From Deuterostichococcus epilithicus (taxonomy: Eukaryota > Chlorophyta > Trebouxiophyceae > Prasiolales > Stichococcaceae), in assembly GCA_033439295.1 (NCBI GenBank), contig JAVTLE010000016.1:310001-374000 (forward strand): 64,000 nt of DNA. Direction: 5' to 3'. The translations under genes and the position numbers were made by a program. Each line of letters begins with the position of its first letter. Position 1 is the stretch's first letter. A model generated the notes under the pieces. That model searched no databases. It saw only the letters and a list, made by a program, of their open reading frames with translations, and was not told the DNA's origin. This document shows positions 1 to 64,000 of the stretch, piece by piece.

Positions 1-3000
1 CATGAGCCGCTCGAAGCGCTGGCTCCGCGTCAGGCCCGGCATTGTGAAATCAAGCTCGTCCAGGCCCTGATTGAAATGTCCAAAGTCAGTGTCAGATCCA
101 GTGATGTGTGCGGCAGGGCAAGCAATGCCGGCGTGGCGTAGCAAGGGTAGCAGTGGTGTGACCCCCGGCCGCGGCGGCGCAAATATCGTGCTGCTGGCAC
201 GGCAGCGGCTTGCAAGTTGCACAACAGTAGTGCTGATCGCTTCGGAGTCCAATGTGGGGAGAGTGTCCATAAATAAGCACGCAGGGAACCACACCTTGAC
301 GAGGATGAAGATGACATCGAGCCCGATACCCTCGAGGATGTATGGCAGCGTCTGCGGCAGACCAGTGATGCACCTCACAGCGGCCAGGCGACGAGCAGGG
401 GTCATGCAGACGACAAGCGACGCCGCGGCATCGACCAAGCCACGCAGCTACCACCGAGTCCACAAAACAACCGACCTGCTGCAGCGAGGTGAAGGGCAGC
501 CCAATGAGCATGGACAGGCCATAGCCGGCCACGATGCCGAAGATGATGGCCACGATGCCCGTCAGCGCCAGGCTGGTGCGAGTGAACACACTGTCCCGGC
601 TGCAGGCGGCAAATTTCAAAACCACAGCGTCAGGGATCACAGCCAGACAGAAACGCGGAGCTGGCACGAGGACGAAGACTGCTGTCCCCACTGTGTGTTG
701 GCGGGAAGCTAGAACTGTGTCGAAAACTTGTGCCTGAGGCAACAGGTAGTTCTGCGGCAAAACACAGCGGTGCGCATGATGATGCAGTCCCAACTGCGCA
801 GGAAGGCGAAACTGAAACCTGCGTCCGGCTCGGAATTTGCTGCCAAACATACTCAAAACTGAGACGTGCCGGGACACACGAGATTGGACCATCGACCACT
901 TGGCGCCAAGATCGTAATTGACATCAGGGCGCGCCGGCAGGGCACATCCCCAGGGGTGAGACTGCAGCTACTTTTGGGGGCTGCAGAGCCCTACGAGCAG
1001 CCGATACGCACCTGGACAGAAACACGACAGCGAGCACGATGAAGATGGCGACGGAGATGGCAATGAGGTAGATGTCGCTGCCGATGGAGTCGCCAATGGC
1101 TTTGTCCACTGAGTTGGCGGCCATGTAGTTGAGGGTGACATTGGCAGATGCCGCCGCGCGCGCCTTAAGCAGGTCGGCAAAGGCGTCGTACCTGCGGCAG
1201 AGGCATTTCCAATACTTTGTAATTCTCACCATACTATAAGCTGATCATGCGCATGCTGAACCGCAGTACCATACCTGTGTGCCAGGGCTCTGCATGACGC
1301 TGTGGTGCAGAGTGGCCGCAGCGCGCCATACTTGATGTCACAGCCTCGCTGCTTTGCACTCTTGTTGTGTGCACCGAGGAGGCAGCATGAGCACATGAGC
1401 ACAGCCGGCGGTGCTGTGGCAGGCACGGTAACGAACGCTCACCAGGCGTCCGCGACCCGATCCGGCACTGCCTTGGCCACCCCGTAGCCAATGGACACGG
1501 CGAAAGCGCCCGTCAGCGTCGGCGGCGAGCTGCTGTGGCCGCCCTCCAGGCTCAGACCGCCGAAGATGGCAAGGGGGTTGGCGCTCCTGCGCAGCAGCAT
1601 GGTGTTCAGCATACGAGTTTGTACGAGCAGGTGTGCAGGCGCAGAGACGACAGCACATTGAAGTGGTGCATCTGTTGCTAGACCTCGAAGAGCACACATA
1701 TCTCGCAAACCACGGACACCCAACCGAGAATTGCATCGTCAGGATGAGCACTCACGAGCCGTCCGGGAACACGAGGCTGTTGACGTCCGAAAGCAGAGCG
1801 CTCCTGTTACCAGCGCCGGGGTCCGCCGCCGAGCCGTGAACTGACGACAGGTATTGCGCAAAGCTGGAATTCCAGTACTGAAGGTACCTGCGCAGTTCAG
1901 CGACAAACGTGTGAGTCACGCAGCTGCTGCGGCTGGCCATGCGGTGAGGCCAAGCAATCCTGTCATGCAAAAGAGTCAGCGAAATGGGGCTGGCTGGCCG
2001 CAATTGCGAAGACTCTAGGATGCAGGGTGCGCCATCATCCCATATGTGGTGGACCTCGACTGGACCCGAGCAATGGTCAGTTGCAAGAAATGCGCACCCT
2101 GTGAAACCGCAGGCACCGACTTGAGTGCGAAAGCATATGTCGGCGAATGAGATTTCGCCGTCATTGTCTGTCGGCCACCCTGGGCTGACGCTTGCCGACA
2201 GGTTCGTAATGGCATTATGCAGCTGGAACAGCTCCCATGTTGCCTCCAGGTTTACGACATCATTGGACAACCCGGCCACAGGTCGCGCCGAGCCGTACAC
2301 CTGCGCCACAGTTCGCGCAGGCATTGCCTGTCTGAACGCATGATCACACGGGGTAAACCGTTGTATGCCTTCGGCATGGCGCATGAATCCTAACGCGCAT
2401 CACACCCAGCCAGCGGGAGCAGAGCTACATGGTGGGCCGTGTGCGCAGAGCAGAATTCATGCAACAGCGGCAAGCGCGCCGCATGCGCCCAACTTGGGAG
2501 CACAGTGTCCAGTCGCAGTTTGCAGACCCAGCTCACAAGCAACGCAAGGCGCATGCTGCGTGCAAGTGCTTCGTTGGGGGTGTGCTTCACCGTTGCGAGG
2601 ACACTGTATGCTGCGTGCAAGTGGCGCTCAGTGCAGTATCCGCACCTCGGCGCCATTCTCTGTCGAGCCGTAGGTGTCTTGTACGTACCCACGGTGCCGC
2701 ATGGGCGGGCTGTCCTGCGGCACCCTAAACAGCGAAGGAGCACAATCGTGGCTGCAGCGTCAGGCAAAGTGGTGGCTTCTTCAGGCCGCTGAGGCCTGCT
2801 GCCGCAGCGGCCAGGCGGGGCCAGGCCGGCTGCCTCTGCCGCTTAGGGCTCGTCGCATTGCCTCTCATTTGATAAGTCGGCATCAGAGCCTCCCATAAGG
2901 CCATCAAAGGTCTCCGTGACGAGGACTTCGTGCAGCTGCAGGTTGTATACGTAGCTGCGGGCTTCGGGATCAGCTGTCGGATGCGACTTGACATAGCAAC

Positions 3001-3472
3001 GATGTCCACATACGCAGGCATCGAAGGTGCTGCATGTGCTGCAAGAATGAATCGCTGGTGGGTTCAGTGAGGATCGAGTCAGAAACGGGCACGTGACTAC
3101 ACCGACGACGCCAGATGCCAGCAGCTGCGGCATGCCACTGAGCTAGGAAAACCGTCAGATCTTTGAACCATTCCTAGGCTCCTTACACCACGGCTGCGCT
3201 CTGATCGTGACCCGCCGGGGGGTATCACTTGCATGGGCACAGGACACAGTGCGTGCAGCAGCGCACCATAGCTTGTCGGATTTGCTCTCGCTGTGTATGC
3301 GCGCCCACCCACCAGAGCATGCCGCTACCAGCAGCGCCACGGTGATCAGGACGGCCACAGGGCGCCGGGCAACGAAGCGACCCTGTCGCCCCAGCGCGCT
3401 GCCGACTGATCGATTCGCACAGGATAGCACCCCGATGTAGCCCTGCCAGGCTTTTGAAAGCAAAGCTGCCAT
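1..3472 (-). CDS. Patched/sterol-sensing-domain membrane protein, 3' part outside window
   Basis: RND-superfamily membrane protein related to Patched and NPC1, probably handling sterols or lipids. The ATG at 3472 begins exon 1 (3266-3472), which has an N-terminal membrane segment (VAVLITVALLVAACSGG) ending in the family-typical SDKLW. Further exons that chain in phase are 1756-1887 (QYWNSSFAQYL), 1443-1586, 1012-1191 (IYLIAISVAIFIVLAVVFLS), 476-599 (TSLALTGIVAIIFGIVAGYG, GLPFTSLQQ), 295-351 (TLPYILEGIGLDVIFILVK, the GxxxD-type helix) and 1-66 (GLDELDFTMPGLTRSQRFERLM region, cut by the window edge). Coding sequence near 2121-2260 (WELFQLHNAITNLS) and 2880-2990 (YNLQLHEVLVTETFDGL) also belongs to it, but I could not fix those exon ends. 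The gene is transcribed divergently from the oxygenase to its right. The second luminal loop and C-terminal RND half lie beyond position 1. Confidence 0.85.
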
Positions 3473-3873
3473 GATGGATGGCTTGTGGTTCCCAAAACAG
3501 TTGTTTGTGCTGCTCGTACTCCGAGCTGGCTGGGTTGTCGGACAGCAGCCCGACGTCAAAAGGGGTTGACGCGGGTTGACGGGTCACGTACGTAATGGTT
3601 ATTGGCCACTCGCTATGCTCCCGAGATGCCGGACCGAGCAGCCCTGTCACACGCTTATGCTCCCGAGCCGTCCGATCGCTGGTGCACGATAGCAAGATAG
3701 GATAGCAAGACTCACTTGAAGCGGGCCCACGCGCTTCTGAAGCTTCTTTCCTCTTTCCGCCTCGGTGTTTCGGAGCCGAGGTGCGCCCTTTACTGAGGCC
3801 ATCTCGTTTCGTTTTATCCACTTCCCCTCATGAGCATTGCGCTTCCGCTGCGCCTAACAGCGCACTCCATATC
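3473..3873. promoter_or_regulatory. Divergent intergenic region, Patched-like / 2OG oxygenase
   Basis: About 400 bp between two divergent genes, so it should hold both promoters. I see no clear TATA box. It contains small direct repeats: TATGCTCCCGAG at about 3612 and 3656, and ATAGCAAGATAGGATAGCAAGA near 3689 as a short tandem. No coding similarity was recognised. Confidence 0.4.
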
Positions 3874-5865
3874 ATGAATAGCGCCCGAAACTATAGCCAC
3901 CAGTGGCTCCTATCACAGGGCAGCTCGTCGACCAGCTTCTGTTCAAGTTGGCAAACCAGAATCTGCGACGTTGTGGCTGGCCGATGCGTGATTAGGAGCA
4001 GCTGCGCAAGCCTAACAGCACGTGGCAGAGCCAGTGCAGTGCGCGAGCGTCCAGCCAAGCGTAAGGCGCCGGCACCGCAGCCGATGGGCAGAGGCCAGCG
4101 CGCGGCACAGCAAACAAACACGCAAAGCACGGCGCTCAGCCAGCTGCAGGTCGCCAGGAAGCAGAGCCCGAGAGTAGAGAGCCTGCTGGGCTCGGACATA
4201 TTCCAGGTGTGGCTGCCGCCGGTGTTCCTCTTTGCCGCATCATGCTGCCTTCCTACCGTGGCCGGCCACGGCGCTACGAATTCTCGAAGCTGCACTGCAG
4301 CGTTCGCAACCCATGCTTGCGCACAAGCAAATGCCACATCTGCAATAGGATTCACGGCGCCGTCGCTGTGCACATCTGCAGGTCCATGGCGTGCTGACGC
4401 CGGAAGAGTGCAAGTGCTTCATCGACGCCGCTGAGGCCTTTGGCTTTGTGCACCAGTCCAGTGCGGCCAGTTCCCCGCTCCTGACTGCCCGCGTCCTCTC
4501 CGCTGCTGCAGCCTCCGCCGATGCTGCCCTCAGCGAAGCGAGCAAGGTGCTCGCATCGCTTGTCGAGCACCTGACTATGCGCTCTTCTCCACCCGGCAGG
4601 CCGGGGGCCGCGCTTCGGCGAGGCGTTGCGGGACAACGGCCGCATTCAGGTGGGCAGCTAGGTCTCCTCCTTCTCCAGGTCCGTTCTGCTGGCTTGAGCG
4701 GACCGAGCCCGCCATGCGCACACGGAATGCGGGTTGCAACCACTCGCTGCCGTCGGGCGGAATTGCATGCCTCTCTCAATGCACAGCAAGTCGCTTCATG
4801 CGCTTTGCTCCCAATCGCGTCCCAGTGCGTAGCTCCCACACACTCACCTCTAGAATCGAGGGACACATACCATACGACTGCACGTCGCTGATGTCGTTCA
4901 GTGCGGCTGCGATTGCACGAGTTCAGTGCCTCCATCAGAACCGCAGCGCTGCAGTGCCCTAGCCGGAGGTGTGCAGACCGCTGACACACCTGAGGACTGG
5001 TTGTGGAGACTGGTCAAAGGCAAGGCACCCCGACACCGACTGGCCGGAGCACCGGAGCCTTGCTGAGCCTTGCCTGACTCGGTGCAAGGTCCAAGATCCG
5101 GAGCTGGCACAGCGGCTGTGGGAGGCGACTGGCCTGCGGCAGATCTGCGCGCGGCTGGGGGTGGGCGGTCGCAGCGCCGTGGGCCTCAACCCCAACATCC
5201 GCCTGTACAGGTGCACTGCCGAGACCCAAGCACCCAGAAACCTCACCTTGAGCGCGCGCACGGACGTGGCTAGCCAGCTGGAGCTGGCCGGCTCATGCGC
5301 GCGGCTGCCGGCGCACGGTGCTCGCGCACATCATTCAGGGTTGCTGCAGGTCTGGCCCGCCGCTGCGATGCGGCCATTCCAGGCCATTCGAGCATTCCTC
5401 GCACAGACGCTGGGCCGTGTGCGATGCGATGCAGGTACACGAAAGGGCAGCACTTTGGGCGGCACATTGACGAGAGCTCAGAGGCGGCGCCGGGGCAGTG
5501 GACCGCATACACCCTGCTGATCTACCTGTCCGGCGGCCTGGCCGGCGGCGAGACTGTCTTTTACGGCGCGTTTTGGCCAGGATCCTCAATCACAGCTTTG
5601 TGGGTTTGGTTGGCGTCGGGCCTTGCACTGCTACTGACACATCTCAGAAGGCACGCAGGCATCAGCGCTGACATACAAACTGCGGTCCCTGCTGATGGTT
5701 GTGGCTTGTTGCGCAGGCAGTAGGGGCAGGAAAGTGGCTGCGGTGGCGCCGGCGGCGGGACTGGCGCTGTTGCACCTGCACGGCAATGACTGCTTGGAAC
5801 ACGAGGCAATGGAGGTGCGGCGTGGCGTCAAGTACATCCTGCGAAGCGACGTAGTCTTTGCATAA
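3874..5865 (+). CDS. 2-oxoglutarate/Fe(II)-dependent oxygenase (prolyl 4-hydroxylase type)
   Basis: Six exons chain with matching phases: start..4206, 4382-4460, 4600-4649, 5089-5210, 5435-5569 and 5724-5865 (stop TAA). The joined protein reads SLLGSDIFQ-VHGVLTPEECKCFIDAAEAF, then a double-stranded beta-helix fold with the iron-binding HxD (FGRHIDES), a distal His (CLEHEAMEVRRG) and the 2OG-contacting basic residue near KYILRSDVVFA. Intermediate motifs LNPNIRLYRYTKGQ and LSGGLAGGETVFYG match the algal/plant family. Enzymes of this class hydroxylate prolines or other side chains using 2-oxoglutarate and O2. The start is uncertain: in-frame ATGs lie at 3874 and 4084, and the N-terminus before SLLGSD is low complexity. 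No signal peptide is obvious from either start. Exon 5 uses a weak GTTTTG donor. Confidence 0.9.
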
Positions 5866-6876
5866 CAAAGGCTCGCCACTGGAATCTAGGACGGCGCAGA
5901 TTGGATGTGGCAGCTTGCATGAGGCCGCCGCTGCACAGGGCGGTCTTTGTGGCGGCGTGCGACTGCTGCGGCTTCAGCTGTGAGGCGGCACGCCATGGCA
6001 GCTTGGCGTAGGCGTGCGGTGTTCTTCTCAGGGATCCCCTGAGAAGAGAGCCTGGCAACCTGACTTGCAGGCTCTGATGTGAGCCAGGATGCTGTAATGG
6101 GTTGGCAGGATCTAGTGCTGCCATGGCGAGTATCTGCTGGTGACGTGAGCTGCCGTAACGGCGGTGGCGCTGGTTGCAAGGCCAGACTGAATCTGAAGTT
6201 TTCAATCTGTCCACGGACAATGTGCGATCGCATATGGCATTGGAAGGTTGAACACTTTGCACCGGAGACAATTGCATTACAATCACAATTGACGTACGTA
6301 CAATTTCAATTGCCATACAAACAACGCAGCACATTCCAAACACAACTCAAACAGCACGACAAATGTTTGGCGCCTCCGCTGACGATTGTCAGCGTCAGGA
6401 CCTCACGCATCCAACACCTGTTCGAGCTCTTGCGCTACCCCATGAGAAAGTCGCAACCCTGCCGCCACCAACATGTCCCTTTTCAGATCTCAAACCTTCA
6501 CATTCTCAGACCAGATATGATGTGCATCCGTGCCCATGGTGCACCACTGACTGATGCTGCTAATGCGAAGATGCAGATGCCAGCTGCTGATGAACTGCAT
6601 GCGGCGCCCTGCATCATGCCCGATGCCAACTGCTCGCCACCTCCCCAAGTTCCGAAACCCCCTGCTGAACGATTACACCCTCGCCGCTGCCGTCGCCGCC
6701 GCCATCAGGCGCGGGTACAGCACTGAAGGGTCTCCGCCCTTCATGCTGTCTGGGAGCACCGCTTCAATGGGCACGACTTTGTCGCTGTCCGCTCCTGTGC
6801 ACGACACAGCAAATCAAGGACACTTGTGCTGCATGATGTCATGGTGCAAGCTGAGTGGTGAACTTGTGTATTTGGT
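5866..6876. other. Convergent intergenic region
   Basis: About 1 kb between the 3' end of the oxygenase and the 3' end of the bZIP gene. It holds both 3' untranslated regions. Open frames exist on both strands (for example 6079-6726) but none shows family similarity or a convincing splice chain. A small AT-richer patch with several CAATTG palindromes lies around 6268-6320. Confidence 0.4.
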
Positions 6877-9800
6877 TCAACAATCAGAGTGTGCGTTCCC
6901 TGGCGCCACAGACTGGCTGCAGTGATGCAAACGAACCGACACGACCAACATTGCGCATGCGCCTGCTAGGAGTGATTCAACCAATACAAAGGAACAGCTC
7001 GCGCCGCTCCGCCTTCCAGAGGCTGCAGGACGACAGAACCGACTGCCACGAGCTCGGGGACGGGGGGCCCTGGCTCGGGTGCGGCGCAGCCCCGCCGCCA
7101 CAGGCTCACCGTCTGCCATGAGCTGCGTCATGAGCGCGTACGTGGCCGGGCGCCCCGCGGCAATGGCGTAGCACTCCGCGATGCACAGCGCATTGGCGTG
7201 CGCCGGATGCACGTTGAGGCTCGCAAACTGCGCCGGCGTCACCAGGCCCCAGAACGCCACCACCGTCTGCAGACAGCAGAAAAGCAGTCTCAACGAGGGG
7301 GCAGGGCCTCCGTGCAGAGCTGGCTTGTCGAGGCTCGGCGCAGCCGGCGGCCAGCAGGGATGGCTCCGGCAGCAGGCTGTGGTCCCATCAGTCAAGCACC
7401 CGGCAGCACACGGTCGGAGAGGCGCAGCAGGCTGGCGGCCTGGCGCCCGACCAGCGGGGCACCTCCTCCGCTGCAGCGCAGACGCTCGCCTGCAGGAAGC
7501 ATCTGTGCTCGTCGTACAGCGTCTCGCGGATGCCGTCAACGAGGCCCTGCAGCCGGTCGAAGGCGGCGAAGCTGGTGTCTGCCTCCTCCTCCGACACCAC
7601 CGCGAATTCGCCACCGCCGCCGCCGACTTTTGGCACCTCCGCCTGCGCAGGCTTGTCGGATGGTGAGCATCAAGACAGAGCACAAGACTGCATCCGCCAC
7701 GACGGTAAACTCGCCGCCGCTGCCGCTCACATCGCCAGCGCTGTCGCAAGGAACGTGCACCTGCGCTAAAGCTCTGCAAAGCGTCAAGGGGCAGTACGTG
7801 ACCGTATGCCGAGACTTGCAGCAGGGCCCCCGCGGGCGGGCGGGGGCGGGGTACAAGCACCTTCACGGGCCCTTTTACAAAGGCGCCTGTGAGCCTCAGC
7901 AGCCAACTCTGATCAACCATGCAGATTCAAGGGGGTTGCGCTTGCTGCAGCCAGGCCGCAGCGTATTCCACACACCTCACACACAGAGCACCTCCCGGTC
8001 TCGAGCATCGCAAGGAGCCGCCTCTGCTACTATGCCCGAGCACCGGCCGCGGGCGCTGAGCATGCATGGCACACAGCGGCCTGCCGCAACTGTCGCGCAC
8101 TGCATGCATGTGGCTGGTGTCGCGGAGCACTCCTACATGTGGATCGCTACTACTTGTAGGGGTATCCATTGGTGTACACATACAGTTACTCCTGTCACTC
8201 CGCACCTGCCGCAGGGCGGCCTCAAGGGCGTTGCGCCGCTTTGCCAGGCAGCACACATTGGCCAGGTACCGGTCGCGCAGCCCGATGGCGGTGGCCCGCT
8301 GCTGCGCGTCCAGTTCCGCTCCCACGACGAGCTGGAAAGAGAGCATGAAGTACATGTCAGCTTGTTTCTTACCCCATCATGTCTGGCGGCACACATCGGC
8401 CAGGTATGGGTTCTGCACCCTGACGGCAGTGGCCCGCTGCTGCGCGCTCGAACCCCACGCCGGCAATCACTGAAAGGTAAGGGCTCACGATCACTCGGTG
8501 TGATTGAGAGACAGTGGCATCTTGAGCAGCACACGCTGGCCTCTCGGTTGCGCGCCGGCGATTAGCTGCAAGTGAAACACCATCTTTTGGGTTTTGAAGC
8601 CTGCCCTGCAGTGCCCTCAAGGTGGGACGTCCTAATTGTTGCAATGCAGCCCGCTGGCGGAAGAGCCACTGCAGCGTGCTCCTGACAGGCACAGCGACCA
8701 GGTGCACCGCACAGGACAGACGCAGAGATGCACAGGGTGCGTTGGGGTGGATGTCATGCACGACCCTTGATAGCGCAACCTGTTTTGGTTCGAGTAGGTG
8801 GTCTGTGCCACCCTCTCTTCCATGACGACAGAACCCCCAGGTGTCCGGTGGGGAACGGCTCAGATACAGCAGGCCGGCATGGATGGGCCCTCGCCTCGTG
8901 CCAGAAGCCATAGGTGGCGATGCGGTCCCGTCCTTCCACCGCCGCCGCACACTCCTCGGCCGCTGCCGCGGCATCGATGCGGGACTGGGAGATGGCCCAC
9001 TGGTTGGGGAAGCTCAGCAGCGCTGCGAGCTTGAGTCGCACTGCCTCGACTGCCAGCTGCGCCTGTCGGCACACACGAGGTTGTCAACGCCAAAGCCCGA
9101 TGATCATGTGCTGTTCAGCAATCTCCCTGTGCTCGATGCAGGCGCCTTGAGCGCACTGTCACAGCCGCCAGCCGCGCCTGCCGGCACACAGGCAGCAGCA
9201 GTCCGAATGCCGATGCTTTGCAAGAACATTTCGTGCGCGCAGGGTCCGAATGCCTTCAGGTTCAACCCAAACCAGCTGTCCGATTGCAGACAGCTGCTGC
9301 ACATGTCTCAACTTCTTTGGGAAACAGAGGCTCGTCAGCGCTGTGGGAGTCCTTCCTCTGGGAGCGCTATCACCAGACATGGCAACGCCACAAACTGTAA
9401 GTCAGCAGGCAGCGGTGTAGCTCCCCACCAGGCGGTCATCCGCAGCGTCCAGAGCGGCCCTGCAGTCGCCAGCGCCTTCCATGCCGCCTGCATTGCCGCC
9501 GCCGGTCACAGCGTCGCCGTCGCCGCCGCCGGTCTCGGAGCCGCTTCCGGCGGCCGCCGCCGCATCGGCAGCCTGCTCCTTCTGCAGGATGCAGGCCGCC
9601 ATGCCATCCTTGTAGTCTTGCCACAGACGCTCAAACTCAGGTCCCGGCATTGCGGCGACCTGCGAGGGAGATGTTCTGGGTTGCAGCTGGGTTGTGCAGA
9701 CCGATGAATGCGGTGCCTAAGCGGAGTGTCACCACGGGTTGTCATCTTCGCTTTTGCACAGGGCGATCAGACGGCTGTCACGGCCGCGGTCTGGCCCTGC

Positions 9801-12299
9801 AAGTACGCTTGAATAGGGTATGATCGTTGGCGTTGCTTGGGGAAGCAACGCCACTAAACGATTACAGACATCGGGTGCATGTGCCGCGCCCTGCCAGCCC
9901 GTCCTTCGCCCCGAGAAGCGCTCAATCCGACATTATGCACAGCAGCGGCTGCGCATGTAGGGTTTAGCGTTTCACCTGAGCCTGTGTCGAGCGCACCGGC
10001 GCGTCAGGACGCGGCTTGAAGACCAGCACGCCGCCGATGCCCACCTCATCTGCCAGAGCTTCCTGCATGCAATAGACGTGGTCGCACTCCTGGTGACAGT
10101 TCATGAAGAACCTGGTCTCGTGGCAAGGTCTAGACTGTAAACCCTAAACCCTTGCGACCTCCGAGGAGGATATTGCCCATCCGGGCAGGTGGCCCATGTC
10201 AGGGGCCCTGCCCACAGCCCCTTCTCCGCAGGGGATCCATTGACAGGCACAGGCATCAGCGGCACATTCACGAAGGGCGGTGAATCAGGACCCATCACAA
10301 GCGCCAAGCATCTAGCTTTGCGATGTAGATTCTGTAAGTCCATGTGCAGCAGCTAGCCAGCCAGGCTCCCAGCGCAAGCCTCGCTGGCCCCGCGGCTGGA
10401 GGGAGGGGGGGGCAGCCAACACCTGTGTCCCGCCCACAACCTGGAAGCTTGTCGCAATCTCGTTTCGTGGTGCTGGGAAGGTCTCTCACCTGTGCTTCGG
10501 CATCCAGCCACCAGGCGCGCTGGGAGCCCTCTGCCGGCGCGCGGGAGCGATTCATGCACAGCTGCTCCCGAGCCAGCTGCACAGTCGCTTTTGTCGCGGC
10601 GGCCGCCTCCGACGACGCCTGCTGCCAGTCAATCTCCGTGTGCATGGCCAGCAGCTGCTCAAGCAGCTTGTTGCGCTGTCCCAGCGCCTCCTGTGGCATG
10701 GCATTGGTTCGGCCGTCAGATGGACACGCGGTGGGTGGGCGGCGGTACCGCCATGCATGTCCACATGCAAGTGCCGTCCGGCTGTCGTGACGAGTTGCTG
10801 TAGGCCGAGTATTGACGTGCATGACTTTGCTCCACGACCGTTGGCTGGGTTGCGAAGGCCGAGCGATCCGGGGATACGTGACATCGGCAAGGGAGCTGCT
10901 TCTGGGGCCGTCCGGACGGCAGGCAGGGGGCGGAGCGAGCGGCACACACGATAGCAGATGATGGGCACCTGAGACAGCCGCATCTGCCACATTTGTTGCT
11001 GTAGGTCCCCCAGCTCGGCTTCGGCACGCTGCGACCGCTCCTGCGCAGTTGCAAGGTTTCCGTTGATGGCGCAGTCTATTACACAGGAGCGCCCAGGGTG
11101 GGCCACAAGGCAGCCTTCACCTGGCACTGTGCGACCAGCCCTATCTTGAAGCAGTATTCGGGTGGGACTGCAAGAGCACACACCAACGTGCGATTTGATA
11201 ATTGCAAAGACCTTGAGACGCTCGCGCCACCGCTGCTGGGACGCCCTGTTGCTCAGCCGCCGGTGCTCCTTCTTTGATAGATTGGCGGCGGCAGCGCCGG
11301 GACCAGCGCGAGCGCCGCCGCCAGACTGGTTGACACAGAGCTGCTGGGCCGCCGCCTGGAAGATGCAGCGCAGCAGCAGATAATCAGCCGTGTGAGGACG
11401 TGCTGAATGAGCTGAAACTGGTTGAATGTGCCCCAGCCACAGGTGCCACAGCATTGCGGTGCTTAGTACAGGTAGAGACTGCTGCTTGATGGGCGCTCCC
11501 AGTTCTGCAGCGAGACAGATGCTCCTCTGTATCTAGACAGAAACTGCAGATGATTGAGGGCAGCTGCAGGCGAGACCTCACCGAAGGCAGCTGCACGAAC
11601 TGCTGGTGGTGGGTCGTAGTGGCGCGCGCAATACCAATGTTGCCGCAGCCATCTACCAAGTTGGGCGTCACAGTCACACAGGTACTTGCCGGAGGCTGCA
11701 GGTCCAATCCAGCCATCGTGAGGTCGCCAGAAGTCCCCGCCCCGAAGCCTCTGCTGCCGCCGCCGCTGCCGTGCTGCATTTCGTGTTGCGCTGTGCCCCT
11801 GGCGCCAGTGCCGGCGCTGAGACCACCTCCTCCAGCAGAACCACCCTGGCAGAGCAGCATGTGTAGTCGCGATCAGTCAGCCTGCGATCAGTCAAGGACG
11901 ACGGACGTCCTCTGCATTACGTGGCCAGGGTTGCCGTACTGGACTGTCTGTGCGGAGGCTGCCTTGCCGGTCCTGTGCGGTTGGGACACGACGCCAGCAG
12001 CGACGCTTCCGAAACACAGGCCTTCTGAGAGGTGCTTGCAAGCAGCTGCTGGAGTGCGTGCAGCGCGTCGTCGCAGAGGATTGCACAGTGATAAGCCCTG
12101 CGTACAAGACAGACGAGGCTGGGGCCAGGCTGTCGCTCACCTCCACAGCAGCCACCCAGCCGCCGTGTATACCAGTCTCTATCATCAGCTCATTGCCTGC
12201 CGATCCGTGAAGCGGCGACGGCAGCAGCGCGTCCCAGCCGATTTCCTCCTCACCCAGGTACAGCTCATCGTCTGGGGCGCGCGAAGCTGGGGCAGACAT
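6877..12299 (-). CDS. bZIP transcription factor with long C-terminal extension
   Basis: Sequence-specific nuclear regulator. Start ATG at 12299 (MSAPASRAPDDELYLGEEEI). Exons: 12141-12299; one beginning 11845 (Gly-rich; its end near 11660-11690 is unresolved); 11212-11355; 10969-11040; 10490-10690; 9976-10062; 9429-9659; 8868-9062; 8206-8331; about 7484-7642; 6877-7266. The basic region KKEHRRLSNRASQQRWRERL has the bZIP N-x7-R signature. The next exon continues with heptad positions Ala, Leu and Met at N+18, N+25 and N+32, a weak zipper. The C-terminal exons (LADEVGIGGVLVFKPRPD, FERLWQDYKDGMAACILQ, ATYGFWHEARAHPC, DAQQRATAIGLRDRYL, VVAFWGLVTPAQFASLNVHP) form an extension I do not recognise, though its conserved look suggests a folded domain. 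Two of its exons have decayed copies just upstream. Confidence 0.8.
8390..8469 (-). repeat. Echo of bZIP exon 8206-8331
   Basis: An 80-bp intronic copy of the head of the next exon, displaced 138 bp upstream. Both carry an acceptor (ctttcag here, ctttccag in the real exon) and then align without gaps. In the exon's frame the copy still reads SAQQRATAV and NPYLADVC beside DAQQRATAI and DRYLANVC, but it opens with a TGA codon, so inclusion would truncate the protein. Confidence 0.75.
9143..9177 (-). repeat. Echo of bZIP exon 8868-9062
   Basis: A 35-bp copy of the exon start, 115 bp upstream of the real one. It retains the acceptor context (TGTGTGCCGGCAG against TGTGTGCCGACAG) followed by GCGCGGCTGGCGGC against GCGCAGCTGGCAGT. 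The offset is not a multiple of three. Confidence 0.7.
9958..9967. repeat. Interstitial telomere-like motif
   Basis: TAGGGTTTAG, about 1.4 units of TTTAGGG, in the bZIP intron just after the exon 9976-10062. Too short to be meaningful alone; listed because a second tract lies in the preceding intron. Confidence 0.4.
10138..10152. repeat. Interstitial telomere-like tract
   Basis: TAAACCCTAAACCCT, two units of CCCTAAA, in the bZIP intron preceding exon 9976-10062. I see no flanking duplication. Confidence 0.5.
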
Positions 12300-12763
12300 C
12301 CTTGTGCGGGGTGGTGTCGCACCAGAGCCTGTGTCAGCATCAGCTGGAGGGCGGAGCTCGTTCTGAAGCACTGGATCAGATACCTTTTCCGTGTGCTGAC
12401 ACCGCGATCAGCCTGCTCAGAGGGAGGACTTGCCGATCGCGCCTGGCCCGAGACCCTGGACCTTCAGCATGCTGTATGTCAATCAATTTGAGGCCAGCGC
12501 AGAAGAGAAAATTCGCATCAGGCCCTAGGTCAACGTGCAGTCGTGTCAAAATCCTGCACGTGCAGGTATGTTGAGATCGGGCACGAAGAGATCAGGTCAC
12601 GTTCGAGCGGGCGGGGTTGTCTGATTTCCAGTCTTCCAACTCCTGGTCGTTCAGTAAGTAAGTCACGTTGCGCGATCATGAGAACAACGCTGCGCGATCA
12701 TGAGAACAACAACCTGGGCGGATGGCACAGCGCATGCCGTATCATGGTGGTGGCCGCGCTGTG
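12300..12763. promoter_or_regulatory. bZIP upstream region with 22-bp tandem repeat
   Basis: Between the bZIP start and the 3' end of the ZIP transporter (same strand). It should hold the bZIP promoter and the ZIP 3' UTR. The 20-mer TGCGCGATCATGAGAACAAC occurs twice in tandem at 12669-12688 and 12691-12710 (period 22). Confidence 0.45.
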
Positions 12764-15700
12764 TCACGCCCAGACGGCCAGGAGCGACATGGCACCTGCA
12801 CCGGCGAACAGCGCTACGTACGACGCCAGCTGCACCTGAGGGCCAGGACAGCACACCAGCGTTGGTCTTGGGGCATGCACAAACTGGTCGGACGTGCGCG
12901 TCATCGCTGGTTCCGCCGCAGGGGGCCTTGTCGCCCCAAGTCTGCAGCCGGCTCTGGAGGTCGGCTGCCTTAATTCGTAGCAATGCCAGGCTGTGCACGC
13001 TGGAGCTGCGCAACTTGGCGCAGGCCGCCCATGCGGTGTCAAAAGCCTCGCGCCAGTTCCCCTCAAGAAGGCAACCGAACACCGAGCTCAGCGCCCAGCC
13101 GCGACCACGTACCTTCGGCCCCGCCGACCGCATGCGGGCGCTGAAGAAGTCGATGGCTATGAGGTCCACCAGCGACATGTACAGCAGGATCCCCGCCGAG
13201 GCGCCATTGAAGGCGCCGTTGACGACCAACGCCGCCGGCGAGGAGGAGGAGTAGCCCCGCCGCAGCAGCAGCCCCGCAGCAACACCCGCCGGCGTGGTGG
13301 CGGCAAACGCGGCGCCGCGCGAGGCAAAGCCCCACCTGCGCATGTGCGATCGCGGCAGATGGTGTCAGAGCGAGGAGTCCGACGGCCTGGCGGAGGTGTA
13401 AAGGCCTGAACTACTGGAGTCGACGCAGCGTCCACAACGGGATTCGTTGCCACGGCGCTAGGACCGATAGGAGGGACCTTGTGCAGCCCACCAGACCGCC
13501 TGCAGGTCGGCCCGGCAGGTGCTGGCAGTCACAGCCTGAGCCTGTCATGGCACTTCCGACAGCAGCTCTCTTCGCCAAGGGCCGCGACCACCAGTGGCGG
13601 CGCCGATGGCGACTGCCTTGTCCCATCTTGGCGCAGACTGCACAAGGCTGCAAGCTTCCCATCGATGAGAGTCCCCCCACACCCTACTTCGCATGACCAA
13701 ACAGCAAGGGCGCACCTCTCGTGGCCGGCCTCAGCTAGGGCATTGCCGAGCGCAAAGCCCTCGAAGCTCTGGTGGAAGACGAGTGCAGCCGCCAGTGGCT
13801 TGGCGGCAGCGGGCGTCTCGCTGACGCCCAGCGCCACGCCTATCAGCACGCTGTGCAGCGCGATCCCCAGCTCCAGCACCTGCAGTTGATGTTGTGTAGT
13901 AGGAACGTATCAGTACGCAAGCGAGTACTTTGGCGGGCAGCCATCGTCCTGCTGACGCCCAGCGCCACTCTAATGCGGACGATGTGCAGTACCTGTTCCA
14001 GCTCCAGCACCTGCGGCGAGAGTGGAAGTGGGCTTTTGGCTGCATGTGGAGTGCAGCCAACTCTGCAGCCACATGCATGGGGTGGGCCCCTGCCGGGCTC
14101 GGGTTGCAGTTGCTCGGCGATATGTCAGGCAGTGCTGCGGCATTCCAGGGGCGCTTTCCCAGGGCACTGCCGAGGGGCAGCTGCCTTCCTTCAACAGCAC
14201 AAAGGCAACTCAGGCCACATCTTCGTGGATTTGAAGGTGCCAGATGTGGTTAGGGGGCTAGTGGTATGTGAACCCGTTTGAAGAACGCCTAAAGACACGA
14301 TGGGAAGGAACCCACCTGAGCCGTGGCAACCCGCCGCGCCTTGGCCCAGGCGGACGTGCCACTGCCGTCAGCTGCACTGCCGCCAGCCTCCAACTGCTAC
14401 CACACGAACTCAGTTTCACAGGTGTGATCACCATGACGATTGCTGGCACCTGACGTCTCGACAGGCTGCAGCTGCCTGCTCCGCCTGGCAAGCGGTGGGC
14501 AATGTAGCCACAGGGGGTCGACAGCCAACAGCGTGCACAGTAAAGGTTGAGCGGCACCACCCGGCTTGTGTTGCCAAGAATATGCACCTGTGCTGCAAGT
14601 GCACATGCAGAAAATGCAGGCCGCTAGACAGAGCAGCGTTCGGAGCCCAGTCTGCAGCAAATCCGCACATACCCGCTCCTGCCGTAGGAGCCCGCTGTGC
14701 GTGTGCGTCAGGTGCTTCCTGCTCGCGTTGCCAATCTCCGCCGATGGCCGCTGCAGGCTGTCGTGCAGCTCGGCGCTGCCCATGATGCCGTCCATCGCGC
14801 CATCTAAAACGTACTGTGACTCACTGGTGCTGCCCTGCAGAAGGGGCAAGCAGTGCATGGGAGCCTGTGGGAGCAAGAACGGCATGTGAGAGCGTGCACG
14901 ACAGCATGCCAGGCCCTGACACCACTGACAGCAAGGAGCGAAGTGCAAGGCCTGACAAGCTGCGACAGCCTGCCCGGGACAGAAGCTACTGCATTCCGCT
15001 GATCCCGGGGCGCGCTGGTCGGTCGCCGCGCTCATTGTCACAACGCCTGCTGATGCAGGTGGGTCGCGCACACGGCAGGGGCGCGGTGCCATCAACAGCG
15101 AGGAGGCATTCAAAAGGATCCTGGCGCTTAAGTGTGCATGGTCTGACACATACCAGCAGCAGTGGCTCCGTGGCAGAGATGTGCCGCTGGCCGCCCGTGC
15201 GGCCGTTGGCGTGGCCGCCGTCCAGAGGCGCCGCCGCCTCCGCTTCCGGCTTCCCACCGGCGCCGCCAAAGTACTGCCCCGCGACAAACTCGATGGCGTT
15301 GGTCAGCAGCGCCGCGGCCGTTGCAATGACGGACGCCCAGGGGAAGTCGGGCCACCCCAGGCATGGGTCCTGCACAGACCACGATTGGTGTGATGGTTGC
15401 AGCACCCTGCAGACCTCTGCTGAAGGCAGCCGGTGGGCAGCGTCACTGAATTGAAACTCGGGTGGAAGTGTTGGCTCCAGCCTGAAGCCAGCCGTGGCTG
15501 CAGTGGCATGGCAGAGTGGACGAGGTACTGAGCTGCTGCTTGCAGTGCGGGCCGGCATGAACTGCTGCGTTACCATGGCAACGCCTATTCTTGGCATGTT
15601 TGGATCTGAAGCATGAATGCATCCATGTTAATGTTACGGCCTGCCCGCTTCCCTGCTGCCACAGTTGGACCAGTGTAGTGGCGCCAAGGACAGACGGCAC

Positions 15701-16392
15701 CATGTGGCGCATGTCAGGGGCGCTCCTTAGGCATTCACAGCCGCAAATGAGGCGCCAATGATGACTCCACCAGGAGCAAGTCCAGGGACATAGCCTTGCA
15801 GGCGTAGACCCAGCCATGGTGGCCCACTGATGGTGGCCAATCATGACAGCCGCGGTGGCATGGCGGCAGGCCAGGTGGATTCATGCATGGCAAGGCTGAG
15901 CACGCACCGCCAGCGCATGCATGGCTGCCGGCAGCATGTGCACCAACCCCGTCGCCAGCACCACGCCGGCTGCGAAAGCCCGCCCCAGTGCAAATGCGGC
16001 CGAGCTGGCACCATCGCGCCTGCCCAAGAGCGGCAGCGCCACTCCTGCAGCATGAGAGCAACAACCCTTCACGCACGAGCCAAGCGCTTCATTGCCTAGA
16101 ATGCCCATGTCGCACAGACTGTCATGCGCTGCACATGCTGTGGACTGGATGTTTCCTCTGCCAGGGACCCACCTATGCTGCCGCCAATGAGAATGGCGAC
16201 CAGGCCGGCGATCGCCCATCGCTGCGCCTCTGCCGCGTCTGCAGCACGGCTGGCGGACGAGCCAGCACCTCCATTACCTCTGCCGCCGCCGCATGCCAGT
16301 GCTGCGGACTGCAGGCTGGACACTGCATCAAGTGCTGCGCCACCGGCTGAGGCGCTGGCTCCTGTGATAGCCGACAGCAGCACCCGGCGCAT
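12764..16392 (-). CDS. ZIP family zinc/iron transporter
   Basis: Divalent metal permease moving Zn or Fe into the cytoplasm. Eight exons close in phase to about 405 aa: 16173-16392, 15908-16044, 15154-15369, 14673-14834, 14316-14339, 13716-13879, 13113-13335, 12764-12835 (stop TGA). TM1 AIAGLVAILIGGSIGGV; TM2 FAAGVVLATGLVHMLP; TM3 around FPWASVIATAAALLTNAIEF; a short variable loop with HTHSGLLRQER; TM4 LELGIALHSVLIGVALGVSE and TM5 PLAAALVFHQSFEGFALG hold the metal-site His residues; the end is SLVDLIAIDFF and SYVALFAGAGAMSLLAVWA. Length and order match plant and algal ZIPs. The start ATG at 16392 gives a plausible exoplasmic N-terminus; an in-frame upstream ATG at 16530 is possible. The 24-nt fifth exon (ARRVATAQ) is inferred from phase and family fit and could extend upstream. 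Confidence 0.92.
13951..14010 (-). repeat. Echo of ZIP exon 13716-13879
   Basis: A 60-bp copy of the start of the TM4 exon, 131 bp upstream. It begins at a conserved acceptor (GCAG then GTGCTGGAGCTGG) and ends at GTGGCGCTGGGCGTCAGC, with many substitutions between. Where the exon reads LELGIALHSVLIGVALGVS the copy reads LELEQVLHIVRIRVALGVS, losing the transporter pattern. Confidence 0.8.
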
Positions 16393-16983
16393 GGCGCCGC
16401 CTAGGTGCTGGGCTATTCGCAGTTCTAGTCCACCGGCCAGTCTTTCTGCCGTCAAGTTGAGATGAGGCCGGTTGCGAAAGGTATATTGCGAGACGAAACT
16501 CGAGCGTCTGTCTGTCTTGGAAACAAACAAGCCGAGGGACTTTGCAGAGACGAACGCTCCGGCGCTTGATATTGGGTTGGGGCCGTCAGAAACTGAAAAT
16601 CATGCTATTCGACAGGTTGTAGCTATCCAGCGAAGCACGTTACTGTCACGCTTGCCGACGCATAGAAATTTGCCGAGGAGGATCCCAGCGACTCGGCAAG
16701 GATATCAACCCCCGAGCTCTACCAGGTCAGTGAACTGATCAGCCAGCGCTGCTCGGCTGCTGCTTGTATGCGGCCGCCGCAGACTGTTGCAGAGCGGAGT
16801 TGAAAGTTGAAAGTTTGACGCCGTCTGCGCCTGGAAGGGCGTCGGACGTGAACTTCGGAACGAGGGCCAAAGCTTTCCATCATCTATTCATTTCCCTTGA
16901 CGTGTGCACGTGCCGTTCGACGTCCTGCTTCCTGATGCTTGCACATCGATGCCGCACATGCTGCCTCAATCGCTATAAAGCGC
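16393..16983. promoter_or_regulatory. ZIP transporter upstream region
   Basis: About 590 bp between the ZIP start and the 3' end of the next minus-strand gene. It should contain the ZIP promoter, where metal-response elements might be expected. No feature recognised. Confidence 0.3.
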
Positions 16984-17493
16984 CTAAGTCATCAAGAGTA
17001 CTGCTCCCATCACTGAGGTGAGTGCCATCCACACCGCGCCGCTGACCGCCTTGTTCCTCGGCACGCCACTGTGCGCGGTTGACTTGGAGGGGCTGCTGGC
17101 TGCCGCAGCCGTCGTGGTATTGCCCTCCGAAGTCCTTTTCGTAGTATCCTGCTGCGATGCGTCGACGGCGGCATCGAGTGGACCCACCATGTTGGGAGAA
17201 AATGTGCCTGGACAGATCAGGACCGATCAGCGAGTTGAAAAAAAATCAGTTCAATCTTGTCGCCAGCCAATGCAGCGGCATACGTCAGCTGCTTGCGATT
17301 CACTCCTTTATCCCCACAGATTTTGCACGTTGATCGTACCTGGCCGGGAGCCTCCTGATGCACCGGCTGGCGTTATGCTGGCTTCGACCTGAGCGTCCAA
17401 GCTGCCCGCCGAATCGCTTGCAACGAATGAAAACACGCCCGCGCAGGCCACAAGCAATAGTAGCGCTACTGCACCTCGTCTGACAGCGACCAT
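16984..17493 (-). CDS. Small secreted Ser/Thr-rich protein with GPI-anchor-like tail
   Basis: Two exons, 17340-17493 and 16984-17207, join in phase 1 to a 125-aa protein. The ATG at 17493 is chosen because it starts a textbook signal peptide: MVAVRRG then ALLLLVACAGVFSFVAS. The middle is rich in Ser, Thr, Ala and Gln (TSEGNTTTAAAASSPSKSTA), fitting O- and N-glycosylation (NTT sequon). The end is a small-residue patch followed by a hydrophobic C-terminus (AVSGAVWMALTSVMGAVLLMT), as in GPI-attachment signals. No family recognised; it resembles short arabinogalactan-like surface peptides in layout only. The donor GTACGATC and acceptor CTGTCCAG are both good. Confidence 0.65.
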
Positions 17494-18287
17494 GCTGCCG
17501 ACAAACCGCCTTCCATGCAGACTTGTCACAAGCCGTGTGACGGCTGAGCATCGGTCTTGCATACATCCATCGCTTCAGCGTCAAACCAAGCAGTGCTCGG
17601 TCCGTCCGCTGCAGTTCCGTCAGGTGCGGGGTGCGCATAGCACTATCCAAGGTGTACTCAATGACGACAGCGTGGAGACATCTGTCGCAAAGTGCAGTGT
17701 CCACGATGCCCGAACGGTCCAGCTCATTGAACCACCCACTCGCTCGTCAGTCTGAGCGTCAGATAGTATTTGAGCCAATCCGAGACTTGCTATCGCGGAC
17801 CTCACTTTTCTGGCCGTTCAGGTTGGCTATCAGAGTGCATGCAGGCAGGAGCAGCCCGACAGTAATCTCCGCACAGCCTGGCATCTTGATCAAATTTGCC
17901 GGCGCAGACCTCGCCCGCTGATCAAGGAGTATCCACTCGACTTGCCTTCAGCACGATCGTCCAAGCAAACTGCCGCCGCCGCCGACTTTGACCGCCGTGC
18001 GTCAGCCAACGGCCACAATGCTGCAGTCGGGAGGCCGAGCAGTCAATGGCCCGGGAACAAAGCCCGCACTAAACTTCGATTCAGCTTTACGGCCCTGTCG
18101 TATGCCGGCACAGCCCTCTACATGGCACGCTGCTGCCGCACCCGAGCAACCATGGCGCCTGCAGCGGCTAGCAACCCACGAGGACAGCCGCTGCGGCCAG
18201 GCAGCTCTTCCAAACGCAGTGCCAGCGGTGCCAAAAGGCCTGGTGCATGCTCGACAAATCCGGCGCTCAAGGGCAACCACATCAGCC
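17494..18287. promoter_or_regulatory. Divergent intergenic region
   Basis: About 790 bp between the secreted-protein gene (-) and the plastid-protein gene (+), expected to hold both promoters. Open frames run through it (for example 17942-18298 +), but they lack similarity and precede the transit-peptide ATG. Confidence 0.35.
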
Positions 18288-21149
18288 ATGACATCTGAGC
18301 ACAGCGGCAAGCCAGCGGCAGCAGCGGCGCCGGTCGCTTGTGCACCGAGGAGGCGGGCCGTGCTTGCAGGCCTGGTGGCCGTCCCCCTGGGCGCAGTCAG
18401 TTGGCCTCAGGTCGGTTGCATCCTCACTAGACACCGTGGTTGCTGGCGGCTAGGAGCCTGGCTCGCTATGTATGATGCCGCACGCCGATGTTGCTGGCTG
18501 TACTGTGTTCGCAGTTGCTGTGGCTGCGAACTCGCAGTGGCATGCGGCCGCCCGCTTGCAAGGCACATCAAGTCAAGTGTTGCTGGAAGACCTACCACTC
18601 GTGATGATTCCAACCTCGATCACGTGCAGGCAGCCCGGGCAGGTGAGATCGCTCAGGACGGCATCCTTACGCTGCCGCTGCCGAGCATTTTGGACATCTT
18701 CTCTGGCGGCGCCTCGAAGCTGCCGCCGCCGGTGCGCTTCCCGCGCCGCGGGCTCAGCCAGCGCTTCGCGGTGCTGCTGATGCAGAGCTGCTACAGGGCT
18801 GCCGATGCCTTGGACTTCACGCCCATGGTGACTTCCTGACCTCTCCTTGTGTGACGCACTCGGCTGTGGCTGTCCACGTTGAGGTCTACTCGGATGCTGA
18901 GGCACAATAGATGGACAGTCGCAACCAGCAAGGGTCGCCTGCACCCATGGCTGCATCCCTTGAGGCGCAAAATCGCCGCAGCACGACGTTCGACGATGCG
19001 ACTCGGAGTTGCGACTCGGCCGACCCGGCCGACTGAATGACAAAGCACAGAAATTAAGCCTGCGCTGCCGCAGGACGACTTCCAGGTGCGTTTCTGGAAG
19101 CTGCGGCAGGCGGCATACGCAGACTATGTGCAGCTGCACTCCGGGCTCCAAATCCGGCAGGTACGTAGAGGAGGTCGACCGCTATGTCCGACGCCTGCAA
19201 GCCTGGCAGCCGCTGCTCTGCTTGCTGCCATCACCACGGGGCGCCCGCTGCTGCAGCTGGACAGCGCTGACGTGCATCTGAGAGTGTGGACGATGGCCCT
19301 GTCCTCTGGGGAGATGTTGCAGACATTCTTCACCATTTCAGACGCACAAAATTCCACAGGGCGACTTGGGCGACCCGCTGTACTTCGACTTCATCGCATT
19401 CTCGCAGTTTGCCGCCATCTCGGAGGGCATGGAGGCCGGCCGCCTGGAATTTGAGGTGTGTGTGTGTGGGTGGGGGGGGCTTNGTGAAAAACTGTGCACT
19501 CGTCTGATATGCGCCGCACGGCTTCCCACGCTTGATCCATCAGTTCTCTTGCGCGTGTCCTGACTGAGAATGGTACGCCCCGCCGATTTTCGTCTCGCCA
19601 AATATCCGCCGAGGCTGCTGATCCCTGCTGGACTCGAGCCAGCCGCTGCCTGGAGGCAGGGCCTCAGTCCGAGACCCTTGACAGCCTGTGCCTGATGCCT
19701 CATACGGACGCCTGCGAGCAGCATAGTGAAACATGCCCCGCAGGTCTGCATGGCACACCTCCAGCAGCGCTCCCCGAGCATGACTGACAGGCGGGTCGGC
19801 CCGCAGGAGTACTGTGAGGAGGTCAACCCTAAGCCCTAAACCCTGCAGGAGTACTGTGAGGACTGCGAGACGCGGTATCGCACCGTGCGGCGGGACCCGG
19901 CGCTGGCCGACAACCGCCTGCTTCCCCGCGCCTTTGAGGCGCGAGCCGGCGACCGCATTTACGCCGCGCTGCGCGACGGCTTCCCGCGCGCCGACCAGCA
20001 GGTGAGGCGCTGGTGGTATCCCTCTCGCAGGCGATGCTGCTGCCGTCGTCGCCGATGAGTATTGCTGCTGCCGCCGCATCCAGACATGCGCTGCGCCAGG
20101 CAGCGCTGGCTGTGGCAGTCGGCTCTGCTCATCTCCCTGTTTCGATGCTGGCGGTCTTGATGCCGGCGCACTGCTTGTAAGATCCAATAGCTTCAACCTC
20201 CAGGCCGGAGTCACAGCGCGCCGGTGTAACATCAGCCAGCATGCCCCAACACCTGTCCCGACCTTTGTATGCATGCAACTCCTGTCTGACATGGGATCCG
20301 ACAGGCATCCTGGCAGGGAGCCTGAAACGTCGTTCCTGCACAGGTGGAGCAGTTTGGCGGGCCGCAGCCTGCCGCCGCAGGCGCCAGCCTTGAGGCTTTG
20401 GCTGCCGGAGCGCGGGCAATCGTGGACATCTTCGTGTCCCGAGGCTTTGCCACGAAGGTGGCGCCCCTGCGCAGGCGCTTGCCGAACCACGCAAGGCAAC
20501 ACCGTGTCCGAGCGGCAGTGGTGCAATGCAATTCTTGCAGCAGGAGGACCGGCATCGAATGTCAGGCATCAACCGTCAGAGTCGCCCGGGTACTGAAACC
20601 TGCCCCATGCGGCGACACCCCCCACCCCCCCGCGGGCTGACCACGCTTCCGCAGAATGCAGGCGGGCTTTCAAGGCCAGCCGTTCTCCGTTTAGATGGTT
20701 TTGATCTCGCATCTGTCGACATATGCAGGGCGCGGTTACGGATGTGCGGCCGGCCGGCGCTGGCGGCAGCAGTGGCAGCTTCGCCGTGCGTTTGGATGCG
20801 CCTGCAAACCTATGGGGTGCGCAAACCCCTTTCCAGACTTGTCGTGACCATGATTCAAAGGGGTTGGCCCATCTTTTGAGTGTACCTGTCCTAATTGCAC
20901 TAGCCTGGCGGGAGTTCAATCTGCACTGGCCAGTTCAAACCACCTTGATGTTGGCGGCTTGACCCAGAACCCTGCAATCGTGATACGACTGCAGGCACAG
21001 CGGCGCTGGTCGCCCGCCGCGCCAGCATCGCCAACGCCTACGATGCGATGGCAGTGGGCGGCTTCCTGCGGGCCAGCGGCGTGAAGGGCGCCTCATACAC
21101 CTTCAGCCGCAGCGATGCCGCCACCGAGACGCGGTGGACGTTGCGCTAG
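18288..21149 (+). CDS. Conserved plastid protein of unknown function
   Basis: Eight exons close exactly in phase to 328 aa: 18288-18410, 18657-18827, 19074-19160, 19360-19455, 19849-20001, 20344-20457, 20729-20816, 20995-21149 (TAG). The N-terminus looks like a chloroplast transit/thylakoid signal (CAPRRRAVLAGLVAVPLGA). Conserved-looking blocks follow: RRGLSQRFAVLLMQSCYRAA, FWKLRQAAYADYVQLHSG, GDLGDPLYFDFIAFSQFAAI, EYCEDCETRYRTVRRDPAL, ARAGDRIYAALRDGFPRA, ARRASIANAYDAMAVGGFLR. From memory this pattern belongs to a family shared by green algae and land plants with no assigned biochemical role; I cannot confirm that here. The EYCEDC and RYRTVRRDP block suggests a structural rather than an obvious catalytic site. 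Intron 4 contains the telomere-like insertion at 19803-19862. Confidence 0.8.
19803..19862. repeat. Telomere-like tract bracketed by 18-bp direct repeat at a splice acceptor
   Basis: GCAGGAGTACTGTGAGGA occurs at 19803-19820 and again, identical, at 19845-19862. Between them are 24 bp containing CCCTAAGCCCTAAACCCT. The second copy is the real acceptor and first codons of exon 5 of the plastid-protein gene; the first is an upstream duplicate that keeps the AG. Confidence 0.85.
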
Positions 21150-21915
21150 CCGTTTCTCGCTGGGAAGGGGGCTCCCCAGTGGGAATGGGGCGCCGCGCTG
21201 CAGCAGAGTGACAACCTCGTGCGCTGGATGTCAGTAGCAGGGCACTGCAGTACTCAGAGGGACGCCATGGGATGATGTAGGACGGCAACCGTACATTCAC
21301 TTGACATTTCGGAGTGCATTCATTCGTCACTGCCACATTGTTTGCAGGTCTCTTTAGACTGATATGTTCTTTGCTTACCAGAACAGTCGTAATGAATATT
21401 GAGGCGCATATTGAGGCGTCCGTTCACACTGACCTTCCGTCTGCCAGATGGTCTTTTGATGTGAGAATGGCGCCAGCCGCAATAGTTAGGTGGCGCTTCA
21501 GGTGCCTGGACAACAGCCACAGTCAAGCACCACAGCCGGGCTGGTGATCCGGGTACAGGTTTGGCGTTCTCATCCCCGATCATCAGCTTCTTCGGTGGCA
21601 AGGGCAGTGCGCCCATCAGCACCGTGGGCGCTCATGCGGGTACCGACAGGCTTCATCAGGCTTCTGTTGCAAACTGTCGGCAGGGCAGGACACACACCCT
21701 CAGACCTGAAACCCGGTCACGGGTCCTTGCTCTAAGCCGGGCACCGCCAAGTAATCACCGGGCGTTCATGCGTTCAGCGGCTGCGCCGCCGCCAGTTTGC
21801 GCGGCACCAGCCTGCGCGTGCTACGGGCCGCCGGGCACTCTCCCTCGTTACTCTTTGCACCAGGAGCTGAGCAGCCCTTGGCTGCGACTTCTATGTGTTG
21901 GGCGGCTGTTCACTG
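21150..21915. other. Convergent intergenic region
   Basis: About 770 bp between the 3' ends of the plastid-protein gene and ISY1. It holds both 3' UTRs. AT content rises around 21300-21430. Nothing else recognised. Confidence 0.35.
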
Positions 21916-24623
21916 CTACGACGACCGGATGTTGAGCAGCTCCTTGGCCTCGGCCTGCTCCGCCAGCACCAACTCGCTGGCGTACTGCATCATCAGGTCC
22001 GCCTTCTTCTTGCTCAGCACCTGCGGAGGTCCAGGGTAGAGTACAAAAATCATTCGATAGCTACGATGGAAGCACATGGACGGCGTGACGTCACGGCCTT
22101 CCTGCAACGCGCACTAGCCAGCGGCCTCTCTCAAAGCCGCACGCCCCTCGGCACCCTGCTGTGACCCTCCTCCCGCGCCATGTGGTTCTGAGCAGCACAG
22201 TGTTCGTGTTGCCAAGTGGAACCGACACCCAAGCCACACTCACCCGGGCCTCGATCTCCTGCTGCTCCGGCAGCGGCACGTACGCCACGAATTCCTGCGC
22301 CGGCTGCTGGTCGGCCGCTGCACCCTCCATGCCGCCCGCGACGCCGGCGTACGCCTCGGCCCGCTCGGCGGCCTTAGAGTCCCACTCAGCTGCCGCCTGC
22401 AGGGGATGTGGAATTGCTGAGCAGGGGCCCTCCTATTCGAGATTAGCAGTCCAGCCGCAGGTGCTGCGGACCAAACACACCTAGGTGCGCAGTGCTGCCT
22501 CCGCAGGCCCTCCACGGCCGAAAGAAGCCATCCTCTGCATTGCTGCTCTGGAAAACGAAAGGGGTTTCCGGTCTACCGCACACGCACCTCTGCACGCATG
22601 GCAGCCTCCGCAGGCCCCTCCACGGTCGCCAAAATGCCGTCCTCCTCGTCCCGGAAGCCGTAGTAGTCGCCGTCGATGTACTTGTACATCTCGTGCCGCG
22701 TGCGCCGCACCTGCGGCGGGTGATCCAGACGTGTTCTTCCAGAAATCGGTGAGATGACCGCCAATCGGATGACACTCGCCAGGGCGTGAGAGCTCCCAGC
22801 CGGCTCGGGAGGTGTTGCGGCTCTGCCCCAGATGGCTGGCCAGGTGGATTCCCCGAGTTCGCCAGGCTTGTGCGCTAAACCTTGGGGCTGCGCCATCCAT
22901 GACGCAGCGCCAGGCTGCTGCCACCGGGTCAGCGCCGCATCCCTCGTGCCTTTGGGCACCTGGGGAGGGCTGCGCGGGTTGGCTGTGCGAGCATGCTGCG
23001 GGAGGGCTGGGTCCAGCAACTCTACCAGAAGATGTTATCGCACCTTGCGGGGCGCTTCCTTCTCAAACAGCTCCCTCACACCCGGCAGCTGCTTCGCCGC
23101 GCCAAAGTACCTGCGGCAAGGGGGAAGATCAGGCAGTCGACACCACCTAGCCGGGTGGAATGGAGGCTGGCAAATGCACCAAATGCCGCTGCTCATCGAG
23201 AACGGGGGCGCTGCAACCGTTGCCGGCCATGCGGTGGGGCACGGCTGCAGAGCAGCATCCACAGGCGGCTGTGCCTGCTGCCGCTGACACAGGATGCAGC
23301 AGCGGCGGCGTTGCCAGGGTCCGAAGCATTCCTGTCTTGGAGACAGGAGACGGAACCCGGCCGCACCTGTAGCCGGCGCCCCGCCCGGTGACGCCGTCTC
23401 GGATCTCCTTACCCTCGCTGTCTTGCACCTGCGCAGGCGGGCGAGGGGTCCGGGCGACAGGAGCGCACAGGCTCGCGAGCACCCGCAGGCTGCGTGCGCT
23501 GCCGCCGACCCCGCAGGCTGCGCCCGCTGCACGCAGTCCAACCCCCCCCCGGCGCCCCGCGCTCTCCCAGGCGGAGCAGCAAGTGCACCCACCACAGACC
23601 AAGCCAGAGCCTTCTGACAGTAAGAACGATGACTCTGATATCCTTGTGTGCAGGACCCTCACCTTGGGACCGGACTTGGCGTAGTCGGGGCCGCCGAGCT
23701 CCACGATGCGACGCTCCCAGTGACCCTTTTCCCGTATCAACTTGTTGATCTCGTCGTTCAGGTCCCGCAGCCTGCGCAGCCAGCGTGAGGCGCTCGATGC
23801 ATGGTGGAGTGAGACAGCAGGCAGTGCACAGGTGTTGGGCAGCCCGCAGGTCCGTCACGGCAGGAGCATGGCGGCAGGCGCCCAGCGTCGGACTTGCCCT
23901 GCTGTCGTCGCATTTTGGGCAGACAGCGGTCCGCGAGCAGCGTGCCCGCCCTTGCTCTTCCCAGCCGCCGGCAAGGATTTCGTGGTCTCATCGCCATGAG
24001 GTTTGCAGGTTTCACTCACTTGTGTTCGCCAAGGCCAGCATTCTGGATCTCCATGACGCGGCGCCCAATGTCGCGGATGACCTGCTGCCGCCACTTGTCC
24101 GCCTCCAGAAGGTCGTGGCACTCCGTCGCCAGGTACGGCCGTTTTGCTTTCGGCCCCCGTTCCTCATCTGCGGAGAGCGATGCGGCAGGGGATCTGAAAC
24201 AGGGAAAGGCGTCATCAGAGGGTCCTGGGCATTGCAGCGCGCCTCCCCGCCGCTGCTTCTTGCTGGCCTTGCCCTGACGCCACGCCGGCTGCAGAGCTGC
24301 TTGGCGCGGTAGGTCTCGGGCACTTGCTAAGAGATGGAACTGGAGAAAAATTCACGCCGGAACACGACCGGTCGCACTGCATGAAGCATCCGTCGCATGC
24401 ACCTCCACCTCGCTGGAGCCGCCCAATTTACTGGCTGATGCTTCACGTGGCATGAAGCCCCACTCTGCCGATGCTGTGAGCGCATGCGGGCCTGCTTCGT
24501 CAGCGCGAGCGGCTTGATTGGCTGTAGGACTGCGTGCGTCGTGCGAGTGGACAAGGGCGGACCTTGTTTTGCTTGCAGCATGCGATTAAGCATGGACTGC
24601 GCCTTCTCCTCATTACGGGCCAT
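21916..24623 (-). CDS. ISY1: Pre-mRNA splicing factor ISY1
   Basis: Component of the NineTeen/Prp19 complex in the spliceosome catalytic core, acting around the first transesterification step. Eight exons close in phase to 275 aa: 24563-24623, 24020-24167, 23663-23771, 23367-23428, 23044-23110, 22588-22710, 22244-22396, 21916-22020 (stop TAG). The start MARNEEKAQSMLNRMLQAKQ is the family's N-terminus. It is followed by KRPYLATECHDLLEADKWRQ, IGRRVMEIQNAGLGEHKLRD, LNDEINKLIREKGHWERRIV, ELGGPDYAKSGPK, YFGAAKQLPGVRELFEKE and RRTRHEMYKYIDGDYYGFRD, then an acidic region with PLPEQQEIEAR and the C-terminal coil SKKKADLMMQYASELVLAEQ. Length matches ISY1 from other eukaryotes (about 260-300). No key region is missing. 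The intron after exon 6 carries a decayed copy of that exon's 3' end. Confidence 0.97.
22497..22545 (-). repeat. Echo of the 3' end of ISY1 exon 22588-22710
   Basis: Downstream (intronic) copy about 110 bp after the matching part of the exon. GTGGAGGG-CCTGCGGAGGC in the copy aligns with GTGGAGGGGCCTGCGGAGGC in the exon, with recognisable flanking similarity (GAGGATGGC against GAGGACGGC). Unlike the others it lies after its source exon. Confidence 0.65.
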
Positions 24624-25405
24624 CTTGGCGGGCGGGTGGACCGCGCTGCGGCCGGTGTCTGGCCCTTCCTCAGCAGCGGTCTACCACGTCCGCCGCTGTG
24701 GATGCCGGTCTCAGATGGCCACTGTCAGCTGGCCGGCACACGTCAAAGCTCCTCAGCACAGATAGCAGGAGGTCCGCTGCTGGCCACTGTTTGCAGTCCG
24801 TGAAGTGTCCGCGGAGTGCAGCAGAAGGAGGACCTGCTCAAGCCCGGAGTTCTGCAGACGAGTTGTGCACCGACTCAAGCCGTAAGAGGATTGCAAACGC
24901 ACCGCCGGAGAGAGTGCAGAACTGCAGCAAGGAAAGCTTTTGCGAGAGGAGACGGAGACGGTTGTGGACCTGAGTTTAGCGTAGTGGTGCAAGTGGTGGT
25001 TCCGTTGCAACCAGCAAACCCTGATGTCGCTGTCAGTACTTTGCACACTGTCCTTCGCTTGATGCAGTCGCACTGTGCACTGCTGTGCAGCGGATCAGAT
25101 TCACTCGCTCGCACCAGTCATGCTGCAATTCCGTTTGTCGGTGATTCCATGGCAGAGCGTCTCGCTGATGCTCGCTGTTTCACATTCAGGCCTCAGATGC
25201 AACTTTCCCAACTTTCCGACACCTACCGGAAGCCGAGCTGATCTAGCTCGTTGCTGAACTCCGCTTTCAGCTGGAGCGACCTCGATCAGAAGCCTGTGGC
25301 GACAGGCGCTGAGACCTAGCTGTATCGCGGTCAGCGGCAAAGGCGCCGGGAAACACGAAAGGTGGTCAACTGGACACTCTGCGGGCGCTCTGCACCCTCT
25401 TCCCT
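24624..25405. promoter_or_regulatory. Divergent intergenic region, ISY1 / coiled-coil gene
   Basis: About 780 bp between two divergent starts, presumed to hold both promoters. No motif I can defend. Confidence 0.35.
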
Positions 25406-28299
25406 ATGGCGCCGAGCGAGGGCCATGCAGCGACAACTCCGCCAAACAACGGCGGCTTCACCTTCGGGCGGTCCAGCCAGTGGAGCGGCAGCCCCTTCGG
25501 CAACGAGGACGCGCCACTGTCCTCATTCGTGGCGCCTGGCGGCTTCATGACCAACGACAGCGCCTCCTCACTGTCCGGCCATCGGCGCGAGCAGCCGCGG
25601 CAGCCGCAGCGCGACGCCAGCGTCGGTGCGCCGTGGCGTCGTTCGCTTGCGATGACAGCTTGCGACAGCCGCCGGAATTGCGCACATGGTTGACGCTGCA
25701 TGACATGCTTTGCTATGGCAATACGTGCACCTGAAATGATGATTATCACACTCAGAACCTTCGTGATGCTGAGATCTGATGGTCCTCTGGATCTGTAATG
25801 CACAGGAAGCAGCGGGCGCAGCAGCGCCCAACCTTCCGCGCCCTCGCTGCCGCCGTCCCCGCCGCGCCGAGCCGCCGGAGCGCAGGCGAGGCCGGCCGCA
25901 ACAGCGCAGGCTTCTCAGCGGCGCCAGTCGGCCAGCAGCAGCGCCGGCGCCAGCAGCGCCGGTGCCGGCCACGCCGCCGATGCGAACGGTGCAGCTGAGG
26001 ACGGACCGCTGCCACCGCCGGGCAGCTGGGCGGCCAGTGCGACAGCGCCGCAGGACGTGCCGCCAGAGGTGGTGAGTCTCGTCCCCGCTTCATACGTTTG
26101 GGCGGCAGTGCTGCGTACCAGGTCCCAGCAGCACAGCCGAATCTTGGTGTCGCCCACCGTCCGGTCGCCCAGCCGCAGATGACGCGGTGTTCGACCGCCT
26201 CATGATGGCAGGACGCCATGTCGTTCGCCGCCGGCGAGCGAGCGGCGCTGCTGCGCGCCTTCCGCGAGGCGCTGCCCGGGCAGCAGGCGCTGGGGGAGCT
26301 GCGGGCGGCGACGCAGCAGGCGCAAGGGCAGCTGGGCGAGGAGGCCGGGCGCGTGCGGGCGGTGCAATCCGATGTGGCCCAGCTGCGGGCGGCCGTCCAG
26401 GTGATGGGGGTTCCTCCTGTGCAACCCCAGCCGCAAGCAGCTTCCAGAGGAGCAGCGGCGAGACCTCGACCCCAGAAGCCTTAAACCAAACAAAAACCTC
26501 GGACGTCGCCTTGAACCTGGTCGTGCATGCTGGCTGTGTTCACTGAGGCGATTCACTGATACTCAAGGCCCCGAACCATGGGCATGCCGCAGTGAGGCCG
26601 CGGCAAGCGCGTAAGGGAGCCAGACCCGAGCCAAACCCGGGCCAGAGCCACGTGTGACATGCGCACGGTTTTTGGTGACGCGGCACCTTGACAAGGCTCT
26701 GCCGCATTTCGCTGCAGGGTGTCACGGAGCGGGTGCAGGCGCTGGAGACGGGGCGGCTGCCGCGGCTGGAGGCGCGACTTGAGGCTGTCGCCGCCGCCGG
26801 GCCCTCCCAGGTGCCAGCAGGCGCACTGCACGCAACCCTTTCGGCCTGCACTCTCATGTCCTTGCACGAGCCGCACCTTGAGCGCCAGACCAGGCCACCT
26901 GTCAGGCACGCGCGGCAGACATCCTCACACTAAGGATGCAACCTTGGGCATCGCTGATGCCAAGCTGGACCGGCGTGGCCAAGGTCGACAGCGAGCAGGG
27001 CCAACGAGTGCCGCATGTAGACGCGCCGACGCCTGCGGCAGTGTTATGGACCGCCCTGCAAACCCGCTGCGTTCCTGCCGCCGCTGCCGGGCGTCACTTG
27101 TCAGATGCCTCGTAGCGCCCGCCGATGAGATCAAGATGCGCTGCAGGAGTTCTGCCAGACGCTGGCGGCGCTGCGCGAGGTGCTACAGGGCCTTGCGGAG
27201 CGGGTGCCAGCGCCGCACCCGGGCAGCGTGTTCGGCGCGCCGGCGCCCGCCAACGTGTCCCGCGCCGTTGGCGGCTACGCGGCGGCGCTCGCCCGCGGGC
27301 TGTGGGCCGCTGGCTGCGGCGCCGCCGCCCAGGCAGACGCCGCGGCGCTGGCGCTGGCGCGCAAGCTGCTGCTGGACGGGACACCACGGCCCGCCGCTGC
27401 TTCACAGGTGCAACCCCGGGGGCTTCAGGAGGCGCCCATGCTTCACAAGGTTGTCAGTTGCAGCTCCAATTTTGTCACCTCCGTGCTTCAGCCCAGAGGC
27501 ACCATCCCCAGATTGCCTGCTGGAGCGAAAGCTTGTCTACAACTCGCTACGACTCGAACAAGATAGGTGACGCACTCGCCCCGCAAGTGCAGGCGAAGCC
27601 GGGGGCGGAGGCCGTGGCTGATCAGGCGCGCGCAGTGTTGGGAGCCGCGCTGATGGTGGCGGCAGTGGAGGCGGCCACGGCGGTGCAGCGGCGGGCCGCC
27701 GCCCTGGCGCCGCGAGCCGTCAATCACGTGCGCAGCAGGCCCTTCAGCAAACAACCCCTGCCGATGCCGATTTGCTGTCGCAGCAAAAACTCCCAGCAGC
27801 TGCACCCGCATGAAGGCAGAGCGCTCAGCCATGTCACCAGCAGCCGGGCACGGTTCAAACCGCTACTGCGCTGTTGGCCGTCGTCCGATGTTGGATCGCT
27901 TGACCCTTCTCAGGCCTGTGCCTCGGGTGTCTGCAGGCGGCGGCGCCGCTGCAGGCGGGGCTTCGCGTCGCGCGCGTCGCCGTGTGGGTCGCGGCGCTAG
28001 CGCTGTCTGCGGCACGGGTGCGGGCGGCCTGCCTCGCCGCCGCGGACGCGATCGTGTCCGCCGCTCGGCGGCTGGGGGACGCCCACGCCTTGCGAAAGGC
28101 CGGCCGGCAGAGTGCGGCGGCGGCGCTGCTGATGGTGCCGCCGGGAGGCGGTGAGCTGAACCCGGAGGAGGCGGCAGCAGCTGGCGCGGCGGGAGCAGCG
28201 GCGGATGGCAGGCCGGCCGGCGAGCCGGGCCTCGAGGAGGCCGTGTATGATCTGAGCGATGGCGTTGCCAGCCGTGCTGATATGCCGCCAGGCACGTGA
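25406..28299 (+). CDS. Ala-rich coiled-coil protein, function unknown
   Basis: Seven exons close in phase to 508 aa: 25406-25625, 25806-26071, 26212-26400, 26718-26810, 27147-27407, 27593-27727, 27937-28299 (TGA). The N-terminus has FTFG and SPFG patches (NNGGFTFGRSSQWSGSPFGN) in a Ser/Gly/Pro context, then a low-complexity Ala/Ser/Gln/Pro stretch. From exon 3 the protein is predicted helical with heptad-like spacing (ERAALLRAFREALPGQQALG, LRAATQQAQGQLGEEAGRVR, VTERVQALETGRLPRLEARL). The C-terminal 120 aa are Ala-rich and helical, ending in an acidic tail (LEEAVYDLSDGVASRADMPP). I do not recognise the family. The FG-like N-terminus plus coiled coil recalls nucleoporins or adaptor proteins, but that is weak. 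Confidence 0.65.
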
Positions 28300-29615
28300 C
28301 GCAGTGCGCTGCTGCTGCAGCTGCAGCGCCCGCGCTGAGAGCATCGTGGAGGATTGTACGGACTGCCCATTCCAGCGGCATGGACAAGTCGTCGCACTGC
28401 TGTAGAGCGTCTCATGTGCGCGCTTTTGTATATCCATGATTGGCTTCGTGTCCAGCGATTCTTGTTAGGCAGCAGATGTGTATTTCAGGAGTGATGGAGA
28501 TGTACAGGTACAAATAGGGTACAGATTCTTTCAGCATCCTTCAGCGGCAACTAGCGGCAGGGGTGCGCAGGGCTGCAAATGCATCCTGTGGGTTCAGAGG
28601 TCGCTTGCTGTTGGGAGCTAGGGTTTCTTTGGCGCGTGAGCTGGCGATAGCGATTCAGTTTGCTGAGGGAACTGCTTCGTTGTAAAGCTGTGCTGCAATT
28701 CCATGTGCATGCCCACCGCCGCCGAGCAAACAGCTCGTTTCAAAAGGTGCATTTCCCTCATCATCATATTATACTGTGCACCGCGCATCATCTTTGATTC
28801 ACTCGCAAGAGCTTGACAAGACACACGCAGCCGGCGATAGAAGCTGCACAAGTTGAGCATGGTGTCGAACCATTGATTTGGCCGCGACGGAACGCGAGCA
28901 GCATCGTTTGGACTGGAGCGATCGACACGCGATCAGAAACAACCGTTCAAATCGCCCTCGCACGGCCATCGCCGCTGATCACAACGACCAACCCAAACAA
29001 GGTGTCACAGATCAACTGCAGATCTGCACGTAAAGTACCACTCGCAGACATGCTTTTCAGATTGCCCTTCGCAGATCAAGGACCCTTTTGAAGTATTCTG
29101 GCAGGCTAGACACATTCGTGCAGTTCCGCAGGGTTGTGCTCATGCTGAGGCGGCCCACCACTGGCGGCGCAAGGACGTGGGAGCTGCAGCACCTGGGCAG
29201 GCATTTCTTCAGCGATCCTCAGCGGACGGGGTCGCCAGCGTCGGACTAGTGACGGCTCTGGGTCCTTGTCCGATTGGCCGAAGGCGAAAGGCCTAACGCG
29301 GCCGCTGCGGCAGCATGCCACCGGCGGCCGCCTTCGGGCCGGCAACGCCACGACTATCAGCCCCTCAGCAGGTGAGCATCCATCCGCATCGCGGGTGCAC
29401 CTGATGCATGCCGTATCGACGAATGACCTACAAGATGCGCAACATCGCCAGTGCAACCCGGCGCACGTCTGCGGCTGGCGTGCCAAATTGAGGTGCCAAT
29501 ACGGGGACAGGACTCCTAGCCCTCAGTTGCATCGCGTCACAGCTGCCCCGGGGCTCTGTCCCCAAACCGTCTCCCGATCAGGCCGCCCAGAAAGTCATAC
29601 CCAGGAAGGCTGCTC
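28300..29615. other. Intergenic region
   Basis: About 1.3 kb between the coiled-coil gene and the glycosyltransferase, both on plus. It holds the 3' UTR of the first and the promoter of the second. Lower GC than the genes around 28440-28560 and 28730-29100. No gene, RNA or repeat recognised. Confidence 0.35.
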
Positions 29616-32426
29616 ATGCAGGCGCGTCGGCGGCAGCGCGTCATCCGCACTGCACTGGGTGCGGTGGCCGCCCTGGTGGTGCTGCATTACATAACCGTCC
29701 AGGCGCAGCTGCGCACCTGCCACAGAGACGCAGAGGCCACGGCGGCGGCAGCGGCACGGCAGCCCGCCGGCCTGGACTCGGCACAGCAGCCTTCCGCTGG
29801 CGGCGGCGGCAGCGGCGGTGGAGATGCGGCGGCCGGCGGCAAGGGGCGGCAGCGGCACATCCCGCGCATCCTGCACCAGAGCTGGAAGGACGCCAACGTG
29901 CCGGCGCGCTTTCACAAGTGGCAGGTGTGGTGCATGCCTGATCCGCCTTGACGCGGCATGTGGAGGATGGCTGTTCTCTGGCCTGGGCCCACCATGTGGG
30001 TACGACCTCGGTAATGTAGTGCGCGCATGAGCTGCAGCTGGCGTCGCTTTTGGCACGACCCAGCAGGATGCAGCCGTAGCTGCCTGTGGCGACTCGACAA
30101 GGCAGGGTCCCTGTGAGGCTGAGGTGTCAGCGTCGCCTCGTCGCGTGCAGGCCAGCTGGCGGAAGCTGCACCCCGAATGGGAATTCCGGTTGTGGACCGA
30201 CGCGGATAACAGGTCAGCAAAGCTGCTCTGCCGATGGAGCTCTCGTGTGCATCTATGACGCAGCATTACGATTCGCACAGCTTTGCGACGGCATGGCTGA
30301 GCGATTCCACCTCGTGCTCCCTTGAACCCCCGCCAGCGCGTGGCACTCCGCTCAAGTACCTTTTCCAGCAGCTGCCTCCAGCTGCGCGGCACAAACACCC
30401 ACAACTCGCCATGATGGAACTCACCTGCTGTCCCTGGATGCCACAGGCGGCTGCTGGAGGAGCACTACCCCTGGTTCCTGCGCACCTACGACGCGCTGCC
30501 AAGCCCCATAATGCGCGCCGACGCCATCCGGCCCTTCTACATGCACCGCCACGGTGTGTCCCCATGCCGTCGCGTTGCCTCACCGCTCCCAGGCTGTTGT
30601 TCAGGATGGTGTTCAGGTCTGCACCCGTCACTGAAGGCTGTGCAAATGGTTGCAGTTGAGCAAGCGCAGCTGTCGAGGTGTCGGGATTCAGCAGCCCACA
30701 GGTCAAGCGCTGCCGTATGGTCTTGATCGATGATTTTGCACGGTTTTTGATTATGATCGGCCTGCTGTGTACGTGGACTGGGCGTGGAGGCGGTCAAGCT
30801 CATAGGGCCACTGCTGCAGGAGGGGGATGGAGGTTTGTGCAAACGCTGTGTCATTCTCCCTTCAGGCTGTGTGCATGCAGATCTCGACATATGAGGCAGT
30901 CAAGGATGGGCACGTTCCTACGGGGCGGCCAGCCGGTACTGTACATCCCAACTCTGTCGTGCCCTCCTGCCGCAGACGGCACATTTGCGAACGCGGACGT
31001 TGGGGCGGTCAAGCCCATGGGGCCGCTGCTGCAGGGTCGGGCATGGAAACCGTTCACGGCCATTTGTGGCCTCTCGCCGCAGGCGGCGTGTATGCGGATC
31101 TGGACGTTGAGGCGATCAAGCCCATGGGGCCGCTGCTGCAGGGGGACCAGCCGGTGCTGGCCTACATGAGCGAGACCTGGTGGCTGCGGCACAACATTCC
31201 CAATGCCTGGATGGCGTCGCCGCCGGGCCACCCCTTCTGGTCGGTGAGCCCCCTGTGTCAGGAGGGGCGACATGTAATGGCATGGTGACGAGGCCCCCGC
31301 GAGAGGCTGCCCGCCAAGGCCAAGTAACGCCGGCAACGGCGCGGCGTGCCGTCCAAGAGCTGCACGACGACAGTGGGGCCGCCCCTGCTTCAGCTCGGCC
31401 AGTTGCTCGCGGCTAGCCGCTTCATTCAAGCAGCCAGCGATGAACAGTTGGAACCTATGGAGCGATGCTGGGCGCTCATTTCCCATTCCCCCAAAACATG
31501 CGCCTGTTACGGCGCTGCTAAGTGCAGTCAACTGAGCGCACATTCAAATGTCCCAAGTTTCGACCTGATCCACATGCTGCCCGGCACAGTTCTGCTGGGC
31601 GCACACGATGCTGGAGTTCCGCCCTGGGGAGGTGGACTATGTGAATGAGGGCGCCACCTCGGTGGAGCTGGTCACCGGTCCGCGCGCACTGCTGGGCAGC
31701 CTGGAAACATACAACGCGGCGACCGGGCGCAACGTGACGGTGCTGCCGCCGGGCCAGGTCTTTGCCTACGACTGGCACCGGGTGCGGCGGCCTGCGCCTT
31801 GGCATGCCGGCCACACCACTGAACCCTCCGACCTTGAGTTGTTCGTCCCCTTTGCGGCGGCAGGGCGTCGGCCCTCTGCCTCGGCTGCTGCCTGGAGCGC
31901 GTCCGAACTGGGCCACACCCTGAAAATGTCTCGGCTGAAATCGTTCTCGTCAGAACGGCGTGCCAGACGGGGCCTGACTGATGATTCGATCAGATTCTGA
32001 CGCCCTGATGTCCACACGGCTTCGACAGATTATTTGGTGCCGGACGCCGGAGTGCGTGGAGCGTTCGCACATCTGCAGCGCCAACGACCCGGCCTTCGAC
32101 CCAGCCGCCTGCAAGGTGCCAAGAGTATAGGCAATTGCTCGAAGCGTACAGCAAGAAGCGTACTTTCCAGCATGTCAGTCCGGCACCCGATGTAGTGATG
32201 CTGAGTGTGTGTCATTGACGCATGTTCGAAGAATATCACATGCTCCGAGACGCATGTGTTCAGCACACCAAGATGGACTGGCCACCCAGTATCATGTGTG
32301 GTGCTGCTGCAGGCGCATTACCCAGAGGCATATGCCATCACATATTGGGCGCATACATGGGGCCCAAACTCGACCGAGAATGCGGTTGCAGCAGCAGGCG
32401 CGGGCGCTGATGCCGCAAGGCGGTAG
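29616..32426 (+). CDS. GT32/OCH1-like glycosyltransferase (DXD type), type II membrane protein
   Basis: Golgi-type glycosyltransferase of the alpha-1,6-mannosyltransferase/GT32 group. Seven exons close in phase to 343 aa: 29616-29924, 30151-30212, 30447-30553, 31083-31243, 31590-31781, 32029-32115, 32313-32426 (TAG). The N-terminus has a short basic tail and signal anchor (RRRQRVIRTALGAVAALVVL), then a Gly/Ala-rich stem. The catalytic domain starts with HIPRILHQSWKDANVP and LHPEWEFRLWTDADN, then ALPSPIMRADAIRPFYMHRH and the nucleotide-sugar DXD motif in GGVYADLDVEAIKPMGPLL. It ends with the family-typical HYPEAYAITYWAHTW. The donor sugar and acceptor cannot be told from sequence. The intron before the DXD exon contains three decayed copies of that exon's start. 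Confidence 0.9.
30740..31160 (+). repeat. Four-unit tandem array (about 107 bp) of intron tail plus DXD exon head
   Basis: The exon word GAGGCGATCAAG at 31109 recurs as GAGGCGGTCAAG at 30787, GAGGCAGTCAAG at 30893 and GGGGCGGTCAAG at 31002, giving spacings of 106, 109 and 107. Each unit comprises roughly 45-50 bp of intron tail with an acceptor-like AG and about 60 bp of exon head (CCCATGGGGCCGCTGCTGCA in the two downstream units). Only the last unit is the real exon. Confidence 0.85.
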
Positions 32427-34317
32427 CGGACTCATTATGACGGACGCCCTCTTGACTCCAGCTTCGCGAAGGTGTCGTGTGATCCCTGCAAGAGTTGCAC
32501 GTTGACAAGACACGCCTCAGCTGTCCTTAGATTGTATGCACGGACCTTGGAAAAGGTGCCTTCTGTTCGGACTGACAGCTTCTACCTGGAGATTGGGTGT
32601 GAATCCTTTTCCTTCTCAAGCATGAAACACAGCGCATGCATCATCAACGGCTGCCTTGCCTCCGTGGCAGGCAGCGGGCGCAAATGGAGCACGCTGCCCA
32701 ATGTGCCAACATAGATGCGGCAGCGGCGGCATGCGGGCATACAGGATTCTCGCCATGGATTGGAGAGGCATTCATCGACTAGGATTTGTTGACAGCATGT
32801 TCGCTTGAGCGAAGCTGCTGGCGAAATGCAAGACCTGCCGTTTCCAGTCATGAAACTCGGGTGAAGTAACGTGCAGCCGTCCGCATGGCCGCCACCTCCG
32901 TCGCCTCATGGCGGGCTGTTTTCTGGCGGCGGCGGCCTGACGACTGCTCGGCATGGTCCGCATGGCGCAGGTGAAGTTGTTTGGCCCCTGAGCTTCGAAA
33001 GGCTCGGCAGAGGATGCAGCAACTTTAAGGGGGCCGTTAGGTGCATAGCATACTGCCCTGCTGAAGTCAGTTCGCTGTGTGCCCCGCCTGTTGACAGTGC
33101 CCTCCTGCAGCCAGGGTTGCACCGCACGGCGCACGCGTGCGCACGCGCACGCGTTCCGCACGCGTGCGCACGGCCGCACGGCGGTGAGCACTGCCGTGCG
33201 CACGTTGTCAGACGCTGTCAGACAGTGATGTTATCCAGCTAGACAACAGCTGCCGGCATGCTACTGCGGCTGCAAATGAGACGCAACTGCACATCAAGAC
33301 CGTTTGACATGTTGCATACATCATCTCAACGCATAAAATATATGTGCAGTGAGGTTGTATGCATTGTTCAGCCTGTTATGGCCCAGCGCAGCCTGTTTCT
33401 TCATTCCCCTGGGGGATTAACATAAGCAGCCGTGCGAAAGTGCCGTTCCCTGCCGTGTGACGTGCGCACGCGGTGCGCACGCGTGCGCACGGCCGCACGT
33501 CAGTGTAAAGTGACGTGCGGTGCAACCCTGCCTGCAGCTGCCGCCCTTCGCGCACTTGGCGCCTCTCCGGTCAGCCCAGCCCCTCAAGTCAGGTGCTTTT
33601 TCGCGACTGTGCACACGCTTGACCGACCCCGCCTGAGTGCATTCCACCCGCTCGCACTTTGGTTCTCGTTTCCTTAGTTGCGGGGACAGTAGCAGAGGAT
33701 GCAGCAACTCTGCACCGCCGGAAATTCTGTGAAGAGAGCAAGGGGACGTAAGCAGCGAGCGGGAAGCGCTCACGAAGGGTCTCCCTTGCTCTCTCGCTTG
33801 CTCTGTCCTATGAGCACTTGCAACCAACAGTCAGTTGCGGCGACGGTACTGCTCCTGTTGCTACGGCAAGGTGGTCCCGAGGCTGACCATCCTAACGATC
33901 CGCGACCAGCCAAATAGCTAATCGACCTGCATTCTCTTACATATTTCGCATATTTCGCAGGTAAGTCTGATGCCCGTGAAAGCTTCTTCATACATGCTCA
34001 TGGTTGCAGCAGCCTCACCTCATCAGAACTTTGCACATCATTGATCTCAGCGCAACGATAACCTTCAGCCACCCGTACTTCTGCTGTGCGAGTTCGCAGG
34101 CCGGGCGTTGAAGGAAAAGGCGCAGCGTTCTCGTACTGGACCACGCCGGGTACCTCGCACCTCGCAGCTGCGACCGCTACTGGCACACCGCCTGACAGCG
34201 CGCTGCATTCAAGGAGCTTGCGCTGCCGTTCCGGCATCAGAGGCTCCACGGCGGACGCAAGAGAGTTCCTGCTGCGCCTCGTGATCAGCAGAAGCGGCGA
34301 AGGCCGGTGCAGCAGCG
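32427..34317. other. Intergenic region with a miniature transposon
   Basis: About 1.9 kb between the glycosyltransferase and ENY2. It contains the 419-bp inverted-repeat element at 33112-33530. The 14-mer AGGATGCAGCAACT occurs on both sides of it, at about 33013 and 33697. No protein-coding signal recognised. Confidence 0.4.
33112..33530. mobile_element. hAT-type miniature inverted-repeat element (419 bp)
   Basis: The ends are perfect inverted repeats: CAGGGTTGCACCGCACG at the left and its reverse complement, CGTGCGGTGCAACCCTG, at the right. It is flanked by an exact 8-bp direct repeat CCTGCAGC (33104-33111 and 33531-33538), the target-duplication size of hAT transposons. The subterminal parts hold clustered GTGCGCACGCG words in both orientations. 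No transposase coding capacity, so non-autonomous. Confidence 0.9.
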
Positions 34318-35110
34318 ATGTCGGGGAGGTCAGGCACCAGCCCGCCGCCAGCGCCGCCACGAGAGCCTGCGCTCGAGGACGGCGTCGCGCAGCAGGTAGA
34401 TTCTTGTTACAAATCTCGGAATCGTCATGGTATGGGGCATGACATCAGCCATGCCCTTGCAAGCATTGCGGGAGCACGGATGATCAGGGCCGGCACCCTC
34501 TGGTCGATGCCAGCAACATCGCAGAGCACGACAAGCAACAGCTCGCTCTCCTCCTCCAGAGCCCTGCAGAGTCCGGAGCCTGTGCAGAGCGCGAGACGAA
34601 TATGCATTGCCGTCGCCGCAGCTGGCGGCCAGCGGGGAGCGGGAGCGGCTCAAAGCGCTGCTGCGGGACCGACTGGTGGAGTGCGGCTGGAAGGAGGATG
34701 TGACGCGTCATGCACGAGGCGAGCGAATCATGCTGCACTGGTGCCATGTCTGATCCCATGTAGGTTCCCAGTCGATAATGCGGTGGCCCCGTGTCTCCTA
34801 GTCGCGGCGACGGTGGCGGCGCCAGGCTGCTTGGGGGAGGCCCGACAGGAGGGGGGTCTGCACAGCCTCCTGCTTCGATGGCACTGCGGCAGTCACAGGC
34901 GCTGCTGGCCACGACGATCGTGCCCCAGACATGATGTGTCAAAAAGGTCTCCGCCTGCGCGTCGCAGAGTTTGTGGCGGGCGCTAAGGGCCACAAGGTGA
35001 CGTCAGACGACATTGTGGCGGCGATACGCACGCGCGGCCGGCAGCGGGTGCCGGACCACGTCAAGGCGGAGCTGCTGACGGAGCTGCGATCGTCCATCAT
35101 CAAGCAGTAG
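34318..35110 (+). CDS. ENY2: ENY2/SUS1 transcription and mRNA-export factor
   Basis: Small helical subunit of the SAGA deubiquitinase module and the TREX-2 mRNA-export complex. Three exons close in phase to 114 aa: 34318-34395, 34622-34706, 34929-35110 (TAG). After a Pro/Ala-rich N-terminus (MSGRSGTSPPPAPPREPA) comes the family core ERERLKALLRDRLVECGWKE and then LRLRVAEFVAGAKGHKVTSD, DDIVAAIRTRGRQRVPDHVK and AELLTELRSSIIKQ at the end. Length fits ENY2 (about 100 aa). The link between helices 2 and 3 (DVTHMMCQKG) depends on a GTCATG donor at 34707, which is the least secure junction. Confidence 0.9.
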
Positions 35111-35564
35111 GCGGCGGCAGGAACTGAATAGGTAGCATCAGGGTAGCTGCGCCAATCATCACGCAGTAGCGGGGCAGGTTGTCGTTTGGCACCAGGGGAA
35201 GGCAGGCTCAGTCATCATGAAGCTGCAGCAGCAGCGACCCTCTGGCATCAGGGGAGGCGCGATCGGTGGCTGGCAAGCGGCAGCTCGATAATCCCGATTT
35301 AGGAGCTGTGGTCGTCCATCGTCAGGCAGTGAAGCCAAGGACTCAGCAAAGCATGTGGTTGAATTGCAGTGTGCCGCACGCTTGGCTGCAGATCGATCAT
35401 GCAAGCCGTTTTAATATGATGACACTGCACAGCCGTTGAGGCAGTTGCAAGGAGATTAGTTATTGCACAGAAACCATCTCACGGACGGTATCGCCACATG
35501 AGTACAAGGCCGTATGGGTACAGAGAGGAAAGGTGTAGATTCACGACAAGCAAGCATTCAGCTC
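35111..35564. other. Convergent intergenic region
   Basis: About 450 bp between the 3' ends of ENY2 and the next minus-strand gene. GATCGTCCATCATCAAGCAG at the end of ENY2 has a near copy around 35308-35330 (GGTCGTCCATCGTCAGGCAG), suggesting a local duplication of the ENY2 3' end. Confidence 0.4.
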
Positions 35565-38135
35565 TCAAGTAATTTCCCCCTTCCTTGCTGCCTCCTCTCG
35601 CTGCTTGATCTTCTGCTTCTGCTCGAATTTGGCATCGTCAAACTTCCGCCACGCTACTTTCTCCACTGCCGCAAGCTCATCATCATGCAGCCTGCGCGGT
35701 CGGGCGACAGCAACCTCAATCGCCATACGTCCACTTGGACCTCCAGAACAGCAGCTGCTGTCGATTCATCATTCAGAATGACATAGGTACGGAAACGGCA
35801 ACGTACCCGCCTCCGACCCCGCAATGGGTCCAGAGCAATCAGTGCAGTCAGTGCAATCACAGGAGTCATGCAAATTGCAGTTCAAAGAAGTATTCTGCAC
35901 GTTTCGCACCTCCTCTCCAGTGTGGCATAAGTCTCCGCATTGAGCAGCCCCGCGCCGCGCAGCCACTGCACAAAACGGAACTCGGACGCCTCGGTCGAGA
36001 TTGCCGCCCTGTACGCCTGCAAGCTCATCAACAGATGGTTGGCACGAAGGCACGGACCTGCTTTGAGATTCCCAAGCGTTGGTGCTCCAGCCAGGTTGCA
36101 AAGCAAGGCCTGTCCATAAACGCGCGTCCATGCGCAGCCCCGTGAAACAAGCAGGTTCCTGCCACACCACTGCTGCCGCCTACGGTCTGCACAAGCAAGC
36201 CCTGATCGAGGACCGCCCCCCACCTCACGGTTCACTTGCCCACACACGCTCGCAGGTGCTCATAACCGGCGCGCCCCACCAGGGGCCACCGGCCTGCTCC
36301 AATGAAATTTCTGATCACGTGACGCGGCCAGTCGAACCCGACCTCTCGGCGCGCGGGTGCCGCAGGCGCACCGCAAGATCCAGGGTTTAGGGTTTGGGAG
36401 GCGCGCAGAACCGTTCCAGGACAGCGGCCGCCGCCGCGAGGCCACCAGCAGCCGCAGCAGCGAGCGCTCGGAACCTCTGACCCTGACCGCAAGCCATACA
36501 CCAAGCCATACACCCTTTTTTTGTGTCACCGCACCCGGCGCAGCAGGTCCAGGTCCACGAAGGTGGACGTCAGGTCCGGCGCCCCCCGCGGCTTGACATG
36601 CGGGTCCGCCTCTGGCAGGGTGCCTGCCTTGGCCCTGCGTCACAGAAGGTTCAGGGTTCAAGCGCGGATGCTGGAGGCTGAGAGCGATGGGTTCGTGAGC
36701 ACGAGGCCGGGCGCCTCCCACGGCACCTCCCACAGGTCCGCTCCAGCAGGCTTGCTGCCTGTGGCCTACGCCGCTGCTCGCAGCAGTCGCATTGTAACCA
36801 GAGGCCAGGAGGGCATGGCATGGCGTGAGGTCAGCCCCCGGCAGCCTCTGGCTCGGCTTTCTCCTTGGGGTGGCGCCTCTGGCAGCGCCCGCGTGGGCCT
36901 GCAGTCCTGGTGTTGAAAAACCCGAAATCGCCGGTGCGGGCATGGACGTGTGGATCGCCCCTCAGCCGTCAGCAGCGTGCCCGCCCCAGCCATGTGCCGG
37001 CGTGCGCAGACAGTGGTCGTCTATGAAGGGCCACGGAACCAGGCGAGCATGAGGCCGGTCGCTTCCGCTCTGGTCGTGCCCCCCCNNNNNGGGCGCCATT
37101 CGAAGGGCAAGGCATGGCGCAGGACATTTACAGTGTTTGAATGTAGTCGCACTACGGTGCCACCAGCGAACCGCCTACAGTGGCCCTGCACCCAGCTCCG
37201 ACAATCGATCCATACCACTGTTTTGTTCGGTGAGACTGCAGGACTCGCGCACCTTGCCATGTAGTCCTGGTACTGCTGCCGCCGCAGCAGCCCGATGTCC
37301 TTCGTCCACCGCACAAACTGGCCCTCCTCTTTCCGAAAGCGCAGCGCCACGCTCCAGATCTGCGAGCAGCATACGATGCAGGCTAAGTATGAATCACTTT
37401 TATTAGTAACGGTGCTGAAGCAGCCACAATCCTGCATGCATGCTGGCGCCAGGCCGTTTGATGCGGTTGCGATCATTATATGTACTAAGTTGTGATGCTG
37501 CGTTGCATCGCGACCGTCAGGTTAATGGTGTTCGACAATGCGCTTGACACATGCGATTGGCGGTGTTCGATTGATTATACATTTAATTATACATTTGACG
37601 GTGTTCGATTTGACGATACATTTGACGATTCGTAACGATGCTATCGTCAGTTTGTGACACGATCCGGATGAGCACCCCGGATCACCTGCCGGAGCAGCTC
37701 GGGGTCGAGCTTGATACGCGTCGACTTGCCGATAGCATTTAGCCGCTTCTCAACCTCGCCGGCGCTCAAGTGCTTGCCGCCGCCGCCGCGCCGCGCTGAC
37801 AGCATCTGCCCCAGCTGGCTGCCCGCGATTGCCTGCACGACGCTACTTGCAAGGTATTCTAGGCAGACCTTCGGTTGGCAGCCTAATTTGCAGCGGCAGT
37901 TCCGACGTGCTGCACTGGCTAGTTGATAGCTTTTGAATTTCAGGCGCAAAACTTAAACCCGGCGAAAAGCTGATCGACTCGTCGGACATTGTGACCGCCA
38001 GCAGCGATCCAGCTGAATAGTTCAGAGGTGCACCTTCTGGTAGGAAATGGACGCCACGCCGATCACCACAAGCGCCGCGAGCACCAGCACCAGTGGCGAC
38101 AGGCGCTTGCGCCGCGTCGCACGCGGCGGCGGCAT
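35565..38135 (-). CDS. Type II membrane protein, function unknown
   Basis: Start ATG at 38135. Exons that chain in phase: 38034-38135, 37686-37832, 37253-37359, 36530-36634, then an unresolved Ala-rich exon around 36400-36480, then 35910-36016 and 35565-35691 (TGA). The N-terminus is a basic tail plus signal anchor (RRKRLSPLVLVLAALVVIGV). The body is charged and mostly helical: VEKRLNAIGKSTRIKLDPEL, SVALRFRKEEGQFVRWTKDI, LLRRQQYQDYMAR, APDLTSTFVDLDLLRRV, STEASEFRFVQWLRGAGLLN and a Lys/Glu-rich end DDAKFEQKQKIKQREEAARK. No family recognised. Five ambiguous bases at 37086-37090 fall in an intron, and a telomere-like tract (36382-36397) lies by the unresolved exon. Confidence 0.6.
36382..36397. 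repeat. Interstitial telomere-like tract
   Basis: AGGGTTTAGGGTTTGG, two units of TTTAGGG, inside the minus-strand membrane-protein gene near an exon I could not resolve. No flanking duplication seen. Confidence 0.5.
37550..37640. repeat. AT-rich degenerate short repeats
   Basis: Words such as ATTATACATTT and GACGATACATTT, and GGTGTTCGATT, recur two to four times within 90 bp in an intron. This is notably AT-rich for the window. Confidence 0.5.
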
Positions 38136-39274
38136 GGCGCCTGAGCTGCCGCCAGAAACAGCAGCGCGGCGGTGTCTGTTTCAGCAGAAGTTGCTCTTGT
38201 GTCTGTGTTGGCGCAGACTCGCCTGGCGGCCGACTGTGCGCTGTCTTGGCGACCTGCCGGCACCTGCTCACCTTCGCAGGACGGCACTCCTATGACGCTG
38301 ATCAAGCAGAAGGAAATAGATTTTAAGCTTTTGACGCCCTGAGTCGCTACCAAGCGCAGTTTCCAGCCGCGCAGTCGCCTCGCGCCGCGCCAGCCTGGAC
38401 TGAAAGCACCCGTTATCCGAGTGTCTCCGTTGTCGGCAACCGAAGGCTGCCGATTGAAACGACTGAAGTGAGTCCCAAGGCGACGACAAGAAGTACACAA
38501 ACACAGGTTTTTGCTTCCGAAAGATCTGTGGATTGTGCTTCAGCGATTCGTCAAGCTCAGCCTGCAGCTCAGACTGGATGATGTTGAGACCCCCTTTGCT
38601 TGCTGCACTATGCTCCTGCAAGTGCGCATCTGATCGCCCAGGCCAATGTCCTTGTATACATTTGGCCTCGAAACCCTCCAACACTCGTAACCCTGTCAGA
38701 CGTGCCAAGCATCCGCGAGCTGGACGATTCAGTCTTCAAATTCATCCGTCCTCGAACCGCATATACTTGTCGGTTGTTTTGTGCACGGCAGCCGAAGCGG
38801 CTGACTGCGGGTCGGGCCTCTGGTATTCGAAGGTCTTGGTCGTCCGGATTGTGGTTCCGGAAGGCCTCGATACGCACGCAGAGCCACATCAACTTTGTTC
38901 ATCAGCTTGTGGTCAGTGTTGCGCTGGGTACCGCTTGCCGGCTCGCTAGTTTTCAGGGACCTGTGGTCGTCAGCTGTGTCTGGTGCCTCGGTTGTTGTGC
39001 TTCAGAAGCTGCCGCAACACCGCAGCCTGCAATTGCACTAGACAAAAGACATCAGGCAGTTGTCGTCTCAATCCGCGAGGTGCGTCGCATACCCCTGTTG
39101 GGCCTGGGACTGACCAGACGGCAGTGCCACCTCAGCCCGCCCGTCTTCATGTTCTCACAACGGACAACACCTCGTCATATGAACTGCTCAACATGCCTCC
39201 TCGGCCACCGAACCTGGAGCGCCTTCTGAAGCGTAGGTGCCCCCAGCGTGCATCTTGCACCAGGGTGGACCGCC
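38136..39274. promoter_or_regulatory. Divergent intergenic region upstream of lipase
   Basis: About 1.1 kb between two divergent starts; probably both promoters and 5' UTRs. A 146-codon open frame on minus (38268-38708) shows no family similarity, and I do not call it. Confidence 0.35.
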
Positions 39275-42200
39275 ATGCAAGTGTCAGCGGCCGGCGATGA
39301 TGGCCCCGATGCGGAGGAATTGAAGCGTCCAAGCCCAACAGAGGCCACCGAGCGGCCACGGCAGATTCTTGCCCGAAAAGGCCGCCCGTCCCGCCCGGAG
39401 GTTGCGCGCGTTGCAGTCACCTCCGGCATCCTGCTGCTGACGACCCTTCTGGTCTCGAAGAGTAAGTTTGATCTGACATTATATGACGCTCCTTCGAGGT
39501 CATCCTCCATACCGTTACGACAGCTCGCGGCGCCCCTTCTGCCGCTTCTGCCGCAGCAGGACAGCTGGATGTGCATCTGGTGTTGCGGTCAGAGGCATGC
39601 ACCTGTTCACCGGTGGACACTACACCATGCAGGCGCCTCGGGGGCACGGCTGCCTGCGGACCCCGGCGCTGAGCAGCTGGGCGCGCAGCAGCCAGGCTGG
39701 GCGGCATGGCTGCNGGCGCCGTGGGCCGGCCGGCCGGCGCCGCCGCCGCACGAGCCGCCGCCGCCGCTGCACCCCGACTGCTTCCACTGGCGCACCACGC
39801 CGTGGGGCGGACCACCGGCGGCCCGCGGCCAGTGCTGGCAGGAGCTGCAGCAGCACCAGCAGCGGCAGGCAGACTCTGCCGCCGCCGGCGCCGGCGGCAT
39901 TGACAGGTCTTTCAAGGTTGCTGGGGTGCCACTGTGGGACATCCTGCGGCGGCCGCGGGAGTGGTGGCGCTCCAAGGCGCCGGCGCCGCTGCCACAGGAC
40001 CTGAAAGCGGCACGGAAGCTGGAAGCAGAGGGCCGGCGACGGCAGCCCGGCGGCGCCGGGACGACGGCGGACTCTGCGCCCTGGACCTCCTTCAACGACT
40101 CGGCCATGGCGCAGATCTTCAGCCACGATGTCGCCTGGATGATGGAGCAGGAGGTGGGTTCGCGGTTGCAATGTGATATCCCCCCAGTGGCCAAGGGCAG
40201 CAACTTGAAAAGGAGCAAGGTGCATGCAGGGCAGCAGGAAAAATGGAGCTGGCAGTCCGCCCAGCCTGCATTCTCCATCTGGAGATGGCCTGTACCTGTT
40301 CAACACTTGCATGAACGAGTCGAGTCGCCAACTGAGCAGGCAACGATCTTGCCGGCTCAGCAGCCGGAAGCTGAACTCGTTCATGTAGGTGCTGACCAGG
40401 GTACAGCCCCAGCACGGTCTATATGAGATGCAACTTTGCCATGTCGTCATCGTTTAGAGTCCTATTCCTAGAGGGCGAAGGTCAGTGAAGATCAGAGGTA
40501 AAGACCATGTTTGAGGCCCGTTACTCTCGCGCATGTCCTCCATCACCTCATCGCACATTTCGTCGTGTTCTCCTGCCTCCCGTCGAACACTTTGTCCTGA
40601 AACAATACCGTCACAGGAATCGCGCCCCCGCATGGGCAACTGCGCGCACCACAGGTTGGACATGGAGCTGGCGGTCAGCCTGGCGCACATCCATCAAATG
40701 ACATATTCTGAATCTGATCATGAATTTCACACCTTGAAACCACAGGAGGAGCGCGCCCGCATGGGCAACCGCACACACCATCGCCTGGATGTGGAGCTGG
40801 CGGTCAGCCTGGCGCACATAAATTCCATCGCCTACTGCGAGACGCCCAACGTGCAGGCCTGGAACTGCACCCGGTGAGTGCGCCCTGCCCCAAGGCTCCG
40901 AAGTTACCTAATTCGAATGCTCTGTCAACAGCTTTGAGTGCAGTGTGTGGTCCCGCCACAGCCTGGCGCTCCCTGCCGCTGAGGATGAGGTTTGGCACGT
41001 CAAGCCTGACCGCCTTCCGGCAGGGCGCAGCTAGAACTGCGCAGAACCTGTTCGTGCCCCGGCATGAATGCCGCGCCTTGCTGGGCTTGGTGCTGCACAG
41101 CCTCTCCCTTGACGCAATGCCGCCTGACAACGGTTGGTGGGGAGCCTGCTTGCCCGACGCCAGGCCCCTTGACGCATGCTGCATGCCTTCTCAACACCAG
41201 ACCAGTAAAAGCACAAGCAACAACAAACGGAATCAGAACAGCAACGGCAAAACCTGAACATCATGCCTCGCAGGTGCAGCGCAGCGGCGACGGCTTCACG
41301 CTGCACAGCCTGATCAACGACAGCACAGCCCAACACCACGCAATGCAAGAACGGAAACAATGACGAAGTTTTCATCCGTGCGGCGCAGGTGCAACGCGGC
41401 GGCGACGGGCTTCCAGCTGCACAGCCTGATCAACGACGTGGGGTGGGACCTGCGCGCCTTTGTCGGCTACGCGCCCGTGCTGGGCGCGAAAGTGGTCGCG
41501 TTCCGCGGCACCGACAGCCACTCCTGGTGCGCCGGCAGCGGACCTGCACTCACACCCAGCCGCATCGGCAGCGGCGGCAGCGCCACACAGCCACTCGGAA
41601 GGAAAGCGGACCACCGCCGCCTGCCGTGGCACCGGCAGCCGCGGCGTCCTCCCCTTCCGCCTGCCCGCGCTGCGGTGTCGTCCCACAAGCATGGTTGGCA
41701 CAGAACCAGGGGGCAGCATCGTCACTGCCTCTGACGATGCATTGTCGTGAAAGCCCTGGCCGCGCGGGTTCAGCCAGCTCTCCGCCAGTCGCGCGCCGCC
41801 CTGGCGTGTTGGACGCAGCCGCATCTGGGCGGTGACCACACGACCGCTGCATCCGTCGGCTCACTACTTGGTTTGCGCCCAACCAATCATGTCATTCAAC
41901 TCGTGTGACACAGGTACAACTGGGCGGAGAACATGAGGGCGTGGCGGGTGGACATGCGGCTGCCATATCCCGGAGCCGCGGGCGCCCTTGTGCACTCGGG
42001 TGCGCGCCGCTTGCTGCGGTACTGGAGCAGACGCGCCGCGGGGTTCGGGTTTGGGTCTCTTTGGAGGGCCCCCGGCAGCCGGACTCGCATTTTGGCGTGT
42101 CGAGGCGATCGATGCGCAGGCACCGAGCTGGTGCCAGGCGCCCCGCCCAGCATCTGGCAGCCTGCTTGGGCCCTCCACTGTGTGATGTTGCTGCTGGGAC

Positions 42201-43639
42201 GCGTGTTGCCTCCGTGGCACGGCCCCTGACACTCGGCTCTGCGGAGAGTGGCACCGGGCGAAGCAGCTGCCTGCGTCTGTAGGCAGGCTCGCAGGCTGGG
42301 CAGGCGCCATCAGACCGCCGGCCAGCCCACAGGGTCGACAACCCCAGTGCACGAGGAATGTTTGCGTTAGCACCAAACCTTCTCGCTGCCCTGCAGGCTT
42401 CTTCTATTCGTACAACTTCAGCAGCCTGGCGACCAACATCAGCAATGCGGCAGTGGACCTAGAGCAGCAGGTGGGCTGCTGGAAGACACCCGTCCAGATT
42501 GTTCAAGGCCCTGCCGTGGCAACACCTAAAAGGTTTGACAGCAGTCGGAAGCAGTTGTCCCATTTCGGCCAGGGTGGCTGGGTAGCAGTCGTCCCATTTC
42601 GACCGGGCGACTTCTGGTACGGCATTTGTCCCTCGATGGTTTGAGTGCCGACCCACACGTGATGAGCGCGACTGACGGCGCTCGCGACTCATTCCTGGTG
42701 CAGTACCCGGGCGACCCCTGGTATGTCATCGGGCACTCCATGGGCGCTGCAATGGCGACGCTGTGCGCGCTGGACCTCAAGTTCAACCTGCAGCCGGCGC
42801 CGGATGTGCGTGTGTACACCTTCGGCTCGCCGCGCGTCGGTAACGACATCTTTGCCACCTTTTACGCCAGCGTCTTTGCGGTGCGGACGTCCCCCAACTC
42901 TTGCGTTCTCATTCTTGCCAGCATGCCGGGACCGTGCGGCAGGCCTGTTCGACAGGCTTGTCCACCAGATCAGCAACCACCAGATCAGCTTTTGCTGGGT
43001 GTGTGTGGTGGGGGTGGGGGGGGTGCTTCAGCAGGGCTGCTGACACGCGTTTGATAAAGCCTTGCCTGTCAGACGCGGGCGTTGGTGCTGTGATGTGGCC
43101 TTGCCGTCTGCGCTTGAGCACCCCGCTGACGCTGGTGTCTTCGCTTTCACAGGAGAGCTACAGGTTCACGCATAACCGGGACATTGTGCCGAGCGTGCCG
43201 CTCCAGATCATGGGCTTCCACCACGTCGCCCGCGAGGTGGGCCTTGATTCATCATTGCCTTTGATCCCGCCTCCCGCCTGCGCACCCGTAGCACTTGAGC
43301 TATATCCGCCGGGACCCGGTCTCATCGCCCACCTTGGCTGATCATCGTGCAACCTGCGAACCGCCCATCGGCGCAGCCTGGATCTGGCCCGGCAGGCCAG
43401 CCCGATGCCGCCTGCGCCTCCTCCTCACCTGATGACTGGTGCTCCATTGCGGCGCACCGCCGCAGGTGTGGGTTCTGACCTTTGACTCGGGGCCCACTAT
43501 CATCGGGCTGTGCGACCGGAGCGGGGAGGACCCGGCGTGCCACAACTCCGTGTGCTACCTGGGCCTGTGCACCAGCATTGCGGACCACATGACCTACCTG
43601 GGCGGCCACATGTTCCACCGCAACCCCGTCGGCTGCTGA
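39275..43639 (+). CDS. Class 3 (fungal-lipase-like) lipase with N-terminal membrane anchor
   Basis: Alpha/beta hydrolase, probably acting on acylglycerols or galactolipids. Nine exons close in phase to 522 aa: 39275-39461, 39633-40153, 40746-40873, 41389-41526, 41914-41999, 42397-42470, 42704-42880, 43153-43236, 43466-43639 (TGA). A hydrophobic segment (VAVTSGILLLTTLLV, residues about 47-61) suggests a signal anchor. A Pro-rich linker and DILRRPREWWRSK follow. The lipase core has VAFRGTDSHSWYNWAENMRA, the nucleophile elbow VIGHSMGAAMATLCALDL, YTFGSPRVGNDIFATFY, the acid in FTHNRDIVPSVPL and a likely catalytic His in DHMTYLGGHMFHRNP. The Cys-rich end (CDRSGEDPACHNSVCYLGLC) suggests disulfides in the secretory pathway. 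The start of exon 2 is inferred from phase; one N at 39714 falls inside it. Exons 3, 4 and 7 each have an upstream decayed copy. Confidence 0.92.
40617..40745 (+). repeat. In-frame echo of lipase exon 3 (possible alternative exon extension)
   Basis: A copy of the exon start lies 129 bp (43 codons) upstream, with its own acceptor CACAG at 40612-40616. It reads RMGNCAHHRLDMELAVSLAHI against RMGNRTHHRLDVELAVSLAHI in the real exon. The frame stays open through to the real exon, so use of the upstream acceptor would add 43 residues without a frameshift. Confidence 0.8.
41273..41325 (+). repeat. Echo of lipase exon 4
   Basis: A copy of the exon start about 116 bp upstream of the real one. Shared words are GCGGCGACGG and CTGCACAGCCTGATCAACGA, and an acceptor CGCAG is kept. 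The offset is not a multiple of three. Confidence 0.8.
42599..42640 (+). repeat. Echo of lipase exon 7 (nucleophile-elbow exon)
   Basis: CCGGGCGACTTCTGGTACGG at 42603 against CCGGGCGACCCCTGGTATGT at 42707, 104 bp apart, similarity continuing to TCGATGG / TCCATGG. The Ser-containing GHSMG codons are destroyed in the copy. A nearby pair of CAGTYGTCCCATTTCGRCC words at about 42555 and 42587 shows further local duplication. Confidence 0.65.
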
Positions 43640-44921
43640 CGGAAGGCTCCGGAAGGCGAATTTGTTGGGTGCCGACGCCGCTGCCGCAAGCGGCGCCCCG
43701 GCTGCGGCGGGTGCGGAGCAAGTGGCGCCGCTCGTCGGCGGCAGTGGGCCGCAGCCGCGGGCGTCGCTACGACGGTGAGTGCAGGTGGCAGCGCGCGGGT
43801 CTTTGTCTACAGGCAGGCTCGCCAGCGGCCTGCAGGTAGATCCCCGTAGGCGGCATATCATACGGCTGAGCGGCAGCATGGGATCTCCCGCGATGTGTTG
43901 GTGTCCGTTCCGGCTGCCACGTGTCTGGCCACTGACGTATTGCGCAAACTGGGGGAAGGCGGTGGTGGGACAGCGGCACATAATGAAGCAGGTTGCAACA
44001 AGTGACGAAGCCGCAGATGTCCTGAAGCGGCAGGGTCAGCAGGCAGGCCTGTATGTATTTGTAGCATCTGTGTACCTCCAGAAGTGTGCAGCTGACGACA
44101 GTCCAAACTACCTATTCCTCGTGTGTTGGCACCAGTATGGCAGGCGTCGGAACCCGAGCATAGGTTTAAATGCGCGCTGCCCCAGGGTGAAAGCCCAGCT
44201 GGCTCATTTTTGAGGGTTGGGTACGAGCTCGTAGCCCGCTTGAAGCTTTAGTAAAAGGCACGCTGACGGCATTTGCTTGTACGATAGGTAGGTAATCAGA
44301 ATGTGCATGCCTTTTGACTTGTGAAAACAAGAGAGGAGACACTCTGATGGAACCACCTGCGAGATGGCTGGTACACTAATTCGAGCTACCTATCTTACCA
44401 CTTCGCAGTGAAGAACTGGCATGATCAGTGCCAGATTGACTAATTTACAAAACCTCGCAATTCGACTGCAGATCGGGTCAAATCAAACCGCTCACTAGGC
44501 ATCAGGTAGGAACTTCGAGGCCAAACCAGAGTCCAGTCGCGTCAGGGTCACCGATTGCACAGAGTTCCGTCAGGTGATATCCTACCTATGCGTGGCGGTT
44601 TCGTAAAGCTCCGGTCGCTCGGCGCCCGCATGTGGCTGTTGTACGGGCGCCGGCGCGGCAATTTTGCGCAGGGGTCCATCAGCTCTGATGGGCGTCTCTG
44701 CGCCCTGCTACAGCCATGTCGTGCGGCAGCTGGAAGCAGCGGCCTGCATGCTTTGCGGCGGGGCGTCATGCTCCCTCTGCTCCGTCAAATGACAGGTGGC
44801 GCAGGCAGCCGGCTAGCCGTGCCCTCCAGCGGTGTCGCAACCATGTCTCAGACCGGGCAGACCTTGAGGTACGACTGCATACAGCACGAGCCAGAAGTCA
44901 GCGCATTTTTGACAGAACAGT
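43640..44921. other. Convergent intergenic region
   Basis: About 1.3 kb between the lipase 3' end and the 3' end of the first secreted-protein paralogue. Lower GC around 44220-44540. Nothing recognised. Confidence 0.35.
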
Positions 44922-45060
44922 TCACGATGTGCAAGCTGAGACACCGAAAAAGAGGCAGCTCTTCCTCGGGATTGCAGAGCTGTGCAGCACAGCACTCAGA
45001 GCAATGGTTGGGTGGCAGGCTGCGCTGTGGCCGTGGCATTGTGCAGCTGCCTTCCTAGCG
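44870..45060. repeat. Downstream flank copy of the tandem gene duplication (paired with 51330-51560)
   Basis: The sequence beyond the coding end of the first paralogue aligns with the 3' flank of the second. Shared words include CACGAGCCAGAAGTCAGCGC and the GATGTGCA-GCTGAGACA region. The duplicated segment therefore includes the 3' UTR, and the repeat unit is about 6.5 kb. Confidence 0.75.
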
Positions 45061-48000
45061 CTCAATGGTCGAATCCGGACAGATCGAGATTGCAGTGACA
45101 AAGGACAAAAGCTCACCACGAAGCAGTAGTCCAGGAGGGATCCCGGGCGGCGGATGGTGCCCGTCAGCTGCACCGTCAGACCCCACCGCTTCATCAGCAC
45201 CCGGTTGGTGTCCTGGAAGCGGAAGCGCAGCCGCCGGCTACCGCCCTGGAAGACCTGGGAGCCGAAGCCGCTGCCCTCCCGCGGGATGACGCCTGGCGAG
45301 TCGGAAGCATGGCCTCTGGATTGGACGCTCTTGGCGGGAGCGTCGTGAGGGTTACCCGCAGGGGTCAGGGTTTGCCGCATGCGAGGTGCATCACCAAAAG
45401 CAACATTCATGCTGCGAAGTGGCAGGGCGCAAGGCTGCAACGTGCAGCAGGCAGCGGTGTGGTCGGGAGGCTCCAGCGCAGGAAGAGGAAGCGGCAGACT
45501 CACCATGAAGGCGCAGGGATTCAGCAACATACGAGTACTTATACAGGAAAGTCCACTTGGTGCTCTCCGTGGGTAGCAGCAGCGTGACCAGCGACTTCCG
45601 TGGGTTGATACACCGCACCGTGGCCTTCTTGTTGATGTTGCTCTGGATGAACGCCGGCAGTACGGCGGCAGCTGCGGCGCAAACGGTACAGACGGCGTCA
45701 CATGATACGAAAACCCAATGCAAGCAAGCACATACACTCGGAAATGGTGCGCCTGCTGGGACAGCGCTTGGTGACAGGGAGCAGCTTGAAAGGCGCACTG
45801 CAGACTGTAGACTTGAGGGACAGCGTCACGGGCGGGTAGCAGACGGTGGTCTTTGTGGAAAACTGCTTGAATGGCGATGCCCTGCAGCAGGATGGTCAGA
45901 AGCGTCAGAGCGGCTCGGACAGGAAACCTTGCCCCGCCTGCCCACTCGCCTGTAGCGCAGACTCCGACATCGCAGCCCGGCCGTGGGCTCACGTCAGAGT
46001 TGGCAGCGAGATGCTCCATCAAATTATGTCCATGGTATAGCTCCGTACCTTGACACGCAGCGGGCGCAGCCAGAAGCCGAGCGGTACATGCCCTCGCCAT
46101 AGCAAATGTCGGGGAAGTTGGAAGGAGTGCCGGTCGGTGCCTCGGTGGGCGCCTGGGTTGGCGTGCCGGCCGGCNCGCGCGGGGGGGGCGCGCCGCGGGG
46201 GTGCCGGGGGCGGCGCCTGGCGGGGTGCGAAGGTGGGCAGCAGGCTGGGCGGTGTGGGAACAGCCGTCGGGGTGCCCGGGGGCGGGGCGGAGGTCAGGGC
46301 GCGGGGCGGCGGCATGGCAGTAGTCGTGGTGGGTGTGCCGGGCGTCGGGCCGGCAGTGGGAGCGGCAGTGGGCGAGCCAGGGGGCGGCGCAGCGGTGGGG
46401 GTCGAGTCTGGCGGCGGCACAGCAACGGCTGCGGACACGGCCAGGGCGACATTGTCGAGCGCAAAGCTGGTGGGGGTGGCGGCAACAGAGGCGAGGAGCA
46501 GCTTGCGGCCACTGGGGCTGGTCGACTCGGACTGCAGGAAACCAGACAATTTATGTCGACCCAATGAGAATCACATTGCTCCAGGGCTGCCTTGTAGTAA
46601 GATCTCTTGCCACAAAAACATCACCTTGGCCCTACATTTCAGCAGGCCGCCGGAGATTGTAGACGCATTTGCAGTAACCAGGTGCAAGTCGCTCTGCCGG
46701 AGCATCAGTTTGGGCGCACGATGCTTACTGGCACTGAAGTTAGGCAGCGCATTGTACCTGTCTGCTTGACACTGCGTACACGTGCTGAAGGAAAGTTTAA
46801 AGAATGCGCACCACGAACAGGAGCTGGGTGCAGCCGAAGAAGGGCATCACAGGCGTTGGGCCCTGGTCGGGCGCCAGCGTCAGGATCTGCTTGACGCCAG
46901 TCGGCTGCGGACAGAAAACCCACCGTGTTGTCAGCTTCACAGAGCTTGCTGCTGAAAAATCAAGCCGCTTGTTTTGCGGCGTATAATGACATGTGTTGGG
47001 ATTTGCATGGCAGCAGCAAGCACACGGCACGGCTGTCGAGGAACGTTCAGATTCTGTGGAAGGCCATGTCAGCGTTCTGCAGTTGACCCCAGGGTCACAG
47101 AGGCCGGTCCTAGCTGCCCGGAAGCTGAGCACGGTGTACAGCATGTGACGCACCGTGCAGGTGACAGTGACAATCTGGCCGGTGCCGGCGTTGGGGTTGG
47201 CATAGTAGAAGCCCTGGATATCGAAGGGCGCGGGCGCCACCAGAGCAGCCGGTGCGCCCTGGGCATTGGTCAACACCTGCACATTCGACCCAGCAGTCAG
47301 ATTCCGGTGGCAGCTGGCGGGCACGGCGATGCCTCTGGAAGCAAGCATGCACCGTGAAGACGTGGCCCAGCCTGTAAAGGTGTGGGTCAGCGCGCTGTGC
47401 TGGTTCCGCGCTCTAGTGCTGCAAAGCATCACCTTGCTGCCGTCCTCCTGGGTGCCTGCAAAGTCGCCGGAGGCGGGCACGACGATGAAGCCATTCCACT
47501 GGAGACCGGTGACATTGCCGAAGCCAGTCTGCGCACAGTTGCACAGGCAAGCTGAGCACGGCCGGAAGTTGGGGGCTGTGCAGCCATAACCCAGAAGGGG
47601 TGCACTCGAGTGGTGCAGACACAGATCCAGTCCTCGTGAACACCGGCCACTCAGCACGACATGCCACATCATTCTGCAGTCCTCTTGTGGCAGGCAGGCA
47701 CGTCTCGGGAAGCACCGGCAGCTAAACCTGTGCATTGCTGGGCCCATGCAGCTGCAGGGTTCAGTCGGCCCACTGAGCATACCCGCGGCTGGGTGTTATC
47801 AGGGAGGCTGTCGATGTCGCCAGTGCCACTGAATACGGGCGCGGGGGGCGCCTGCGTCATCACCGGCGGCGGCGTCGGCGCAAGGGTGCCGTTCTGTGCA
47901 ACCTGGACAGCGATGGTGTCGGAGCCCGAGGTGTAGGCGATCTGTGGAGGAAGACATGAAGTTGTCAGTGTTGGGTGGGTGGATCCAACAGCTGGTGACA

Positions 48001-48863
48001 ACTGGGCTGTGCATGCACGGGGCAGGGAGCATATGTCCCAAGTTTTGCCTCGACTGCTTTCATGCATGCGGTGAGAGCACGTTGATCAGCTTGGCACAGA
48101 CTTGATGGCCAGGACGGGCAGGGAGCAAGCTGTGGACGGAGGCTGGGGGGTGCTTCACCGCGCCAAAGGTGAGGGCTTCAACGGAGCATTGGATGAATCG
48201 TTTGCCGGCCACGACTTGGGCGAGGCCCACAGAAAACGTCAGCGTGCCAATCACCTGCCGCCAAGAGGTTGGCGCGATTTCGGTCAAGATCTTGCAAAGC
48301 AACTGGTCCTGAAGCTGCTGTGCAAGAATGTGCCATTGCCACTGAGCATGCACATGTGAAAAATAGGATGGCAGGCGGCTGCTGTAGTATTGAATCAAAT
48401 TCGCAGGTGAGACATCAGGCAGCACTGCGGCAGTGTCAGCCTTACGATGAAGTCGTGCAAGGGTCGCACTTGGACGGCGCCCGTGATGTTGACGGCGTTC
48501 TGATCTCGACACGAGACGACACGGTCCGTTATCGGGCCCTGGGACTCGTTGCCATCTGCAGTGCAGGATAAAGGAGTCGAACGCATACTCGAAGTGTCTG
48601 CATCTGGGCACTACGACGGTCACGTGCCGCAACTGCATGCGCAGACCAATTGAGGGCAGTGCATGGCAGCAGTGATTGGAGGACTGGGACGCACAGCTCA
48701 GGCTGCCGGAGATGGTGATGTTGTCTCCCGCCATGGGGCTGGGGGGCAGCACGGTGGGGCTTAGGTTAACGAAGGTGCTGATTGGCGCGGGCGTGGGCTG
48801 CGCGCAGGTGATGGCGACACCGGCAGCGAGCAGCAGCACCACGCAGGCGGTGCCTCTGACCAT
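44922..48863 (-). CDS. Secreted Cys/Pro/Thr-rich wall-like protein, paralogue 1
   Basis: Start ATG at 48863 with a signal peptide (ACVVLLLAAGVAITCAQP). Eleven exons: 48695-48863, 48470-48555, 48159-48254, 47783-47941, 47433-47528, 47154-47276, 46812-46904, 46049-46531, 45799-45881, 45504-45671, 44922-45292. Positions and phases match paralogue 2 except at the first intron. Motifs: DRVVSCRDQNAVNITGAVQ, VVAGKRFIQCSVEAL, GTGDIDSLPDN, NGFIVVPASGDFAGTQEDGS, GFYYANPNAGTGQ, ATPTSFALDNVALAVSA, a Pro/Thr-rich stretch, SASGCARCVS, FKQFSTKTTVCYPPVTLSLK and LPAFIQSNINKKATVRCINP. Likely extracellular and O-glycosylated. The family is unrecognised; not a canonical pherophorin. Exon 8 is 483 nt where phase needs 3n+2; one N (46175) beside a G run suggests an assembly indel. 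The paralogue's stop codon is lost here, giving a readthrough tail. Confidence 0.75.
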
Positions 48864-49852
48864 CGTGATTCGAACAATGCCGCTTCTTGGCCGGCAGGCT
48901 GAGCGCGTCCGGGGGCTACGGGACGGTGGTGCACCTGCACACGTGTCCAGCAACCGCCATTCAGTTGAGCTATCCAGGACGGTGCTTGCCGCGGGTTTCG
49001 ACAGCAGCAATTGCCAGTAGCGAGTTGTCAGCGTCATCTGTATGATCGCATGCCCTGCTGACCCCGCGAAATGCACCAAGCGTTCACCTGCACCGGGGAT
49101 GTACTCGGCTAAACACGAGCCGGCCGCGTTGGCGCAGCTGAGATCTAAACACGCGACAGGCACAGGTATATATTTGTGGAATGTTCGTAAGCTTCAGATC
49201 TGGATGAGAGGCAACAGAAGGTGGCTTGCTGGCTTGCAGGTGAGTCGGTGGTTTACGATTTACGAAAGGCCAGCTGACGACCTAGATTGCCGACAGCAAA
49301 CAACGCTCCCCGGCTTCACATGTGTTGTCGCTACAATAGACATAGACAGCGCTACAGTCAACTCACCGTGGATTGCTTTGGTGACCGGCGACAGCGGCAG
49401 CTTGCCGCACAACGAGCGGCAGCTAGATGAGATGGCCCTGTAGTTGGAGATGAGCGCACTGCGGGGCGTGCGGCGTCGGAGAGTGGACGTAGATCCGACA
49501 GAGAAAGCAACGAGACGGTGTTTCTCTGCCGAGTTCAATCGGTCTGAAAATGGAGTTGTGGCTTGTGTGTCCGCGCTGTTGCCTCCAACCGCCATAATCG
49601 CTGCAGGGGAGATGCTCAGTGTCCCCGTGTCAGGCACGTGCTGTGCCAGCTGTCGTGGCGGTGGGTAGTTAAGGATTCACTACCCATTTGTATATGGCGG
49701 GCGCTGTGGCGCAGATTGGTCCGAGGACGGAGCTAGGATCCTCCATCTATCAAGGGGTCTCGCATTCTCATCGGCATCAGTTTGTATAACAATTTTCAGA
49801 ACGCTTGCTATTCTTAGGCCGCAGGCGTGCGTGAAGAGGTCGTACCTACGGC

Positions 49853-50282
49853 CAGGGTTCGGCCAAACGGCTAACGCGTCTGAACGTGAACGCGTTTGGA
49901 ACGCTTTGAACATTTTTGTCTCAACGCACCCAAACGCCAAACGCCTCGTTAACGGCACACGTGACTGTCGTCAGACAAGTCCGTCACGCAGTCAGTCAGG
50001 CGACAAGCTGCTGCAAGGAAAGACACCTATTTGTGCAGAATCAAAGGCAAGCATGCTTGGAAAGCTCTGTTGAGCCTCCAAGGCATCGTTATAGCCTGCC
50101 TCAGTACTCCAACAGCGCCTGCAGCACCATGCACTGCCTATGTCAGGATTACCTCAGCACCTCCAGCCTGACTAAGGCTTGCCGTTTGCACAGCCGTTTC
50201 AGACGCGTTTGCCGTTCAAACGCGTTTCGAACGCGTTCAACCGCAGCCCAAAATGCCCAAACGCGCGTTTGGCCGAACCCTG
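49853..50282. mobile_element. hAT-type miniature inverted-repeat element (430 bp)
   Basis: Perfect 17-bp terminal inverted repeats: CAGGGTTCGGCCAAACG at the left and CGTTTGGCCGAACCCTG at the right. Exact 8-bp target duplication CCTACGGC at 49845-49852 and 50283-50290. Subterminal regions are packed with AACGCGTTT / AAACGCG words in both orientations, as expected for transposase-binding repeats. No coding capacity. Confidence 0.93.
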
Positions 50283-51329
50283 CCTACGGCCGCCGCCGCA
50301 CCACGCACGATGCAGGGTCCGCCATTCGTTGCACTGCGTGCAGCGCTGCGCAGGACGTTTCGGTGAGTTTTTGCGCCTCGGCAGCACCGCAAAATACTTG
50401 CCATGTTTATTGGAGTGCTGAAACTCCAGAACCACACAGTGATCATGCGCCGTGGCACCAAATGAATTTGCCATGCAGGAGCTCATCATTGCTTGCTTGG
50501 GTTGGCCGGCTTCTGCTGCACAACGTGACAGACGCTCACGGCGAGCCCCATGCGGTGCAGACTGTCTTCTTATCTTTTCCTCAACATGAACGAGTGCCAA
50601 AACCTCATCACGGCTAGACAGCGAGCATGCCGAACAGCGCACAACAGATGCGGTCATGTCGACAAAACGACAGCGCAGTTCGGCTGCGGCGGCGGTCACA
50701 TATGCAACCTCCTGAAGACTACAACCTAACACCAACGTGAACCGTTTCTTCAAGCGCTGCCTCCGCGTGCGGGCAACCTCACGAGCGCGATCGCATGATG
50801 GCAGCATGCATTATACACACAAGCATGCAGCGCCCATCACGTTCTCTTGCTTGGCAACAAAAAAGAATCCGCAACGACAGGGCACGGGCAGCCGTGCTGT
50901 TTCATTGCACATAATAATGTTGTCCTGCAGCTGTGACCAGTCATCTGGAAGCGGAGCAGAGCTAGCCGCCAGCACGGCTGCCGCCATTGCGTCTTCCCAA
51001 CCGGCGCTATCAATAGTGCGGGATCAGAGTCAGAGAAAAGGAAGGCCAAACATGCAGCCCAAAGCCACAGCGGCAAGGCCGCAACAAAGCCTGTAGAAAG
51101 CCGCATGGCTGCGCACCAGCCACGGCTCTCCCGGCCAGCACATGCTTGACGTCGCAAGCAGCGGCCGGGGCGGTTGCAGCAACACTACGACGCTACTGTG
51201 CGCAGCCGCGCTTTGATGCAGGGCTCAGTTAATCACCGCCGAGCGGAGTAGCTACCAAGGCGTCAGCCCTCGGCATGGGGGCCGCTGCGAGGGCGCGCAG
51301 GCCGCATCCGTCCTCCGTGCCCTTTCAGC

Positions 51330-51560
51330 AGACCTTGAGATATGCCTGCGCACACCACGAGCCAGAAGTCAGCGCACGTCCAATAGGACAGCAAATGATG
51401 TGCAGGCTGAGACAGTATAAACAGAGGCAGCTAGGTCTTCTCGGGGTCGACAAGCTGCGCAGCACAGTACAGTACTCAGAGCGAGAGTCGAATGGCAGGC
51501 GACGCAGTGGTCGTGGCGTTCACTATGCAGTTACGTTCCTGGCGGTCAATGGTTGAACCA
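51330..51560. repeat. Downstream flank copy of the tandem gene duplication (paired with 44870-45060)
   Basis: 3' flank of paralogue 2, homologous to the flank of paralogue 1 (CACGAGCCAGAAGTCAGCGC shared exactly). Confidence 0.75.
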
Positions 51561-51598
51561 TGACAGTTCGCCTCCAGGTCAACATTGGATTGAAGGGG

Positions 51599-54500
51599 TC
51601 AAAAGCAGACCACAAAGCAGAAGTCGAGGAGGTCGCCGCCGCGGCGCAGCGATCCTGTCAGCTGTACCGTCTGACCACGCTGGTCCAGCAGGGTGCGGCT
51701 TAAATCATCGAACACAAAGCGCAGGCGCATGTTGAAGCCCGAGTACACCAGCTCGCCGTTGGCAAAGCCCGAGCGGCGAATTACGCCTGCTTACCCAATG
51801 ATACCTCCAGTATTACCACTTTTTCATCAACAGGACGTCAGTGGCTCGCCAGGAATCTATTTGCGATGAGCGCTCTCGGTACCGACACTGGTGACTCGAG
51901 CATTGTGCAGGCCTTGCGCGACGCATCAATGCTGTGGGCGGCTCTGTGGTATAGGATTGACCAGCATGACAGGTCGCAACCCTCATGAGCAAAGTGGCCG
52001 CAGGCGCATATACTAAGGCGGGGGGGTGGGTGGGTGTCACACCGTTGAGGCGCAGTGAAGCGCCGATGACGCTCTTGGAGTCATAGAACGGCAGGTTGCT
52101 GTTCTTGATGGGCAGCAGGAGCACCACACGCTGCTTCGTCGGGTTGATGCACCGCACTGTGGCCTTCCTGTTGATGTTGCTCTGAATGAAGGCCGGCAGC
52201 ACCGCAGGCGCTGCACAGTAGATAGCAACACATTTATTCAGACGGTGTGTGAACCTCTTGGACAATGCGTCAGCTGGGCCGACGGCGAGGCCAAGCCTCG
52301 GGCCTGGCGCACCGATCGGACAGGTCCTCTCAAGGTAAAGAAGGACGCGATTCTAAAGCTGGAACGAAAGCGCCGCTGCAGCCAGACAACTAGCTCGGCG
52401 GCCAGACACCAGTGCCCGGGCAGACAGCATGATGCAGAAATATGGTGCCGTCCTAGGGTCAAGGTGTATGTACAGGTTGCTTCGAGCCGGGGCAATGCTG
52501 ACGAGAGGGGTAGCACCCGTCAAGATTCTACTGGCAGGGTCATCAGGTTGGAGGAGACAGTGAGGCGGCATGCGCACTGCAGACGGTGGAGCGATCCGAC
52601 AGCGTCGTGGGCGGGTAGCACACTTGGCCGACGGTGGAGAACTGCTTGAAGGGTGACGACCTGCGACGCGGCGGCAGTAGCAGGGCCTCAGGGGTCGGAG
52701 CATTCTCTTTTGTACCTTGAGTGACGAATCATATATTGTCTTGAGGATAAACCATTGCTCTGCTCGCCGGACGCTATGATGCAAACAGTGAACTCAAAAC
52801 ACATTTGGTGTTGCTGCCGAGGGCAAAACAGTCCTGAAGGATTGGTCAGGCAGCGGGAAGCGCACCGCGACACGCAGCGGGCGCAGCCAAACTGCGAGCG
52901 GTACTGGCTGGAGTCGGGGCACGTGTCGGGGAAGGTGGAGGGGGCAGCGGTGGGTCCGGCTGTCGGCGCCACAGACGGTATGGCGGTGGGCGCAATGGTG
53001 GGGGCCGCTGTGGGCGCTGTCGTTGGCGCTGTGGTGGGTGTGCCTGGCGGTGGCGCTTGGACAGTGGGCGCCGCTGCGGGCACAGCCGTGGGGGTGACCG
53101 GGGGCGGCGCCCGTGGGGGTGAAGCGGTGGGTGCTGTGGTTGGCGCGGCGGTGGGCACGACCGGCGGCGGCGCCGAGACCGTCGGGGCAGTTGTCGGTGC
53201 GGCGGTGGGGGCGGCAGTGGGCGCGGCTGTGGNNTATGTGGTGGGCACGGCNGTGGGGGCAGCGGTGGGGGCGGCAGTGGGCACAAGGGGCGGAGGTGCT
53301 GGTGTTGCGGAGATGGCCAGAGCGACATTATCCAGGGCAAAGCTAGATGGCGTGGCAGCTACGGAGGCGGCCTTCAATTTACGAAGGTTCAGGTTTGCAG
53401 TTGACTGCAGGGCACGCAACAAATTGTGTGTCAATGTCAGTGTTGTTCACGCGTCCCAAAGAAAGGGTCGGACGGACATGGTGCGAGGCTGCTGCTGCGA
53501 GAGCCGCAGCACCCAGGATGTTGCCCTAAGCAACTCCGTTTGTGTCGTCATGCTAGGGCAAGAGGCTTAACATTTTCAGATGATGCCTGCTGTGTATTTC
53601 CACGGGGTGCAAGCTCAGTGCGGCGATATACAGATGGGGCGGGCGTGGTCGGTAGCGGAGTGAGACAGCCTCACCGCGAAAGAGAGTGCAGTGCACCCGA
53701 CGAATGTGGGCGCAAGGGTGGGTCCCTGATCTGCCGCCAGCTGGAGGGTGACAGAGTCGCCAGACGGCTGCACAAACACAGCAGGCATGACACGAGCAGG
53801 ACGACACTGCTTAGATAGGGGCAGAGTTGCCCTCGGGTCAAGCCAATCGGAAACTTCTCAAATAACAGATCTGAAGCCTCCATCATTCGCATGCTAATAA
53901 AAGAGAGCAAGCACATTGATTGGCGCATGATCACACCAGGCAACTGACGATCAGGGTCTGGCTGATGCCAGGGTTGGGGTTGGCATAGTAGAAGCCCAGG
54001 ACGTCGAAGGGAACCGGCCCCGAGAGAAGGGAAGTGCCACCGTTCGCATTGGTCAGGACCTGCATCACCAGCCGGCAGGTGTTGATGGATGCGCCCGGCC
54101 ACTTTTGTCACAGCGTGCCATACTCATGACTGTCAGGGCTGTGTCATCACCGGATGCACTTGGCATGGGTCATGGTCGCCAGTGGCTGCATGTGCTGTTC
54201 CGGCCGCCCGCAGGGTTGCTTGTGAGATGAGTCGTTCGTGCAAATGTTACTACCATGACGGACGCCATCATCATTCACCTTGATGCCGTCCTCCTGGGTG
54301 CCGGCAAAGTCACCGGTGCACGGCGTGACGACGAACCCGTTCCAGACGAGGCCAGGAACACCGGCGAATCCGGTCTTGCGGTGCACAACGCAGAATGAGC
54401 GGTCAGCGCTGCACTCCCTGCTGGCAACTACTGGCGCGCACCTTGCAAGGTGAGTCTCCTTTGCTGGTGACCCATTTGACCTTACTTGACGATCGCACTC

Positions 54501-55890
54501 CGCCAGCAAAGGGTGGAGAGATTTATCACAGCGGCGGCAGCAGCGTTTGCATGCGCTCCAGGAGCTGCCTGGTCTTTAAGTAGGTGCAAGACAATGCCAC
54601 TGCACAGAGCGCACCGGTGGCTGGGAGTTGTCTGGCAAGCTGTCGATGTCGCCGGTGCCGTTGAGCATGGTAGGAGTAGGCGCTGGCGTTTTGGTTGGCG
54701 CCGGTGTGGGCGCCAGAGTGCCGCCCTGGGACACTGCGACGGCTATCGAGGCGGACGCCGATGCATACATGATCTGCAGGCAGGGTCCAGGGTTTCAGCA
54801 GGCCCGTGCGCAGCGTCGGCGCCCATCAGGCAACAAGCAGCGCAGTTATGCATTGGCGTTGCCTGTAGCCCGCCTGGACTGACTCAAGCGACTGGGGATA
54901 GGCAGTGTCCCCACCCCTGAGATGGGCTCCGTCGTCTGGTCGACAGCGCACTGGAAGAAGCGGTTCCCGGCCACCACGCTGGGGATGCTCACGGAGAACG
55001 GGTTCAGGGCCACCGCCTGCCAGGTAAAGACACATAGAGAAGATTTGAAGCAACGCTGATTCTTGCCACTTTGGAAGCTCCTGCTGCAGCTGCGACATTT
55101 GCTGCAGTGTGAGCCAAGCTCCTCGCTCACTGCTAAAGTGTACCATGGCAATGCACGTCCGTCACGTAGGGTCGTTCACGAGATCCATGTGCCCACGAGG
55201 GTAGCTGGCTGGTGCTGCCTGGACACAGCCGCCATTGACACCACGACTTTTGCATGCATGGCGAGTAGAGCAGCCCTGTGCTCGCCAACCGTGCTGCTGC
55301 TAAGGAACCGACTGCACCATTGCAGTGCATGAACCCAACGACTGCGTGATGGGCTCTTGCTACTGGAAAGCACTACGCAGAATTATCACCTGACCCGTGC
55401 CCGTGATGAAGATCAGCTCACTGTCTCTGCAGACCACGGTCCGGCTTGCAGTCGGACCGTTGCCACCGTCGCTGTACATCAAGCTGCGGTTACATGTAAC
55501 TGTTTAGATGGCTTTAAATGATGGAAAGTAAGATAGATGCTACCCCCCTGCTCTGTGCGATCACCTTCCACAAGACTCTCAACATGATGACAGCACCAGC
55601 CATGAAAGAGCTGGCGGCCCAGCGGCCCCCCAGCCTGTGTATGTGCATCGGCTATACATCCCTGCCGCAAAGTTCCATCAATGAGGCCTGCACGAATGCT
55701 TCCCACACGTCATCAGAAATGCAGCATGCGCGGCGCGCCTGCCGGTGAAGGTGACGGTGTCACCCGCCGCCGGCGCGAACGGGATGAAGTCCAGCCCGCT
55801 GAACAGCGTGTTCACGACGGCCTGGCCATGGGCAGAGCCGGCAAAGGCCAGCAGTGCCAGCAGCAGCGCAAATGCAGTCGCCTCGGCCAT
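51599..55890 (-). CDS. Secreted Cys/Pro/Thr-rich wall-like protein, paralogue 2
   Basis: Eleven exons close in phase to 598 aa: 55739-55890, 55390-55483, 54915-55016, 54615-54773, 54279-54374, 53937-54059, 53675-53767, 52866-53404, 52578-52660, 52043-52210, 51599-51786 (TGA). Signal peptide MAEATAFALLLALLAFAGSA. The ectodomain has RTVVCRDSELIFITGTGQ, VVAGNRFFQCAVDQT, GTGDIDSLPDNSQPP, NGFVVTPCTGDFAGTQEDGI, FDVLGFYYANPNPGISQ, ATPSSFALDNVALAISA, a long (A/T)PT-rich tract of roughly 130 residues, SQFGCARCVSR, FKQFSTVGQVCYPPTTLSDR and LPAFIQSNINRKATVRCINP, ending LLDFCFVVCF. AP/TP dipeptides are typical of arabinogalactan-type hydroxyproline glycosylation. Intron 1 appears to use a GC donor (GGCAG then gcgcgc). 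Ambiguous bases at 53233-53234 and 53252 fall in the repetitive exon 8 but do not break the frame. No recognised family. Confidence 0.8.
52940..53300 (-). repeat. GC-rich imperfect triplet/nonamer repeat coding (A/T)PT tract
   Basis: Degenerate tandem repeats of units such as GCGGTGGGCGCN on the plus strand, coding Ala-Pro-Thr type repeats on minus. This is the low-complexity core of paralogue 2. Three ambiguous bases lie here, a sign of assembly difficulty. Confidence 0.7.
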
Positions 55891-57617
55891 GATGTCTCCT
55901 GCTGGGCCTCCTGCTGCATGCACACGAGTTCAATGTGTGAAAATTGCATACCTACATCTTGAACAAAGCATGAGCCTCGTTCGCCACCAGGCCTGCTGCC
56001 GGGGCTGGTGGGATTGGGATCTGCACCCCGCTGGTGGGACGAACTTCGTGCGGCTCAGGTCCGGGCACGGCAGGCTACTTCACCGTCAAGTGAGCTATCA
56101 AATGACATTCGGGTCTCATCGGGCGAGCGCTGACGGCACCCGACAGCATGTGTCGTACGATGGATGCGTTCATCCGAAGCAGCAGCCCCAGCCCCCCACT
56201 GCATCAAGACTGCATCTGGGCAGCTGCACGAGAGGCTCGCATCAGAAATAGGCAAGAGATCACATCTTTAGAACAGCAGGATGCGTGGTGAGTCTGTAGA
56301 ATCAGTCCTGCGGAGGCTGACGCTGCAAAATGTTAAAAGGACAAGACTGGAATGTCAGTCACCAACCGCACTGGCCGCCCGCCGCAAGCGCCACGCTCAT
56401 CAAGAATACGTCGCTTGATTGCGCATCCAGCATATGGCGACATCCGAGACGCGACTGCCATAATGACGGCTCTGAAGGACATGCTTGCATGCGGCATGTC
56501 AACTCCCATTGACAACTCCTAACGGCCGCCGAACCAACCAACATCCGGCAGCGTTCATGTCGACTTCACATGTATAATTTGAGGAGCCCCATCCCAGCAA
56601 ACTAGTGTGCCGACGCTGGTGTACTGCACGCAGCGTCCTTGTGACAGACGTCTACTTCTTCATCATCAGTGCGCTCGCCGTGCGAGTTTGCTGTGACGAC
56701 GACAGCATGGGCGGCAGCTGCCCGAGAAACATCTACATGATGCCATACGGAGCAGCGTGAAAAGGAGGTCAAAAGACCGACCGACCGAACCGACTCGCTT
56801 TTTATCAGAATGATTCGTTGTCACGACCGCCCGGGCACCTATGCGGCATGCTAGACGGTACATTGATGGTTTCTACATGATGATGAGCAGCTTGATCTGG
56901 CCTGCACCTGAGACTGACCTCGCAGCTGTTCTTAGAACGGGCACTACTCTGTCCCCCGGGCGGGGATGGCAACGGATGGGAATTGCTCACCGTTTGACGG
57001 CCACTGCCGGATGCTCGTGTTCGGCAAATAAAAAAGGGCAGGATCTGTTGGTCGGATACTGGTGAAGCGGAAGCGTGGTGACGACGCGATGTGAACTGTG
57101 CGCAGAGTGGTTGCGAAAGGGGTGTGTGTTCCGGACAACGACGGGGTACCGTTTGCACTGATGAGATTCTAGAAGATCCTCGGAATCGGCGGTGGGCTGC
57201 AGAAATGCCCCAGAGGCGTCTGATTGCCATAGTTACTACCTAATAGTCCACTTTTGCAGATCACCGGCCTGCGCTTCCCAGTTATGCACCTGCCGCTGCG
57301 CTGTGTGCCTACATTATGCCAGTCCTCTCCATCGACTGCGCAAAATCTGGGTGTAATACCGCTTGTTCTGCGGAAACACATATCTACCTACCTAGCCAGG
57401 AACGGGCACGCCGGCCGCTGAAGGTGGTGACGATGGAGCGGTGATTGTTCATGTGGGATGGCGAATCGACAAGCTCTTCTCTGTTGAGTCGTTGGCAGTC
57501 ACTGTCGTATGGTTGTGCAAAAGGCTCTTCATACTATGCGCTGTTGGATCCGACTTCACGCTGCAGAAAGCGACACACAATCCGGGCTGTCCCTTCGGGC
57601 CACGACCGAGACCTGGT
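55891..57617. other. Intergenic region
   Basis: About 1.7 kb: promoter of paralogue 2 and the 3' flank of the F-box/LRR gene. Lower GC around 56260-57420. No gene recognised; open frames on both strands are short and lack similarity. Confidence 0.35.
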
Positions 57618-59128
57618 CTACAGCTTGGTCTCTGTCGCCGTGCAGGCGCCTCTGCATGATGCCCGCGAGCTCCCCCAGGTGCACGCATCCTCCTCCCATT
57701 CGTGATCTGATACGTCCAGCTGCTCCAGACCCGCCAGCTCCTCGACCACCTCCACGAGCGCCGCATTGACGGCCGACTCCAAGCCCGCCACGATCAGCGC
57801 GCGCAGCGCTGGCAGCCCTCGCAGCGCCGCGGCGTAGTCCATCAGCCGCGGGTTGCCGCTGAGGTCCAAGATGCGCAGCCGCTTTAGCGGCGCGAGCGGC
57901 GGCACCTCCGTCATGCCGCAGACCCGCAGGCTCAGCACCTGCATGCCGGTCAGTGTCACTGCCTGATCCAGAACGTCCGCGGTCACCGCGCCGGCCGCGG
58001 CACTGGACAGATCGGAGATGCACAGCTCCGTGAGGCCACTCAGGGCCGACAGGTGGTCCAGCAGCGGCGCCAGCACTGCGCTGCAGCCCAGCAGCCGGAG
58101 ACGCCGCAGCGCAGGCAGCTCAATGCGAAGCTCATTGCCACCGTCGATGCCAACGGCTGCGGCGTCGGCCGGTGCCGCATGAACCACCTGCAGGCTGAGC
58201 GTCGCGGCCCACTGCCGCGGCAGAAAGCGCCGGCATTGCAGGCCCAGCTGCCGCAGCGTCTCACACAGCGCCGAAAGCGCCGCCGCCGGCACGGCCCGTG
58301 ACAGCAGGCTCGCAGGCTCGTAGGCGGTCAGCTCCAGCGACAGTGATGGCTGTGCGGCATCATCCGCTGCGCCGGTGGCGCCCCCGCCTGCGTTGCTGTG
58401 CTTGCTGCCGCTGATGCCGGCCAGCGCCCCGGCGAGCGCGTGCACCACGACCGTCGCTGCCCCGCCCGCCGGAGCCGTGCGTGATGATGTGCAGCCGGCT
58501 GATGCTTGCAATGGCGGGCAACGAGCGAGGGCGAAGCATTGATGAGCAGAGCAAGTCACGTCTCCCTGGGTGTTTGGTGGCTCTTGGTCTTCCCAGACGA
58601 GTCATATTCACCTCTCCGCTCAGTCGGCGGCTGGAGCAGCAGACGCCAACTAATGGCAACGCCGCGCGTCTGCAGCATGGGCGTTTGGCCAAAGGATCCG
58701 AGCAGCTTCAGCTCGACATGCAGGATCAGGACATGTCATCACCCTTCTGTCGGTCCAAAACCCATCTCAGAAGCCGCTGCACGGCATGTGTGCCTTGCCT
58801 ATGTTGGTGTAGTCGCTGACGTGGATGCCGATGCACCCCCAGATGCCGACATTGACAGGGTTCCGCAGCAATTGCCGAAACCGTAGGCACGCCGGCTGCA
58901 CGCTCTGAATGGCGCACAGGAACAAGGCAGTTGCATTTGAATCCATGATTTTTTGCAAAGGGTGTATGCGCCTTTAGCCTGCTGTTGCCGCGCCGTCAGA
59001 GCACAGCACCACATCAGACCAGAGGCCGGACCCACCTCTGTTTTGGCCTGCGCTGCCAGTAGCTTGAACATCATGACCAGTATCTCGTCGCTGAGGTCCA
59101 GAAGCTCAGCATCCCGTTGCAGACGCAT
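57618..59128 (-). CDS. F-box/leucine-rich-repeat protein
   Basis: Start ATG at 59128. Exon 1 (59036-59128) carries an F-box-like start, LLDLSDEILVMMFKLLAAQ. The large second part (about 57618-58510) has leucine-rich repeats: ELRIELPALRRLRLLGCSAV, LDHLSALSGLTELCISDLSS, LTGMQVLSLRVCGMTEVPPL, LKRLRILDLSGNPRLMDYAA, LRGLPALRALIVAGLESAVN, ELAGLEQLDVSDHEWEED. Such proteins are substrate adaptors of SCF ubiquitin ligases. The second part does not read in one frame at its start: ISRLHIITHGSG is in one frame and TVVVHALAGALAG in the next, although the neighbouring broken copy reads the equivalent region continuously. Either a one-base error in a G-rich run or a real frameshift lies near 58450-58475. 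The exon 2 acceptor and the C-terminal end are uncertain. Confidence 0.65.
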
Positions 59129-59280
59129 GGTGACAGCACCTGTCAGCTGTATGTCACATGCCCTTGGAGGCTAGACCTGGCCGGGTAAGTCGCACGGTCT
59201 TCGTGCGCGTGGAGAGCTCATGAAGCAAGTGGGCGGCTCACGGATCTCTGACAGATACCAGCCTCCGCATGTAGCTAGAA

Positions 59281-59306
59281 GAAAAAATAAAATAAAATAA
59301 AAAAGA
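59281..59306. repeat. A-rich microsatellite (AAAAT)n
   Basis: About three units of TAAAA within an A-rich run just upstream of the F-box gene. Confidence 0.7.
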
Positions 59307-59504
59307 GATTGAGTTGCGCACTGGGGGAATTCACAGCAGACGGGATTGTCTGTGCTGTAGCAAGGGAGTTGACGAAGTTTTGAAGTTTGCCAAGCACTGT
59401 TGCAACGATGAGCTGCAAACGACAACCCTTCATGACTTCTCAACAGCGAAATTGTGCGATTTGCTGGATCGTTGCCAGCGGAACATGGCCCTGTCAGTCC
59501 CTTT

Positions 59505-60060
59505 TCAGGCTGCAAGCACCGCGCCAACTGCGGCGCCGGCTGGGCCGAGGTTGCAGAGCTCCGCGAGGCCACCCAGGGCCGACAGCCGGTCCAACGGCGG
59601 CTCGAACGGCGCGCTGCATCTCAGCAGCCGCAGCTGCCGCTGCGCCCGGCACCTGATTTGATGGCAGCGCGGCGGCGGCGGCGGCGACGCCTCTTGGCTG
59701 CGTTCACCCCGGCTGCAGGCTTAGCGTCGTAAACTCCAGTCGTCGCAGATTTAAGATGGCGGCCCACTGGCCTGACAGGAACTCGCTGATGTCCAAGAGC
59801 AGCGCCCGTAGCGTCTCCTGCAGCGCACGGAGCGCTGCTGCCGGCACCGCCCGTGACAGCAGCAGGCTGCACGGCCCGTGCGCGATCAGCTCCAGCGCCA
59901 TTGCATACGCCCCTGCCCTGTCTGTCGCGCCGGCCGCATTGCCGTGCATCTTGCGTCCAGCGCCCCAGCGACGGCATGCACCACAATGCGCCTCCTGTCG
60001 CAAAAGCTGTGCGTGATGACGCGCAGCTGGCTGATGCCTGCTATGAGGCGCGGCAATGTT
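59505..60060 (-). pseudogene. Truncated paralogue of the adjacent F-box/LRR gene
   Basis: Similar in order and content to the neighbour: ISQLRVITHS (cf. ISRLHIITHG), VVHAVAGALDA, LLSRAVPAAALRALQETLRA (cf. LLSRAVPAAALSALCETLRQ), SGQWAAILNL, LDRLSALGGLAELC (cf. LDHLSALSGLTELC). It is split over different frames, carries an Arg-rich insertion near 59660-59690, and stops at 59505, losing most leucine-rich repeats. No F-box exon was found upstream. Most simply a tandem duplicate that decayed. Confidence 0.7.
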
Positions 60061-61002
60061 ACTGGACACGCATCACGGCAGCAGCGCGGGCCTGTGGCCT
60101 CAAGCTGCAGCTGATTGCCGCCGTTGCTGACTACACGAGCTCCTGCTGCCACCGGTTGCGTGGCCCCCGGCCGCGGGGCCGCCCACAGATGTTGCAGCTT
60201 TGGCTTGTGCTGATGGGATTTTTCGTTCATTCACGCCTCTCAGTTGGTCGGGGACCCAGACCAGTAGCTGGTGCAAGGGCGCTGGTCCTGCTTGGTGGAG
60301 CAAGGTCTTTGGCATGAATCCTGACGCGGCCCTTGACATTGGCAGGGTCACGCATCAGGAGGCGCTTACACCGGATGCGGCACACCGACTGGATGCCCAC
60401 CTTGGAGCGTCCATCTGTCTGGCTTCGAATGGCACATGTGGCTGTCCTACAGCGGCACGCCAAGCAGGTTTGCCACTGCCGGCGCCTCATCAGGAATTTG
60501 CCGCCACAGGTGGGATCAGCTGAAAGAGAAATTGCCAAAATCAGGCCTCGTTCCTGCTTCGCTTACAGCCAACTTCGCTACCTAAGTACCCACATACACT
60601 TGTACTAGATTAAACTGCGGCCAGACTGTCGCAAACTTCGAAACTGACAATTCACTCTTGCCGGCGCCTGCGGCTGCTCCAGAGTCACCAACTTCAGAGG
60701 AGGGTCTTCCAACAGAAACCTGTAGGGCTGCCAGCCGCAAGTCGTGGGCTTCAATGCATACTTCATCGACGCTTCGCTACTTCGCTTGAGCAGTCTGCTG
60801 CCTGCGCCATACTTCAGATCAAACTGATTGGCCAGGACCTGCCTGTGCTGCCACCATCCCCGCTGGACTACCACGCTTGCTTTGGACCTTCATGCAGCTG
60901 CTATCGCTGACGCCAACGCGCAGCGGCTTGCTTCAGTTCCGCCTTCATATGCTTCGACGGGCGCCGCCGTCTGCTGCCTGCCGGCTGCCTCCCCGCGCGG
61001 CG
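60061..61002. other. Intergenic region
   Basis: About 940 bp between the pseudogene and the next gene's 3' end. No feature recognised. Confidence 0.3.
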
Positions 61003-64000
61003 TCACCAGGACCTGGCAGTCTGCAGGCGGCACGCGCTGCCGGCCGACAGCATAGGGTACGTCCCCGGCCTGCCGGGCGGACGCTGCAGCGTAACTTGAG
61101 AGTTTACGTCTTCGCCCGCCGCCGCCCCGAGGCTCGGACCCGCGAAGCTCCGAGGAAGGCTGCACGCTGCGCCGGCGCCGGCGACGCCGCTGTCGGTCGA
61201 TGAAGCGAAGCGGGAGGCGCCGCTGCCGGTTGACGCGGTGCCGCGGGAGGCGCCGCTGCCGGTCGATGGGCCCAGCTGTGCGGCCGCCGTGCACTGCACC
61301 GTGGCGCCGGGGCGCCCCAGTGTGACCTCCGACTGCGCAGCACACCAGCTGGGTCGAGATGTCGGACAGGTCAGGAGGGCGGTTCGGGACCAGGATCACT
61401 TATTTTTTATCGGCAGAGCAGCCCAGGCCATCGGTCGCCACTGGCTTCAGGCCTGGCGACCGGGCCGGGCGTGTCAGCTCCGGCATGGGGCGGTGGCCGC
61501 CTAGCTGGACACATTCCGGACACTCCAGACAGTGGACCTTCCAGCCCACAAGCCTTGGAACACAGTCGTTACGGCATGGCCGCGGTTCCGACAAGACAAA
61601 ACAGCGAAACGCTACGCCTCGCACCTTGACAGCCTGGTCCGCAGAGCCAGCCGGGGATGCGGCCAGGGCCTCGGCAGTGCGCTGCCGCCGCCGCCGGCAA
61701 CGGAGCACGAGGAACACCACGAGACCTGCGCAGCGCAAGTACGAGTCGCAGGGCCTGGACATATGCTTTGTCGGCGTCGGCCCCGCACGATAAGTGACAA
61801 GATGCAAGAGTGTGCCCGGGACGGACACGTCGCGTCTGCAAGTATTGGCCACTGTGTATGGAAGGAGTGACACGGAAAAAGCGCAAAGGCCAACACAGAC
61901 TCTGCTGGTGGCAGCTGCTCAAAGGCGGCAGCAATTTGAGCTGTCCTGCAACTGCTGTGACATATACAGTGCCACAATTGCTGGATCGTGCGGCTGGCTC
62001 AGCCACAATGCATACCGGCTAGGGCCGCCACCAGCACGACGCCAGCCGACAGCACGGCTATGACGGCCACCGTGCCGGCTGTGATGCCCTTCCTGCGCCT
62101 GCGAGCAGTTGAACACTGCAATCAGGCATTTCCCACCAAGGGGTGAGTGCGGGGCATAGTCCCTGAGGTGGTTGTCACAGGCAATCAATGCTCAAACAAG
62201 TTAGGGCTTCCTATCAAACAAGACAGTTGGAGCACAAGTAGACCAGTGGGTTCCGGATGATGCGGCAGTGCTGCTTGCTGCATGCTGCACAGCCTGCGAC
62301 TGTGAAAATAGGGCTATCGACGAATCTGCACTCACCGTTCAGAGAAGCCGGACCCAAAGGCGGTCTCCTCATCCCCAGGCAGCGGCGGGTCGTTGGCGCT
62401 CCCCACGACTGTGCCATTAGTCGTCATCTGCACGTTGGTAAGGTGTTGTGAGGCGTCAGCTGCCAGTTGTAGCGACACAGCTGCGATCGACTCCACACAA
62501 TAGCGCTGAGCCGCCGAAGGCGGCATGACGGCAGGCTGTTGAATTGCTTGCTCTCTGGCCAGGTGCGTGTGTGGGGGCCAAAGGTTGTTTCCGCCTCTGA
62601 CACGATGCACAATGGGCTAGAGGACTGGACTGGACTGGACTGGACTGGACTGGATACTCTTATTCAGGCAAGGATGAAGCTCGTGAAATCAAACTCACAT
62701 AAACTGTCTGAGCTGCCTGGAACCACATGCGCATGGGCACGCGGAGGGGAGCCGATGCGTTCGGGAGCCTCGGCGCCACCTGCGGGCCGACAGGAGCAGT
62801 GCGAGTCGAGAAGCGTCGGGTAGAATCATCGGAGTAGCAGGACGCCCGTTGAGGGCCGGAACGGCCCAACAGCTGTCCGGGCGCAGCCGTTGGGCAGCAG
62901 CTCCGCGCAGCAGGCAAGATTGGGGAGGCAGCAGAAGCCTCTAGGGTATCCCAAGGGGCAGGAGTGCCGGCAGCGGGCGGTGACAGGCGACGCCGCCCAG
63001 AGGCGCCGCCGCCGCCACGGAAGCATCACCCACCTCCTGCCAGAAGGCGGACGGTCGAAAGTCACCCCCTGCCGCCTGCAGCCACACTGCCGCCTGCACG
63101 GCGCCCGCCGCCGTCGCGGCCTCAGCGCCCACCCTGCAATCCCATCATGAGGAAAGTCAGAACCTCTTTTGAGATATCAACAGCGGGCGCAGAAGGGCCT
63201 AGGCGAGCCCGCCGCCAACCAGCTACAGTGTAATCGATTGGACCACCCGGACTCTGCCATCCGCAGATGGGCAAGGGCCCCTAAGCAGCAGCGCCGTATG
63301 CCCCTATCAGCAACGCCTGCGATGCCCAAGCTGCGGGAAACACCGTTGGCGCAGCGACAATCACGACTGTGATCGTCCGCCTGGTTCTGCCTTGTTCGAG
63401 TCCCCGGTAGGAACTGCATGGGGGTGGACGGCCCGACATGTGTTGACCAAACGCTGGCGAGCACAAGCAAGCAGGGCTGCAAGCCGGAGCATTTACGCAA
63501 CACAATGCGCACACCCTTCAACAGCCTGGGCTGAGGCGGCCTGCCACGATGTCACGTTTGCTGACAGCAGCGGCCGCCCGGCGTCCGCAGCGGCGCGCCG
63601 CAGCGCCAGCAGCAGCGCCGTCTGGACGCCGATGGTGCCCGGCAGCAGGCCGACGCCCCCCACCTGTGGTAGCACGCGGTATGCGTGGGTCGAGGGTGGA
63701 CGGAAAGCGGGCCCGCATCGTTTCTGGGTGACGAGCGGCTGGTCGTCAATGGAAGAGCATTGCGAGGTACTTGTTGCCTGTTGGTGAAGGCATTTCGAGG
63801 CGGCGGGAGCCGGCCTGGGTGCGCTGGCCACTTGCTGCTGTGGTGAGGTGCAGCAATCTGGGAGCTGCAGGCAGCGAACAGCATGCTGTTGCAGAGCGTA
63901 CCAGCAGCTGCGTCCTGCAGGAAGCGGTCAGGGCGGCGAAGTCCGGCCCTCCTTTCGCCTCCTCTGTCACCGCCGCCGCCGCCTCCGTCGGCAGCGGCCC
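61003..64000 (-). CDS. Single-pass membrane protein, function unknown, 5' part outside window
   Basis: Coding blocks on minus in order: 63902-64000 (TEEAKGGPDFAALTASCRTQ, open at the window edge), 63523-63663 (VGGVGLLPGTIGVQTALLLA, then PLLSANVTSWQAAS), about 63040-63135 (AGAVQAAVWLQAAGGDFRPS), about 62333-62430 (NVQMTTNGTVVGSANDPPLP), about 62029-62100 joined in phase 1 to about 61620-61722 across the membrane helix, then a cytoplasmic tail ending 61003. The helix is AVIAVLSAGVVLVAALAG plus LVVFLVL, followed at once by RCRRRRQRT, which marks the cytoplasmic side. N-glycosylation sequons (NVTSW, NGTVVG) precede it. The tail has a Ser/Gly repeat (STGSGASR twice, then STDSG). No family recognised. 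A (GGACT)n tract lies in an intron. Confidence 0.5.
61195..61275 (-). repeat. Short in-frame coding repeat (STGSGASR-like)
   Basis: The DNA word CGGGAGGCGCCGCTGCCGGT occurs twice, 36 bp apart, with a weaker third unit. It codes STGSGASR units in the cytoplasmic tail of the membrane protein. Confidence 0.6.
62622..62653. repeat. Microsatellite (GGACT)6
   Basis: Six perfect tandem units of GGACT plus a partial one. Confidence 0.95.

Follow-up and report, generated by a model that had tools for sequence, protein, structure and literature searches.

Decayed direct copies of exon ends in the introns of the green alga Deuterostichococcus epilithicus

Introns of Deuterostichococcus epilithicus contain partial copies, here called echoes, of the exons next to them. 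The echoes are decayed, and they lie locally, adjacent to their originals and in direct orientation. A first-pass annotation of a 64-kb stretch of the genome (the window) had described such copies as pervasive; across the window plus 200 kb from 20 other places (264 kb in total), they proved real and genome-wide, with a frequency of roughly 1 in 17 introns. Self-alignment with a shuffle control, akin to the check that annotation had proposed, returned 97 self-similar pairs at E<=0.01, with offsets below 1000 in 62 and of 95–145 bp in 21 of those 62, compared with 8, 4, and 8 pairs in all in three local shuffles. These repeats were detected without any gene model; exon calls came from an ab initio model trained on the sample, its gene models made without transcripts. 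That model called echoes exon at window positions 13993, 19807, and 30976 and at L008 4785–4820, and misread the last lipase exon.

Exon heads and tails were scanned against their own introns (score at least 18, expectation taken from other introns), and before repeats were dropped a head copy was found in 29 of 511 introns (1.2 expected) and a tail copy in 9 of 511 (0.5 expected). Simple-repeat introns were removed by eye, four in one count and six in the final one, with 26 and then 24 head cases. In the final count, 24 of 505 introns held a copy of the head of the exon that follows and 9 of 505 a copy of the tail of the exon before, including two tail cases (window 33184 and 52211) that also look repetitive by eye. 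Both figures exceed the inverted matches in the same test (2/505 and 2/505) and the exon-head matches to introns of the gene region that do not adjoin the exon (2/1944), and the preference for the 3' junction that had been claimed holds (24 vs 9, p=0.014). Inputs for this p value and for the divergence homogeneity, copied part and spacer correlation, offset frame, and exon-length tests were entered by hand.

Within the window, all of the pairs annotated earlier are present as direct repeats, including ISY1, correctly singled out as the one not upstream of its exon, and two further head echoes were detected (Table 1). No Pfam match at E<=0.01 was found for the proteins annotated as bZIP and plastid; the ISY1 protein matches spliceosome ISY1 chains. 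By eye, the similarity at 9146..9190 also covers about 12 nt preceding the AG. The glycosyltransferase array (30778, 30959, and 31066) has lags of 107 and 215, and its proximal echo reads FANADV against YADLDV in the real exon.

Table 1. Echoes and their source exon parts in the window (window coordinates; gene names for bZIP and plastid protein are those of the first-pass annotation)
Gene	Feature	Position	Strand	Details
Beyond earlier list	Weak head echo	7693..7726	-	Offset 103 from 7590-7623
bZIP	Source exon part of 8380 echo	8242..8308	-	
bZIP	Echo	8380..8446	-	Offset 138; AG acceptor kept
bZIP	Source exon part of 9146 echo	9030..9075	-	
bZIP	Second echo	9146..9190	-	Offset 115-116
ZIP zinc transporter	Source exon head	13791..13883	-	PF02535, E 1.4e-51
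ZIP zinc transporter	Exon-head echo	13921..14014	-	Offset 130-131; AG kept (ccgcag)
Plastid protein	Short copy	19800..19820	+	21 nt, 95%, last 18 nt exact; copies 19842-19862, offset 42
Plastid protein	Filler between copies	19821..19844	+	24 nt, telomere-type repeat CCCTAAgCCCTAAACCCT
Plastid protein	Second copy of 18-nt flank	19845..19862	+	GCAG acceptor and exon start
ISY1	Tail echo (exon end copied in following intron)	22472..22535	-	Offset 107; GT kept
ISY1	Source exon end	22579..22644	-	
Glycosyltransferase (GT32)	Distal echo	30778..30823	+	215 from 30993 copy, 322 from real exon
Glycosyltransferase (GT32)	Proximal echo	30959..31036	+	Offset 107; includes 17 nt upstream of AG
Glycosyltransferase (GT32)	Source 3' splice site and exon head	31066..31143	+	DXD glycosyltransferase, PF04488
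Beyond earlier list	Head echo	36704..36766	-	Offset 132 from exon part 36572-36634
Lipase	Echo 1	40612..40690	+	Offset 129; 84% over 79 nt, ungapped
Lipase	Source for echo 1: 3' splice site and exon head	40741..40819	+	
Lipase	Echo 2	41264..41321	+	Offset 115-116; one-base frameshift
Lipase	Source for echo 2: 3' splice site and exon head	41379..41437	+	
Lipase	Echo 3	42603..42639	+	Offset 104
Lipase	Source for echo 3: exon head	42707..42743	+	

The spacing between copy and original was narrowly distributed, and the clustering of offsets noted earlier exceeds detection bias: 18 of 20 single-period head copies lie at 95–145 bp, where detection and gene architecture predict 39–58% (p 2e-3 to 4e-6), and adding four larger offsets gives 18 of 24 against 10–41% expected. 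The offsets are out of frame (multiples of 3 in 5 of 20), and exon length was ruled out as what sets the duplicated unit (Spearman -0.07, p 0.78, n 19). Near-exact repeats with both copies wholly non-exonic had no offsets at 95–145 bp: ten rows had 15–36 bp, and one case had 83 bp. At lags of 95–145, 8-mer sharing between exon–intron pairs was 163 observed vs 91.8 expected, and between non-exonic pairs 152 vs 141.6. A general burst of duplication should also mark non-exonic pairs, and the latter figure is a point against the reading favoured below; by arithmetic, one would expect a non-exonic excess of about 20 at a divergence of 0.28, which is compatible, and of about 43 at 0.20, which conflicts.

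To our knowledge, transposon-free intron lengthening is poorly documented. Echo-bearing introns had a median length of 424 nt vs 229 nt for others (p 2.5e-9; 32 introns, including two dropped later), making junction-duplication introns about 200 nt longer, and the share of introns with echoes climbs from about 1% at 200–250 nt to 27% at 500 nt or more. Of the stepwise lengthening proposed earlier, it is this greater length that our data bear out, and it suggests that introns of this alga grew by short splice-site duplications later hidden by splicing. At the lipase gene the protein is kept: alignment to homologues indicates that the outer splice site yields the conserved protein, and in none of the eight homologues aligned (53–83% identical, from 120 listed of 230 found) is there an insertion of echo size at any of the three echo-bearing junctions, the first of which lies in a stretch well matched by P0001 and P0002 only.

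We think that the echoes are probably scars of short direct duplications at splice junctions, with break repair involving fill-in and filler as the likeliest source. A short direct duplication would hit a splice junction, in most cases the 3' junction, leaving about 100–140 bp between copies; the outer site would stay in use, presumably at most loci, so that the protein is unchanged, and the inner copy, along with any intron tail or filler that separates it from the other copy, would be spliced out and decay free of coding constraint. Each event would lengthen the intron, and some introns may have undergone two or three. Such duplications may originate from staggered breaks repaired by fill-in and end joining, sometimes capturing filler such as a telomeric repeat. 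The filler evidence is the telomere-type repeat between exact 18-nt flanks at 19803–19862, a single locus, and breakpoints at the other loci are too decayed to read a filler or fill-in signature; with its telomeric filler, this 42-bp case differs in kind from the other echoes. A spacing of about 120 bp is predicted by none of the repair mechanisms considered, which counts against break repair.

Plain tandem duplication of intron tail plus exon head, without filler, is a possible origin, if on the improbable side, and would require the intron side to have decayed twice as fast because both of its copies are free to change. Four tests found significant intron-side homology (p<0.05, uncorrected) at 5/25, 3/18, 4/24, and 3/22 loci; in the last, intron tails upstream of the echo AG and the real AG were mostly unalignable, and among tail echoes 1 of 7 had such homology. 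Full-unit similarity at some loci does fit a plain tandem origin. Intron-side homology speaks for a junction-spanning unit, in line with the reading favoured above, at lipase echo 2 (gapped alignment of 41175–41321 with 41297–41437), L012 900, L018 1785, and L008 copies 1/2 (4/24; about 1.2 expected). With simulated decay matching the score spectrum, plain duplication predicts intron-side homology at 32–43% of loci (P 0.004–0.05), and the conflict weakens at higher score thresholds (P 0.04–0.32). Among loci scoring at least 25, only 2 of 12 have intron-side homology, against 41–91% expected at a divergence of 0.15–0.20. Heavier simulated divergence removes the discrepancy, and neutral divergence of about 0.28–0.3 with a few indels per 100 nt roughly matches the mismatch level and gives a low intron-side share. 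Copied exon part and spacer also correlate negatively (r -0.38; spread of the sum, permutation p 0.05), as a fixed unit predicts. The scarcity of intron-side homology leaves a mild tension with this plain model. The first-pass annotation had proposed tandem duplication across the junction, with the outer copy used and the inner one decayed; the nature of the copies and the outer site at lipase agree, and homology reaching into the intron is significant in a minority of loci (3/22).

Two other forms of copying were considered and set aside. Exon-only copying had been suggested by a first test of absent intron homology that seemed to rule out plain tandem duplication (mean z expected 8.9, observed 0.55; 13 of 25 loci individually), and this strong claim was withdrawn because the test used each locus's own selected divergence and fuller simulations leave only the mild tension above. 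Copies derived from mRNA were rejected after the upstream flank of the echo was compared with the previous exon (0/18 in anchored and 1/24 in local tests at p<0.05). A broader, improbable proposal is that duplications with a characteristic length near 120 bp are linked in this alga to splicing, transcription, or exon-positioned chromatin; they would then prefer exon junctions, copy exon ends over random DNA, and have been a main route of intron lengthening in this lineage.

Echoes could instead have been retained as alternative exons or acceptors that serve regulated splicing, through tandem exon duplication or poison 3' sites, though their pattern of decay makes this very unlikely. Copies differ from originals by about 20%, and in 26 head echoes mismatches are nearly even across codon positions (17.1, 19.7, and 24.4%), as without coding constraint, and 44 of 49 indels are not multiples of 3 and so break the frame. 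In-frame stops in just 3 of these 26 and an AG acceptor in register in 7 of 18 echoes (within one base in 3 more) would suit regulated use, but AG retention is no higher than under neutral decay (about 0.64 at 20% divergence, by arithmetic). Likewise, a predicted exon together with its donor falls inside the similar stretch at L003 9552–9934 (61.5% over 286 columns), and GGTAAG lies 8 nt past the 8332 echo, but in most cases a donor directly after the echo is missing (by eye), and the spacer of the L014 array holds stops. An artefact of assembly or of our home-made gene finder, to which the faulty gene models noted above might point, is scarcely credible given that a copy difference of about 20% excludes assembly doubling, the repeats were detected without gene models, and lipase and ISY1 agree with homologues.

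Echoes resemble several known systems in part. Passages of a 2010 report on tandem-duplication intron gain (PMC2891723) describe a tandem exonic duplication in which one copy turns intron, with the new intron as long as the duplication; here exonic sequence is likewise duplicated directly and adjacently, but the echo sits within a longer intron (median 424 nt, against offsets mostly of 95–145), so that an existing intron seems to have been lengthened. Fill-in at staggered breaks yields small tandem duplications, with insertions under 100 bp, in passages of Schimmel et al. (2021, PMC8355091); echoes are also direct, adjacent, short, and of limited size, but they lie mostly 100–140 bp apart, are decayed, and occur at splice junctions. 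As in tandem exon duplication, including mutually exclusive exons, the copies adjoin the original, but echoes mostly copy part of an exon (head copies extend 33–110 nt into it) without coding constraint, L003 9552–9934 being a possible exception, where a whole exon with both splice sites may be copied. Introner elements are one sequence family across many introns; here, 2 of 1944 exon-head tests gave a match in a non-adjacent intron. Titles and abstract openings in the literature searched gave no report of exon-end copies in green-algal introns, and passages of the Coccomyxa genome paper and of an intron review do not mention them. If general, splice-junction duplication would offer a way for introns to grow and for tandem splice sites to arise that can be counted and dated, and the narrow size mode would indicate a specific repair or replication step.

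Most events are probably old. One 31-nt exact match aside, identity in exon–intron pairs at 95–145 bp reaches about 90% at best (lipase echo 2, 44/49 columns), and this, with the lack of near-exact wholly non-exonic repeats at that spacing, does not support an ongoing process. Divergence is homogeneous over 21 loci (chi2 p 0.16; 0.56 without L014 2196), which is compatible, weakly, with the one age that a single burst would give. At all 9 of the sites where the window differs from P0001, the nearest relative among the matches listed, both lipase echoes 1 and 2, read by eye, agree with the window, so these two are younger than the split between the window and P0001.

Echoes, decayed copies of exon ends inside adjoining introns, were sought in 264 kb comprising the 64-kb window and 20 other 10-kb stretches (L labels) of the same genome (46.8 Mb, 21 contigs). 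All repeat pairs listed in the first-pass annotation were present in the window sequence, and its expectation of self-similarity above shuffled controls held: chunked self-BLAST (E<=0.01) detected 62 pairs with echo-to-original distances (offsets) below 1000, 21 of them at 95-145 bp, versus 8, 4, and 8 pairs at any offset in three runs with 3-mers permuted inside 300-base blocks. Exons and introns were predicted by a self-trained HMM, seeded with weak splice motifs that sharpened to YGCAG/G and AG/GTG, giving 555 introns with a median of 225 nt. Lipase junctions backed by homologues were also predicted, and the predicted ISY1 matched spliceosome ISY1 chains (E 1.6e-73); errors included a wrongly read last lipase exon and echoes labelled as exon (table). 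Scanning introns of at least 60 nt (n=511) at score >=18 revealed copies of the next exon's start (head echoes) in 29 versus 1.2 expected, and of the previous exon's end (tail echoes) in 9 versus 0.5 expected. With six simple-repeat introns dropped by eye, head echoes remained in 24/505 and tail echoes in 9/505, versus 2/505 each with inverted matches, 2/1944 with non-adjacent introns, and 2/416 (head) and 3/417 (tail) with the intron beyond the exon's far side. Three introns carried both kinds, so 30 introns, about 6%, bear echoes; median intron length was 424 nt with an echo versus 229 nt without.

Offsets of the 20 single-period head cases averaged 121 nt (sd 18), with a mean copied exon part of 66 nt and a mean spacer to the real AG of 55 nt. 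The offset clustering remarked on earlier was borne out, as 18/20 fell at 95-145 bp versus 39-58% predicted (p 2e-3 to 4e-6) under random breakpoints in real introns and exons, with priors on size ranging from d^0 to d^-3 and offsets <175; detectability does not account for it, and exon length showed no relation to offset. Four larger offsets (215-261) are about double the unit, two of them (L010 and GT32, the DXD glycosyltransferase gene) in arrays with an intermediate copy. The proposed 3' polarity also stood (24 head versus 9 tail echoes, p 0.014; two tail cases appear repetitive), and a putative reason is that a duplication bringing its own branch point may be better tolerated on that side.

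In 26 head echoes, codon positions 1, 2, and 3 had 84, 97, and 120 mismatches (17.1, 19.7, and 24.4%), 44 of 49 indels broke the frame, and three echoes held in-frame stops. The nine tail echoes had mismatch rates of 25.9, 15.7, and 23.0%, eight of nine indels breaking the frame and stops in two. Of 18 echoes whose alignment lay close to the start of the exon, seven kept the AG in register, three had it within one base, and eight had lost it, including lipase echo 1, scored as lost solely through gap choice (CACAG is kept in ungapped register). The DXD motif is gone from the glycosyltransferase echo. The echoes therefore behave as unconstrained intron sequence.

Intron tails were also alike in 4/24 pairs (p<0.05; ~1.2 by chance), and these loci support a junction-spanning unit. 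Tail echoes showed intron-side homology in 1/7; at other loci similarity, judged by eye, extended 0-15 nt past the AG into the intron or began 16-38 nt inside the exon. Against simulated plain tandem duplication at settings matching the score spectrum, a mild tension remained (P 0.004-0.05 for score >=18, 0.04-0.32 for higher thresholds), and heavier divergence left none. Filler between copies is another possibility, directly illustrated by one window locus where an exact 18-nt flank (GCAG plus exon start) stands on either side of a 24-nt filler containing telomere-type repeat. Staggered breaks repaired by fill-in and filler would yield exon copies without intron-tail copies; small tandem duplications from fill-in at break ends are known (PMC8355091). 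Exon-only copying as proven by absent intron homology was dropped, selection of well-preserved loci accounting for much.

Coordinates of features in the window and other stretches
Feature	Stretch	Position
Intron-tail match	window	lipase echo 2
Intron-tail match	L012	900
Intron-tail match	L018	1785
Intron-tail match	L008	copies 1/2
Flanks and filler	window	19803-19862
Head and tail echo	L003	9114
Head and tail echo	L006	149
Head and tail echo	L014	1489
Echo labelled exon	window	13993, 19807, 30976
Echo labelled exon	L008	4785-4820
Identical exon-intron pair	L014	2127-2157, 2247-2277
Telomere-type repeat	window	9958-9972, 10137-10153, 19825-19844, 36381-36398
Telomere-type repeat	L005	4669
Telomere-type repeat	L010	1370
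Telomere-type repeat	L011	1558, 1721
Telomere-type repeat	L012	9811
Telomere-type repeat	L014	298, 6124
Telomere-type repeat	L017	2451
Larger coding repeat	window	58019-58521, 59552-60056
Minus-strand genes	window	44851-48863, 51602-55890
29-nt repeat pair	L013	1956-2171, 9750-9965

Shared 8-mers at lag 95-145 numbered 163 between exon and intron versus 91.8 expected, and 152 between non-exonic copies versus 141.6 expected, which is no excess. By our arithmetic a general process would add just ~20 non-exonic 8-mers at divergence 0.28 and ~43 at 0.20, so duplication may or may not favour exon junctions; that a preference of this kind, with ~120-bp units and coupled to splicing, transcription, or exon-positioned chromatin, has been a main route of intron lengthening in the lineage seems unlikely. 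Among the matches listed, the closest named lipase homologues were from Coccomyxa and Elliptochloris (both 57% identical), suggesting a trebouxiophyte-like green alga, and P0001, a JGI protein, was the nearest overall (83%). Lipase echoes 1 and 2 carry the window's residue at 9/9 sites differing from P0001 (by eye), and thus both are younger than that split. Among 95-145-bp exon-intron pairs, near-identity over the full length was absent except in L014 (31/31 nt, offset 120, flanks without visible similarity), the sole event that may be recent. Where near-exact repeats lay entirely outside exons in both copies, their offsets were 15-36 (10 rows) or 83 (one case), none at 95-145. The events therefore look old, and equally old noncoding pairs would hardly be detectable. 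Duplicated exon sequence turned intron is a known source of new introns (PMC2891723), whereas here existing introns seem to be lengthened by decayed junction duplications; the open-licence literature searched yielded no report of such lengthening at a narrow size mode.

Telomere-type CCCTAAA repeats of about two units (13-mers, <=1 mismatch) occurred at 12 places in the 264 kb, two shuffles giving 3 and 0 such 13-mers. Eleven lay inside predicted introns (54% of bases), five of these <=6 nt from a predicted splice site versus ~0.7 expected by our arithmetic, one of the five sitting in a 27-nt intron that was mispredicted, with the probable true acceptor 4 nt away from the repeat. The larger coding repeat (65% over 534 columns, offset 1533) is perhaps a tandem gene pair, and the predicted minus-strand genes, which have the peptides DIDSLPDN, FYYANPN, and VLPAFIQSNIN in common, are apparent paralogues with proline-rich linkers. 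In L013, the same 29-nt repeat pair (spacing 187) appears twice, 7.8 kb apart, where no genes are predicted, and is probably a dispersed element.
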